From: Novakomyces olei
Taxonomy: Eukaryota; Ascomycota; Novakomycetes; Novakomycetales; Novakomycetaceae
Length of the DNA: 64,000 nt
NCBI GenBank assembly: GCA_016906335.1
Contig: JADEYG010000002.1
Location: forward strand, 817,001-881,000
Direction: 5' to 3'
Below, one piece after another: positions 1 to 64,000 of the stretch. Position numbers and translations under genes: made by a program. Numbering within the stretch: the stretch's first letter is position 1; the number at the start of each line of letters is the position of its first letter. The notes under the pieces were generated by a model. It searched no databases, was not told the DNA's origin, and worked only from the letters and a program-made list of their open reading frames with translations.

Positions 1-1953
1 CTGAATCAAATAGAATAAAATACAACAACATAAAATAAAATAAAGCAAAACAACCCTCTTTTTCTTCATAAACACGGAGCAAAAGCCAGGAATAATTTCA
101 GAACAAGATTCACACTTACTATAATCTAGAATGACCCTCCCCAGCATACAAATTTCCCGCCAGTGGCGCAGAAAGCTGGTCTATAATACCATGGTCAGAG
201 CCACCGGCGTCTCTCAGTTTAAGAACAAACGCAATAAGCCGAGCAACAAAATCATCCTGGTGAATCCGGCCGTTTATGAATACCAGTCGATGGACACTCG
301 GGTGGCTTAGTGTTGTAAACATCGACGAGTAGAGCGGAACGACTTGATCGTCGATCGAGCCTGGTATTAGAGCTGACAAAATAAAGTATAATGAAAAAGT
401 TGGAAACAGCAAGAAGAGCAAGACAGCAAAAAGACAAAGTAGAATAATAGAATTTAAAAACAAATGAGCGCCATTACCAGCTAGAGTAAGGCGAAAGTTT
501 GGACGTGACAAGCACTTTGCTATAGCATCCCTATACGCTGCAGAAACTTCGCTCTCCGGTTTGAGATAGTCTTTATCGTTAGCAAAATGGTGGAGAATAT
601 TGTAGCGTCGAAAATACCATAAATTTCTCTTGAAGCTTGGCTTTCCAGGGCGCCGTAAGCACGCAGAAAGTAATTCTCTTCGAGCTTTGGCATAGCACCT
701 AAATGAATACCAGCAAGACAAAGCACATTGACCGCTGAATTAGGCCCTAACGCCCCGGCTTGAGAGAGCAAAAGAGCCGCTAAATGAACTGCCACCGGCG
801 ATCCTTGTGAATGAGCAACAAACCAAACAAAGTCTGCTTCCCGTATAGCAGCCGCGTTTTCGGCCTCTTGAATCTGTTGCCAAAACCTTTCTACTCGTGT
901 CGCCACGCGTCCATCACACACGAGTTCAATACGCGTAACTTTCACATCTGATCCTTTATGAAGCGCTCCCTTCTCTTTATTCCAAACGTGAACGGCTGCT
1001 TCTGCTTTTGCAGCCAAGCGGGCTGAAGTGCCTCGTGGCTTTCCGACTACGTGCTGCACCATTTTAATAGGAAAATACCCGTGTACACCAATCACAACTG
1101 CCTTGCGAATAGGCTGTGGCCGTGATTTGAGAGGCAATGGACGGGGTACAGGCCGCATTAAAGCCCAGACTGGTTGTAAAGTGCGAGTTAAAAAACTGCC
1201 CGTGCTATGAGCACCAAAACAGTCTTCAAATTTGGGTAAAACGTGGTTCTGTACGGGCGTAACTGCCGCAGCTGCATCAGTGCTTTGACCAGCTTTTATT
1301 TGCTTAATACTGTTGGCAGCTGGAAGCGAGGATACACTATTACCGGCCCAGCGATAAAGACTAGTTATACGCTGCATGTAGCCCGCATTATCATCGTTGG
1401 CTCTAACATCTTGCTCTTGCAGATTGCCTTTCCCACTGAGCAATTCAGTTTCCGCATTGTGATCAGTACCCGATGACGCTCTTGACCTCGGCGACGTTCC
1501 TACCAGATCTGCATTAGTATTGGCAGTGTCCTGTACGGTAGAAAAGCCAAGCGTTTTCTCGTTGCTTTTAGCGTCCTGTCCATCTTTGCTGCTGACCTTT
1601 TTGCCGTTGGGATCTCGTTGAGACGGGGTCGCTGGCTCCGTGTCTGACTTTGTACCAGATTCACGCAGGTCCACTTTATCTGGATTATTAGCTTCACTGT
1701 CAGCTGCCTCTGTTTCCGCAGCAGTACCCTGATCTGCTTTGCTGCTTGCTTCCCCTGCTATATTCTGAGTTTCATGCTCTTTGGCCTCGTGTCTCGCGCC
1801 ATCGTCACGACTGGCCTGCTCGCGCTCCAAATCATAAGCAGTCTTGATCTCTTGAGCATTCGGCCAGTACGCATACCAGAGCCCGCCTATTCGTTCGCGC
1901 AGACTAGTGCCACTTCCGTCATCGTTGGGCATTGAGAGACTCACTTTTGGCAC
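1..1953 (-). CDS. Alpha/beta-hydrolase (lipase-like) protein, 3' end outside the window
   Basis: The predicted protein has a low-complexity acidic/Ser-rich N-terminal half and a C-terminal hydrolase-like region. That region contains VVIGVHGYFP (oxyanion-type HG), AHSQGSP (a nucleophile elbow of GHSQG type), a DDQVVPLYSS segment (likely catalytic Asp) and GEGHSR (likely catalytic His). Exons run 1953-618, 570-478 and 360-120. Two introns are supported: 571-617 (branch TGCTAAC close to the AAG acceptor) and 361-477. Removing them restores the contiguous family-like text EIYDYLKPESEV and LTLAGSIDDQVVPL. A third intron starts at 119 (GTAAGTG); its acceptor may be the CAG at the very edge, so the last exon is missing. 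The first codons contain an in-frame GTGAGT, so the start could be at 1953 or at a downstream Met at 1932. It resembles uncharacterised fungal lipase-family proteins; the substrate is unknown. Confidence 0.8.
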
Positions 1954-2146
1954 ATGTTATTCTCCACTCAACACGCGCCCTTCGCTACTTGCTACAAGTC
2001 GGTTCTTTGTCCGTTTGCATGTGAATGACGTTTTGCCGTACTTTTTAGTACGATATTATTACGCTGTAAATCTCGCTATTTATCCTTGTGATGTAATAAT
2101 GGCCGTTAATCCAATCGCGATAATACCCACTACACGCTAAAGAGTC

Positions 2147-2164
2147 TAGGGTTAGTTAGGGTTA
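2147..2164 (-). promoter_or_regulatory. Telomere-like box between hydrolase gene and SEN34
   Basis: The + strand reads TAGGGTTAGTTAGGGTTA, the reverse complement of the TAACCCTAACTAACCCTA core found in other promoters here. It lies about 195 bp from both flanking start codons, so it could serve the divergent pair. Function is inferred from recurrence and from known binding of TTAGGG-type motifs by Tbf1/Tay1-like proteins in yeasts. Confidence 0.6.
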
Positions 2165-2360
2165 TGTATATGGCCATAAGTAATGGCACGTTAGCAATCA
2201 TCTATCGCTGCGCAATATAATATGATAAATTTAAACGAATTATAAAATTGCTTCGTCCAACCAGTGAAAAACAAGTATGGCGGCAAAGGAAGGGCCATGA
2301 GAGAACGCTCATAATGGAGTCAATCAAGTCTGTGTTGCGATATAGAGTTTAGGCTTCCGC

Positions 2361-3564
2361 ATGGATGCAGGTACGTAATCATGTGTGTCTTCAGGCAAGC
2401 AAGACGTGATTATACAATACATTTTTAATCTGTCAATCCGCTGAATCCTTCATAAATTTGATGGGGATGACGACAATAATGTTTTGAGAATGATCTTGCA
2501 AAAAATTGTCTATGCTTGTATGTTTAGTCTGCTTACCGTTTAAAGTTCCGGTGCATTTAATTGCAGGTCGGTACCTCGTCTTTGACGCTAATGGTATTTG
2601 ACTGAAAAAGTTTTATTTATTTTTTTTTGAATTCTTTTTTGGCCAATTATCATGTTGTCTCTCTTTTTTGATCATTTTCATTTTTTGGAATTACTTTTTC
2701 ATCTACACGGCCTGTTCTTCATATCAGGCGCGTTTCAGAGCTAATTGTCCAGCCGTAAAAATTCTGCGTGAAGAATTCCAGATTTTGGGATGCCTTATTG
2801 GCTCATTACCGCAGGCACCTCAGCAAAATATTCTGCTTGGCTTGCCGCTACAATTATCTCGTGATGAGGTACAATGGCTTGTGACTAACGGTAAGAGGAT
2901 TTGAAAAAATTAAAAAATTAAGAATTAAAAATTTAATAAATAGATAAAATGATGTTCAATTTTGCTAACTAAAGACCATGCGTTTATTGTGGACGATACT
3001 GCTGTACTGTGTCGTGCACTCTCTAGCACAAAAATTATAGAGATGCAGGCGCAGCAGGCAGCGAATGAGCAAGCTGCTCGGGCCCAGCACCGTCTAGCAT
3101 TTGCTCGCAAGCAGGCAGCTCTAGTTCAGCGTGGTTTGCCCTTGGCTGCTGTAGATGAGAGCAGTTTGCAGGACCTGCCTTTAATACAGATAGAAGCTCC
3201 GTGGCATTATGAAGCATCTAGACTAGAACGGTCTAATAAGGTTGCAGCAAATCCTTTGATTGACGCTGTCTTTTCACATTTAAAGGCACGTGGATTGTCT
3301 CTGCAACCTGGATTACGATTTGGCGCTGAGTATGTTGCCTACCCGGGAGATCCTCTCCGCTTTCATTCGCATTATTCCGTAGTCACTTGTGGATGGGAAG
3401 ACTCTTTACCGTGTTCTGCCCTTGTGGCCGGTGGCCGTCTTGGTACCACTGTGAAAAAAGCCTGGCTTCTAGCCAGTGTGGTTGAGCAAAACGAGAATGT
3501 GCAGTCTGAGCAAAGGAAGAACGGCCAAGTTCGGTGCTACTGCGTGGAGTGGGCGGGTTTTTAA
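2361..3564 (+). CDS. SEN34: tRNA-splicing endonuclease catalytic subunit SEN34
   Basis: SEN34 is the subunit that cuts the 3' splice site of intron-containing pre-tRNAs. The C-terminal endonuclease fold shows FGAEYVAYPGDPLRFHSHYS and VKKAWLLAS, giving the conserved Tyr, His and Lys of the EndA/Sen34 catalytic triad. The N-terminal part reads GSLPQAPQQN and GLPLQLSRDEV, typical of the family. Splicing is needed: exons 2567-2593, 2753-2890 and 2975-3564 are joined through introns 2594-2752 (acceptor GCTAATTGTCCAG) and 2891-2974 (branch TTGCTAACTAAAG), giving YLVFDANAVKILREEF and TNDHAFIVDD. The first exon is less certain: ATGGATGCAG at 2361 followed by the strong donor GTACGT and an acceptor at 2566 gives MDAGRYLVFDAN. 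An alternative is an uninterrupted start at the ATG at 2514. The middle is Gln/Ala-rich. Confidence 0.85.
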
Positions 3565-3816
3565 ATTAGTCTTGTACATATATGCCGGCGCCTGTCTGAC
3601 AAAATAATACTGGAAAAATGATAAATAATACTGAAAACCAACAGATAAAATGATTCTTCTCTTTATACTTGACTAGTTTATACGATGTAAATCACAGCAT
3701 TCGCGTTAAGCAGACCCTTTTGTACATCATTGATTGATCTCATACATATATTTATTATCTCGCACTTTGTTTTATAATGCTCAATCTCGATCGGGGAAAA
3801 GTAACAGTTGAAGCTC

Positions 3817-4919
3817 CTACTTGCTCGGCGCCTTTTGGAACCCATAAGGGTTCTTTTGCTGCCAGTTCCAGAGGTCGCGGCAGATTTCCTTGATTCCATA
3901 CTCTGCCTTCCAGTGCAGCTCACGATTGGCCTTGGAAGGATCAGCCAGAAGCACGAGTACATCGCCAGCACGGCGGCCCACAATCTCATAGGGCAAAGGC
4001 CGTCCAACGGCAGCACTAAAGGCATCAATGATATCAATGACAGTGTAGCCATGGCCGGTTCCAATGTTCCACGCTTCGCAGCCGACATGGTCACTGCGCA
4101 GCTTGGCCAAGCACGAAACATGAGCACGGGCCAGATCGACCACGTGGATATAGTCACGGATAGGTGTTCCGTCTTTGCTGTCATAGTCGTTGCCAAAGAC
4201 TTGCAATTTGTCACGGCGCCCAACTGCTACTTGGCCCAAGTAAGGGAGCAGATTGTTGGGGATGCCGAGCGGGTCTTCGCCCAAAAGACCCGAGGGGTGT
4301 GCTCCACCAGGGTTAAAGTAACGCAGAAGGCCGGCATTGAGGCTTGGTGTGGCCTTACTGTGGTCGCGGATGATAGACTCGGTAAAAACCTTTGTGCGGC
4401 CGTACGGGTTGGTGGCCTCGAGCGGGCAAGTCTCCGGAATCGGGATTAACTTGGGGTCGTTGAAGCGGGTTACGTCACCGTAAACCGTGGCAGATGAGGA
4501 GAACACGAGGATATTGACGCCGTGCTTTTTCATGGCATTCAAGAGGCTGATACTGCCGCCCACATTGACGCGGTAGTAGTCCAGTGGGATCTTGCTGGAT
4601 TCGCCAACGGCTTTAAGAGCGGCAAAATGGATAACGCTCTCAAACTTGTGCTTGGAAAAAACGCGGTCGAGGGAGGCAGGATCGGTAATATCGGCCTCCT
4701 CAAAGGCAACCTCTTTGCCCGTTATTTTCTGGATACGTCTGACCGCCTCTTCCGACGCGTTTACAAGGTTGTCAATAATGACTACTTCATTGCCCGCGTT
4801 CAACAGCTCAATGACCTGCACGATCAGCCTCCTCGGAGAGTAAGCCTATACTGGAGCAAACTTACCGTATGAGAGCCAATGTAGCCGGCACCGCCGGTAA
4901 CAAGAACTTTGTGTGCCAT
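3817..4919 (-). CDS. GAL10: UDP-glucose 4-epimerase (single-domain)
   Basis: The enzyme interconverts UDP-glucose and UDP-galactose using bound NAD, in galactose use and in supply of UDP-galactose for glycans. Exon 1 (4866-4919) encodes MAHKVLVTGGAGYIGSHT, the NAD-binding Rossmann motif. A 50-nt intron (4816-4865, GTAAGTTTG to GTGCAG) follows, and exon 2 gives the rest. SSSATVYGD and the catalytic YGRTK are present, as is DYIHVVDLARAH. The total is about 350 residues, the length of an epimerase alone, so there is no C-terminal aldose-1-epimerase domain as in Saccharomyces cerevisiae Gal10. No GAL1 or GAL7 lies beside it, so this is not a GAL cluster. Its 3' end converges on SEN34. Confidence 0.95.
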
Positions 4920-6305
4920 TGTGGGTGGTGCTTCGTAATTGATGAATATGGCGGAAGCTTTTTAAGCTCCTCGTGCTGCTTATAATGGCGGAGTAGTGAC
5001 GGCTTCTCTTATTCAGATCTCACACCTTTGAATGAATAATCATGCTATTATTATTCTACTGCCTATTTTATTCTAATACGGACCGCGTATTGTTCCGGAA
5101 TAGTATTCGTTTGCGCGCACAGTCACTTGATCTCTCCTAATAGAGCATTCATCGCGTATGTAGATACATGATAGAACGGAAAAGAATACTTATAAAAGAT
5201 GACTGGTATAAGAATAGCGAAAGAATACTGATAGAATACCAAAAGAATACTAAAGAGTACTAAAGAGTACTAAAGAGCACTAAAGAGCACTAATATAAAG
5301 AGGACTGGCATGGAAGGAAAGAATCAATAAAAAGAATACAATAAAAAGAGTATTTAAGAATACACTAAAAAGAATAATGTAAGCGTAACCTCGAAACAGA
5401 AATGATGTGCGTGATGTAAGCAGCGCGTTCCGATGGAGATTCGTGCCAAATCATGCGATTTTAACTGGTAGTAGAGGTTATGGCTTTGTGCCAAGATACG
5501 TGTGGGCTTTTGGCTTAGTTCCGTGGTTTTACTTGGCATTGGGACTCGACGTTTAACGCGGTATAGATGTGCCAGAAAGACGCGAGATCACTGTCGTGGA
5601 ACTTTAAGTAGCCGGTGGATAATGTTGACTTGAGATTATTCAACGATCATTTGATGAGTAGAATAAGCCTCGATTGGTAATTGGCGGCTCTAGTTTCGTG
5701 TATTCGCATACATGATAGCTTTTGGTTTAGCTCAATCTGATGATTACTAAAGCCTTCGCCTTATCAACAAGGATAATACATCGGACATTACTAGGGGTCA
5801 ATTGGCTCATCTATCAATTAAGCAAATTGCTGTATTTGAAATTCAAAGCTGCAACAACTTTTTAGACCAAGTCTCGTGTAGCAGGGTAGCAAGTTGATTA
5901 GGCGGGAGGACTGTTGTTTATCTTTATCCCCAATTCCAGTCCCGATTGCTTAGTGCCCATGCTTTCGAATATGTTTTTATTCTCTTCTAAAGAGTCTAGT
6001 ATGGAACTCGTAACGTTTAATTTGCTCTGGAAAGTCGGCAAAGGCTCGATCCGTTGCAAAATAAGAGCGCCCTTATAAATGAGAAGGCAAATCTTGGCTC
6101 TGAACTAGATTAACGAGTTTTACGTGACCAGCCTCTAGATGGAAAACTTATACATGACATAAAATACGACACATAGTTTAAGAGGAGACCTTGTGCAGGA
6201 AAGTGATACGGAAAAAATGATACTTTTCTTCTTTTCTATTCAAGCCTACAATACCTCCAGCCACGAAATGTATCAAAGACGCTTCCGAATTGGCATTGCG
6301 TTAAA
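4920..6305. other. Intergenic region between epimerase promoter and the eIF2-alpha 3' end
   Basis: About 1.4 kb without a convincing gene. It holds the upstream region of the epimerase and a short tandem repeat (5241-5292). Reading frames are short and lack recognisable motifs. No telomere-like box is visible here. Confidence 0.6.
5241..5292. repeat. 10-bp tandem repeat
   Basis: About five copies of a 10-bp unit, TAAAGAGTAC / TAAAGAGCAC, with an imperfect first copy. It is noncoding and lies about 320-380 bp upstream of the epimerase start. Confidence 0.85.
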
Positions 6306-7349
6306 TCACTCGTCGTTCTCTTCTTCGTCGTCTTCATCACCCGAGGTCTCGGCATTTTCACGTTCAACGCGTTTCATGAGATCCTCCAGCTCCATCTCAT
6401 CAGTCTCCGAGATAGCCTTGGGCCGCATGCGGACTACGCACTCTCCACCATTCGCACTTATGCTCTTGGCGATGGCGTTAATAGCCTCCTCTACCCGTGT
6501 AATTGCCCGGGTTTTATCTAACGCACTAGTAGAAATAACATAAAGAGGTGGGGCGACCAACTTGATGCGAACTGGAGCCTCGTCACTCTCGCTATTGTCT
6601 TGAGACAAAGAAGCCCCGGCACGAAGAGCGGTGCGAATTGCATCGATGCCTTGCATGCCAAAGCATGTAACTTCTATGTCAGCACGAATCTTGGTGGCCT
6701 GTGGAGTAAGTCGACGGGCTATTTGAGCCATCAACTCTGGAAGTACATGCTCATTTGGTGGTTGTAGACCTTCAAACACATTATCTGCATTGTTGATAGC
6801 CAGCTTGAAACCTTCATATGCATGTCCAAATCGCCGGTACAAAGGCCAGCCCACAGTTTCATACAGCGTCTCCAAAGGAATATTCTGTTTCTCCGCTACA
6901 TGCCGCAATATAGAGTGTACTGTCTTGGACTTATTAAATTTTTCCTCGCATCTCAAAACATCCTCTGCCGATACACGACGTTTCGACAAATCAATGTAAC
7001 CTGGAACAACGATTTAGCAACCAGCTTTGAATAGATCCAGTAAACTTTACCTTTCTCCTTATCAACTCGAAGCACTACAACAACCTCGTTGCGACCAACA
7101 CGGATCAGTTTTTGGATCGAACGGATACGGCGCCGAGATAATTCCGACAGTAGAATCATTCCCTCAATGTTGTCATACTCCAAAAGCTTAACGTACGCAC
7201 CCATCTCCTGGATTTGCCGGACTAGAAGAAAAAAGCGTTAAAAATAATGTTGCAAATTGATTTGTTTGCTCATTCTTACCATTCACGACAACGAGGTCAT
7301 CGACCTCGGGGAACTTGTTCTCATAGAACCGACACGAGGTTGTCGACAT
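6306..7349 (-). CDS. SUI2: Translation initiation factor eIF2 alpha subunit
   Basis: The alpha subunit of eIF2 carries initiator tRNA to the ribosome as part of the ternary complex and is the target of stress kinases. Exons are 7280-7349, 7051-7221 and 6306-7000, joined over introns 7222-7279 and 7001-7050, giving about 311 residues (family about 300-315). The start reads [20 protein letters not shown]. The S1 domain contains [12 protein letters not shown], whose serine is residue 52 including Met, i.e. the classical phosphorylated Ser51. [15 protein letters not shown] follows across intron 2. The helical domain and the alpha/beta domain ([10 protein letters not shown]) follow, with an acidic tail. 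No telomere-like box was seen upstream. Confidence 0.97.
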
Positions 7350-7984
7350 GACTAGAGATACAATATATTGTGCAGTGCGCAAATGACGCGCTTATCTTGT
7401 CTGTCTGATTCTTCCAGCGGCCCAAAGTTTGCACAAGAACGCGCAGCACACGGCCGTTTAAATAAGGAATCGAGTTGTGTATATAAATTTTTTATTCAGC
7501 TAAACTTTTGTATAACGAGTGGTATGTGTATTCGAGCTTTAGGAGCTATAGCGTACAATATTAAGTTTATTTTATTTTTATTTAATTTCTACGATATTTT
7601 GGAGTTACGTATATAGAGTATATTTCCAGTTTCGATCTCAAGACGAAACAATTGGTATCACAATCGTCTGGAAGTCTGGTCGACGAACGGCGTACACTAT
7701 GTACTTACTAAACATTGATGGCTGCGAACCAGGCACAGCCTTTGTTGATGACTGTTGCCTTTGTGTAAGCGTTAGAAACTTTTTTATTGGCAATAAGTTA
7801 ATTGACTTGTATCTAACAATAAGCTCTTTGCGTATGTGCTGCAGCTAGCAAGCAATCACAAATTTTCCTTAACGTTGATAGTTGAAAATCCTTGAAAATG
7901 CTTACTCTGATAGACTTTGAACAAAGGAATTAAATAGGAACAGCACGAGTCGTGGATACGTTTATAAGTAATCTAACTTAAAAG

Positions 7985-7999
7985 GGGACGGGCCCCGTC
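7985..7999. repeat. Short perfect inverted repeat
   Basis: GGACGGG and CCCGTCC flank a single C. It is a possible dimeric-factor binding site or hairpin just before the first copy of the 16-bp repeat. Confidence 0.4.
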
Positions 8000-8001
8000 C
8001 A

Positions 8002-8017
8002 CTGTTACGAAATACGT
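8002..8017 (+). repeat. 16-bp direct repeat, copy 1
   Basis: CTGTTACGAAATACGT, repeated exactly at 9889-9904, both upstream of the adhesin. The flanking bases differ. Confidence 0.6.
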
Positions 8018-8300
8018 GAACAAGGTCCTTATATTTATAGGCAATCGGTTAAAAATACGCCTGACGGTTTCCCTCACAATGACAAAGTAATGCAAAGGGC
8101 CTGCCCATTATTTTATTGGCGATAAAGACGAGAGATTGTACACGAATAAGATATTTACTCCATAAAATAGGAGTTGATATGTGCTGAACGAAATATTAAA
8201 AAAGCATCCAAAACCCTCGTCTAGAAACAAAGCAGGGTCTATAGGTTCAAAAGCAAATATGGAAAACAGCTATTACTTATATCATCCAATATTTATAGGA

Positions 8301-8330
8301 ATGCAGCATCTTCACTCCGAAGTGCTGCAT
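8301..8330. other. Stable hairpin in adhesin upstream region
   Basis: ATGCAGCA and TGCTGCAT pair, then CTTC pairs with GAAG inside, with one bulged T and a 5-base loop (ACTCC). This gives a 12-bp stem. It may be part of a noncoding RNA, a terminator or a protein-binding palindrome. Confidence 0.4.
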
Positions 8331-9888
8331 GATTAGGCGGCAAAAGTAGGACGGTTATCCAGGTCTCATGTGATTGGCCGCATCTAGGCGGGGTCACCAA
8401 GACTAACTTGAACGAGTTATTGCTGCGGAGCAGTACCGAGTACTAAGCGACAGAGTTGTCGTAAGATTCAAGTTAGACTATTTGTAGAAATTTCAGGACT
8501 TCACGCAGTGAGGTGATCGTGTGGAGTACTACCCGGAAAAGACGTTTATGGCTTCCAAAAATAGTCAAAATTGCACAAAAGCATCAGCCACGTGCTCAAA
8601 CCAATTCCACGTTTTTAAATTCCCGATTCGTGAGGTCAGCTTGACTCCGTAAATAGGATTGTACTTGGTAAGCGGAACAACGGCTGATAGAAAGCAGCAA
8701 AGACAATAATTGACTCTGATCTGCATTGTTTTATATACAATGGAAGCGATAAAATTCTGGATCGGCATAAGGTTTGATACAGCATTAAATTGGAGAGTGG
8801 ACAATTCTTGAGAATAAGGTATACATTTTTATTCAGTCTTCAACTTCCTGGTTCTTTACTAGTGATACATATATGTATATCGGGCAACGCTTTTCTGTAG
8901 AAGAAATATTTTCGGAATATCAGCGTACAATAGAATACTGTACGAAGCTTCGTAAAAAATCAATGGAGACACCTTAACTTATGTTGCAAATCTTGTTTGG
9001 TAACAGATACCGCTCAGAATACAACCCAGAAAAGTGTCTGAAATATAGCTTGCTTTACCGAGGCTCGCATGCTAGTAACAAGAGCAAACTTAGATACATT
9101 CTTCAGGGTTTAACTGAAAGGTGAAAGCGTACGTTGGCGCTTCACCACACCACCAATCAGAAGAAAATGCAATGAGCTACAAAAAATATAGTCGTTTTCA
9201 AAAATTAAGCCTACATGATACAATGTGCATGTAGCCGAAAACGTTGATACTGTATTCTGCATCACCTGTTGTGAAACAAGTTATGGCATTGCTCACATTT
9301 TTGTTGGGCAATGATTCTCTTGTATTGCCTTGGAGCTGAGCCACCAATAACCATCGATCACAATTTGTTGTGTCAACATGAAACAGTTACAGTGTCTAAG
9401 ATTGTTTAACGAACCAAGCGAAGTGCTCTCACAGCCAAATATATTTATCCCAGTACGAACATCAAGTGTTACTTAGTGAGACATAACCATATAATAATTA
9501 TACGTCACCGACCTTTTTGATCTATTCAATGTCTGAGACATTTCCGGATATATCCTATTATGAATCAAACCGAGACATTTAAGGGTGAGACATTCCCGAT
9601 TAGGAATACATGTGATAACCAAGCAGCCGTTGAATATATTATCCACCGAATAATAATCTCCGATTCTACTCTGTAGTTTTTACATCTTCTTGTAGAGACA
9701 GTTACCAGGAAAATCTCAATGGAGATATGCATTCTGTTGCTATGCGAAACGACTCTTGCATTCCGGTTTCGTATTGTATGCTAAATTGGTATTTACACTC
9801 TACTATTTCGTCGTTTAGCCGATGATTTTCCTTCAGTTTTTATCTAACGGTCGACTGTTCAAAACAGTCAATAGCTCCCGTTACCAAC

Positions 9889-9904
9889 CTGTTACGAAAT
9901 ACGT
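9889..9904 (+). repeat. 16-bp direct repeat, copy 2
   Basis: Second exact copy of CTGTTACGAAATACGT, about 400 bp before the adhesin start. Confidence 0.6.
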
Positions 9905-10299
9905 ATCCACCAGCAGTATCTTGCACGCACATTTGACCGTCGGCCGCGGAGCAATCAGGAGCCCATATTTCCAGATTTGGGCTTTACACGAGATGTTGAG
10001 ACAGGACAACCTCGTTAATCTCTACCTGCACATCGATAGTACACATTCTTCAACGCTTTATTCCCTGTGCGACTGAGATCGGCGCATATCCCAGTATTTA
10101 AATTCGTCGCCGCCCCACATGCAGGAAAATCGGAGCCTTCATTTTTTTAGCACACCAGCTATTTGTCTTTTTTGTGTGCCTTCCCTCGTTGAACCTCATT
10201 CGCTTCAAGGCTCTCGTTTTTCCAATTCCTCTGTCAATTGCGACAATAATTGTCCATTGAGAGGGTCATTCGTTTTACCCACAATTTATTACAGCCAAA

Positions 10300-13200
10300 A
10301 TGGCTTCCTTCTTCGCAAGGCAACAGCTGGCGCTCTTCGCCTATCTGCTGTTAGCATTCGGTTATGCTCGACCTACGCTTGCGAACGGCTTCACTCCGCC
10401 AAAGGACAATTGCCAATGCAAACCAGAGCCTCTTTGCCCGTACCAACAGTTCTCGAAAGGCGATCCTCAAGGTGCTCCCACAATCATTGCCGCCACATCG
10501 AAGGGGTCTGACTGGAGCATTGATGTCCACATGAAATTGGAAGACTACACCGATTCCAATGCCGACTTGCGTCAATTGAAAATTATCAGCCCAATTAACG
10601 AAGTACTGTATGACTCTCAGAGTCCCGACAATTCCAAGAATTGGCTCGATTTTGACTATGAGTTCACCGCTTTGTCTTCAATGGTTTATCAGCGAGGCGA
10701 TTTGTATTGTGTTGATGTTCAGTTCCAGTATGATTGGCAAGGAAAACACAATTCGTACGATTACCGCACCGGCTGCGACTCTGGAGCAGTGGGTCCCACA
10801 TACTGCTGGAATCCTTCCAAACAGTGTGGGGATTCATCCTCTTCTTTACCACCCACAGTCAGCACAAGTACCAATGTTCCACCCTTGTCTTCAAGTATTT
10901 GGTACGGCAATTCGTCCTCCGTTATTCCAACTACTAGCACAGTCGTGCCGCCGCAGACGACCACGACCTCTTTTGTGCCTCCGCCACAGACGACTACAAC
11001 AATGTCCAGCTCTACTACGAGCCAATTTGTTCCACCAACGCAAACTTGGACTAAACCTGGAGACTGTGCGCCGACTCCTCTTTGCCCAAAGCAGGACTTT
11101 TCCAAGGGAAATCCTCTAGGAGCTCCTAGCTTGACCAGTGCAACTGCTCAAGGCTCAGACTGGCTAGTAGGGGTTCATATGGAGCTCGAGTCAGCTGATT
11201 CAAATGCTGATATCCGTCAATTGAAGATCATTAGCCCAATCAACGAGGTACTGTACGATTCAGCGAGCCCAGACAACTCAAAGAACTGGATCGACTTTGA
11301 CTATGAATTCACAGCGGCAGGATCCTCTGTTTATCCTCGCGGTGATTCTGTCTGTGTTGATGTGCAATTCCAGTACGATTGGCTAAACAACAAGTACAAC
11401 TCGTACGACTACCGAACCGGATGCGACTCTGGAGCAGTTGGACCCACTTTCTGCTGGAATCCTAACAAATGTAACTCGCAATCTTCAGTGCCTCCTGTGC
11501 CTCCGACAACGTCTCAGACGAGCTCTTCTTCGGTAGTGCCACCTGTGAGCACGAGCTCAACAATTAACACTACTTCTTCAGTGCCTCCTGTGCCTCCGAC
11601 CACGTCTAAAATTGAGAGCACGAGCTCAACAATTAACACTACTTCTGTGCCTCCAACGACGTCTAAAATTGTGAGCACGAGCTCAACAAATAAAACTATT
11701 TCTTCAGTGCCTTCAGTGCCTCCAACGACGTCTAAAATTGTGAGCACGAGCTCAACAGTTAACACTACTTCTTCAGTGCCTTCTGTGCCTCCTACCACGT
11801 CCAAAATTGAGAGCACGAGCTCAGCAGTTAACACTACTTCAGTGCCTCCAACGACGTCTAAAATAGTGAGCACGACCTCAGCAGTTAACACTACTTCAGT
11901 GCCTCCAACGACGTCTAAAATAGTGAGCACGACCTCAGCAGTTAACACTACTTCAGTGCCTCCAACGACGTCTAAAATTGAGAGCACGACCTCAGCAGTT
12001 AACACTACTTCAGTGCCTCCAACGACGTCTAAAATTGAGAGCACGACCTCAGCAGTTAACACTACTTCAGTGCCTCCAACGACGTCTAAAATTGTGAGCA
12101 CGACCTCAGCAGTTAACACTACTTCAGTGCCTCCAACGACGTCTAAAATTGTGAGCACGAGCTCAACAGTAAACAATTCTTCTTTAGTACCTCCGAGCAC
12201 AAGTCCAACTGTTCCACCAGTCCAAAGCTCAACAACAACCTGCGACTTGTTCCCGACCACAAGCAAGAGTGAATCATCTGCTACTCCTCCGTTTAGTACC
12301 ACATCCGCGTCAGCTTTCAATACTTCTTCGAGCACAAGTCCAACTGTTCCACCAGCCCAAAGCTCAACAACAACCTGCGACTTGTTCCCGACCACAAGCA
12401 AGAATGGCACTTCGAGCACCATTCCTCCTCCGGAGAGCACTACGACAAAGGGTACATCAAGCACAGTTCCACCAGAAACTACAAGCAAGAATGGCACTTC
12501 AAGTACAGTTCCTCCTCCGGAGAGCACTACGACAAAGACGTCAAGCATAGTTCCTCCTGAGAGCACAACATCAAAGGGTACATCAAGCACAGTTCCACCA
12601 GAAACCACAAGCAAGAATGGCACTTCGAGTACAGTTCCTCCTCCGGAGAGCACTACGACAAAGACGTCAAGCATAGTTCCTCCTGAGAGCACAACATCAA
12701 AGGGTACATCAAGCACAGTTCCACCAGAAACCACAAGCAAGAATGGCACTTCGAGTACAGTTCCTCCTCCGGAGAGCACTACGTCAAAGACGTCAAGCAT
12801 AGTTCCTCCTGAGAGCACAACATCAAAGGGTACATCAAGCACAGTTCCACCAGAAACCACAAGCAAGAATGGCACTTCGAGTACAGTTCCTCCTCCGGAG
12901 AGCACTACGTCAAAGACGTCAAGCATAGTTCCTCCTGAGAGCACAACATCAAAGGGTACATCAAGCACAGTTCCACCAGAAACCACAAGCAAGAATGGTA
13001 CTTCAAGCACAATGCCTCCGGAGAGCACAACTACAACCACCTCAGGCATAGTTCCTCCTCCAGAGAGCACAACTACGACTTCATCAAGCATAGTTCCTCC
13101 TGAGAGCACAACATCAAAGGGTACATCAAGCACGGCTCCTCCAGAAACTACAAGCAAGAATGGTACTTCAAGCACAATGCCTCCGGAGAGCACAACTACA

Positions 13201-15027
13201 ACCACCTCAGGCATAGTTCCTCCTCCAGAAAGCACAACTACAACTAGCTCAAGTATAGTTCCTCCTCCAGAGAGCACTACGACAAAGACGTCAAGCACGG
13301 TTCCTCCGGAGAGCACGACTACAACTACCTCAGGCATAGTTCCTCCTGAGAGTACAACATCAAAGGGAACTTCAAGCACGGCTCCTCCGGAGAGCACAAC
13401 TACAATTGTGCCGCCACCTCAGAGCTATTCTTCCACTCTGAGCACATCTCAGCCAACTTCAAGCAAGAGCGAAACCTCAACTGTATCGACGGCCGAACAA
13501 GCAACATTGGCAAGCTCAAGCACCAGTCAAACGGTTCCGCCAAGCACTCCTCCGGCCGAAAGCACAACAGAGAGCACTGTCAGTAACCCGTCGACTTATG
13601 TACCAAGCCAGACATCATCTACAGGTGAGGAAATACCGACTACTTCACCTCAATCAACTGTGCCAAATCAGTCTTCCAGCGTTGTTACACAAAGCACAAG
13701 TGTCTACACCTACCAGACGACTCCTTCGCAACCGGAAACGACAGTCACCAAGCCTGCTTCAGTTGTGACTTTTGTCTCGACTGTGACTGAAGGATCTACG
13801 GTGTACACGACGATTTGCACTACACCAGTTGAGTCATACTCAGGATCTGCCTCCACTATGACAGTTCCAGCGGCCCAGACTTCACCTGCTCAGACCTCAG
13901 CTGCCCAGACTCCTGGTCAGGAATCTAGCTCGGTTGTTGTCTATGTTTCGACTGTAACTGAAGGATCAACCACATATGTCACAACTTGCACTACACCAGT
14001 TGAGTCATACTCGGGATCTGCTTCCACTATGACAGTTCCAGCGGCCCAGACTTCACCTGCTCAGACCTCAGCTGCCCAGACTCCTGGTCAGGAATCTAGC
14101 TCGGTTGTTGTCTATGTTTCGACTGTAACTGAAGGATCAACCACATATGTCACAACTTGCACTACACCAGTTGAGTCATACTCGGGATCTGCTTCCACTA
14201 TGACAGTCCCAGCTGCCCAGACTTCACCTGCTCAGACCTCAGCTGCCCAGACTCCTGGTCAGGAATCTAGCTCGGTTGTTGTCTATGTTTCGACTGTAAC
14301 TGAAGGATCAACCACATATGTCACAACTTGCACTACACCAGTTGAGTCATACTCAGGATCTGCCTCCACTATGGTCGTTCCAGCGGCCCAGACCTCACCT
14401 ACCCAGACTCCTGGTCAGGAATCTAGCTTGTTTGGCTATGTTTCGACTGTAACTGAAGGTTCAACCACATATGCAACGACTTTCACTACACCAGTTGAGT
14501 CATACTCAGGATCTGCCTCCACTATGGTCGTTCCAGCTGCCCAGACCTCACCTGCTCAGTCTCAAGGCGGAGCGGCTAGCAGTGGAGTTGCAGAATCTGC
14601 AAGTCCAGCAACAGAATATCCTTCAAGCAGCCTTTCTTATACCCTTGAGGCACAAGCGTATACTCCAACTTCATCTGGAGAAACTGGTGCCGCAACTCCA
14701 GAGACTTCCGTTGCTCCGCAGACACCTGGCTCAGAATCTCCAGCAGCAGCAGCAGCAGGAGCACAAACGAGTGCTGCTTCAAATGCTAATACTCCGGTAG
14801 CTTCCGCCACAGGCTCTGCTGGAACGCAAGCCGCGGGCAGTGCCTCTTCACCGTCCGCAGCAACTCTGGCGACTAGCCGTCTCTCTGCATCGGGCTCATC
14901 CACAGGATCAGCCGCAGCCAGCAGCAGCACTACTCTAGGCCAAGCAAGTGCAGGTGCAACTATTTCGGCACCTAATGCCCTGGTTCTCACCATGACAACC
15001 GTTTTTGCTCTCGTATTTGCATTTTAG
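10300..15027 (+). CDS. Large GPI-type cell-wall adhesin/flocculin with tandem repeats
   Basis: This intronless gene encodes 1575 residues. Residues 1-28 form a signal peptide (hydrophobic core ALFAYLLLAFGYA). Two copies of a 130-140-residue Cys- and Trp-containing domain follow at about 36-178 and 255-395. They share LRQLKIISPINEVLYDS, CVDVQFQYDW and YDYRTGCDSGAVGPT. A long Ser/Thr/Pro-rich stalk follows with three repeat families: 19-residue PPTTSKI units, 42-residue TVPPPESTT units and 57-residue VESYSGSAST...VSTVTEGSTTY units. The last resembles TVTEG/TTY repeats of yeast wall proteins. The C-terminus (small residues, then NALVLTMTTVFALVFAF) fits a GPI-anchor signal. The layout of ligand domain, stalk and GPI site indicates a covalently wall-bound mannoprotein for adhesion or flocculation. 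The paired domains could be Flo11-like/Ig-like, but I cannot assign them. A TATTTAAA lies near 10094. Confidence 0.9.
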   Translation: MASFFARQQLALFAYLLLAFGYARPTLANGFTPPKDNCQCKPEPLCPYQQFSKGDPQGAPTIIAATSKGSDWSIDVHMKLEDYTDSNADLRQLKIISPINEVLYDSQSPDNSKNWLDFDYEFTALSSMVYQRGDLYCVDVQFQYDWQGKHNSYDYRTGCDSGAVGPTYCWNPSKQCGDSSSSLPPTVSTSTNVPPLSSSIWYGNSSSVIPTTSTVVPPQTTTTSFVPPPQTTTTMSSSTTSQFVPPTQTWTKPGDCAPTPLCPKQDFSKGNPLGAPSLTSATAQGSDWLVGVHMELESADSNADIRQLKIISPINEVLYDSASPDNSKNWIDFDYEFTAAGSSVYPRGDSVCVDVQFQYDWLNNKYNSYDYRTGCDSGAVGPTFCWNPNKCNSQSSVPPVPPTTSQTSSSSVVPPVSTSSTINTTSSVPPVPPTTSKIESTSSTINTTSVPPTTSKIVSTSSTNKTISSVPSVPPTTSKIVSTSSTVNTTSSVPSVPPTTSKIESTSSAVNTTSVPPTTSKIVSTTSAVNTTSVPPTTSKIVSTTSAVNTTSVPPTTSKIESTTSAVNTTSVPPTTSKIESTTSAVNTTSVPPTTSKIVSTTSAVNTTSVPPTTSKIVSTSSTVNNSSLVPPSTSPTVPPVQSSTTTCDLFPTTSKSESSATPPFSTTSASAFNTSSSTSPTVPPAQSSTTTCDLFPTTSKNGTSSTIPPPESTTTKGTSSTVPPETTSKNGTSSTVPPPESTTTKTSSIVPPESTTSKGTSSTVPPETTSKNGTSSTVPPPESTTTKTSSIVPPESTTSKGTSSTVPPETTSKNGTSSTVPPPESTTSKTSSIVPPESTTSKGTSSTVPPETTSKNGTSSTVPPPESTTSKTSSIVPPESTTSKGTSSTVPPETTSKNGTSSTMPPESTTTTTSGIVPPPESTTTTSSSIVPPESTTSKGTSSTAPPETTSKNGTSSTMPPESTTTTTSGIVPPPESTTTTSSSIVPPPESTTTKTSSTVPPESTTTTTSGIVPPESTTSKGTSSTAPPESTTTIVPPPQSYSSTLSTSQPTSSKSETSTVSTAEQATLASSSTSQTVPPSTPPAESTTESTVSNPSTYVPSQTSSTGEEIPTTSPQSTVPNQSSSVVTQSTSVYTYQTTPSQPETTVTKPASVVTFVSTVTEGSTVYTTICTTPVESYSGSASTMTVPAAQTSPAQTSAAQTPGQESSSVVVYVSTVTEGSTTYVTTCTTPVESYSGSASTMTVPAAQTSPAQTSAAQTPGQESSSVVVYVSTVTEGSTTYVTTCTTPVESYSGSASTMTVPAAQTSPAQTSAAQTPGQESSSVVVYVSTVTEGSTTYVTTCTTPVESYSGSASTMVVPAAQTSPTQTPGQESSLFGYVSTVTEGSTTYATTFTTPVESYSGSASTMVVPAAQTSPAQSQGGAASSGVAESASPATEYPSSSLSYTLEAQAYTPTSSGETGAATPETSVAPQTPGSESPAAAAAGAQTSAASNANTPVASATGSAGTQAAGSASSPSAATLATSRLSASGSSTGSAAASSSTTLGQASAGATISAPNALVLTMTTVFALVFAF
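11490..12180 (+). repeat. Adhesin repeat family A, 57-nt units
   Basis: Tandem units of mostly 57 nt encode PPTTSKIVSTTSAVNTTSV and variants. The central copies are nearly identical at the DNA level; outer copies are more diverged or carry a short SVPSV insert. About ten to eleven copies. Confidence 0.85.
12390..13405 (+). repeat. Adhesin repeat family B, 126-nt units
   Basis: AATGGCACTTC recurs every 126 nt (12490, 12616 and onwards), a 42-residue unit rich in VPPESTTSK and SKNGTSST. Four near-identical copies are followed by rearranged partial ones, the pattern expected from unequal exchange. Confidence 0.85.
13760..14560 (+). repeat. Adhesin repeat family C, 171-nt units
   Basis: GTTGAGTCATACTC recurs at 13828, 13999, 14170, 14341 and 14494, i.e. 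171-nt steps with a final 153-nt step. The encoded 57-residue unit contains VSTVTEGSTTYVTTCTTP, with one or two cysteines in most copies. Confidence 0.9.
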
Positions 15028-15669
15028 ACAAATCACAGAGCTTTGTAATGACTTTCTTGACGCTCTTTTAAGTCCGTTTTATTCATTATTCTTACCCTAT
15101 TTTCTTGAGGCAAAATTTTGGCGGTTTACCGTTTTATTTCTGATTCGGTTTTGGCATGCTTACCCCGACCAGTGAAACTTTCAGTGTAGATATTTTTGAA
15201 AAATTATTCTTCTTTTATACCATATTTGACCGCTATTCGATACACCTTTTGGCAGCTTTAATTGACATTTAAAAGGCATACACCATCTTTGAATTGTAGG
15301 ATGACGCATAGAAACGTAGTCCAGGCGATTAGAGTTTGCGCCCTTACACTCAAGGCGCGTAAGAAAAAGCAGCTTGTTTTCTCGCAAAATTATTGATCTC
15401 GGAGCGCAAAGACTCTAATCATCAGTCTCCCAACCGAGTCCAGAGGTCTTGAAGGGTTTTGGATCTGCGTCTGCGTCATCCGCAAGAATATAAGCACTAT
15501 AAGCACTAGTCGCGTAGTCCAACGCGATAACACAGAAATCCCCATTCCCCAGATTCTATTCTTGAATGAAAACCCTAACTGCTACAAAAAAGAAAACCCT
15601 AACTAACGCTTGACGAAGCCAGTACGTATATTAGGACGGTGAAACAGTTGCTGACTCGGCCAACGAGCA
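15028..15669. other. Intergenic region, adhesin 3' side and CSN5 promoter
   Basis: About 640 bp. No gene is supported. The right end holds two copies of an AACCCTAAC-type box close to the CSN5 start. Confidence 0.6.
15571..15607 (+). promoter_or_regulatory. Telomere-like boxes upstream of CSN5
   Basis: AACCCTAACT at 15571-15580 and AACCCTAACTAAC at 15595-15607, ending 63 bp before the CSN5 start. They are shorter than the full core but in the same orientation as the gene. Confidence 0.5.
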
Positions 15670-17023
15670 ATGTCGGCCGCATCGCAGCTGCGATTCGAGG
15701 AGCAGAGCAATGGGCAGAAAGAAGAAAGCACAGACAGGGTTTTCACGGTAGATGCAGAGCGGCAGCGCGAAATACTTCGTCAAAGTCCCTGGAAGGAGGA
15801 GTAAGTCTGTACAATAAATCAAATATCGGTTATGTGCACAGCTAAACTTGACAGTGTATCGTACTTTCGTCACGTCCGTATATCCGCGTTGGCATTGCTT
15901 AAAATGGTTCAGCATGTACGGTCTGGTGGGGCTCTCGAGGTAATGGGACTTATGCGTGGCGTCATTGACGGAGACGCCTTTGTTGTGCTCGATGCTTTTG
16001 CTCTGCCAGTCGAGGGCACAGAGACAAATGTAAACGCCCAGAGCCAAGCTTTCGAATACATGGTCGAGTACAGTCGTGCAATGAGCTCAGTGGGGCGTCC
16101 AGAGAACGTGGTGGGATGGTACCATTCACATCCAGGCTACGGGTGCTGGCTTTCAGGTACTGACGTTCGGACGCAGATGGACCAGCAGCAGTTTACGGAT
16201 CCGTACCTTGCGATAGTAGTAAGTTCTTTATTTATTTATTTATGTATTTTTTCTTTTTGAAAAACGATTTTAATATCTAGATTGATCCAAACCGGACAAT
16301 GTCCTCTGGAAAAGTTGAAATTGGAGCGTTCCGTACGTACCCTGAAAACTATGTTCCTCCACGGACGAACGAGACACCGGCAGCCTCTGCAGCCAATAGG
16401 CACCAATCAGCAAGCTCAATGGACGAGTATCATCAGCAATCAGTCCCGCTTGCGAAGAGTGAAGATTTTGGGCATTACGCCAGCAAATACTACTCTCTTG
16501 AGATCTCGTACTTTAAATCAGCGTTGGATGCACAGATAATAGATGATCTTTGGGTAAAATATTGGGTCAAATCATTGTCACATTCTGGACTGGACGCGGT
16601 AAGCTGCTTGCGGATATATTGATTCTAACGCAGATAACAGAATAAAGATTACGTCTCGGCACAGCTGCAAGACGCTGCAGAAAAGCTAAGTGTGCTACGG
16701 CCCTCTGTTCATCAGCCTCATCACTCGGGCACTTCTCCATTTGTACCGAACATGAGTTCAGTCTCGGCTATGCGCTCTGGGAAGGCCGCGGGCAGCAGTA
16801 GTACTGGTTCCGGCAGCGGAATGGGCACGGCGACCAGAATTGCCCGACTTCAGCGCGATTTGTACGTATCATTATCAATGCTCCCAAGTCTAATCTTCTA
16901 ATTTCGTGCAGGAATAATATCTTGGTGGAGGAGACACAAGGGCTGCTCACGGAAGCAGTTAAACGCAAACTGTTTTGGGGCGACAAAACGCCATTGCGCG
17001 ATCTCGTTCCGCTGGATTTATGA
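15670..17023 (+). CDS. CSN5: COP9 signalosome subunit 5 (JAMM deneddylase)
   Basis: This is the catalytic subunit that removes NEDD8/Rub1 from cullins (RRI1 in yeast). There are five exons: 15670-15800, 15855-16218, 16281-16598, 16641-16861 and 16912-17023, about 381 residues. The splice joins restore conserved text: [17 protein letters not shown], then [15 protein letters not shown], then [17 protein letters not shown]. The JAMM/MPN+ zinc motif is intact as [14 protein letters not shown], with the upstream glutamate in [10 protein letters not shown]. The C-terminal part ([16 protein letters not shown], then a Gly/Ser-rich linker) is less conserved. Introns are 42-62 nt. The presence of CSN5 fits an early-diverging yeast or a filamentous-type fungus, since many yeasts have a reduced signalosome. 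Confidence 0.95.
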
Positions 17024-17238
17024 ATGCCCTTTAGTCAAAACATGTATATACGTCAATTCGTAACGAACGTTTTATTCATTTACATATTTATATATTTATT
17101 CATTCATTAATTTTATTACACTTTATGAGTACGGTTCATGCATACCCACACACTGGAAACTAAAGATTGCCTTTAATTCTTTACTCATCACCACAACATT
17201 ATATTTATCATAACGAGAATGCAATCACAAAACCGGCC

Positions 17239-18946
17239 CTATTGTGCTGTACACTGAGGACCATCGTCCGTATCCTCTGCTTCTTGCTGCTCTTGTGCAT
17301 CCTGCTGAGCAGCAGCAGTGAAAGCGTCCAAGGAGCCAACAACAGGATGAATGTCGTCCTCTATACTTGGATCGGAATCGCCATTCACTTGAGCGCTTGT
17401 CTTGGCTGAAGGAGTAGTCAAGAGCTCCGATAGCCGGGAGTACTCGAGCGAATCAGAGAGGAAATTGTTGCGCGGAAATTCAACGTCTACAACGAGGAAA
17501 AGATCGCCTCTGGCATCGAGTCGTCGCCCTAACGGCATACCTTCCCCCTTCACGACTAGTACAGTTTGCGGTGAAAGAACTTGGCCTGGCCGTTGATGCA
17601 AATGCAGCGAACGCCCGTCAAGGTGCCGAAGTACTGTTCGTGAAAATCCGCAGAGCGCTTCTGCCAGAGTAATGTGTAAAGTTGCCCTCAAGTGGGGACC
17701 GGCCCTTTCAAAGACGGGATGCGGCTTCTGTTTGAGTACAAAAACAACATCGCCAGTCTCTTCAACATCGGGATCCTGATCAGCTTGCCCTTCCAAGACT
17801 ATTCGGTCTCCTGCTTTGGCTCCGCGATCGATATAGAAGGACAGCACCTTACGCTCCTCTGTCACACGTTTGCCTTTGCAGCGCTTACAACGCTCTTTTT
17901 CGCGTATTGTCTGTCCCGTGCCGTTGCACGCCGTACAAGGCCCGTGCTGTTGTGTCACCATACCGGGAGCGACCTGCCGTAAACCGGTCTTGTAGCCTGC
18001 GCCTCCACAAGAAACACACGTTCTGGCCTTCGCGCCAGGTCGTCCGCCTGATCTGGGAAATTAGCAAGCATTCAAAGGCGCAGGGAAAAATTAGAATTGA
18101 TCAGATTAAATGATAAACAGAGAAAGGTAGATGGTTAGATAGTGATCAACAAGAACGTATATCTTCCTTCCCATGGGCTGTGCAGGAATTTTGGTAAAAC
18201 TTGGCCTTTCCCGCTAATGGCAGAAAAAGCAAGTCTTACAGCACATGCGCCAAAGCAAGAAGATTCAGTACACATGAACAAAAGCCAATCAGCCTTGCCC
18301 AATTATGCCGTGTAGAATGCAAAGTTTAATGGACCAAAAAAAAAGAAAAAACGTAAAAAAAAAGAAAAAACGAAAAAAAAGAAAAGAAGAAAGAAAAGAA
18401 AAGAAAATCAGATGATTTAAGCAAAAGCACCAAGACAAGCCAGCTTACCCCGAACAGGTCTTGCACACTACGTTGCGAGTGCTATTCATACGCACCTCCT
18501 TGCCCTTGTATAGTGTCTCCAGTAGAACATCATATTCATGTACATCGTCCTTGCCACGTGCACGTCGACGCCGACCGTTCCTTGAGCCAGGCTCGGCTCC
18601 GTCCATCCCAAACATTTGTGCCAGTATATCATCCATATCCGTGTTTGGTACAGGTCCACCGTTTACGCCGTTCATGCCATACTGATCGTACGCAGCTCGC
18701 CGGTCTGCGTCTGATAAAATTTCATACGCATCTTGGATTTCTTGAAACCGTGCCGAAGCATCCGCTCGCTCGTGCTCCGGTACTTTGTCCGGGTGGCTGC
18801 TCAATGCAAACTACAAGTTTTAGCAACAAGGGTCAAATCCCTTTTATAGTAGGGAGGGGCATTACCTTTCGATACGCTTTCTTTATTTCAATGTGCGATG
18901 CATCGCGCGAGATCCCCAGCACTTCGTAAAAATCGCGCGTGCTCAT
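17239..18946 (-). CDS. Type I DnaJ/Hsp40 co-chaperone with C-terminal CaaX box
   Basis: Exons are 18866-18946, 18449-18810 and 17239-18052, about 418 residues. The N-terminal J domain ([17 protein letters not shown], then the HPD motif in SSHPDK) is intact. A zinc-finger domain with four CxxC repeats follows: [22 protein letters not shown] and CKRCKGKR. The substrate-binding barrel includes [15 protein letters not shown] and [11 protein letters not shown]. The protein ends in PQCTAQ, a plausible CaaX prenylation signal like the CASQ of Ydj1, so it may sit on ER or mitochondrial membranes. The spacer after the J domain is short and contains [10 protein letters not shown], closer to Xdj1 than to a Gly/Phe-rich linker; a Ydj1/Xdj1-family assignment is as far as I can go. 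The second intron is long (396 nt, 18053-18448). Confidence 0.9.
18337..18410. repeat. Purine-rich tract inside a DnaJ intron
   Basis: An A/G-only tract of AAAAAG and AAAGAA runs on the + strand. On the coding strand this is a pyrimidine run within the 396-nt intron and explains part of its unusual length. Confidence 0.7.
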
Positions 18947-19114
18947 TTGCGGTTCGCAATAAGCCGCTCTTTGCTACAATTATTCGTTATAGCAGCAACG
19001 GCATACACTTTGGTCTGTACCAGCTTTTTTCGAGGCCGTTTGCCAGTACGCTTGTTGTGTGTTTTTTATTGCACTTCAAATTTCATGATAATTAGGAATA
19101 ATTAGACGAATAAA

Positions 19115-19178
19115 TTAGCTGCTTAATATATTAACTGCTTAATTTATTAACTGCCTAATATATTAACTGCCTAATAAA
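19115..19178. repeat. 16-bp tandem repeat, four copies
   Basis: The unit is TTAACTGCTTAATTTA; the four tandem copies differ at one to three positions. It sits between the divergent DnaJ and MSE1 genes. Confidence 0.8.
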
Positions 19179-19372
19179 TAAAGTGCCTAGATAATTATTT
19201 GTAATAAATTACTTGTGTTTTTTAATATGTAGAGACAGAATTATCCATGCAAGACGGTAATTATTTCATATAAATAGAGTTAAATATAAAGTATAGAGTC
19301 ACTTTTCAACAGTTTATATTAATTTTGTATTTTCTAATTCTCATTAATCTAATTTATTATTCAAGTTTCAAT

Positions 19373-19382
19373 TAACCCTAAC
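19373..19382 (+). promoter_or_regulatory. Telomere-like box upstream of MSE1
   Basis: TAACCCTAAC, a half-length version of the core, 132 bp before the MSE1 start. Confidence 0.4.
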
Positions 19383-19507
19383 AATAATTCTTCCATTAAT
19401 TAATGTTTTATCCAACTATACTGAACCTGCTGAACCTGTCAATAAATCGCAACGCTATTAAATTAATAGCACTTTAAACCCAGAGGCGTTTCAGAACGCT
19501 TTATTAA

Positions 19508-21497
<1,990 letters not shown>

Positions 21498-21844
21498 AGA
21501 TAGACGAAAGAAAATAATAAATAAATAAGTGAATAAAAAATTTAAATAAATAAATGACAACGTTCACCGGTACTGTAGATAGTCTTACTGAAATTCAATA
21601 AATATTCAAATCACAAACTACATTTTAGTGACATATGCGTAGAAAAACCAAAGTACCCAAATGCTGATTAAATTTCTTATCAGATGTCTTTAAAGAATTG
21701 TATTCGGACCTCTAAAATAATATGTTAAAATCTAATCAGCCCAAACAGTTGAAAAAAATTTAAATTTGAATAAAAAACGTTGAAAAACTCAACCATAAAC
21801 CACCCATAAGCCATATTTATACATTTAAATTCGAAATTTCGCCA
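21498..21844. other. Intergenic, convergent 3' ends
   Basis: AT-rich DNA with AATA/AAAT runs between the MSE1 and transporter 3' ends. Nothing else seen. Confidence 0.6.
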
Positions 21845-23217
21845 TTATTCGCGATTAGGCCGTTCAATTTGTGGTGTGGAATTGTTCTCAATTTTATGCT
21901 CGTAATTCACACCAAGAAACCCTGCGAAAACCATACAAGTCCCGATCGCTAACGGAAAGGTAATGCCATGAGCATTGATGAAAAGGTCACCAACGACGGC
22001 CAGCGGTATAGAGAGGCTGATTCCCAAAGTAACAACAAGCGGGCTTGTAAGAAGACAGGCAAGGACCCAGAGGTATTCAGAAATGAACGTGATAAATGCG
22101 TTAAACTAGCAGTTAGATGCAAATTATCGAAAAACATGAACGCGCCAAAATCCTACCAATATCGCCCCCCAGACTCCCGCGTTCGGAGGCAGCTGGAACG
22201 GCTCAAGCCCAGTAAAATGCAGTATCAATAGAAATGGCCAGAGCAATGAAATATTAAAAACCCCAACAAATCCGAAAAACAGAGGCATTGAAAGCCGTGA
22301 TTCGTCCACCAAAGAGTACTTTAAAAATACGGTGTAACATCCATAGAGACTAGTTATTAGATGAGCATCAAAAGATCTGGCTTACGCCGCCCCAAGAAGA
22401 GCTAATGCATCCCCTAACACTACTTGGGCCCGTGAAGGGCTTCCATCCTGGCCCCCCGCGTTAGCCGTATCATTTACCGAAACTATCACGACTCCGGCAA
22501 CACTTATAGTCAAGGCAACAAATTTAAGAGCCGTTAGCCTTTCAACACGGACAAACGCTCCAAAAATAAGAGTGAAAAAGCCTAAAAATTAGTCAAAAAG
22601 GCAGCAGCCGATGTTTTGCCTACCGCTGAGAGACGAGATAATTGTAAAACTGGCGACATTTGTAAAACTTAGCGCAGCGTTACTGAAAAGATTGGCAAGA
22701 AACCAAAGTATACAGAAATAAAACGCTATATTAACGGTCTCGCGAGTGGTTAATTTTGTCGGGTGTACAGTCTCTTCTTGCCCGACTTGCGTATAGCCGG
22801 CCCTATTAAGTGTTAGTCAACCAATTTCATGCCATTAGTGGTTAGCGGCACTGGGCGACAATAAATTGCGATTTCGTGATCGGGATTGCGACAAAGAAAA
22901 TCGAAAAAAATAGACATGAAACAAAAACAAAAATGCGAAAATTAAAACTTATTTGCGCAATTGAAAATATCAAGGGGAAAAGCGGAGTGTAAACCATACT
23001 TGCCACGGCCAAATCCCGCTTTAACCGCGATCGGAACAAGGTACAGAATAAACGTGCCAGTGTTTATAAACGTGATCCAAAACGGTTTGTTGTAAGTGTC
23101 TGAGCCGAACAGTGTCTGCATAACAAACGAGCTCACAGTCCATAGTACCACCACCGTTAAAAGCAGTAAAATGCCTACAGCGTGCTGCCACCGGCGGGCG
23201 TTTGGCCGCACGTCCAT
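21845..23217 (-). CDS. SLC35F5/YML018C-type multispan membrane transporter
   Basis: Five exons (23000-23217, 22624-22802, 22386-22581, 22157-22349 and 21845-22105) give about 348 residues with roughly ten hydrophobic segments, typical of the drug/metabolite transporter superfamily. The N-terminus reads LWTVSSFVMQTLFGSDTYNK and PFWITFINTGTFILYLVP. Later text includes CILWFLANLFSNAALSFTNV, MPLFFGFVGVFNISLLWPF and TSPLVVTLGISLSIPLAVVG, which match the yeast YML018C/THI74 and human SLC35F5 group. The introns are 197, 42, 36 and 51 nt; three end in close branch/acceptor signals such as TTGACTAATTTTTAG. The third, 22350-22385, is only 36 nt. The substrate is unknown; yeast relatives are reported as vacuolar membrane proteins. 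Confidence 0.88.
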
Positions 23218-24289
23218 GAGCTCAAATTCTACTAGCTCATAAATTTAGTAGTGACTAAAGGTGCAGTCGCGTCCGTATATTATACCCATTGTAATATAGA
23301 AGAAATGCCCAAGCGCTGGCAAAAGATAAGGAGTAAATCATGTGCCGATTCTATGGTTAAATAAAGATAACTCGATTTTCAAGTAATCATACAAGGATAG
23401 TATATGTAAAATCCGAGTCCGGCGAGAAAGAAAATGAAGTAAATAAACCCATATTTGGAGTGAAGTCTTTGTACAAATCCGTATTCAAAGACGTAACGAT
23501 CAGTTTATGACGATCAGTTTCGGCTTATTCTCACATAATTGCGCCTGAGAGGAAATAGAAAGAGGCACATTTTTAAAAGCTGGTCGCTCTTTGTACAAGT
23601 CCGGGCAACAATATTCGTAATCATTTAAGTATTGTGCTATGAAACAGCCAATCAGTTTGAAATTTACAGAAATACATCTGCTAGCCGAAAATCTACGGGT
23701 CACAAGGACAAAATTTAGTGCCAAGTCCATATATAGTCAAAAAGTAAAATTCTGGATATTAATATCATATATTACCAAAGACCCACAGACCAAACGGTCA
23801 AATATCACCCGTCTACCCTTGCTCAACGGCAAATAAGTCTGCGAATAAGTCGCACTAAATACTGAGTAAACAAAAGGACCTAAAGACATACTTGATAGGA
23901 AATCATACGAGAGAAAACAGGTGGGGACCGAGGGCCGAGTACAAAAGGGTTGTTGAGCCTCAACGAAAATGGAGAAAAAGATATCTTGAAAGTAGCAATA
24001 GTTAAACGCATGTACTCGGACGAAAACCAAACGTAAACTATGCGAGGGATTAGACGCAGGACCTCCAGTTTCTGAGTCCAATTAGTCCACAGCAAAAGCA
24101 GCAGTAGCACGGTAGCTGATAATTTAAAAAGGTCCATTTGTACAATCAAAGGCAGTCAAAAAAGTCAATAACGATCATTTAAAAAAACAATTAAAGTAGT
24201 ATTTAATAAAATAGGACTTAATCGGGGAGCCATAAAACCTGATACTATGGGTCTCCATCATTGCTTTCCAAAGTGAGCAGCTGGCGAGC
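23218..24289. other. Gap with no confirmed gene
   Basis: About 1.07 kb between the transporter start and the YPT7 3' end. It contains one hydrophobic reading frame listed separately (23880-24137). Nothing else recognisable was seen. Confidence 0.5.
23880..24137 (-). other. Possible small membrane-protein gene or exon, unassigned
   Basis: An ATG at 24137 opens a frame starting MDLFKLSATVLLLLLLWTNW, a strong hydrophobic segment, followed by RIVYVWFSSEYMRLTIATFK. It ends shortly after a GTATGT near 23890 that could be a splice donor. Two sequences inside it look like branch/acceptor pairs (GGACTAATTGGACTCAG and GTCTAATCCCTCGCATAG), so the frame may instead be parts of a spliced gene. I do not recognise it, and it may be chance. 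Confidence 0.2.
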
Positions 24290-25031
<742 letters not shown>

Positions 25032-25065
25032 AATGTTTGGTTGTGCGTCTGTATTATTGCGTTTG

Positions 25066-25170
<105 letters not shown>

Positions 25171-25474
25171 TAGTAAGAGTAGCAGCAGTGTTTGGACAAA
25201 AATCCAAAACGTAATTTCGTCACTTGAACGGCCGTTTTCTTTTTTTTTTTTTTAATTGACGATTTCAGGGACAGAGACAGCGTCATAGCACTCTGGATTG
25301 ATTATTAAATCTTGAGACCAATGTGCCACAGTCTCAAAGTATCTTTAAACTTACGTTGTGCTTTTTGTCACTGCTCAAAGAACAATTGAGCTTGACATCC
25401 TACAATTTTCTAATTTACCCTTTCACGGGCGAACTTTGGTTGCGCATTTTAATTAAAGCTACAGGGACGAGATT
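25171..25474. other. Intergenic region between YPT7 and LTN1
   Basis: About 300 bp between the divergent genes after the microsatellite, with a short T run near 25240. No further elements seen. Confidence 0.5.
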
Positions 25475-28400
25475 ATGTATGTTTGCTTAATAAATGCACT
25501 AAACTGATGATTCAAGGAGCTCTAACCCTTTGGCTGCTTTTCGGCGGGACTCACCAGCAGCACCAGAACAGCAGTACAGGGCTGGAGCAGCGAACTGTAT
25601 TTCTGTATCTTTTCAACCACCGGATTTAGGCCCTTGTCCCGCACAGTATGTATTGCCGCTAAAGGCGCTACAGAAAAAAGACCCGACTACTCGCGCCAAG
25701 GCTCTTGAAGATCTTGCAAACTTATTCGCCGGCCTATCGCCTGATGCGTCGGACGAGTATTTGCTATATGTTTGGGTAAATGCCTATCAATCACGCTGAC
25801 TACCGCTACTAACAGCATCAGAGCGAATACTTTCCGCGGCTTGTTACAGAGGCGGATCGCCGTGTGCGCTTAGCGGCTCATACGTCTCATCAAAGTCTTT
25901 GCAAAAGCTGCGGGAAGCGGATTGCGAGGTACTTGAAACGCATTATTGCAGCATGGGCTCTAGCAACATTTGATTGCGACAAACAGGTTGCACGACTCGC
26001 TACGACTACTATGAAACAGACATTTCCTAACGACAAGTACCAAGCTGCCTGGCAAAAGTTTTCTGAGGATATCGCTGATTTTTGTATTGACATTATCGCA
26101 CAGCAAGATCCGTCCAAGTTGAGTGATGAGCGCTACGTCCGGAAAGACGAGGCTATTGCAAAGTACGATCGCCTTTGTATTTCGTCTTTGCTCTGTCTAT
26201 TGCGCGTGTTTGAAATTATCGATCCTATATCGATCAAAGCAGCGACAGAGACTTTGTTGGAGTCACCAAAGTTTTGGATAATGGGCCAAAGCTCGGACCC
26301 TTTTGTACGAAAAGCTCTTTTCCGGTTTACAACATTCCTTGTAAACAACCATTTTACCGTGGTTGAAGGCTACCAGTCAAAGTTTAGATCCCGATTGGCA
26401 AAATGGGTCAAACATGTTTCGAGCAGCGATGCTGTAACGTTTATGAATCTGATTGAAAGTGTTTGTTTCAAGGGGCTCGGAAATTGTTTACATCCAAGTG
26501 GCAAAGAAAAGTCAGATTTTGTACCATCGTTTTTGAAAACTATTGAGCAGCTTGCACAAGATCCACTGGCACGGGAATTTTTCGACCATCTCCAGTCTAT
26601 CTTGGATGACGTAATTGACAAAGTTTTTACTGATAAAAGGTCATTGTTTTGCTCTATCAAGACAGCTTGTATTTCGTCTCCGCGACCGGTTGAATCTTGC
26701 TTTTACATATACTTCAGGCTCTATGTCGAGCTGGATGCAAACGAAGATTTGACCGAAATCATTGACCGATGCCCTTCTTCGGCTTACTCAAGAGTGCTAA
26801 GCCTGTTGAAGGGCAAGGATGAACCGGCCAATCTTTTTGCCGATTGTGCTGCTAAGCTAATTGCGCAAATCTCTTCGGCCCCTATTAGCAGCAACAAAAA
26901 GTCTCTGATGGAATTTTTGGCTTCAAGCTCCGGATGGGCGCCAGTTAAGTCAAAGCTTGAATCCATCATCGACAGTAGCATGAAGACGTTTGAGAATGGG
27001 CAGCAACTAGAAGCGCGGCTATTAGCACTGGACAAACTATCCACGTTTCTCGCTGCTGGAAAGCTCGATGCGGCTGACATTTTGGATATGGTTCAACGAT
27101 TTATTGAGACAACAATCACAAGATCACTTGCTGATCTAGGCGATGTGGAGTTTGCCAAAGTCTGCGAAATGGTCGCAATTTTTTGTAACAATTATGAAGC
27201 CAGAGCAAAGGCAGTTTTTAAGCACTGGCTAACTGCTAACGAGCATCTACCAAGTCATAGATTTTGGGGCTCTATTTGCAACATTAATGTAGGTACGTGC
27301 CGAGGTATCGCCACGGCCAGCATGTTTAAGCAGCGAATGGCACTCGATATGCCCGAGTCCACGTGGAAGCATGTAATTTCGTCTCTTAAACTGCTTTCTC
27401 ACGAGGAACTGGCAACCGTCGACGAGCACGTTATGCAGACGTTCAAGGACAGCGACTCAAACTTGCTTCCTGCTCTCGCTGCCTTGAACGAGAGCGCTCG
27501 TCTCGGTGTAGACGTGAACGCTTTGCCAGACTCATCATGGATTCTTTTACTCGCTAACTCTGGCAAAGATTCCGAGATTCAGCGTGTCGCTCGCGAGGTC
27601 GGGTTAAGAAGCCAAAGCGATGAGAACCTGTCTAAAAATGCGTCCAAATTATTGCGTGAAAGGGTACTATCTGACGATACTGTGAAGGAGGAAGGTGAAC
27701 AAGGCTCAGAGGCGTCTTTGCTAGATGTGCCGCAGCTTTTGGATACAGTTCCTAGTTTTTCTTTCCATGATTTGCTACTGGAAGAAGAGTGGCAGGATAT
27801 GTTGCGCAAGCATCTTTGCGTCACTAAATCGCCGTACTTTGGCTACATTCGACCGGCTCTCAATCTTGATTTTAGAAAGGCTCAGGATTCAGTGGCTTAC
27901 GTTGCCGATGCCAAGCTTCGTGCAGTCATGGACGTTCAGTGCGCTTTAGTTGAAAGGGACACTGATCCTCAGGTACCTGCCTTGGAACGGCTTTTGTTTG
28001 GATATGCTATAATTGCGGACGAGAACCGGCTCGGGTTCGCACTCGCGCACGATACGCATTTGCTGGACAGAATAAGATTTGCGCTTTTGGACTCGAAATG
28101 TCCACTGTCAAAATTTTTCAATGGTCTGCGTGTAAATATTTCTGCCAACTTTTCTTCAGTATTCTGGCTCTTTAAAATTTTCAGCAACGATGTGCACCAA
28201 ATCGTGCAAGAACTGGATGTGAAAAGTGTGCAGGATAGGTTAGCTTTGTGTGCGGCCTACGCTTCATCGGCACTGGAGGCGGATCAGAAGGTAATCAATG
28301 TCACTGCTAATGATCTTTGCGGCGGCAGTGCTGACCACGACGAAGAGGATAAAGCTCTGTCGAGCATCTGCCTGCTGAATTGCGCTCTATCTCACCGGAA

Positions 28401-30236
28401 CCTGGCTGATTTGACTGATTCGCCTTTGCCTCCTAACCGCATGAGTATGCTTTTAAGCAGTACAGTGCAGCGTCCTTTTTCCGGGCTGACGGGACCAGTT
28501 CAATTGGAACAGGTTAAACTGTTCCGTCTCCTACTACCCTATACAAAATCCATGTACGGAAGGCACTGGGAGTACATTATTGATGCTTTACTGCACGCGT
28601 TGCAGGGCCCGCCTGCGTTGCAAATAAGTGCTATGAGACTGGCCAGTGGCCTAAACAGTGTGAAGGCCGATAATGACGATTTAGACTTTGCATGGAAAGA
28701 AAACTTTGCAAAACTGCAATCCACCGCCTTGAAAATAGTAACTGCTGATGAATCACGGCTTCCCTTCAAAGTCGCAAAGGATTTTTACGATGCGTTGACT
28801 CTTGTTATTAAACTGGCAAACCCTAAAGCACTGGCAGCTTTAGACCTAACGAACGGGTACCGTACCGTCTGCCACTGTGCGAGCTCTGAGTATAGAGATT
28901 TCGTGTTTGATCTGCTCTCTCGCCGTGTATCAGAGTACTGCCACGACTTGTCGGTCAAGGACGCCCTTACAACCAGCGAAGACGAGACAACCACGGGCGA
29001 ATGTGAGATTTCTCCTTTGCTCATATCGATACTTGTCGACACGCCAAACGAAGCGCACCAGGTCGAGTATGAGAGCTACAACTACCTTTGCTGCTGGAAG
29101 CTTTTACTCTTGCATTTTGCAGATACGTCACTGTCGGTGAAGCATAAATTTATGGAGCAGATCAAGAGCCACGGGCTCGATACTACTTTTTTCGAGCTTG
29201 TCTTTGAAATCTTGCGCGTGGACACAGCTGTCCCAGTCAATGCCTCCAAGTTTAATTTGACTGGATGGGATCACAGTGCGCATACAGACAAGCGTGATAA
29301 GGTAGCGGGTATGGCGGCTCATCTTTTGCTCCTAAGTTTGCTGTACGTTCCCTCATTGCTGCGCTCATACTGGCTAGAGCAACGTAATCGGGCCTATGTG
29401 CGGGCAATCGAAACTTTTATCGACGCTTTTGTGTCGCCAGTGCTTACGGAGAAAGCATTAGCAGACGTTGAGGCAGAGATACCAAAATCTGAGCTCGACA
29501 ACGCTGATATTTCGGTCAAAGTCAACTACATTTCAAAGGAAGTCAGCTGCTATTACGCTGTCGACGAGCAAAACCTGGGCATTTCTATCTGCCTCCCGCT
29601 TGGGTTTCCTCTTCGCAATGTCAGCGTGGAAACGGCGTCTCGCGTAGGGGTCAGTGACCAGCGATGGCGCGCCTGGCTGTTTGCCTCGCAGGCTATAATC
29701 ATGACACAGGTATGCCCTCATTTTTATCGAAAAGCTCTCATTTGAGTTGTTTTTCTTGGCACTTTATAGTCTACTGTGTACAGACTGTGTCTTGTCGCCA
29801 ATCATTACATTTACTTTAAAAAGCTGTTTGTCTCTAAATTTGGTTTGTTTGTACGCTAAATCTTGTCTTTATTTATACTAAATTTTCTGACTCCGAATTC
29901 TACATTTCTCTATTCTGACTATATTCAATGATCGTGAGCTTTACTAACAGTGCAGAACGGATCGATACTGGATGCACTTGTCCTGTTTAAGCGTAATGTC
30001 GCTTTGCACTTTGAAGGTGTTTCAGAGTGTGCAATTTGCTACTCTATTCTTTCCGCCGACCGTGCATTGCCGACAAAGAAATGCGGCACGTGCAAGCACA
30101 AGTTCCATACTTCTTGTCTGTTCAAGGTAACGAAAGCAACTGTTTTTTGAGTGTTTGTCTAACGTGCATTTAGTGGTTTAAATCATCGAATTCAAGTCGC
30201 TGTCCGTTATGTCGCAGCCTTTTTACAGCGTACTAG
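25475..30236 (+). CDS. LTN1: Listerin E3 ubiquitin ligase (ribosome quality control)
   Basis: LTN1/RKR1 ubiquitinates nascent chains stalled on 60S subunits. The gene encodes about 1460 residues. The N-terminal region contains LKALQKKDPTTRAKALEDL, the conserved listerin start, followed by a long alpha-solenoid. The C-terminal RING reads CAICYSIL, CGTCKHKFHTSCLFKW and RCPLCR, completed across introns 29710-29955 and 30127-30173. Other introns are 25477-25516 and 25776-25821 (branch CTACTAACAGCATCAG). No ATG is in frame between an upstream stop and the first conserved residues. However, AT at 25475-25476 followed by GTATGT and joined to G at 25517 creates ATG AGC TCT AAC CCT. The start codon is therefore inferred to be split by a 40-nt intron, giving MSSNPLAAFRRDSP. 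Confidence 0.95.
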
Positions 30237-30565
30237 ACGGTTTTATACAATTAACTCACACGCGTTATTGATAGATAATTTGTATTACTAAAGTTTAGAA
30301 ATCGTTTTATTCGCCGACATCGGTATAAATTATTTGAAAACATTATGCGCCGTACCAATAGTGATAAGTGTAGCAATAACCCTAACTAACCCTAACTATC
30401 TGCGAGCAATGTCTCCTATTAACAGCCAACAGCCGAGCCAGTCGACTGACCAGTAAATAGAATAAAATATTAATTATAATAAGTAAATATAAATAATTAA
30501 TTTTAATTATAGACAAATAATTCAAGTTTAATTGTATGCCCATTCATAAATTGTGGGGATGAATC
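30237..30565. other. Intergenic region, LTN1 3' end and PEX6 promoter
   Basis: 329 bp, AT-rich, containing a full telomere-like box (30377-30398). Nothing else seen. Confidence 0.6.
30377..30398 (+). promoter_or_regulatory. Telomere-like box upstream of PEX6
   Basis: Contains the full core TAACCCTAACTAACCCTA followed by AC, 168 bp before the PEX6 start and in the same orientation. Confidence 0.6.
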
Positions 30566-33500
30566 ATGGAGTCGGCCGTTGCAAATGTGCAGGTCAGTCC
30601 TAGCGGCACGGATGACAGGGTCGTATACTGCTCCGAGGCATTATGTAAGACTCTTTGTTATTCCCGCAAACTTTGATCAATCCTCTAACTTTAATCAATC
30701 CTCCAACTTTGATCAGTTCTCTAATAGCCCAGGCTGCTTTGGGACGACGCATGGAGCGCTACACTTTCCCCATGAACCGCCTATTGTATGTCGCGTCGTA
30801 CAAAAAGACAGTTTAAACGGTACGAGTGTTCAGTTTGGCTTTCACCGTGGCATTGCCACTTTTTCCGCAATTAAACCTATTGTACTGGATCGGTTAGAGT
30901 GCGTTATAGACAGATCAGCACTCGGACGGCGCTCAGACAGTGCTGAAATTGCGCAGTTTTTTACGGAAAGTATGGAAGACGGCAGCGTCTTTTGTCCTGG
31001 AAAATTCCCGCTTGGCAGATGTGTGAGGTGTGACCCCGTGGAGCAAGGCGTAATCGGGCCAGAGACGGAGATTGTACTGCAAACGAACGATACTGGTCAG
31101 GAGCTGACGCCGCCTGATACTTGCCGCAGTTTGCTGACGTTTATGACGAGCGCAGACGGCAGTAGCCGTATATCTTTGCTTACAATGGCCAGATCGTTTA
31201 GTGTTTTGCCTTACGGACTGGACGGTGCTCTTGATAGCTGTGTGTTTGTTAACTCTAAAGACTTGTCGCGCCTCGGTACCTTTTCACCGAGCCATGTCTA
31301 CATTTCTTTTAACCCTCATACAGTTGCAAAACATGAGGATTTTGAAAATAACGACATTGAAAATAATATTGAAAATAATATTGAAAATAATATTGAAAAT
31401 AATATTGAAAATAATATTAAAGATGATACTATTGAGAGTAATGGCGTTGAAAATACTATAGCCACTGACCAAGACAAGGGCAAGCAAACTCCCAAAAGCA
31501 GGCGACGTCTTGTGAGATGCTTTAGCGAGCCTGCACCGGACGCTGGGTACGTAATGCTTTCGCCTACCTTGCAGTATAACCTTACGGGGTCTGTTCAGGG
31601 ACCTGTACGGGTAACATTAACAGCAGCGGCACATGACGACGTCAGCGTGGATGACGCAGGCAATGCTTTACCCGAGGCTTCAAAAGTCGAACTTTCCGCA
31701 GTGCGGTCACCAACGTCTTCGGATAAAGCCTTGCACGAAGCCGGTATAAAGGCCTTGCAAGAAGCATTGCATAGACGGCCACTTGTGTACACTGGAGACA
31801 TGATTTGTGTGGGAGTTTGCTCTTCGTTTAGCAGCAGCAATTTCAATAGTGCAAACATCCGTGCTAGTGCCAATGTTAATGCCGCTGTAGACAGCCTTGT
31901 CTATTACAAAGTCGAGGCTGTTCAGGTGAACGATGAGCCCGCTGGTTACGCTATAATCAATCCTTCAACGTCCAAAGTCATGCAGGAATCATGGATAAAT
32001 AGAAGAATTGCATGGCAATCGCGATGGCTCGAACTGGATCCTTATTGGACGGAATCAAAGCTGCATGCGCTCCTGGAAGCATCCTTTAACCCTCGTCTTG
32101 TGCAACGTGGAGTGGCGGTTACACTGCTGCTTAAAGGCGGACGGCAGTGTGGCAAAAGGACACTTGCTCTAAACGCTGCTGATGCCGCAGGGTACCATGT
32201 CTTTGACGTAAACTGCTACGACATTGTTGCCACTGCTGGGGAAACAGGAGCAAAATTAGAGGCAGTCTTACGTGCACGTTTTGAGAGGGCAATTACCTGT
32301 GCCCCCTGTGTAATTTTGCTACGTAATATTGATGCTTTTAGTGGCGATGCCGCTACTGCCCTCAGTTCAGCTCTCGCTGACGATGGTCGTAAAGTTATTG
32401 CAGAGGCAATGAAGACTAAACAGTTGCCCATTGCGATTGTGGGCACAACTGCCGCTCATCCAGATTTATCTCAAGACATTACCAATCTCTTTCGGCAAGA
32501 GTTATTGGTGCCTGCGCCCTCGGAAGACGCAAGGGTTAGTATTCTGGCAAACGCAGTTAAAGGCAGGCGCATAAATGTAGATCTAAAGGCAGTTGCCCGG
32601 CAAACAGCGGCGCTTTGCACAGGCGACTTGCAAAATCTTGTCAGTCGGGCCAGTGCAAATGCACTCCGCCGTCTCTTGTCATCCATCCCGAACGCTACAA
32701 GATCAGACGTGGAGGCAGCCGGGTACGTAATTTCAGAGGCAGATTTTACAGCCGCTGCTAAACAGTCGCTCGATACTTTTGCCGAGAGTATTGGCGCTCC
32801 CAAGATCCCACAGGTAAAGTGGGACGATGTTGGAGGACTTGCGAGTGTGAAGCAGGATATTTTGGATACGATTCAGCTGCCTTTGCAGCGCCCAGAGCTT
32901 TTTGCCAGCGGGCTGAAGAAACGGTCGGGCGTTCTGCTCTATGGGCCACCAGGCACTGGCAAAACTCTGCTGGCAAAAGCAGTTGCCACCTCGTTTTCCC
33001 TCAATTTTTATTCTGTCAAGGGCCCAGAATTATTAAACATGTACATTGGAGAATCAGAGGCCAATGTGCGCAGGGTTTTCCAGCGTGCACGTGACGCAAA
33101 ACCTTGCGTAATTTTCTTTGACGAGCTTGATTCAGTGGCTCCAAAACGCGGGAACCAGGGAGACAGTGGGGGCGTAATGGACCGGATAGTCAGCCAATTG
33201 CTGGCTGAATTAGATGGCATGTCTTCCTCCGAAGAGGGTGATGATTCAAACGGCAACGTTTTTGTTATCGGCGCCACGAACAGACCTGATCTTTTGGATC
33301 CTGCTCTTATTAGGCCCGGCAGGTTTGATAAAATGCTGTATTTGGGCATCCCGGACACGCATGAAGCCCAGCTCAACGTTCTACGAGCTCTAACAAAAAA
33401 ATTTACGTTTGCTCCAGACGTTGATTTGCAGGCAGTAGTGGACCAGTGCCGGTTCACGTTTACTGGGGCCGATTTTTACGCCCTGTCCAGTGACGCTATG

Positions 33501-33773
33501 CTGTCAGCAATGTCACGCAAAGCCGCACAAGTCGATCAAATTGTAAAAGACCGGGGGATCCGGCCACAAGAGTACTTTGATGACATTGCTGACGAAGGAG
33601 AGCTGGCACCTGTGGTGGAACAGGCCGATTTTTTCACGGCACTAAGGGGGCTGGTTCCCAGCGTTAGTCAGCAGGAATTGGAGCACTACCAGCGAATCAA
33701 GGCGATATTCAGTCCTGAACAGGGCAGCATTAAGGATACCGGTAAGGGCAAAGCCGTTGTAAACGGGGAATAG
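30566..33773 (+). CDS. PEX6: Peroxisomal AAA ATPase PEX6
   Basis: Pex6 works with Pex1 to pull the receptor Pex5 out of the peroxisomal membrane. Exon 1 (30566-30644) begins MESAVANVQVSPSGTDD. An 88-nt intron (30645-30732; GTAAGA donor, TTCTCTAATAGCCCAG acceptor) leads into exon 2, total 1039 residues. The first AAA domain has a degenerate P-loop, GGRQCGKRT near residue 492, as usual in Pex6. The second has GPPGTGKT near 764 and FFDELDS near 818, plus ATNRPDLLDPALIRPGRFDK. YIGESEANVRRVFQRARDAK is a Pex6 hallmark. An Asn/Glu/Ile tandem repeat (nucleotides 31355-31411) expands a loop in the N-terminal half and is not a family feature. Confidence 0.97.
31348..31413 (+). repeat. In-frame minisatellite in PEX6
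   Basis: Near-perfect 12-nt units ATTGAAAATAAT encode repeated IENN. It is likely a length-variable, disordered insertion. Confidence 0.9.
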
Positions 33774-34302
33774 AGATTAGCATTGCTGTTTAGCGGTGTT
33801 TGTATGTACAATAATTAAATAAATGTATGAATTTAATTGTATTTAAAGATAGAAGGTAATAATTAAATCACAGTTGATCGTATAAATTGCATTTAAATTA
33901 TTTAAATTTAATTTAATTTAACATAAAAGAAGAAACGTTACGTTCAATGTTATAAAAACACTGAGTATCGCTTCCACACCCTTTAATATCCAGATCAGGG
34001 CTATAGGGATACGCGCCCTAATCAATTGGGATAGTAATTATCTCTCTCGTAATTATCTCTCGTAATTATCTCTCGTAATTATCTCTCTCTCGTAATCACC
34101 TCTCGTTTGAATTCGAATTGCAAACAGCCACACATGTATCTTGTCTATCACTTTTCCAGCAATGCTCGCTATGCAACCAACCCTCGACCTCCCCGCTCCC
34201 GATGTTGTCTAATTCAGATTTGATTTAATTTTGAGATTAATTCTATATTCATTTTTTCGTGTCATAAAGGCCTCGTGTCATAAAAAGCAAGCAGCCGGCC
34301 AA
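33774..34302. other. Convergent intergenic region with simple repeats
   Basis: AT-rich 3' DNA of PEX6 and of the coiled-coil gene, with a CTCTCGTAATTAT repeat (34034-34106). No gene seen. Confidence 0.6.
34034..34106. repeat. Imperfect TCTCTCGTAATTA tandem repeat
   Basis: Five copies of GTAATTATCTCTC with variable CT number, the last with GTAATCACCTCTC. Noncoding. Confidence 0.8.
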
Positions 34303-35154
34303 TTAAGACCGCATAGATCGGGAATGAGCAAGTGCAGTCCGTGTCTGCTGCAGTTCCGACCGAGCGTTTTGTAAATCTTCAAGCAGCTGCTGATTTTCAA
34401 TCTGTTTGCGGGTATATTTCTCTGAAAGGTCACGCACCTTGATACGCAAGTAATCGTTTTCCCGTGCGACGCTCAGCACATCCAAAGGCGACTCTGCCTC
34501 AGATCCGGGCGAGAAAGTAGGCGGCAGTTGGAAGGTAGTCGGGCTACCCAATTGCTCAACGCGGCTCCCTAAACGTGCCGATTTTTCTTCCGGCGTGGCA
34601 GCGGAAACAGCAGCAGCGCTAGAAAGCCGAGGCCAAGACTCGGCGTTTGGCAGTGAGGCAGAGCCAGTATTATTTGCAGTCGCAGTATTATCTGCAGTGC
34701 CAGTATTATTTGTAGTGCCAATATTTGTAGTGCCAATATTTGTAGTGCCAATATTACAGTCCGAGTCTGAGCGAGGAGGCTCCAGTTTCGCCAGTCGAGA
34801 CCGTAGTTCGGCAATTTCACGGCCGAGTCGGTTGACGATACTCTCGTTTTCCGCCTCGAGTTCAGACTCGATACGGATTTTGTCGCGTCGAAGGGTATCC
34901 AAACGCTTAATCAGGCTGTTTGTTATACCCTCCTGTTCTCGTTCATAAGCGTCCGCCACTTCGGCCATTGAAAAGGACTGTTTCCGTGGGAATCTTGCCG
35001 GCGAAAGTGATCGAGGCGTCGTTGCCGCAAGTGAGGAAGCGCGTCTTGAAGACGAAGTGGCCGGGCGCAGACTCGGCGAAGCCAAAGGCGACCTCTGAGA
35101 GTTGCTGGACCGCCGTTGCTGCTGCAAGTTTTCCGAGCTGTTTTTGTGCTCCAT
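34303..35154 (-). CDS. CCDC6/DUF2046-like coiled-coil protein
   Basis: 283 residues from the first ATG in frame (MEHKNSSENLQQQRR). The N-terminus is Ser/Arg-rich and disordered. Residues about 63-120 form a coiled coil, YEREQEGITNSLIKRLDTLR and IESELEAENESIVNRLGREI, with the E-Q-E/I-x-N-x-L pattern characteristic of CCDC6-type repeats. A short NIGTT repeat and a Ser-rich spacer follow, then a second coiled coil near the C-terminus (LRIKVRDLSEKYTRKQIENQ). The role of fungal members is poorly known. No intron seen. The family call rests on the coiled-coil pattern and could be wrong. Confidence 0.7.
   Translation of the reverse strand: MEHKNSSENLQQQRRSSNSQRSPLASPSLRPATSSSRRASSLAATTPRSLSPARFPRKQSFSMAEVADAYEREQEGITNSLIKRLDTLRRDKIRIESELEAENESIVNRLGREIAELRSRLAKLEPPRSDSDCNIGTTNIGTTNIGTTNNTGTADNTATANNTGSASLPNAESWPRLSSAAAVSAATPEEKSARLGSRVEQLGSPTTFQLPPTFSPGSEAESPLDVLSVARENDYLRIKVRDLSEKYTRKQIENQQLLEDLQNARSELQQTRTALAHSRSMRS
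34680..34755 (-). repeat. In-frame repeat in coiled-coil gene
   Basis: Units of 15 nt encode NIGTT three times, then diverged NTGTA units. It is a noticeable simple-sequence expansion between the two coiled coils. Confidence 0.8.
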
Positions 35155-35277
35155 TGTATATGGCCAAACAAAGATACAAAAGGGCCGCTTTGATCCGTGG
35201 CAATCGCAAAAGGCACCGGGCCTGAGCCTATTCGCCGCGTACACAATAGTGCCGCGTGCAACAAGGGCTGGACTGAG

Positions 35278-35316
35278 GATTATTGTATGGATTATTGTAT
35301 GGATTATAGTATGGAG
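35278..35316. repeat. 12-bp tandem repeat
   Basis: ATTATTGTATGG, three copies, the last with ATAGTATGG. Confidence 0.75.
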
Positions 35317-35508
35317 GGTAACAAAAGCTTATTCCCATTATTCCTAGACGACACTTTATGTTGTGTGGACGCTATTCAAAGTTTCTAGCAGTTGATGGTT
35401 GTAAAGTACCTAACCCAATGTTACTGCTTGTCCTGTAGAATACTTTGTTTACCTTTGAATACTATGCTTTACCACCTCACACTCGTTACAACGTTGACCA
35501 ACGTTAGG

Positions 35509-35563
35509 ACATTAAACCTTGCTAGGACATTAAACAACGTTAGACACATTAAACCTTGCTAGG
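35509..35563. repeat. 18-bp direct repeat with 19-bp spacer
   Basis: ACATTAAACCTTGCTAGG at 35509-35526 and again, identical, at 35546-35563. Diverged partial copies (AGCACATTCAACAAGGCCAGG) follow. Confidence 0.75.
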
Positions 35564-35707
35564 CACGTTACAAAGTTTAGCACATTCAACAAGGCCAGGC
35601 ACATATACTTGGGCTTGGCACAAATGTACGGGCACGCTAGAAGCAATGTGCAAGTAATATATTGTACCCACTAGCACATTAGCCCATACGCCGACAAACA
35701 TGTGTCG

Positions 35708-36904
35708 ATGATTGTGGGGCTGATTGGTCCCCGACGACGCTCAGCTTGCGGCGGCAGCATTGCCGTGAGCTTAATACTAGCTTGTGTACTGCTGGGAGTA
35801 CTGTACAAAACAAAGCCACAATTGTTTCTTCGCAACATGCAGCCAGACACAGTACGTGTCGTCTCGTGGAACATTAGGTACGGGTATGGGGAGATTACAC
35901 CGGCAAAGTCGAAACGCGATGGCACATTGGACGCCGATGGCGATGGCGATGACGATAGCGATGGCGAAATTGAGCAAATCGAAGTTGAAGAAAAGCACGA
36001 AGCAGGTGTAGAAAACGTGGCTGTTGACTACAAGGGCAGTGGAGGAGATGGGCACGCTGAAAGGGATACGCCTATTCACAATGCAAAAGGGAAAAAGGCA
36101 CCTTTGGCTGAGCCTTGGATAATGCCCACTCTGGAGCAATCGTGGGACGAGCGAAGGGGCCCAATGATTTCAATTCTACTACATTTGGCTTTCCCACGGC
36201 AGCCTTTCTTTCTCGGTTTGCAGGAAGTTTTGGCCAACCAGCTTGTTGATATTATGCGCGGACTGCGCATTAATACGTACGGTGCCGAGTTCCGTTACGT
36301 CGGTGTAGGCCGTGACGATGGCCATATGAGGGGCGAATTTTCCCCTATTATTTATGACGCTTCGCAAAGCGAACTGTTAGAATCACGTCATTTTTGGCTC
36401 TCTGAGCACCCTAATGTTCCTGGTTCAAAAAGTTGGGGAGCCGGCTCTTCAAGAATTTGTGAAATCGCACATTTCAGGCTTAGGCATTCAAATCGTAAAG
36501 TGTGTGTTATCAACTGCCATCTAGATGATCGTTCCTCTAAGCAGAGGAGGCACGCAGCTGAAATGATTTACGGGCAAATGATACGACGGGAGAACAAGGG
36601 CGAACACGTAGTCGTTCTCGGAGATTTCAACAGCGAGGAGCACGAGGAGGCGTACCAGCACCTTATGGCTCACAAGAATGTAGGAGATGCGGCCCTCATG
36701 GCTCATACGCATGCGGGACACACAAACACCTTTACCGGGTTTGCACCTGAAGTGGGACAGAAACGAATCGATTATGTTTTCGTGCTAGCGCAGCGTGACA
36801 ATAGCACACGCGTGGCACAATACGCGGTTTATGAGAATAGATATGATGACGGCTTGTATATAAGCGACCACCGGCCCGTCGTTGCGGACCTCTTGATGGG
36901 GTAG
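35708..36904 (+). CDS. Membrane-anchored endonuclease/exonuclease/phosphatase-fold protein
   Basis: About 398 residues from the ATG at 35708. Residues ~18-38 (IAVSLILACVLLGVLYK) form a single N-terminal membrane anchor. The EEP fold follows with VVSWNIRYGYG, a glutamate in FLGLQEV, INCHLDD, VVLGDFNSEEHEE, IDYVFV and a terminal SDHRPVVADL, so the expected Asn, Glu, Asp and His positions are present. Between the first two motifs there is a 60-70-residue acidic insertion (DGDGDDDSDGEIEQIEVEEK) that is not part of the fold. Related fungal proteins are annotated generally as EEP-family hydrolases; whether this cuts nucleic acid, phosphoinositide or another phosphoester cannot be told. No intron. 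Confidence 0.85.
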   Translation: MIVGLIGPRRRSACGGSIAVSLILACVLLGVLYKTKPQLFLRNMQPDTVRVVSWNIRYGYGEITPAKSKRDGTLDADGDGDDDSDGEIEQIEVEEKHEAGVENVAVDYKGSGGDGHAERDTPIHNAKGKKAPLAEPWIMPTLEQSWDERRGPMISILLHLAFPRQPFFLGLQEVLANQLVDIMRGLRINTYGAEFRYVGVGRDDGHMRGEFSPIIYDASQSELLESRHFWLSEHPNVPGSKSWGAGSSRICEIAHFRLRHSNRKVCVINCHLDDRSSKQRRHAAEMIYGQMIRRENKGEHVVVLGDFNSEEHEEAYQHLMAHKNVGDAALMAHTHAGHTNTFTGFAPEVGQKRIDYVFVLAQRDNSTRVAQYAVYENRYDDGLYISDHRPVVADLLMG

Positions 36905-37466
36905 CGTTATACGCGCTCTATAATCTAAGAGTATAGGTATAATTTGAATTATAAAATAATTTGAATTATAGTATATAAAGTATGATATATCAAAAGTACT
37001 ATAGTGATTATTAATATTTAGAGTCTTGAGTTAAAAGCCATCGAATATACAGGCGTGACAGGCGCAGAGTTTAGATTAAGGTAAATTCGACATTAAAGTA
37101 CGAGTTTTGCGTGTCTATGATTGACTAGTTTGACGTGTATTCTCATTTCCACTCTATCTGTATAGTACGTAGACGCATGGAACGAACGCTTTTCCACGGC
37201 AGTACTATAGTGGTATCGATAATAACGTTAGTAAGCGTGTGTACAACGTCTAAAAATCTTAAAAATATTATTTTGTATTTAACATCTTATATTAACATTT
37301 TATTTTATATTAACATTTTATATTAACATGTTATATTAACATAGTATAATATTATGGCGAGTATGTGTATCGGGATCAAGTAAACAGTCAAGTCTAATTT
37401 AGGGATTTATGTGGCTACCATCGTATCTCGGCATACGTCAGATTAGCATTTGACGCAACAAGAGCC
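36905..37466. other. AT-rich intergenic region before SIP5
   Basis: 562 bp, with ATATTAACATTTT-type repeats at about 37276-37342. No gene and no telomere-like box seen. Confidence 0.6.
37276..37342. repeat. TTATATTAACAT repeat
   Basis: Four imperfect copies of TTATATTAACAT separated by TTTA-type spacers, about 130 bp before SIP5. Confidence 0.7.
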
Positions 37467-39227
37467 ATGGGCAACACGCCGGGTCGGGAAAAAGAGCCGG
37501 ACTCGACTCCGGTGACCTACTCTCGTGATGACCAAGTAGATGGCGGCTATTTGTTCACCCAAGGCGTGTACAAAGGCCCGCAGGATTTTAAAATGGCGGT
37601 CGTGCGCCGTCTTATTGTAAGCCCAGCACTGATCTTTTGGCCATTCACCTTTGGCCCTTCACCTTTGACATGACTCCCGAGTGAATGCCGTTTCCGTGTT
37701 ACTGCCCTATACTTATCTTTGCAGATTGATCGACGACTACAGCCGTTTTATAAGGGCCTGGATGACTATGATGCGAATTGGACGGATGGCCAGCTTGCCA
37801 CTGCTGTTTTAACCAGCGTTTATCCGGATACGCCAGCGGCTGCGGTCCTTCTAGAGCGGGACGAAGACGGTTCTTCTGCGCTTAAACCGCCAAATGAGAG
37901 CGGCGGCCGTAGTCGGCACTCGAGCTTTGTTGATTACAGCGGCAGTGACAGTACTGTAATGAGGCCACGAGCACAGACAGTAGACTCCTCCGGCTCTGTG
38001 CCACAGGTTTCGTTACGCAAAAAGCTGGTGGACTGGAAACGCTACCGTGGCGCTAAAGAGTGCCCCATCTGTTTTCTGTACTATCCTTCAAATATAAACT
38101 TGTCGCGCTGCTGTCAACAGGATATCTGCACTGAATGCTTTGTCCAGATGAAGCGGACAGATCCTCACGCTCCTACTGTGGCCGCTAATGAGCCCGCGCC
38201 AAGCAGTGTCGACCTTGTCTCGGAGCCTTCTGCTTGCCCGTACTGCATGGAACCCGAGTTTGGTGTGGTTTATACACCGCCTGCTCGACTAAGCGGACTC
38301 GCTCCTACTCACACTCCAAGAGTTAGAACCTCGACGCTTCAGCAACGAGAGCAAATTGAAGAAGAACGAGAGAAAAGGCAACAACAACAGCAGCAGCAGC
38401 AGCAGCAGGAAGCTTCGTCGGCGAGCTTATCGTCTACTCCAGGATCGGGGTTTCTTCCCTCTACTGCAAATGACGGAATGCCGAGTGGACCTCCTATTGC
38501 TCGACGAACTCCGCGTAAGAGTTTTGCTGCTAACGCGCCTGAAGTTGTTACGACGGATATGATCCGTCCGGATTGGCGTGAAAAGCTGCGAAGAGCTCGT
38601 GCTCGTGCGGCCAAAAGAGCTGCTAATTCTGCTCTTTTAAACGCACATTTGTTACAGTCCACAACAACAGGAGCGCCGGTTACGAGTAATCGCAGGAGCA
38701 GCAGCAGCAGCAATAGTAACAGCAACAGCAACATGCACAGCCATTCTGGACGAAGATCGCACGCAGAGAGCCAGCAAAGAGTTCGGGATATTGAAGAGCT
38801 TATGATGATGGAAGCCATACGTCTTAGCTTACTTGACCAAGAGACCTCTGAACCTGGAGAAAGGGCTAGACCCTCTGCCGAGAGCCGGATGGGTCGTGTA
38901 ACAGAACCAGCTGCTGCAGTTTCGCCACGGACTGCAGAAATGAGCAGTTCTCGTCCAAGCTCCTCTTCAAACACTGCTGAAGATCCGACGTTTGCGGCCG
39001 GAGACATTTCATCTAGTGTAAACGAGGCGATGTCTAATGCCATTTCTTCTCCTTCCCCTACTATCGCTCTTACCCCTGCCTCTGCTCCTGCCTCTGCTCC
39101 TTCTCCTCCCCCCGCAGTTGCTCCTACTTCTCCTGCACAGAATGTATCTTCCCGGGGAGCTACAGCGGATAAGCCCCGGATTGGAGTACATGAAGAGGTG
39201 TCGACTACCTCTCCGACAGCTCGCTAA
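37467..39227 (+). CDS. SIP5: SIP5-like zinc-finger protein
   Basis: In Saccharomyces cerevisiae Sip5 interacts with the Snf1 kinase and the Reg1/Glc7 phosphatase. Exon 1 (37467-37616) begins MGNTPGREKE; the Met-Gly start could be N-myristoylated, and the yeast protein also begins MGN. A 108-nt intron (37617-37724) leads to IDRRLQPFYKGLDDYDANWT, a conserved Sip5 segment. The zinc-binding region reads KECPICFLYYPSN, SRCCQQDICTECFVQMKR and CPYCMEPEFGVVY. The remaining half is low complexity, with poly-Gln (near 38388-38408), Ser/Asn runs and a short helix RDIEELMMMEAIRLSLL resembling a ubiquitin-interacting motif. The total is 550 residues. Confidence 0.93.
38388..38408 (+). repeat. CAG/poly-Gln run in SIP5
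   Basis: CAACAACAGCAG followed by CAG units encodes a run of about eleven glutamines. Confidence 0.9.
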
Positions 39228-39594
39228 ATGGAGAGGCGCGAAGCGCGAGTTGAAGGCAAGACTAGGGACAGGGGACAGGGGATCGTGCGGGAGCAATTCT
39301 TATGGAATACATGGATTAAAATATGGATGGGCAATTAAAAATGGCAAAAAGCTTTTGGAAGCGAGTCAAGCTTACGCAAAATTGCCCCTTTCTCACAGAG
39401 GTGGTATAAAGGTTCAGTGAGTAGTCAGTCTCTTGCAGACAAAAATGACTTACACATGGCAGGAAGCAAGGTGGGTCTAGATAAAATTTTAAAGAGTGCA
39501 AGCGCGTGTTTCGTAGTACTATGGCGGTTTTTTCGTGGTGGTGGCAAATTGGATTGCCTGCGGTTTATTGACTTTCTTATTTACTATTTCGAGC

Positions 39595-39597
<3 letters not shown>

Positions 39598-39634
<37 letters not shown>

Positions 39635-39742
39635 TCTATATTTTTATTTTTATTTTTATTTTTATTTGTTTATTTGTTTATTTGTTTATTTGTTTATTTG
39701 TTTATTTGTTTATTTGTTTATTTGTTTATTTGTTTATTTGTT
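39598..39742. repeat. Poly-T and (TTTATTTG)n simple repeats
   Basis: A run of about 30 T is followed by TTTTTA units and then about ten copies of the octamer TTTATTTG. Confidence 0.95.
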
Positions 39743-40294
39743 GGTTTTATATGTTTGTTTATTTTCAGTCTTTTAAGTATATCTCATATTGTTTGTTTCA
39801 TAGTTCAAACTTCCTCCGCCGAGTTTGGTCTCTTTCTCATAAACCTGTTTGCTACTGGTAACGCATCTATTAGTTTATCTGCCTTCTCGAACACGGACAA
39901 GGTCGTGTCGCTGAAATGCAGATAGGATTGATATATAAATGAAAACATTTTGAAAGAAGCTCAACCCATAAAAGAATAAAGTACATTTATCGTAACTTTT
40001 TCCGGACTTTGTAAGCCCGGCAGGTGTCTTAAACTATCCTAAATTTCTTTTTATAGTAACATCTTGGTTTCGTATTACAAATAAACGTTAAAGATACCTC
40101 AAACCCCAGAGATGCATCGCTACTGGAAACAAATAATTTGATAAAATAAAGCATTCCTTATCAAAAGCATTAGTCGCCCAAACAAGCACATTAGCAATAT
40201 ACTGGTTTAAAAGTTTGTTACAATCAGGCGATGGAGTAGAGGCCTGGTCAAAGCCATCATCAACAGAATATTGAATTTGAGCAAATACAATTCT

Positions 40295-40321
40295 ATAACC
40301 CTAACCAACCCTAGCCCTAGC
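40295..40321 (+). promoter_or_regulatory. Telomere-like box upstream of GDT1
   Basis: ATAACCCTAACCAACCCTAG followed by CCCTAGC, a degenerate, extended version of the core, 356 bp before the GDT1 start. Confidence 0.5.
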
Positions 40322-40676
40322 CCAATCGATGTTTGCTCTTGTGATAGAGAAAATTAATATTCAGACTATTATGAGCAAGATGTCATATAAATAGTGAGAA
40401 TTTTGAGAAAATTATTCTTATACTTTACGACAAAAAGCAAGCAAATGATTGGCCAATCGATATAATGTTACGTGTCCGTATTTTTAGAATAATAAATATA
40501 CGAAACATACAAGAAAGAAAATAGCAGCTGTTAATAGAATAAAATTATATATAAAACGTAAGAAAACGTAGCGTGAATGATCAGCACTAGTACTGGCTCT
40601 GTACACTTGACACCATCGCACAGGCCATCGCGCCCACAAAACTGTTTGGCATGAAATATCTTCAGAGGCAGCGCAA

Positions 40677-41684
40677 ATGACGGACACAAGCTCCGCCCTT
40701 GGCTCAGCATTGAGTGAGGTAAGCAGCTGGTTATTCGTTGCTTTGTCTGCAGTTCAGTCATAACTACCTCAACGTCGATTTCTTTTTGCTCTTGGCTTCC
40801 TACAAATCCTTTCTGTTCTTCGTGTCTCGTCTATCAGGATAAATCTAACATTGTTCTAGTCCTCATTGTCAGAGGCTCAGCAAGCTTACCTCTTCTCGAT
40901 GGCTATGATTCTCATTTCTGAAGTGGGTGACAAGACTTTTCTTATTGCCTGTCTTATGGCAATGAGACACTCTCGTGTAACAGTGTTTGCCGGCGCATTT
41001 TCCTCGCTGGCTATCATGTCGGTTTTGTCCGCCCTAATGGGCCATACGATAATGCACATTATTAGTAAGAATACGACAAGCATCCTGGCCGGCCTGCTTT
41101 TTCTCGTATTTGGAGTAAAAATGTTTCTCGAGGGGTTCGCTATGGAGCACGGAAACGAGGCAGTCAAGGAAGAAATGCAGGAAGTAGAGCATGAAATTGA
41201 GTCACAGAATTTTGAGAAAATGGAGAAGGGACAAGGGCAAGCGCCTGATCTCGAAAGTGGGGAGGGAGTAGATCGGAATGAAGGCGTAGAGTCAAGGATT
41301 AATATACGGGCTTACCTGTCGTCATTTGGAAGCGGCCTTCAAAACCTGGCCTCTCTTGTGCTGAGCCCGGTTTTTGTGCAGGCCTTTGTTCTCACTTTTC
41401 TCGGCGAATGGGGCGATCGCAGCCAGATTGCCACGATTGCCATGGCCGCAGGATCTGATTATTTATGGGTTACACTGGGAACGATTACGGGACATGCTGT
41501 ATGTACTACTGCGGCCGTAATCGGAGGACGTTACATTGCTACTAAAATAAGTGTTCGAAACGTCACGCTTAGCGGGGCAGCACTTTTCGTGCTTTTCGGG
41601 ATTATATGCTTATACGAAGTATGGGCCGGCTCTGGTGAAGCGGATGTGGCTGCCGCTTCGTCCTCTGCTTATTCGTTTGAGTAG
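40677..41684 (+). CDS. GDT1: GDT1/TMEM165-family Golgi manganese/calcium transporter
   Basis: Gdt1 imports Mn2+ and Ca2+ into the Golgi. Exon 1 (40677-40718) encodes MTDTSSALGSALSE. A 141-nt intron (40719-40859) follows, and exon 2 completes a 288-residue protein. The two family signatures E-x-G-D-K/R-[ST] are both present: SEVGDKTFLIA in the first half and LGEWGDRSQIATIA in the second, each followed by hydrophobic helices, matching the inverted-repeat fold. Between the halves lies an acidic cytosolic loop (VKEEMQEVEHEIESQNFEKM). An alternative start within exon 2 would lose the first residues of the membrane segment. Confidence 0.95.
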
Positions 41685-41966
41685 AACCGATTTTTATTGC
41701 ACAAGGTCAACGGGCATTTTATTGATGACTTGCGAAAACACAAATAGACGTTTTTAGACTGGATAGTATGATAATTTGCATTGCACAAGTTCCAAGACTC
41801 GAAAATCAATCAACAAACAAATAATTAAATAATCATTGCTTATTTATCTATTTCGTAAATATTGAAACTTTCTTCTATTAAGCTTCGATTCGTGATATTC
41901 ATGACTAAAACCTGCTATGTACAACCGTCTTCTATAAAATTCCCCTCTTCCCCATCATTTACCATT

Positions 41967-43850
41967 CTAGTCGCTGTCGGAAACGAAATATGCTTCCTTT
42001 CGAGGCGTTCCAGGATCGGAAACATCAATCACCGGCTCTGGCGCCATGATACCATTTTGGATCGCCGCCGGTTTAATATCCACAACAAATCCGGAATCGA
42101 TACCGTTACTTTCAGAATCTTGACTATTTGGAACGGGTAACTTTAGATTATAATTGCGAGATATACTCACTAAATGCTCCCGCCTGGCAAGAACCTCGGG
42201 CTGCATCCATAAAATAGCTCCAAGAATTGATACTTGGGGCAATTGCTTGCGTGGTGCTATGTCAATTTCACCCTTTTTTATATCCCGGTCGATTTGCCAT
42301 AAGCGTGTTGTTAGCAGATCAAACGCATTAGATAGAGTGGCACGGACACGGGGCATATTCCGACTTCCCCGGGAAATATCGTTAGAAGGATCATACGGAT
42401 CCTGAATAGATAGCAGATTTCTCTGTACAGGATGCGACATGCCTTCCTTCGCCTTGACGTAGTATTTTCCTCCGTTTTGCAATGAAATGCCTACTATATC
42501 GTAATTGAAGCATACGCCATAGAGCTCGAAAAACTCTACTAGTAAGACCCCCAAATTTTCTTCCTCCAACACATTATGCGACTGAAGCTGTGGATGCAAT
42601 TGAAGAAAAGATAGAACCATGCACGTTATTGAGTAGCTGCCCAGTCCACCGAGGAAAACTTCGTTGAGACCACGCATACTTAAGAAGTGTTTAATGATTA
42701 AAACCAAAGCTCTGGCGGCCTTGTGCTGAGCAAGCGTCTTGCGAATGTACGAGACAGCTTCTAGCCCGTTTGACCGATTGAAAGAAATATCAAAATCAAT
42801 TAGCGATAACCTTTCTTTGAACTTTATAATAGGTACTCGAGCAGAAGCGATCACCTGCACGGAATTGGGCAGCGAAATTTGGCGTCTCCGTAATTCGGTA
42901 GCCAACTTGTACAGGTCCTGCTTGGAACCTTCGTATTCGTCCGACAAAACTACAATGTCAATATCCGACGTGGGAAGATAAAGCCCTGTATAAAAAGAAC
43001 CGAAAACCCTGACACTTGCACCGGGGAAGGCCGACTCTACGCACCGGCGTACCCGGTCAACCACAAAATCTGTAGCCGCCACTTCTCGCGGAGAAGGTGA
43101 GATGTAGTCGACATAAGATACGATCTCTCGGTGCAAGAGATACGATACTTCGCCGCACAATCCGCTCTCCGGACCAGTAGTAGCCTTTGCCAGCCAGGGC
43201 TGCCATTTGCTGCCAATTCGAGCAAACAAATTCTCCTGCATAAAGTCTAATTGAGCCATTTCCCGAGGATTTATCCTGGGGGCCCCTTTGTCACGAGGAT
43301 TGGGCCAGCTGGATGAAGGAGATTGGCGAGAATTTTGTTTAGCAGCGGCACCCTCCTCTCCTTCAGTGTCATCGCGTTTGCGTTTAAGAGAATGGTGAAA
43401 TATACGACCAACCTGGTTCGTCATCTTTTTCAAAAACTTGGTTTCCCCAGCCGAATTCTGCTTATGCGCAGATTCTGGGTCTGAACTATGCTCATCATCG
43501 CTCGGTGGCGCAAAAGATATATAGTCTGAGCCTAAAGCTGCATTCGCTGTTTGCTCACGGTCTTGTATACGCTTACCTTTCTCCCTCGTTGCTGATTGTT
43601 CCTTGTCGCTCTTCACTTTGCTGTTCGGCGAATGGTTCTTTTTTGGTCTATTTAGAGACTGGCTCTTGCGTTCACCGCCTTTGAAACTAGCTTTTGGCTT
43701 TGCATTTTTGGGCTTGCTGTTAAAGCCAAACATGGACCTTTTGCCTGAGCTTGAAGGACCCATTGCTGTCGATACGTGTATTGTATAATTTGCTCGTTTT
43801 AATGCGCGCTCTTCATTATTGTCTATTTTCAATTTTATCGTATCGCTCAT
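41967..43850 (-). CDS. PAP2: Non-canonical poly(A) polymerase of the TRF4/PAP2 type
   Basis: TRF4-type enzymes of the TRAMP complex add short A tails to nuclear RNAs for exosome decay. The intronless gene encodes 627 residues. A basic, Lys/Ser-rich N-terminal third (to about residue 200) precedes the catalytic core. GSFYTGLYLPTSDIDIVV gives the nucleotidyltransferase G-S and paired aspartates, and SLIDFDISFN gives the third aspartate. The PAP-associated domain follows (LGVLLVEFFELYGVCFNYD, LSIQDPYDPSNDISRGSRNM). The text is closer to Trf4/Trf5 than to Cid1. It shares a 290-bp divergent promoter with CDC37. Confidence 0.94.
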   Translation of the reverse strand: MSDTIKLKIDNNEERALKRANYTIHVSTAMGPSSSGKRSMFGFNSKPKNAKPKASFKGGERKSQSLNRPKKNHSPNSKVKSDKEQSATREKGKRIQDREQTANAALGSDYISFAPPSDDEHSSDPESAHKQNSAGETKFLKKMTNQVGRIFHHSLKRKRDDTEGEEGAAAKQNSRQSPSSSWPNPRDKGAPRINPREMAQLDFMQENLFARIGSKWQPWLAKATTGPESGLCGEVSYLLHREIVSYVDYISPSPREVAATDFVVDRVRRCVESAFPGASVRVFGSFYTGLYLPTSDIDIVVLSDEYEGSKQDLYKLATELRRRQISLPNSVQVIASARVPIIKFKERLSLIDFDISFNRSNGLEAVSYIRKTLAQHKAARALVLIIKHFLSMRGLNEVFLGGLGSYSITCMVLSFLQLHPQLQSHNVLEEENLGVLLVEFFELYGVCFNYDIVGISLQNGGKYYVKAKEGMSHPVQRNLLSIQDPYDPSNDISRGSRNMPRVRATLSNAFDLLTTRLWQIDRDIKKGEIDIAPRKQLPQVSILGAILWMQPEVLARREHLVSISRNYNLKLPVPNSQDSESNGIDSGFVVDIKPAAIQNGIMAPEPVIDVSDPGTPRKEAYFVSDSD

Positions 43851-43922
43851 TTATTGTATCGTTCGTTTTACGGGAGGGAGGACCTTTGAAAACCGAAAAA
43901 CAGCCGCATGATCTACCATATA

Positions 43923-43942
43923 TTAACCCTAACTAACCCTAA
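43923..43942 (+). promoter_or_regulatory. Telomere-like box between TRF4-type gene and CDC37
   Basis: TTAACCCTAACTAACCCTAA, 73 bp from the TRF4-type start and 199 bp from the CDC37 start, in a 290-bp intergenic region. It may act on both genes. Confidence 0.6.
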
Positions 43943-44140
43943 TGGCCGTCGTGGCTGTCGAAGTAGTGATTCTGTTTATCTCCATTAACAGCGTACTACT
44001 GCATTGTACTAAGCAACGCTGTATGCCGAACATTCGAGCACGAGGCATATGACATCTTTGGGCACAACGCCAACAAACGCCCAGCGTACTCATTCATACT
44101 GCGTCAAGACGGGTAAGTAGTGTCAAGTTTTTACGGACAA

Positions 44141-45796
44141 ATGTCGGCAGTGGACTATTCGAAATGGGACGCGTTAGAGCTCTCAGACGATAGGTACGTT
44201 CTACATACTTCAATAAGCAAACGAGACCTAACCAAACGTTTGCTCTGCTAGTGATATCGAAGTGCATCCGAATATCGACAAACGATCATTCATCCGGTGG
44301 AAGCAGCAAGATATTCATGACCGCCGAGAGGCAGCTAAACGCCGGCTGTCTCAGCTGGAGGAGTCTCATGCAATGAATAGCACGCTGGTGGAGCAGTTAC
44401 AGACACTTATCCACAAACTGCAACAGCCTTCGCCTCAAGAAAGTGGAGCCGCTATAGTTGACGCGTGGCTAAAAGGCATAACCAGCGGAAGTTTGAAGGA
44501 AAAACGTGCCGATGCTAACGGACCTACTTTTGCAGAGATGCTGGTCGCCCTGGCGGGGAAAGTACAAGCGGAAAACGACAGTGGCAACGCTTTGTCCTCT
44601 ACCGCGCTGGCTCAGGCTTTTGAAAAGCATCGATCGAACCTTGTTGCTATACGTGATGGCATTGAGAGGGAACAGCGCGAGTTGGAGCAGCAGCGCCATA
44701 CTAAAATTACTTCAGAGGATATCCATACAGGGTTTGATAGTTCTTTTGTTGCAAGCGGCGGGAAACGTGTCCCGAGCACTAAAACGGCAAACCCAAAAGA
44801 GGACAAAATAACGAATGAAAATATTGGGCAAAAGAAACAAGGTACTGTGATTGAGACTATTCACGAACCCGCTGCCGGTCCATCGCGTGAACGCTCCGGG
44901 TACGAAAGCGACGATAATGAAGGATCCGGTGATGAAGAAGGCACGGTCGAACCGTCCGACGTAGCTCGTGAATTTGCGCGTATCGGGCTGCATGACTATG
45001 AAAAATGTCTTAATTTTCTTTCGCAACATGCTGATGAGCTGCTGGGGAACGAAGAGGAGTCCGACGGGCTTTTGATTGAGGCTTTCCGTTCGCAAATGGA
45101 CGGCAAGCCAGAGTTGGCAAAACAGGCAGTGAGCCGTGCGCGTATTCTACAGTACTGCCGTCAATTAGGCCGAGATGGTGTACGGCTGTTCTTCTCTCGG
45201 TAAGTTGTCATGAAGGACTGCTTTATTGTTTTTTTTTATTTTGTTGTTTTTTTTTAAATTTTATTCTTGCTCTGTTCCTCGTTCTCACTAGAATCTTCAT
45301 TTGTGCTAACAGCTTTGACAGAATCGCCGACCCTAAACAGAGCGCATTCAAGGTGTTTAATGACGATGTGAACACGACTTACCAGCGCATCGAAACTCGG
45401 GCCAAGGAAATCGCGGAAGAAGATGCCCAAAAGAGTGGAAGTGGCCGGGAAGTAGAGCAGATCCAGTTACAGGCAGTGGACCCGGATACACAGATTGTTA
45501 TACGCGTACCCTCGGCCAGTGATGAGCCGGAAGAATGGAAGACCTTTGAGTCTTTCCCGCCGGCCCTTAAGCGTGCCATCGAAAGCAAGAGCCTTGATGC
45601 TATCAATAAAGTTTTAGGAGAGATGGCGGTGGATGAGGCAGAGGAGGTCGTAGGTAAACTAAGCGAGGGCAATATGTTGAGCATTGAATCCGGCATTATT
45701 GATGCCACAAAGGGAGACGTGCCATGGCAAGAACTAGCTCGTCAGCGTGCTCAAGAGGAGGAAGAGGCTGAAGTCCAAATTGATGATATTGACTAG
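44141..45796 (+). CDS. CDC37: Hsp90 co-chaperone CDC37
   Basis: Cdc37 delivers protein kinases to Hsp90. Exons are 44141-44193, 44252-45199 and 45322-45796, 491 residues. The N-terminus, MSAVDYSKWDALELSDDSDI, is the conserved kinase-binding start with acidic CK2-type serines at 15 and 18. EVHPNIDKRSFIRWKQQDIH follows across intron 1, whose donor GTACGT falls inside the Ser18 codon. A coiled coil is followed by a charged linker (SDDNEGSGDEEGTVEPSD) and the Hsp90-binding and C-terminal domains (FFSRIADPKQSAFKVFNDDV). A conserved fungal arrangement. Confidence 0.96.
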
Positions 45797-46150
45797 GCGT
45801 TACCCGAATTGCATTATGACATTAATATATGATTCTTTTATGTTTAATCCAGCACTAGGCATCTATAAGTTTAATGAGGATGATATTGCATGCTTGTAAT
45901 GTATTTACGACGGCCCACAATGACATATACTTTCGCAATTTTTGACGTGTATCATGAAACACTTTTTGTTTCAAAAATAATTCAAGATACGCTTGCCATT
46001 CTGGAATGTGAAGGTAATTGCGGCGGCATCGCTGGCACTATACGAAATCAAATTAGACGCAGAAAGGCGCAAACTAGACACATGGCATATCCGCAGCGCT
46101 TTGGCAACAAAGTATGTAAAACGCAAAGTGAAATATAGAAATGATGCATA
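45797..46150. other. Convergent 3' ends of CDC37 and calmodulin
   Basis: 354 bp, no features seen. Confidence 0.5.
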
Positions 46151-46880
46151 TCACTTTGTTCCACGCATCATGGAAACGAATTCGTTGTAGTTGATGACAC
46201 CATCGCCATCAGAATCGGCTTCCCGGATCATATCATCTACCTCTGCGTCTGAGAGCTTCTCGCCAAGATTAGTCATAACATGACGCAGTTCAGCGGCAGA
46301 GATGTAGCCATTGCCGTCCTTGTCAAAGACTTTGAAGGCTTCTCGGATCTCTTCATCCGTGTCCGTATCCTTCATTTTACGCGCCATCATAGTGAGAAAC
46401 TCGGGGAAATCAATAGTCCCGTTTCCGTCTGCATCGACTTCATTTATCATGTCTTGTAGTTCAGCTTCAGTGGGAGTCTGACCGAGAGACCGCATCACCG
46501 TCCCCAATTCCTTGGTCGTGATAGAGCCATCGCTATCCTGTTCTTGTTAGGCAACCATAAGCTCAGCTGGCAAAGACAGAAACAAAATTGAAGAGCACAA
46601 AAAAGGGCAAGATCAAAATTATGAGCTAAGCTTTAGACAGCTTAAAAGTCTAGTGTTCCTTAACCCGTGCCTCCATACCTTGTCAAACAGCGAAAAAGCC
46701 TCCTTGAACTCTGAAATCTGGTCCTCCGTTAACGAATGATCCGCCTATAAACGCGAAATGTCAGCACTGCCACAACAAACTATGATTTTGTGCCATGAAA
46801 AAAGCAATACGGACATGACGGCACACGATGAATGGACCGCCACGCGTATCGAATTCCGGCCCCGGCTCATGACTCACCAT
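46151..46880 (-). CDS. CMD1: Calmodulin
   Basis: This is the universal EF-hand calcium sensor. Exon 1 is only the ATG (46878-46880) followed by GTGAGT. Intron 46745-46877 leads to exon 2 (46679-46744, [20 protein letters not shown]), and intron 46538-46678 to exon 3 (46151-46537). The product has about 151 residues. All four loops look calcium-competent: [36 protein letters not shown] and [12 protein letters not shown]. This is unlike Saccharomyces cerevisiae Cmd1, whose fourth site is inactive. The C-terminus is slightly extended (MRGTK). The ATG-only exon is a common calmodulin gene structure in fungi. Confidence 0.95.
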
Positions 46881-47926
46881 CGATCGAGTTTTATCTATTT
46901 GCAATACAATGAACAAATTGCAGTGTGCCGAAGGGTAATGGCCGTGGAACAAAAACAAAATACTGTCCTATAATATTATGTATGCAGATTACTCCTTGGT
47001 CTCTGCGTAATACAGCCACTGCGTACGCTACACGTATTCGTCTCTATCCGTATAGTTTTGCGGCTACATTGCTTGTTGTTTACACCATCCAGTCTTCTAA
47101 TATACAGCGCTGTACATTACTTGACAGTTGCAGTGTCTTTGTCCATTAGACTGTCGGTCTATTAGGCTGTTTGGGAGCAGAGGCGAAGGCGGCAGAGACG
47201 GAGGCGGGTAGATTTGCTCGATTTATACTGCGACAGAGTTCGGTATTCTACACTATGTGTATACTGCAATAGTGAATTTTTTGCAAGACAAGGCGAGTAC
47301 GATTATGGTGAGCGCAATATTACACGGTAAGCGTAGGTAGTAGCGCGACGCTATTCAGAGCGATCACACATTGACGTATAACTATACCAATCCAGTCAAA
47401 TCTCCTTTATTCTATTAAATTCAGCTCTCGAGTATTTACGCGTTGCTCGGCTTTCTTGTTGCTTCTACTATGCAATTATTTGACTGTCGAATAGAATTTA
47501 GACGGCAATTTATAAAACATAAAGATTGTGATACAATTCGGTAGCAATAATAATCACAGCTATGGCGTGGAAGCAGCCGTACAGTTATCTGGAATCGCGT
47601 TAAACAAGTAAAACCACAGTAGAGATAAAAAAATAAAAAATAAATAATAAATTTAGCAGTGGGCACGCACGTGAACGGTTCTATTTGCGTACTTATCAGT
47701 CGCTCATATTATTACGCAGTGATATACCGCTTATACCGCAAGTATAACAATAACTAGCGGTTAAAAAATGAAAAAAAAAAAAAAGAAACGAAAGAGGAAA
47801 AAAAACCAAGAAAAAGCAATTTACCAATCAAGAGAGTGCTTATGGCAGAAAGTTTCATATTTAAATAAATAAATAAATAAATCTTCATCCAAAAAATTTA
47901 CCTCTCCCAGATCTTTCTTTGCAAGC
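46881..47926. other. Divergent promoter region between calmodulin and YEF3
   Basis: About 1 kb. It contains a GGCGGCAGAGACGGAGGCGG-like purine-rich segment near 47180-47210, A runs near 47767 and an AAAT run at 47863-47881. No telomere-like box and no gene seen. Confidence 0.6.
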
Positions 47927-50900
47927 ATGACCGTCCAAGTAGACGAGCTTGCAGAGCAATTAAGCCGCGTGTGCGCGGCAGACACGAGCGATGCTTCGCT
48001 AGAAACTGCCCGCAAGTTAGCCGAGCAGATCAAATCTCAGCATCGCGCCGGGTTAGATGCTCTTGTTCGTGGCAAGCCGGACGACATTGCCACCACGCTC
48101 GTAAAAGATATAAAGCACAGATCGTCCGGGTACCACCGCGAAGGTGCTCTGATTGCAGTGTATGCGTTGGCGGATATACTTGATGCTCCCTTTGACTGTG
48201 TGGCACTCAAGTTCCCGTCGCCTACAATCTTCAACGCTGTCCTTGACGCTTTCAATGACAAAGGAGCCGTTGTAAAAGACGCGGCTCGTATGGCGCTTAA
48301 GCGTATAGTGGAGATTTGTTCGCCCTATGCGGCGGGCAGATTTGTTGTCAATGCTCTGCTCTCTTACCTCTCAACCTCGGCCAAGTGGCCGTGCAAAGTA
48401 GCCGCCCTTGACACTCTGGCCACTCTGGCCACGAGTGCTCCGGATCAAATTGCCCGTCGGCTAACGGAGATCATCCCCGTTGTCACCGAGTGTATGCACG
48501 ATACGAAGCAGGAAGTCTCGAGTGCAGCAGTGCGGTCTATGACGGAAGTGTGCCAGGTCATTACGAACTTGGATATTATCCCATTTATCCCACAGCTGGT
48601 CAAGTGTATGGAGGACCCAACTACCGTTGCCGCTGCTATGCGCGGCCTTAGCCATGTGACGTTTGTAGCTGAAGTCAATGCTCCCGTACTGGCAGTTATG
48701 ACGCCTCTGCTTGTACGAGCACTGAATGAGCGCTCGCAACAGGTGCAGCGGCAGACTGCCATTGTCGTGGACAATCTGTGCCGCCTTGTACGCAACCCAG
48801 TAGACGCCAAGGCGTTTTTGGGCGTGCTGGTGCCGGGAGTTCGGCGGCTAAAGGAGACCGCCTCTATGCCAGAGATTAGGGCACTCGCCTCCAGAGCTCT
48901 GCAGACTCTGTACGACGTGGGTGCGGAGAGTGTGGCTGCTACTCCAGCAGAATCAGCAGTGACTACGGCTGATGTGCTGAAGTTTTTACAGCAGCATGTG
49001 GACCTGCAGGGCAGTACAGTCGGCCAGCAGTGTGTACATTACTGCTCTGAAATACTGGCGGATATGGCCACTGTCCTTGACTATTCCGAGCGGGAGTGGA
49101 AGCGTACACTCACTGCCTATGCTCAGCCCTGGGCGGCAACAGCCACTGCAGCCACTGAAGACCTTCCCAGTATTGTCTACCATCATTTCCGGGAAGACTA
49201 CCGTCGTCGCTTTAATATTACGGATGAAGATGAGGAGGAGGATACGGGTGAGAAGGTTGTGGATGTCGATTTCTCTCTCGCTTATGGCGGAATGATGCTC
49301 CTGCACCAAACGAATCTCACCCTGAGACGCGGCCGGCGCTACGGACTGTGTGGGCCCAACGGTGCGGGCAAGTCTACACTCATGAGGGCAATTGCTACTG
49401 GCAAAGTCGAAGGCTTCCCCAGTCTGGACGAGGTCAATTGTGTGTACGTTGAGCATACTCTGCAAGGCGAAGAGGGCGATATGCCAGTAGTGGACTTTGT
49501 CGCCAAGGACTTTGTGGGCCGACAGAGCCGGGAGCGTGTACAGCAAGTGCTTGAGCAGGTGGGCTTTGATACAGAGCGCCAGGCTCAGCATGTAGGCTCT
49601 CTTTCCGGAGGATGGAAGATGAAGCTCGAGCTGGCTCGTGCCATGATTGCCAATGTCGATATCCTGCTACTCGACGAGCCTACTAACCATTTGGACGTTG
49701 CCAATGTTAAATGGCTGCAGGACTATTTGAACTCGCAGTCCCATATCACTAGCGTTATTGTTTCCCACGACTCTGGGTTCCTGGATGCTGTCTGCACCGA
49801 TGTTATTCACTATGAGCGCAAGAAACTCAAGTACTACCGCGGCAATTTGTCAGAGTTTGTCAAGGCTAAACCAGAGGCCAAATCGTACTATACACTGTCG
49901 GCGACAAACACGAAATTCTCCTTCCCCAACCCGGGACTGCTGGCGGGCATCAATTCCTCGTCCAAGGCAATTCTGCGTATGCGCGACGTAACTTTTTCCT
50001 ACCCGGGAGCGGCTAAACCAAGCTTAAGCAATGCTACGTGCATCATTACTTTGGCCTCCCGTGTGGGTATTATTGGGGCCAATGGAGCGGGTAAATCTAC
50101 GCTTGTGAAACTGCTCACTGGCGAATTGATCGCGGACACGGGCAAAGTCGAAAAGCACCCTAATTTGCGTATTGGGTACGTTGCCCAGCACTCTTTACAC
50201 CACGTTGAGCAGCACTTGGACCTGACGCCTAACCAGTACATTCAATGGCGATTTCAGCACGGCGAAGATCGGGAAGTTACGGAGAAGGAGTCGCGTAGAA
50301 TGGCCAGCGACGACTTGGATATTGAGGTTGCCTGTCCGGACGGAACGCGTCGGCGTGTAGAGTTTATTGCTGGCCGGCAAAAGTTGAAAAAGTCGTTCCA
50401 GTATGAAGTGAAATGGCGCGACATGATCCCCAAGTTTAACTCGTGGATCTCTCGTGAACGGCTGAATGAGCTAGGGTTAGCTAAGCTTGTACAAAAGTTT
50501 GATGATTTCGAGGCGAGTCGTGAAGGTTTAGGATTCCGTGAACTGTCACCGCCCGAGATTAGAAGGCATTTAGAGGAAGTTGGATTGGACGGAGACATTG
50601 CGGATAACAACGAGATCCGAGGTCTGTCTGGAGGCCAAAAGGTCAAGGTGGTTATTGCTGCTGCGCTATGGGCAAAGCCCCACCTTTTGGTGTTGGATGA
50701 GCCCAGCAATTACCTCGATCGTGATGCCTTGGGCGGACTGGCCGTGGCTATTCGTGACTGGAACGGTGCAGTAGTGATGATTTCTCACAATGAAGAGTTT
50801 TTAACTGCCCTGTGCCCGGAGAGATGGTACGTTGAAAATGGCCGAATCACTTCCAAAGGCCGTTTTGATTTGTCCACTGGTGCTTTTGAAGACGAGACGC

Positions 50901-51088
50901 ACAAGGACGATGCGGTTGAAAAGTCAGACGGGCAAATTGGCAAAACTCGCAAGTTCCCACGCAAAAAGAAGCTGACAAAGAACCAGCTCAAGGAGCGTGA
51001 TGCCCGCCGACGCCTAAGGCATATTGAATGGCTGTCGTCCGCACCGGGCACACCGCGTCCCGTTGATACGGACGACGAGGAGGAGTAG
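47927..51088 (+). CDS. YEF3: Translation elongation factor 3
   Basis: EF-3 is the fungal ABC-type ATPase that helps release E-site tRNA during elongation. It is intronless, 1053 residues. HEAT repeats fill the first ~320 residues. ABC1 has GPNGAGKSTLMRAI (near 475), SLSGGWKMKLELARAM and LLLDEPTNHLD. ABC2 has GANGAGKSTLVKLL (near 717), GLSGGQKVKVV and LVLDEPSNYLD. A chromodomain-like insertion (FIAGRQKLKKSFQYEVKWRD) interrupts ABC2, as expected for EF-3. The tail is basic (FPRKKKLTKNQLKERDARRR) and ends DTDDEEE. The strong conservation and length (1044 in yeast) leave little doubt. Confidence 0.98.
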   Translation: MTVQVDELAEQLSRVCAADTSDASLETARKLAEQIKSQHRAGLDALVRGKPDDIATTLVKDIKHRSSGYHREGALIAVYALADILDAPFDCVALKFPSPTIFNAVLDAFNDKGAVVKDAARMALKRIVEICSPYAAGRFVVNALLSYLSTSAKWPCKVAALDTLATLATSAPDQIARRLTEIIPVVTECMHDTKQEVSSAAVRSMTEVCQVITNLDIIPFIPQLVKCMEDPTTVAAAMRGLSHVTFVAEVNAPVLAVMTPLLVRALNERSQQVQRQTAIVVDNLCRLVRNPVDAKAFLGVLVPGVRRLKETASMPEIRALASRALQTLYDVGAESVAATPAESAVTTADVLKFLQQHVDLQGSTVGQQCVHYCSEILADMATVLDYSEREWKRTLTAYAQPWAATATAATEDLPSIVYHHFREDYRRRFNITDEDEEEDTGEKVVDVDFSLAYGGMMLLHQTNLTLRRGRRYGLCGPNGAGKSTLMRAIATGKVEGFPSLDEVNCVYVEHTLQGEEGDMPVVDFVAKDFVGRQSRERVQQVLEQVGFDTERQAQHVGSLSGGWKMKLELARAMIANVDILLLDEPTNHLDVANVKWLQDYLNSQSHITSVIVSHDSGFLDAVCTDVIHYERKKLKYYRGNLSEFVKAKPEAKSYYTLSATNTKFSFPNPGLLAGINSSSKAILRMRDVTFSYPGAAKPSLSNATCIITLASRVGIIGANGAGKSTLVKLLTGELIADTGKVEKHPNLRIGYVAQHSLHHVEQHLDLTPNQYIQWRFQHGEDREVTEKESRRMASDDLDIEVACPDGTRRRVEFIAGRQKLKKSFQYEVKWRDMIPKFNSWISRERLNELGLAKLVQKFDDFEASREGLGFRELSPPEIRRHLEEVGLDGDIADNNEIRGLSGGQKVKVVIAAALWAKPHLLVLDEPSNYLDRDALGGLAVAIRDWNGAVVMISHNEEFLTALCPERWYVENGRITSKGRFDLSTGAFEDETHKDDAVEKSDGQIGKTRKFPRKKKLTKNQLKERDARRRLRHIEWLSSAPGTPRPVDTDDEEE

Positions 51089-51453
51089 GCTCAAATGGTT
51101 AAACAGGTATAGACTTTTTTTCAAGGGTTTTTGGGTAGACTGGTTGTGTGTTTATATATTGCTTTTTTGACGTTGGAATCCCTTAGATTATACAGTGCGC
51201 TTGTTTCAGTTAATTAATACTTGGATTTTATCTTGTACTTGATTTGGATAGTAATTGATCCACGATCAAATTGATAATTAAATGGATTAAACAGCAATCT
51301 CCTGTTCCATGTCCGGTGTCATCGTCGTTCGCGTGACGTTTTACTCGTAATTTAGTAGCCAATTTACAGGTAGATGCTTTGCCTTGCTTTGTCTCAACGG
51401 GCCAAGACGACGGTTTCAAGATCAACCGCCTCCAGCGAACGCCAGATCTTTAT
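51089..51453. other. Convergent 3' region of YEF3 and COX23
   Basis: 365 bp with AT-rich UTR-like sequence. Nothing further seen. Confidence 0.5.
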
Positions 51454-51859
51454 TCACCAGTAATTTCCTGCGGCCCGATCCTTTTTACGCTGATCATACC
51501 ATTGCTGCCGGCAATCTTTCACCGCCTGAGACTATTAGTACAGAGCAAATCTTATATTTCAAAGACAGTAATACAGTCGTCGTAAAGGAAAAACCATAAT
51601 TTTAAGACGATACCTGGAAAAAGTAAAAGCATTTCTCCTTTTCAAAATTGTGCCGTTCAAGACACCGAAAACTAGCCTTTGTGGCCTCCTTGCAAGGATC
51701 GTAGTACTTTGACGGCTCTTTTTTGCGGAAAGTCTCCGCCACTTCTGGCCGTGTTACGTCTGGTCCATGGTATTGATTCTTCTCCCGCAGGTGACCGTGC
51801 GCCCGCTGGAGATACTCGGCAGATCCCTCCGCCTCCGCTCTTTGAGGTTCCTGCGCCAT
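51454..51859 (-). CDS. COX23: COX23-like twin CX9C protein of the mitochondrial intermembrane space
   Basis: Cox23 is needed for cytochrome c oxidase assembly and copper homeostasis. Exon 1 (51614-51859) encodes MAQEPQRAEAEG through KCFYFFQ. An 88-nt intron (51526-51613; GTATCG donor, CTGTACTAATAGTCTCAG acceptor) leads to exon 2 (51454-51525), AVKDCRQQWYDQRKKDRAAG. The twin motif DPCKEATKASFRC and KCFYFFQAVKDC is complete only after splicing; each pair has nine residues between cysteines. The total is 105 residues. The lack of a cleavable targeting signal fits MIA40-dependent import. Confidence 0.9.
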
Positions 51860-52322
51860 ACTTTATCAAGTCATACAAGATTTGAGAATAGAATGCAATG
51901 AGCAAAAGCAATTTATGCCAATCGGCTTAACGTCACACGCAACAACGAGCCGGCTAATGCATCGCAGGCCGGCACTTGGATTAAGACTTATTAATGAATT
52001 ATCTATACAAATTGCTGAAATATTTTTGTTAAGATGGATTCTGTTTGACTTGCTAGTATTTATTGCAGTTGGCGCTAGGGTTGGTCAGGTAAATTAACCC
52101 TAACTAACCCTAATATTAATTGAAATTTGCTCTGCTATAAGGTGGTCAGGATAACTAACTATATCCCAACAAGAATAACACGAGATACTGAGCAAATCCA
52201 TACTATGGGAATAGAAATAGTGTATATCCGTTGATGCATTACTGTGCTTTCGTTATGAATAATAAAGCATAAACCTTTTGGGCAATAAACTGTGAGGAGC
52301 GTGCAGAGTGCGATTGTGCATA
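51860..52322. other. Divergent promoter region
   Basis: 463 bp between COX23 and the Cys-rich membrane protein gene, with one full telomere-like box and a nearby CTAGGGTTGG. Confidence 0.6.
52094..52113 (+). promoter_or_regulatory. Telomere-like box between COX23 and the Cys-rich gene
   Basis: TTAACCCTAACTAACCCTAA, identical to the box before CDC37, 235 and 210 bp from the flanking starts. Confidence 0.6.
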
Positions 52323-52793
52323 ATGTTGCTTCCACGGACGGCACCGTGGCTGCTTTTGACGGTGTTTTTTATGTGTAAGACTTTGTTGGTGAGACCCGCA
52401 GGCTCTTACAATTTTCTTTAGCGACTAGAGCGGCAGCGGACCGGCCTCTGCAAATTTGCAGGTGCATTTGTTTTGGAAATAGTACGCTTTTCCCACTTGT
52501 TGAGCCTCATAATTTGGACTCGCCGTGCCAAGAGTGCACGCGTGATTTCTGCTCTCAGCAAGGCCATCCTTCGCTGCAAGGCTGTGCGAATGAGTCGTTC
52601 GGTGTCGGCTCACCAGACGATTTTGTTACTGAATGCTTTCGTACGTAAATCGTGATTTTAGTATGTCTAATCGGCAGAACGGGAAAGTATAAAGGAAAAC
52701 GTGACAATTCTAGCGTTTTTGGCTGTAGTGGGGTTCTTGTTGGCCTTTGCTACTCTTAAACAGGTGCTCCTGTGGGCACGACCTGTACGTTGA
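52323..52793 (+). CDS. Small Cys-rich single-pass membrane protein, unassigned
   Basis: Three exons (52323-52374, 52422-52640 and 52678-52793) encode 128 residues. The start MLLPRTAPWLLLTVFFMSTR looks like a signal peptide. A Cys-rich luminal or extracellular domain follows (ICRCICFGNSTLFPLVEPHN, then CQECTRDFC and ECFQRE) with an N-glycosylation sequon NST. A C-terminal transmembrane helix follows (VTILAFLAVVGFLLAFATL), with a short positive tail (WARPVR). The introns are 47 and 37 nt; the second ends TGTCTAATCGGCAG. The splice phases fit and the exons join into a coherent protein, so I consider it real. It resembles small conserved fungal membrane proteins I cannot name, and I assign no function. 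Confidence 0.75.
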
Positions 52794-52931
52794 CGCAATT
52801 CTTATTGCACTACTATCCACAATTAAATCCTAAATGCTCTGCAAACATTAAATGGCCAAGAATTTTAATTCAGCTGCCGTTGTGTAACACTGTTTGTTTG
52901 ATATTTTGGCGCCAATCTCCGGACTAAGATT

Positions 52932-53966
52932 CTATTTAATCCGGTCGTGCTTTTCCGCAAACACCGTGAGCACGGCAAAAACAGAATAAAACAGCATGAC
53001 AGGATACATGACGAGAGCACGAGCTTCAGACATCTTCAAGGCTGCCACAAACATGGAAGATGCAGCTACCGTGCACCACGCAATTGCCACAACAGAGATC
53101 AGATAGCCCCATACATTGCTATATATATGTTAGCGTTCCGGTACACGTTGGCGAAGCAAACAGGCAGAGTGCTGGGACTAGGTGGTTTGAACAGAAGAAA
53201 GGGGAATTTTGGAAGAAAATTCGGCTTGTGCCCGACATACTATGACGGCAGAGAGACATGTTAAACACATTAAATGCAAAATCCAAAAGAATATGACAAA
53301 ACATTACGTACTCCATCTGTAAGAACATTCCAAAAAAAGCGGGAACGCAGAGCGGCAATAGACAGTAGCCTAAAACAGACGCTGTCCGACTAAAGCCCAT
53401 AGTCTCACTGGCCATGAGGGATAGTATAAAATGTAGCGACGCGCAGCCGAACAGGGCAACACCGTAAATATATCCAAAATGTGATTTTCCGGCCTTGAAA
53501 CAGTTAGAGTCAACGGCTACATTGTGCGGCTGTTACCAAAAGCAAAAAAGTGCCCATTGCTAGACAAAACAGGATTGGCCCAGCCAGATCCGAGTCGTCC
53601 ATTATATGACTGTCGACAGACCGTATGGGATTAAGAACGTTCATGGTCTGTTTCCAAGTCAGTATACGCACATCAAAATAGCCCACCGACCTTCTGCCTC
53701 ATATGTGAAAAATTGATTCCGAGTTCTTCGAAAAGTGGAGGGTCATCTGATCCCGTACTGAACGCTTCTAGCCAGCCTGTTTGGCCACTGCCAGAAGCAC
53801 CTTCATAGTATCCACCAGCGGCATTACTGCTACCACTGGGGCCTCCAAAACTTGACGATGAGTAGCCGTAGGGTCCAGGCGTTACACCACCATTTGTGCC
53901 GCCTTGATAGAAATTGAGCGGGTCCGGAGATTGTGGCACGTACCCGCCTTGCCCAAAATGCGACAT
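52932..53966 (-). CDS. YIP1: YIP1-family ER/Golgi membrane protein
   Basis: Yip1 binds Ypt1/Ypt31 Rab GTPases and acts in COPII vesicle formation. Exons are 53691-53966, 53537-53647, 53312-53493 and 52932-53118, 251 residues. The Gly/Ser-rich cytosolic N-terminus is followed by LFEELGINFSHMRQKTMNVL, the conserved Yip1 motif. DDSDLAGPILFC and HFGYIYGVALFGCASLHF begin the five hydrophobic segments. The C-terminus reads MYPVMLFYSVFAVLTVFAEK. Joins keep the frame throughout. The first donor (GTCGGT at 53690) is non-canonical, while its branch/acceptor region (ATACTGACTTGGAAACAG) is good. Confidence 0.92.
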
Positions 53967-54307
53967 TGTCTACACCTTTGGTACTCTCTATAGCCAATAA
54001 ATTCCTCACACTATTTATTACGTTTAGATCTCATATCACACCTGTGCGATACTATACTATGTACATGTCGATCGAAACAGCAAATGTTTTTAAGTTGTTT
54101 GTCCCAACTAACCCTAACCCTGAACAGTTAACCGACATGCATGATAGGTAGCAAAAGCTAGCTAACCCTAACTAACCCTGACCCTAAAACGTTTAATCGA
54201 GCTTATTTTGATTGATAGCTTTGAAATAGCTCTAAAAGGCTGGCTCTGGGCAATAATTTATAGGTCGGCTTTGTGTTAGAAATAGGTTTGGCCATGATAC
54301 ACAACTA
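53967..54307. other. Divergent promoter region of YIP1 and YAF9
   Basis: 341 bp holding two clusters of telomere-like boxes (54107-54121 and 54162-54187). Nothing else seen. Confidence 0.6.
54107..54187 (+). promoter_or_regulatory. Two telomere-like box clusters between YIP1 and YAF9
   Basis: CTAACCCTAACCCTG at 54107-54121 and CTAACCCTAACTAACCCTGA followed by CCCTAA at 54162-54187. The second ends 121 bp before the YAF9 start. Confidence 0.6.
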
Positions 54308-54967
54308 ATGCCGCCACAGCGCGTGCATGGGTGCCAAATTTCGCGGCCGCTGCTTATTGGTAATAGTGCGCGGCCGCTAGGTGACCGGAAAAGGCCCGAT
54401 AGCGACCATACACATGATTGGACAATTGCTGTACGCGGTGTTGATGGCGAAGACATTTCCGTATGGGTGAAAAAGGTCGTGTTCAAATTACACGACACCT
54501 ACGCCAACTCTACACGGAGTAAGTGGGATCTTTTTGGCTTTATTTTTAATATTCAAGCGATTGAAAAACCTCCATTTGCTGTCACAGAGACTGGCTGGGG
54601 TGAGTTCGATGTAATGATCCGAATTTACTTTGCGCCAGAGTCGCACGAAAAATCAATTGTGTACTACCATCACCTCAAGCTTCATCCTTACGGACCTGAC
54701 GCAGAAGCAATCAAGGCTTCCGGTGGTGAAGTAAACTCGTGGCAATATGAAGAGGCTGTGTTTAACGAGCCGACGCAGCCATTTTACGATATTTTAACCC
54801 GGTCACCTATTGGCAGCGGTCAAGGAATACCCAATCATCCAAACAAAGGCAGTTTGTACAGTTTACAGGCAGAGCAAGACGAGTACGACCGTCTTGATGT
54901 GGCACATAAGAAAGTGCTGCGTATGACAAAGATCTATCGCGAGAAATTGACGGCTATTGATAAATAA
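54308..54967 (+). CDS. YAF9: YEATS-domain protein YAF9
   Basis: Yaf9 is shared by the NuA4 acetyltransferase and the SWR1 remodeller and reads acylated histone H3. The YEATS domain shows HTHDWTIAVRG, VWVKKVVFKLHDTYANSTR, TETGWGEFDVMIRIYF and YYHHLKLHPYG. A C-terminal coiled coil (LQAEQDEYDRLDVAHKKVLR) fits Yaf9 rather than Taf14. A 39-nt segment (54519-54557; GTAAGTGGG to TTTTTAATATTCAAG) looks like an intron. Removing it joins YANSTR to TIEKPPFAVTETGWG, the contiguous family sequence, giving 206 residues. Because it is 39 nt long without a stop, retention would yield 219 residues with a 13-residue insert. Confidence 0.95.
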   Translation: MPPQRVHGCQISRPLLIGNSARPLGDRKRPDSDHTHDWTIAVRGVDGEDISVWVKKVVFKLHDTYANSTRSKWDLFGFIFNIQAIEKPPFAVTETGWGEFDVMIRIYFAPESHEKSIVYYHHLKLHPYGPDAEAIKASGGEVNSWQYEEAVFNEPTQPFYDILTRSPIGSGQGIPNHPNKGSLYSLQAEQDEYDRLDVAHKKVLRMTKIYREKLTAIDK

Positions 54968-55217
54968 TCGATTAGAAATATTGCAATTTAAGCTATCAAA
55001 CGACATCAGTATATACATTAAATTTGATATTCTCATTTCCATCAGGGGAGCGACTCCATCACCTTGCTACAAAGTGCGGCCTTCTCTACACATGCTTGCC
55101 GTACCAGTAGACATCTGCTATCTCGACTTTAGCGTCCTTGGACTTTAGCATCGTTTGATTTTGGCATCATGTCTTCCAAATACCTAAATACCATAGGCAG
55201 CCTGTATCAACCCAAAT

Positions 55218-56304
55218 TTACAAGTATGAATCCTCCTGGCTATCGCCAGTTCTCCGGACCGGACTGCCTTGCTCGGCCACAAATAAACGACGGTTGTCCT
55301 GAGTGCGCCCAGAATCCTGTGCACTACTAGCATCGCCAGCATTTTTCAATAAATCGTCTACTAGTAATTTCGCCGCTTCACGAGCCGGCGTTTTTAGCAA
55401 ACGTGATGGTGGTAGAGAGAATTGCATAGTAATCGGTGGAGACATGCCTGGAGGCAGATCATCATCCACGTCAGAGTCTTCGTCAAAGCCTTGAAACTGG
55501 CTCTGCTGCTGTATTAGGCGACGATGCGCAGACCCTGTTCGGAACCGTGAGGGCGTCGGTGCCAATGGTGTAGCCCGTAACCGATAATTCGAGTCTAGTA
55601 CGCGATGTAGTAAAGGATCCTGCTTTTTCTTGGGCTTTCCGCCTCGTCTAGAAGGTGTACCGTCGTCATCAGTAGCGCCTTTTTGCTCGCCTGACGAGGG
55701 CAGAGAACTGCTTGTGTCCAAGTAAGGTGTGTGAGGCGGCTTTGGCGACAAGTCTTGCGCAATTTTCGACTCGTTCGCGATAGACGATACACCCTCCGCT
55801 GCCCAAGTCGAAGGTGGAGGCTGACTCGGCGAAGAAGAAGCCGCGGCTCGAGGCGTGCTCTGCGCTAAAACGTCAGCATAGTCGTGCGGCACTGCAAATT
55901 CCTCTTCTCCTCCCGTAGGCGTATATTCGTCTTTTTGAAAAGTCGTCATAGTAGTACTGTTATCTGTCTCGTTAGCGTCGGCCTCAGTATCGCAAGTCGA
56001 GTTTGCCGGAGCCGTCGAAGCGTCCTGCTCAGTGTCGGCATAAGACGTTAGGGCAACATTGGCAGCGGACTCGAAGAAAGTCTTCCAGAACTTTATCGCG
56101 TTAGAAAAATTTGAGAGCAGTACTTACGCGTGAATGATCGAGTGCTTTTGCAGAATTTTCACCATACTTCTCGATAACAGGAAGCACGCTTTGCGTGATT
56201 ATGCGGTGGCATTTGCTGAAATTAGCATCGATTTCGTACAAAGCCAGTGTGATGCTCTGTTCCAAACGCTCTAAACGCTCTACTTCGGCTTTGTACTGCG
56301 CCAT
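55218..56304 (-). CDS. ASK1: DASH/Dam1 complex subunit ASK1
   Basis: Ask1 is a subunit of the fungal DASH ring that couples kinetochores to spindle microtubules. Exon 1 (56128-56304) encodes MAQYKAEVERLERLEQSITL and the conserved IDANFSKCHRIITQSVLPVI. A 37-nt intron (56091-56127; GTAAGTACT to TTCTAACGCGATAAAG) joins to FWKTFFESAANVALTSY, the second conserved block. The remaining ~250 residues are disordered and rich in Ser, Pro and acidic residues, with several SP/TP sites (SPKPPHTP, PLAPTPSR), plausible Cdk sites as known for Ask1. The total is 349 residues. Confidence 0.92.
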
Positions 56305-56884
56305 ACTGAGCGATTGGTAGAAGCAGACGCTTTTGAGCAGGGCTGCTGTGTCTGTCAGCCGGTGCTCTGTTTGAGATATCAGTATTAGACGCGCATCCAG
56401 ACGCGTTGCTTCTCATATAATTGTTATTTATTTATCAATCAAGCAATAATTTAATTATAACTTTGTTTACAGGCGTGTATAGGGCATAAAAGGATGATGA
56501 GAGGAAATAATAAACTTGAAATTTACGGAAAGACAGCTTGGAGCTTCTCGCTCCGGTAATTATGCCATAACCTAACTAACCCTGTTATCAACAGCAGTAA
56601 ACTTGCTTGACCAATCGAGAGTTAACCCTAACCCTTCTTTGTTTTAATTTTACTTTTTGCAGGATTGTGATAAGCTTTGGTGGTGAATTTCACCTGCATT
56701 CACAAATAAAAACCCGAATCCCACAAATCAAATCAACTAACCCTAACAAGTTGGCATAAAGTATATATCATATTGCAGCATTACATAATATCAGCAGAGA
56801 ATTAGGCACCTCACTATCGGCAATGTCCGACTCCCACGCAGGCAAAGCCAAAAAGGCAATGCTATCCATTGACCAACTATTACC
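56305..56884. other. Divergent promoter region of ASK1 and the SDR gene
   Basis: 580 bp with three telomere-like boxes. Nothing else seen. Confidence 0.6.
56567..56747 (+). promoter_or_regulatory. Three telomere-like boxes between ASK1 and the SDR gene
   Basis: ATAACCTAACTAACCCTG at 56567, TTAACCCTAACCC at 56622 and AACTAACCCTAAC at 56736. This is the densest cluster in the window. Confidence 0.55.
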
Positions 56885-57646
56885 ATGGATTTGACAGGAA
56901 AAGTTGCTCTAGTAACGGCCGGCACTGCAGGTCTCGGCGCAGCTATTGCGCATGCGCTCGCAGCAGAGGGAATGAGCGTGGCCGTCAACTATGCCAGCAA
57001 TAGTGAACGTGCTGACGCGCTAGTGAAGGAGCTTGAGCAAGCTTATCCTCAATCAAAGTTCACTGCCATCAAGGCAGATATGAGCTGCCGCAGTGAAGTA
57101 GAAGCGCTTGTGCCTAAGGTGCGTGAGCGGCTGGGGAAAGTTGCCGTTGTGGCTTCAAACCACGGATGGACGCGTTTTACAAATTTCACAGTGCTGGAGG
57201 AGAATGTGAATGATGAGGACTGGGATCGGTGCTTTACTATGAATGTAAAGTCACATCTGTGGCTGCTTCATAGCGCACACAGCGATCTCGCTAGCGCTGC
57301 TCCTGGCGCCGGCGGCTCTTTTATTCTGACTAGCTCTGTTGCTGGAACTTTGCCACAGGGATCTAGTCTGGCTTACTCTGCTACAAAGGCAGCCCAGCTG
57401 CACATGATGAAGGGCGCCGCAAAGTCTGTGGCGCCTGACGTGCGTGTAAATGCACTATCCCCCGGTGTTATGCTAACTGAATGGGGGATGAGGTTTGGCA
57501 GTGAGCGTCTAAAGCAGCTTGAGCAGCAAACGCTGCTCAAGCGATTCGCTACGCTCAAGGATATCGCTAGTATCTTTGTAACCCTGACAAAGACCGCCTC
57601 TACTACAGGCCAAAATTTGGTCATTGATGCCGGCGCCAGCGTGTAG
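56885..57646 (+). CDS. Short-chain dehydrogenase/reductase
   Basis: 253 residues, no intron: a classical SDR oxidoreductase. The cofactor-binding glycine motif is GTAGLG in LVTAGTAGLGAAIAHAL. The NAG motif is replaced by SNHG, the catalytic serine lies in ILTSSVAGT and the active-site pair is YSATK. NALSPGVMLTEWG follows. An unusual DLTGKVALVTAGTAG lacks the common TGG. Substrate and cofactor preference cannot be read; relatives include 3-oxoacyl-ACP reductase-like and sugar/steroid dehydrogenases. Confidence 0.92.
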   Translation: MDLTGKVALVTAGTAGLGAAIAHALAAEGMSVAVNYASNSERADALVKELEQAYPQSKFTAIKADMSCRSEVEALVPKVRERLGKVAVVASNHGWTRFTNFTVLEENVNDEDWDRCFTMNVKSHLWLLHSAHSDLASAAPGAGGSFILTSSVAGTLPQGSSLAYSATKAAQLHMMKGAAKSVAPDVRVNALSPGVMLTEWGMRFGSERLKQLEQQTLLKRFATLKDIASIFVTLTKTASTTGQNLVIDAGASV

Positions 57647-58182
57647 CTTTATGTATAGTGAAAGAAAAACAATGATTTAAAGCAGTTGATACAGATTTCC
57701 CAACGTTTATGCCAGTATCTAAACTCTGCAATATCATCGTCTTACAGGTCATGCCGATTCTTAACTGCGCAATGCTGTTGTATTCAAAAATACATTTAAT
57801 TTTCTTTTGTTTCGTAACGTACGGCCGGCCAGCTTATGCGACTTTGCATTTAATCTGGAAAAAATACACGATGTCTGTTACGCAAACACCCGATCACTGG
57901 AGCGATATGCCTTTGAGGAGACGCCTTTTTCGGTGCTTAAAATGTAATTTTGCCCCGACTCCTGAATGTAGGCAGAACGAGAATTAACCCTAAGAAACCC
58001 TGAATTCGGTAATTATGTAAGACAATTTGGCCGTAGATCTGATTACCCGTTATTTTCGCTATCCGAGTAGATTACTTGAGAATTTATTGGAGGTAATCTC
58101 TATGGACTCTGCGCCTGCTAACTAATTACGTATATGACTTCATCTTTGTCATATATAATATGATAAACCACGTGTTGGCTGT
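57647..58182. other. Intergenic region before the flavin-binding gene
   Basis: 536 bp; a telomere-like box lies at 57984-58000. A 38-codon frame from 57870 (MSVTQTPDHWSDMPLRRR) has no recognisable features and is not called. Confidence 0.5.
57984..58000 (+). promoter_or_regulatory. Telomere-like box upstream of the flavin-binding gene
   Basis: TTAACCCTAAGAAACCCTG, a variant with a GAAA spacer, about 183 bp before the start. Confidence 0.45.
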
Positions 58183-59019
58183 ATGACAACGATGAAGAGT
58201 GCAAGCAAAGCACTGGCAAATCCGCCATGGAAGCCCTTGCTGACGGGACTCGTCAGCGAAAATCTTGAAAAAGGCTTTAGCGATGCGGGTAAGGCAGACG
58301 CGATATACTCGCTCCTTTTCGCCTTCTTTAAATACTAATCTCGAGTCAACCTCCAAATGGCAACGATGCCGGTTAAAGGAGTACGGCACCCATCCGTTCG
58401 GACACTTTGCTCGCGAGGGTTTGTGGGTGAGCGGCGTACTGGAGACCAGCCTCTGTCTGGCAATTCAGAAGCTTCTTCTGATTTGCTCATAGTTTCTACG
58501 GACATCCGTATGCTCAAGAGCGTTCAGTTACGGGAGCAGCAGCTCACAGGCGACAATGGATTCGAGATTGTTTGGTGGCTCAATGGCACCGGAGATCAAT
58601 TTCGTCTCAACGGATCAGCTTGGCTTTACCACCCAACCCGTGTTGAAGGGTTTCCAGGCGATCGTTTGATCCAGGAGCACGTACACGTTGAATCGGAAAA
58701 CGGTCCGTGGACTTGGGCACATGAGCGCGAGCGTGTATGGGCTAAGCACACGCCCCAGTTACGCGGGACTTTTGCTGGACCTTTACTACGCTATCATGAC
58801 ACGGACAATTTATTCCGACGGGATATCCCCGCTGAACGAGCCGATGCTGACGATAAGGCAGCATGGGATTTTGCATGGGACAATTTCTGTTTAATTGCGT
58901 TTGAAGTGAAAGAAGTAGAACGTATTCGCGTCGTACCCAACCCCGGTCTCTGCTGGACGTGGGAGAAAACTGTTCAAGCTAACGGGGAGGCGGGTTGGAA
59001 GGAGGCGGCCGACGAGTGA
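58183..59019 (+). CDS. Alr4036-type FMN-binding (pyridoxamine-phosphate-oxidase-like) protein
   Basis: 259 residues in two exons (58183-58288 and 58346-59019) joined over a 57-nt intron ending ATACTAATCTCGAG. The N-terminus reads PPWKPLLTGLVSENLEKGFS, then VNLQMATMPVKGVRHPSVRT with LCSRGFVG. This matches the split-barrel flavin-binding Alr4036 family (PNPOx-like). Later text, IVSTDIRMLK, FEIVWWLNGTGDQFRLNGSA and IRVVPNPGLCWTWEK, continues it. These proteins have no firmly known function in fungi, and binding of FMN is inferred from the family only. Confidence 0.85.
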
Positions 59020-59713
59020 GGTACAGAGACTGAGTTTGTGTTTTAGAGTGCGATATTATTATATAGTGAGCTGTGACGTGTAAATGGAGACAGGCGTGCA
59101 TGATTACATGTGCATTAAAGTAGACTGCGTTATTACGCCACGATGATAATGCTACAAGATCGAGCAGATTGTTCTACGTTTAATATTGATCCTACAGCCA
59201 AAATTTTTAAGATATCAGGCTATTGTCTAATAGGTACGAATCATCTTGATAAAAATTGTTCTTGATAAACAATGTTCTTGATTAAAATTGTCCCACGATA
59301 CAATAGGAGCGGCACATTTGCAATTTTGGGCCGACAGCGAGTGCAAATGCTGACGAAGCGTTTAAAACAAATCATATAATAAACACAAATCGCGAGCAAA
59401 ATGCTCTCCACAATTTACTAATATAAATATTTGGCCGATAATTAATTATATTCCGCTTACACACCTAATAATACTACTGCATATTATGACAATACTACTA
59501 CATATTGGGAGCTGTGGCCTATGGGATAACCGCTATATTACACCAAGGATTTTCCATACATTATAATAATACTGCGCTTATACTCACACGAAATGCTCCC
59601 GCGCTGTGCGACCAGTGACGGCGATGCTGTTATAAGACGCGCGGCGTGCGCCTTTGCCAGCGCCGCCCTTAGTAAAAAGCTGTCATAGTCTGCGTTTGGC
59701 TTCTGATACGGCC
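59020..59713. other. Intergenic region before LST4
   Basis: 694 bp, AT-rich, with a CTTGAT repeat (59248-59285) and ATAATACTACT repeats near 59466-59505. No telomere-like box seen. Confidence 0.55.
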
Positions 59714-62442
59714 ATGCGTCTTTCGGATAAAGAGGTGCATAGCCTCCTCAATGGAGCAAGGTATATTTATATTTATTGATCGATTAGCCTTTAACGTTGA
59801 CCACGATTTCGCTCCTCTATTCACGAGTTTCGCCTTTGTCTTGTTTGCCTTCCGGACTTTACTGACGTGTGTTACAGGCCAGATCTAGGCTCAGGTTTCG
59901 AGCCAAGCAATATTCGTGTGATTCTCATGGAAGACGTGCTGGACAAGACAAAACAACTTCTTGTCGACAGCTATGCGTGGGACGAGTCCGCGCCGTGTGG
60001 GGTTAATGGACCTAAAGGAACTGCACAAGATGACTTATTATCACGGAGAAAACATTCGGAGCGGAAGCGATTATCGGCAGACGGCGATAGCCCGGAAGCA
60101 GCCTCACGCGCGCGCCTCTTTTCTGGACTACGAAAGGTGGGTTTGTTTCTGGTTTATTACCACTTTTGACTAGCCTTCTCTTGTATTATGTTGATTTAAT
60201 TTGTCTTTAGAAACCTATACAGCATTTTTATGGGGCTTGATTGGTTTTTGATGTCTCGTTTTAGACAACTTGATTTTATTTGTGTGATCTTTTCAGCTCT
60301 AGTACTAATCGTACCAGCACGATCCTATGATTGATGCTATTGCCGAGCTAATGTGGGGCTCAGTGCCCTTATCGCAACGAAACTCGTCCATGAAAATTCA
60401 CGTTTTGCCTAATAGCCTGGCGGCTACGGTACGCCATTCGTCGTCTCCTACGGCCGATACAACTCAGCATCCTGTATTTCTTATAACACGCCGATTTCAT
60501 GTACACCCAAATGAAATGCGTTTTGAGCAAGATCAGCCAGAGTCGCCGGGCTGGCGCAGCCTTTTCGAAGCAAACCGAGGCCAAGCGTATCTGGACTCGA
60601 AATCATCAAAAAGTGTCGACTCACCAACAACTACACTTGATGGCAACGAGTTCCCTTTTCCCCGTATGCGCCTGCAGTCTTTTGCTTCTGCTGCTGTTAA
60701 ACCGGAAATAACTATTGCAGAAGATGTTACAGAGCAGAACAAACAGTCAGTCGAGATGCAGCCACAGGCATCTTTGGAGGCACGAGAGAACGGAGTCACT
60801 GACTGGCTGCCGATGGCCTTGGATACGCCTCACCTCTGCTTGCCCGATGACGACAGCAAGAGGTTTGGGAACATTTATTTGTCGCGAACATCACGACGAC
60901 GATCGCTCTCATTTGCCCTGGGAATTATTATCAGATCGCCTCACAAGAACCATCAAGCATTCTTTCAAGACATTGGGCACATTCTGGCCGATAATTGCAG
61001 ATTTTTACAAATATTTATGGAGAAACGTATTCTCAGCCTGGTCTCTAATTTCCCAGAGCTGAACGGGGCAAAGGCCGGTGGAAGCCAGATGGATTCTGGT
61101 AAATCGTCCCATATGTTCAGGAGCTCTTTGCACCTGGACGGGATTGACGCAGACATGTCTGTACGTAATGCTGTCAACGAGTCAATCCGGCAAATTGTGG
61201 GTGCTTTTTATGCGCCTCCGCTTAAGCCGCTGTGTACAGGCTCAACAGAATTAAAAGAATGGCAGGCTGAATTTAGGCGTGCGATTACTGCTTATGATAA
61301 CAAGGAATATAAATTGTACGTTTAGAACTGTGTTTCCTCCCTCCTTTTTTGCTTGTTCCATTTCCGTTTCTTTTCTTTATAATGGTGAACGATTTATCGA
61401 TACTAATTCCAACAGTATAATCTCTACAATTTTAACTCAAATCCTTAGAGCCGTTTGTGGATTTCAACTCGTACTTACCGGGCCGGACGCCAACCTTAAT
61501 CAACGGCTGGCATTTATTTTAGGAATGTTTTTCTGTATTAATTCTGCGCCCATTGATTCTATTCAGCCATCGGAAGGTATTCTTGTTTCGCGTATAACCC
61601 GGAAGCTTCGTACTTCGGCACCTGCTTCACATCACAGCAGATACAGTAGTGGTTGGGATATTCCTAGATCTGCATCAGAGCGCAGAGCTAACTCTCGCTT
61701 TTCATCGCATCAAAGCCCGTCGCTTGACAGTGGAGGGGATAATGTACCTGAGCCATCAAATTCATGGTCCAGCTCTCTCCGATTGGGCCATTGGATGTCG
61801 TCTTTGAGAAGCTTGACGTTTGGATCAGAGTATCCGAAATCACAAGGAAGTGCACTAGTTTCTTCTGCGGCTTCTGAGGATGAGGCTATGGACGAAGCCC
61901 CGCTTGAAATGGAAATTGGATCCAAATTTGATGAAGAGACTGGACTCATAAAAGTCGATTGCGTGGGGAGAAAGACCGACAATAAAAGATTTAACGAATG
62001 CCCACAGCAATCGCAGTTGTCGCAAACTTCTTTCAAGACTGCCGTTTCAAAAGTCGCAAGGTACAATCCAGGGTTTTCGTTTCAGACTGTACCTTTTTAT
62101 GATGCTCTTGAAAGCGATATTGTAAAATCGCTCAAAGAAGCTCACATGTATCACAAACTTGAGGAAGATGATGAAGATAAAGTCGCATCACGCGTTATTT
62201 TGGCCAATTTACAGGACTCTTTTCTCGTTAAAGAATTCTCTCTAGACCACGTTCCGCATTCCGCGGGTCCAACTACGTTTCGAGTTTCCGATGTTTTGGT
62301 CACTGAGGATATTATTGATGATATTGACGATGCCTTAGTTAACCGGTTGAAGAATGCAGTGTATTCTTCAGATTGGGAATATATTTTCAGGTTGCGCAAT
62401 GAATTCGCGTTAATGGCTATAAAAGCCTACTTGTCAATATAA
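59714..62442 (+). CDS. LST4: LST4/folliculin-interacting-protein-like DENN protein
   Basis: Lst4 pairs with Lst7 as a GTPase-activating complex for Gtr/Rag GTPases in TORC1 amino-acid signalling at the vacuole. Exons are 59714-59760, 59878-60136, 60318-61315 and 61416-62442, 776 residues. The N-terminal block FEPSNIRVILMEDVLDKTKQ leads to HDPMIDAIAELMWGSVPLSQ, matching FNIP_N. SLSFALGIIIRSPHKNHQAF and FRRAITAYDNKEYKFIISTI, with LTQILRAVCGFQLVLTGPD, lie in the DENN region. A Ser-rich linker and a C-terminal block with FQTVPFYDALESDIVKSLKE end the protein. The introns end in TACTAATCGTACCAG and TACTAATTCCAACAG. The family call rests on pattern similarity and is less certain than most here. Confidence 0.8.
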
Positions 62443-63471
62443 TATACAGGCTCCTGTGTTTTTTGTGTTTTTTGCAAGGGTCATTGAATAATAAAATACT
62501 TTTTATCAATATTAAACCTAGCACCTTTCCATTTATTATTCATTTTTTATTTTCTATTTTTTATTTATTTATTTGTCTATTTTGTGTATCACTTCAAACT
62601 AGATTTTTGATTTGTCTTTGCTTTTTAATCTATTTCAGCGTAATAGCATCTACATACGGCAATAGTTGTGGAATTTATAATAAACGTTTAATTTTCTACA
62701 CTTTTGTATACGCTCCATCGGTTTAGTGTTCACAGCATTATATTGATCGTATCGCGCCTGTCTCATGTCCGACAAGTGCGATGACAAAAGGCAAGCAACC
62801 TGCACAAAAAGATAGCTCGTAGTAGTTTTTTTGTTGTAAACTAAGTTGTTTGCTCCCTCCGTGTCTTTGTAGCTTTTCGGTTCTGTACCTGTTTTGAAAA
62901 AATACTGTAGCCCTGCATTGTGCAAAACTATCCTAGCGTTTTAATGAATTTATAGAGCAACGGAATAAGAGCCCATTCTGCTTTTGCAACAGTATGAAAA
63001 CGAAAGAACAGGGATTTTACCTTTTTAAAGGTATTAAGCCACTATGCTGCAAGTGAACTACTCCAAAATATATTTCGTCGTATTAAGGCACTACTTGGCT
63101 ATATTTCAAACAGATTAGAAAAAAAAAAGTTAAAAATCCCTCTTTGAGCTTGTGGAAGATCGCCCACATGAAATATGGTACAGGAACAGAAAAACAGGTC
63201 AAGCATAGTGGGTTGTAATGTCAATAGGACGACGCTCTTTTACTCAACACTGTTCGATTCAAGAGGCAATTAACCCTAACTAACCCTCCATATACTGTAT
63301 CTCCTGAGCATGGTTAATAGTTGATATAATTAATATTCCTACAGCAAGATTGGTAAATAAATAACAAAACACATTTATCGTCGCAGTTTCATTGCCCAAC
63401 GGTAAAAGACCCACCAGCGATAACAGCATCAGCGGTGCCCATGCTTATCGTGAAAGCAAGAGACAGGTAGC
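62443..63471. other. Intergenic region before HDA1
   Basis: About 1.03 kb, AT-rich with ATTTATT runs after LST4 and a telomere-like box near the right end. No gene seen. Confidence 0.6.
63269..63288 (+). promoter_or_regulatory. Telomere-like box upstream of HDA1
   Basis: TTAACCCTAACTAACCCTCC, 184 bp before the HDA1 start and in the same orientation. Confidence 0.6.
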
Positions 63472-64000
63472 ATGGATGGTTCGATGGATATCGATGCCAA
63501 TTTCGTTAGTCCAGCTGCGATTTTTGGACATCAAGCCCAGGAAGCTGTGAATGCTGCGAAAGACGATGATGCCGATCAAGATATTCTGGCCACGTCTAAT
63601 ATATACACGCCATTGAAGCGCGTTTTTCTTCGATCAGGGTTGTGCTATGACGAACGGATGCGAGCGCACCAAACTGTTGACGTTTTCGATTATCACCCGG
63701 AAGATCCTCGACGGATCTTACGGATTTATGATGCACTTCGAACGGCTGGAATAGCGCCAAATATTCACAAACGACCTGATTCATCTGCAGCGGCAGATGA
63801 CAATTACACTTTTGTTCCTATAACCGCTCGAGAAGCGACACGAGAAGAAATTGTTATGGTCCATACAGCCATACACTATGTCTCTATGCTTTCTACGGCT
63901 CGAATGACACGTGAGCAATTGGTGATTGCCGAAAAGACATCAGACTCTATGTACTTCAATAATGAATCCGCTTTTTGTGCCCTGCTTAGCTGCGGCGGAG
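63472..64000 (+). CDS. HDA1: Class II histone deacetylase HDA1, N-terminal part, cut by the window edge
   Basis: The frame is open from the ATG (MDGSMDIDANFVSPAAIFGH) to the right edge. GLCYDERMRAHQTVDVFDYH and PEDPRRILRIYDALRTAGI match the start of the class II deacetylase domain. The text VPITAREATREEIVMVHTA and YFNNESAFCALLSCGG continues it up to the point where the catalytic residues would follow outside the window. No intron is visible in this part. Hda1 works with Hda2/Hda3 in transcriptional repression in yeast. Confidence 0.92.
   Translation, partial: MDGSMDIDANFVSPAAIFGHQAQEAVNAAKDDDADQDILATSNIYTPLKRVFLRSGLCYDERMRAHQTVDVFDYHPEDPRRILRIYDALRTAGIAPNIHKRPDSSAAADDNYTFVPITAREATREEIVMVHTAIHYVSMLSTARMTREQLVIAEKTSDSMYFNNESAFCALLSCGG

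Follow-up and report, generated by a model that had tools for sequence, protein, structure and literature searches.

Our analysis of the window, the whole 64,000-nucleotide stretch of the Novakomyces olei genome studied here, reveals that a short element recurring in promoter regions equals the unit of the host's own telomeres, is over-represented, is built of head-to-tail half-sites, and is located mostly 60–300 bp before gene starts. With the telomere unit present before many genes, one DNA-binding protein may serve both the chromosome ends and a large number of promoters. The element probably functions in promoters as the binding site of a telobox-Myb regulator, for which the Tbf1 orthologue, acting alone or with a telobox protein encoded on contig C9, is the likeliest candidate. 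In particular, we infer that Tbf1 would bind the element, that binding would change expression, and that the factor would be shared with the telomeres. This reading, drawn from sequence comparison, lends partial support to the interpretation of an earlier note on this DNA, in which a telomere-repeat-binding factor was suggested to regulate a broad set of genes.

Sequence and excess of the element

Exact matches to TAACCCTAACTAACCCTA are present in the window at 2147 (− strand), 30377, 43924, and 52095, the first 15 bases of TAACCCTAACTAACCCTA are present additionally at 54163 and 63271, and comparison of the flanks reveals a 17-mer, TAACCCTAACTAACCCT, common to all six strict copies (Table 1); the earlier note had counted at least five copies sharing 17–18 bases. 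The 15-mer with up to two mismatches has 10 matches in the window, versus 0.05 expected, and the core AACCCTAA occurs 18 times, versus 1.70 ± 1.32 times (maximum 6) in 100 dinucleotide shuffles of the window. Each of the eleven promoter regions previously named as carrying the element contains at least AACCCTAA, confirming the recurrence. All six strict copies lie outside ORFs of at least 100 aa, in line with the claim that full-length copies are absent from reading frames, and only 1 of the 18 copies of AACCCTAA is coding; the shorter cores inside genes are AACCCTAA at 28819 (LTN1-like) and TAACCCTA at 50472 (− strand, 'YEF3'). Likewise, none of the 22 AACCCTA sites in the window is located before the genes reported to lack the element, namely 'YEF3' (nearer NEW1), calmodulin, eIF2-alpha, the epimerase, the adhesin, and YPT7.

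Table 1. Sites of the element and its parts in the window, with the copies that represent the eleven promoter regions
Position	Strand	Site and neighbouring gene	Copy in named region
2147..2164	−	18-bp element, 228 bp before start of 520-1932 (−) gene; divergent with SEN34	2147
15571..15603	+	two single AACCCTAAC copies; CSN5 start about 245 bp downstream	15571/15595
19373..19382	+	single TAACCCTAAC, DnaJ gene / Glu-tRNA synthetase gene spacer, 583 bp from start	19374
30377..30396	+	18-bp element, PEX6 start 198 bp downstream	30377
40296..40313	+	TAACCCTAACCAACCCTA, 10-bp pitch, changed spacer; GDT1 start 598 bp downstream	40296
43924..43942	+	18-bp element, TRF4-type gene 84 bp downstream; divergent with CDC37	43924
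52095..52113	+	18-bp element, about 245 bp before COX23-like start (51859, − strand)	52095
52076	−	extra AACCCTA near COX23-like element	
54109..54121	+	6-bp-pitch pair TAACCCTAACCCT, YIP1/YAF9 divergent promoter, start at 148 bp	54109
54163..54179	+	17-bp element, YIP1/YAF9 divergent promoter, start at 140 bp	54163
56568..56583	+	degenerate 10-bp-pitch pair TAACCTAACTAACCCT, ASK1/SDR divergent promoter	
56623..56635	+	6-bp-pitch pair TAACCCTAACCCT, start at 257 bp; ASK1/SDR region	56623
56738..56747	+	single TAACCCTAAC, SDR gene 142 bp downstream	56738
57985..58001	+	10-bp-pitch pair, spacer AAGA; pyridoxamine-oxidase-like gene 367 bp downstream	57985
63271..63287	+	17-bp element, 196 bp before start of gene named HDA1 in the earlier note	63271

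The host telomere unit is the 10-mer that had been implied from the promoter copies, GGGTTAGTTA, with minor GGGTTAGTCA units; among the matches listed, the 10-mer is present at contig ends of C1–C5 and C7, and the end of C2 was read directly. Among the literature matches listed for the unit, no title identified a fungal telomere paper. Genome-wide, AACCCTAAC occurs 1232 times, versus 138 times for the reversed word, a strong over-representation. The window is enriched relative to its chromosome: it holds 6 of the 22 distinct internal places on C2 that carry a strict copy.

Pfam supports the names given to most genes beside the sites: tRNA-splicing endonuclease (SEN34), CSN5 (JAB), DnaJ, Glu-tRNA synthetase, PEX6, GDT1, the TRF4-type polymerase, CDC37, YAF9 (YEATS), ASK1, SDR, and the pyridoxamine-oxidase-like flavin gene. 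The score of YIP1 lies just below the cut-off (27.8 versus 28.6 bits), COX23 is called from a CX9C reading frame, and no Pfam family matches the 'hydrolase' at 520-1932. Rfam gave no match in the window or in C2:1-140 kb and one tRNA-Pro among 20 C1 loci (L015–L020 lie outside the scan); a tRNA scan of the window gave none.

The + strand carries 17 of the 18 copies of AACCCTAA in the window, a skew absent from the earlier note. On C1, matches in tandem spacers run antiparallel to the genes in 8 of 9 cases, and we therefore claim no orientation rule.

Half-site pairs and candidate binding proteins

The AACCCT pairs are arranged head-to-tail (85 listed internal pairs on C1) and have two preferred pitches: 6 bp in 32 of the 85 and 10 bp in 24, with every other pitch represented by at most 4. 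Direct pairs at 6–36 bp outnumber inverted pairs by 11 to 2 in the window and by 20 to 0 in C2:86-200k, and none of 23 TTAGGGN{0,30}CCCTAA places has the 6-base gap of the Candida-type Tbf1 palindrome, TTAGGGN6CCCTAA. The spacer is altered in 13 of the 24 listed 10-bp pairs and, in near-copies with one or two mismatches, the 4-bp spacer contains 7 of 11 mismatches (178 kb: window and C2:86-200k). Head-to-tail pairs with 6- or 10-bp pitch and changed spacers argue for a binding-site grammar, not pasted telomere. The functional unit is likely the head-to-tail AACCCT half-site pair, not telomere sequence as such: the regulator would recognise two AACCCT(A) half-sites separated by 10 bp, one helical turn, in a form with a spacer mostly ANNT, or by 6 bp. 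We propose that one type of Myb would read both promoter element and telomere, which would account for the identity of the 10-bp form with the telomere unit.

A Tbf1 orthologue is encoded on C3. Specifically, its TRF domain (PF08558, 208 bits, E 7e-61) is located at C3:1165173-1165862, with 205 bits when PF08558 is rerun on the protein, and its C-terminal telobox Myb, QIQLKDKARNLK, matches S. pombe Trf1 (E 7.6e-31) and S. cerevisiae TBF1 (E 4.5e-22). A second telobox protein is encoded on C9. Of the two factor types suggested in the earlier note, a Tbf1 orthologue is present and no Tay1-type protein was found: a sequence pattern search for a Tay1-type LKDKWR telobox gene gave 0 matches, and a broader telobox pattern gave 2, neither in a motif-reading frame of at least 50 codons. 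No match to the Rap1 DNA-binding family was obtained, but the control had none either, so this search is uninformative.

The element is unlikely to be read by a Tay1/Teb1-type protein, with its two tandem Myb domains, in place of Tbf1, although the grammar gives that reading some appeal. Head-to-tail pairs of fixed pitch fit two Mybs per chain and could fit such a protein better than Tbf1; the 6-bp class is the commonest among the listed internal C1 pairs, and the histone box that is read by S. pombe Teb1 consists of two TTAGGG with a 6-bp pitch. The known Tbf1 grammars differ, being palindromic in C. albicans and having no spacing rule in S. cerevisiae. Against a Tay1/Teb1-type reader stand the two pattern searches, which an intron-split or divergent Tay1 may escape, and the Myb proteins read, which we take to resemble the SNT1, SWI3, BDP1, REB1, CEF1, and BAS1 types.

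Position relative to gene starts

Of 13 non-coding clusters in the window, 9 lie 60–300 bp upstream of a start (p 7e-4; 10 of 13 with COX23 added by hand). The bias is weaker outside the window, where 13 of 25 sites are so placed versus 24.5% expected (p 0.003). In particular, 9 of 19 strict site groups on C1 (p 0.028) and 4 of 6 pairs in C2:86-200k (p 0.03) lie in this interval, and none of the 19 C1 groups is coding, versus 54% in the control. The expected enrichment upstream of starts is lost with cruder gene calls: with first-ATG calls, the C1 sites have no upstream bias (n=21: 11 upstream, 9 downstream, 1 neither; control 58% upstream). Intron-aware starts were written after this null result and were used in the later position tests. 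In C2:86-200k, 5 of 15 AACCCTAA clusters and 14 of 36 AACCCTA are coding, and promoter placement of the non-coding AACCCTAA clusters is not significant (4 of 10, p 0.2). Being block repeats, three of 20 C1 loci (L023, L024, L029), one of them with a copy in a called frame, do not enter the C1 position counts. Within C2:1-200 kb, two strict copies fall outside every position test: one is in a 107-aa ORF (not by the codon model), and the other lies 36 bp downstream of a stop. On the preferred reading, a general regulatory factor, bound mostly 60–300 bp before starts, would keep the promoter open.

More doubtful than a Tay1/Teb1-type reader is the possibility that the element, instead of activating the downstream gene, serves as a chromatin boundary or transcription roadblock between neighbouring genes. 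Several C1 sites located 49–323 bp after a stop codon would suit such a role, as would the clustering of strict sites on C2, with 13 of 22 in about 137 kb; however, no clustering was found among strict sites on C1, and 1 of the 24 C1 strict matches, itself adjoining a tRNA gene, falls in a convergent spacer, the arrangement that fits no role other than that of a terminator (7 of 24 have an uncalled neighbour). Most improbable is that the copies are interstitial telomeric sequences added by telomerase at healed breaks and kept only where harmless, hence intergenic: they are identical with the telomere unit, selection against insertions could yield the avoidance of coding sequence, and most altered spacers differ from AACT by one change, but the register is not free (internal:telomeric 46:36 versus 14:32 for two 15-mer phases of ten, compared on C1 and C2 among the matches listed; Fisher p 0.006), the commonest internal pitch is 6 bp versus 10-bp units in the telomere arrays seen, spacers change while half-sites are kept, and sites are placed before starts.

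The motif contains CTAAC, presumably the intron branch word of Novakomyces olei, and a branch-point reading was considered and rejected. A [CT]AG follows within 18 bases in 3 of 14 motif copies, versus 30 of the 87 CTAAC words elsewhere in the window, which indicates no enrichment of splice acceptors at the motif; the copies at 40297, 54110, and 2155 may have a branch-point role.

Relation to known systems and to telomeres

The element resembles Tbf1 sites in its core, given as the S. cerevisiae Tbf1 consensus ARCCCTA in PMC10985990, in the presence of a genomic Tbf1 orthologue, and in a broad gene set as in S. cerevisiae. The arrangement differs: S. cerevisiae Tbf1 sites follow no spacing or orientation rule, whereas the N. 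olei direct repeats peak at 6 and 10 bp, and the TTAGGGN6CCCTAA of C. albicans ribosomal protein genes is absent from the 23 N. olei places. A head-to-tail 6-/10-bp grammar would be a third architecture for Tbf1-type sites. The Teb1 histone box of S. pombe, two TTAGGG before histone genes, likewise places head-to-tail telomere-type half-sites in promoters and has its counterpart in the 6-bp-pitch pairs; Teb1 requires AGGGTTAGGGTT (PMC4839565), and TTAGGG is described as rare in S. pombe telomeres. Unlike that system, N. olei adds a 10-bp class equal to its own telomere unit, and the two patterns found no Teb1/Tay1 orthologue. Yarrowia-clade telomeres bound by Tay1 (TTNNNNAGGG) share the 10-bp unit, the conserved TT and AGGG, and the variable spacer; YlTay1 has comparable affinity for most TT-NNNN-AGGG variants (PMC6746865), a spacer tolerance equal to that of the N. 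olei promoter pairs. Those repeats are reported at chromosome ends, and Tay1 was not found in N. olei. Plant telo boxes are also short interstitial telomere motifs in the 5′ regions of genes, but have plant-type units and belong to another lineage.

In S. cerevisiae and C. albicans, the telomere repeat and the Tbf1 promoter motif no longer match; in N. olei, the promoter element and the telomere unit are still one word. We tentatively suggest that one pool of telobox factor might serve chromosome ends and hundreds of promoters, with promoters constraining the half-site. Internal AACCCT pairs outnumber telomeric pairs by 85 to 15 among those listed on C1, so promoters would fix the telomerase half-site and leave the spacer free; if true, Yarrowia-clade telomere units would for this reason change mostly in the spacer, and the N. 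olei promoter copies tolerate spacer changes resembling those between Yarrowia-clade telomeres. Two questions become testable: do transcription-factor sites constrain the evolution of telomere sequence, and can a promoter factor be titrated by the length of telomeres? With a shared pool, telomere length would titrate transcription, and a TTAGGG cluster located about 560 bp upstream of the gene for the second telobox protein, on C9, would give feedback.

Internal copies of the host telomere repeat

The assembly (14.34 Mb, 15 contigs) carries arrays of TAACCCTAAC, i.e., GGGTTAGTTA, at the ends of contigs C1 to C5 and C7 among the matches listed, and reading of the contig end confirmed the array of C2. 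The repeat unit that the earlier note had implied for its promoter element is therefore the host's own telomere repeat. The telomere unit of Yarrowia lipolytica, GGGTTAGTCA, is a minor unit within the same arrays. In the C1 telomere, both units are mixed and are accompanied by a few slipped units, and telomerase copying therefore looks slightly uneven.

The window spans C2:817001-881000. The eleven promoter regions in which the element had been noticed there all contain a copy (11/11). The 15-mer TAACCCTAACTAACC (strict copy) occurs six times, and comparison of the flanks reveals a 17-bp element, TAACCCTAACTAACCCT, common to all six. A shorter core, AACCCTAA, occurs 18 times in the window versus 1.70 ± 1.32 times by chance (100 dinucleotide shuffles), with 17 of the 18 copies on the + strand, a preference absent from tandem spacers of C1. 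Genome-wide counts, which take in telomeric units, are 243 for the 15-mer (reversed control, 0) and 1232 for AACCCTAAC (control, 138); on C1 and C2, 46 of the 82 15-mer matches listed are internal. On C2, 13 of the 22 distinct internal places of the 15-mer fall within ~137 kb that includes the window, a clustering that exceeds all of 20,000 random placements; the random-placement test revealed no clustering of strict sites on C1.

Spacing and register of half-sites

What the analysis shows for the element is its sequence grammar and its position. Direct pairs of half-sites (AACCCTN{0,30}AACCCT) number 1369 genome-wide versus 146 for the control. The 100 pairs listed, all on C1 and on the forward strand, comprise 15 at the telomere and 85 internal, and in the internal pairs the pitch (start-to-start distance) is 6 bp in 32 and 10 bp in 24, every other pitch occurring at most four times. 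The spacer of the 24 ten-bp pairs is AACT in 11, AATT in 3, AAAT, ACCT, ATCT, and AGCT in 2 each, and AATC and AACA in 1 each. In the 178 kb made up of the window and C2:86-200k, 7 of the 11 mismatches in near-copies with 1-2 mismatches affect the 4-bp spacer; none of seven control words yielded a near-copy.

The register of the internal copies is not free, since comparison of two of the ten 15-mer phases gives internal:telomeric counts of 46:36 for the 15-mer inside the 17-bp element and 14:32 for the other-phase 15-mer (Fisher p = 0.006). Inverted pairs (TTAGGGN{0,30}CCCTAA) show a mild excess (23 places versus 6 in the control), far under that of direct pairs, the two counts resting on slightly different hexamers; none of the 23 places has a 6-base gap. 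The opposite inverted arrangement, counted within the 178 kb, occurs 2 times versus 11 direct pairs in the window and 0 times versus 20 in C2:86-200k.

Position relative to genes

The preference for promoters is firm within the window and of moderate strength outside it. When starts are called by a crude codon model that allows for introns, the band 60-300 bp upstream of a start contains 9 of the window's 13 non-coding core clusters, versus 24% of non-coding bases (p = 7e-4), and 10 of 13 once COX23 is added by hand; 1 of 14 clusters is coding, while the window is 56% coding. The reversed hexamer showed no promoter bias in the window (4/12). With first-ATG starts, the 100-300 bp in front of a start hold 11 of the window's 22 AACCCTA, and the equal band after a stop holds none.

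On C1, a set of 19 strict site groups, which leaves out three block-repeat loci (one with a copy inside a called frame), contains no coding group (0/19 versus 54% in the control) and has nine groups at 60-300 bp before a start (versus 25%, p = 0.028). In C2:86-200k, the same band holds 4 of 6 non-coding paired sites (p = 0.03; 2/8 coding) and 4 of 10 core clusters (p = 0.2; 5/15 coding), and 14 of 36 AACCCTA are coding. The placement before gene starts proposed in the earlier note stands in the window and is of moderate strength elsewhere (13/25 for the pooled non-window sets, p = 0.003). Two results speak against it: the 14 coding AACCCTA of C2:86-200k, and first-ATG calls for 21 C1 sites, of which 11 fell upstream, 9 downstream, and 1 in neither place, a share not above that of the control (58% upstream). 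The two strict copies in the repeat-rich part of C2:1-200 kb, outside all position tests, lie one inside a 107-aa ORF and the other 36 bp after a stop.

Most gene names previously given for the window agree with Pfam, HDA1 and "hydrolase" being without confirmation; COX23 rests on its CX9C frame, and YIP1 scores slightly below the Pfam cut-off. For the gene named YEF3, NEW1 is the best match among solved proteins (E = 1.2e-290 versus 5.3e-226 for elongation factor 3A). Flo11 and DASH genes are present in the window, and introns near gene starts have GTGAGT or GTAAG, then CTAAC ahead of the 3′ AG. Taken with the telomere unit, these traits may point to a Yarrowia-like yeast. The genes beside C1 strict sites, at varying distance, look like a broad housekeeping set (20 frames scanned, 4 without a match): a DnaJ protein, a cullin-binding protein, an RNase PH-type subunit, a DEAD-box helicase, WD proteins of WDR75 type and WDR55-like (the latter below cut-off), a VPS27-type protein, a Zn-dehydrogenase, an SDR, an FMN dehydrogenase, and an RNA polymerase large subunit.

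Coordinates of features (L numbers, loci on C1 and C2)
Feature	Location	Remark
C1 telomere	C1:6-168	
Strict-site cluster	C2:795000-932068	
Core copies, 17 of 18 on the + strand	window 2147-63287	
Copies of the 6-bp class	window 54110 and 56624	
NEW1 match	window 47927-51088	
Adhesin-like gene	window 10300-15027	1575 codons, Flo11 domain; internal repeats ~11544-13405 and 13773-14563
Recurring blocks	C2 ~15-85 kb (L002-L009), L023, L024, L029	~60-470 bp, mostly 70-98% identical, order changing; among the matches listed, one starts next to a telomere-type motif
Strict copy	L035 1553 (C1:1294552)	no convincing gene within 1.5 kb on either side; candidate place for the telomerase RNA template
Strict copy	L036 1533	~230 bp before a tRNA-Pro gene (1766-1836); spacer otherwise convergent
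TRF match	C3:1165173-1165862	
TTAGGG cluster	C9:826732-826765	

Candidate binding factors

YlTay1 is described as having comparable affinity for most TT-NNNN-AGGG telomere variants (PMC6746865), and Teb1 is reported to require two TTAGGG repeats and to occupy histone promoters; a role as transcription factor is also suspected for Tay1 (PMC4839565). The reported Tbf1 site is a palindrome in C. albicans and clustered TTAGGG without a rule in S. cerevisiae (PMC2834713), the S. cerevisiae consensus being given as ARCCCTA (PMC10985990); the history of Tbf1 and Tay1 (PMC7952879) and plant telo boxes (PMC3022908) have also been described. A literature search, judged mostly by titles and abstract openings, found no report of a set of promoter elements identical to a GGGTTAGTTA telomere.

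In Novakomyces olei, the TRF profile (PF08558) identifies one gene, on C3 (208 bits, frame of 729 codons). The C-terminal Myb of its product, QIQLKDKARNLK, has matches to S. pombe Trf1 and S. cerevisiae TBF1. Two patterns, in a search blind to an intron-split gene, found no Tay1-type telobox gene; the second pattern gave 2 matches, neither in a frame of at least 50 codons that reads the motif. We infer that a factor binds and acts at these promoters. Most likely, two AACCCT half-sites, on one helix face (10 bp) or adjoining (6 bp), would bind two telobox Mybs, supplied by a Tbf1 dimer or a two-Myb protein, and the bound factor would keep the promoter open, acting as a general regulatory factor.

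A second telobox protein, encoded on C9, has a terminal Myb with SQVDLKDKARNMK and is a weak match to the TBF1 Myb (E = 1.5e-4); a profile scan found no TRF domain in it. The TTAGGG cluster on C9, ~560 bp upstream of the first visible ATG in the frame of this protein, hints at feedback.
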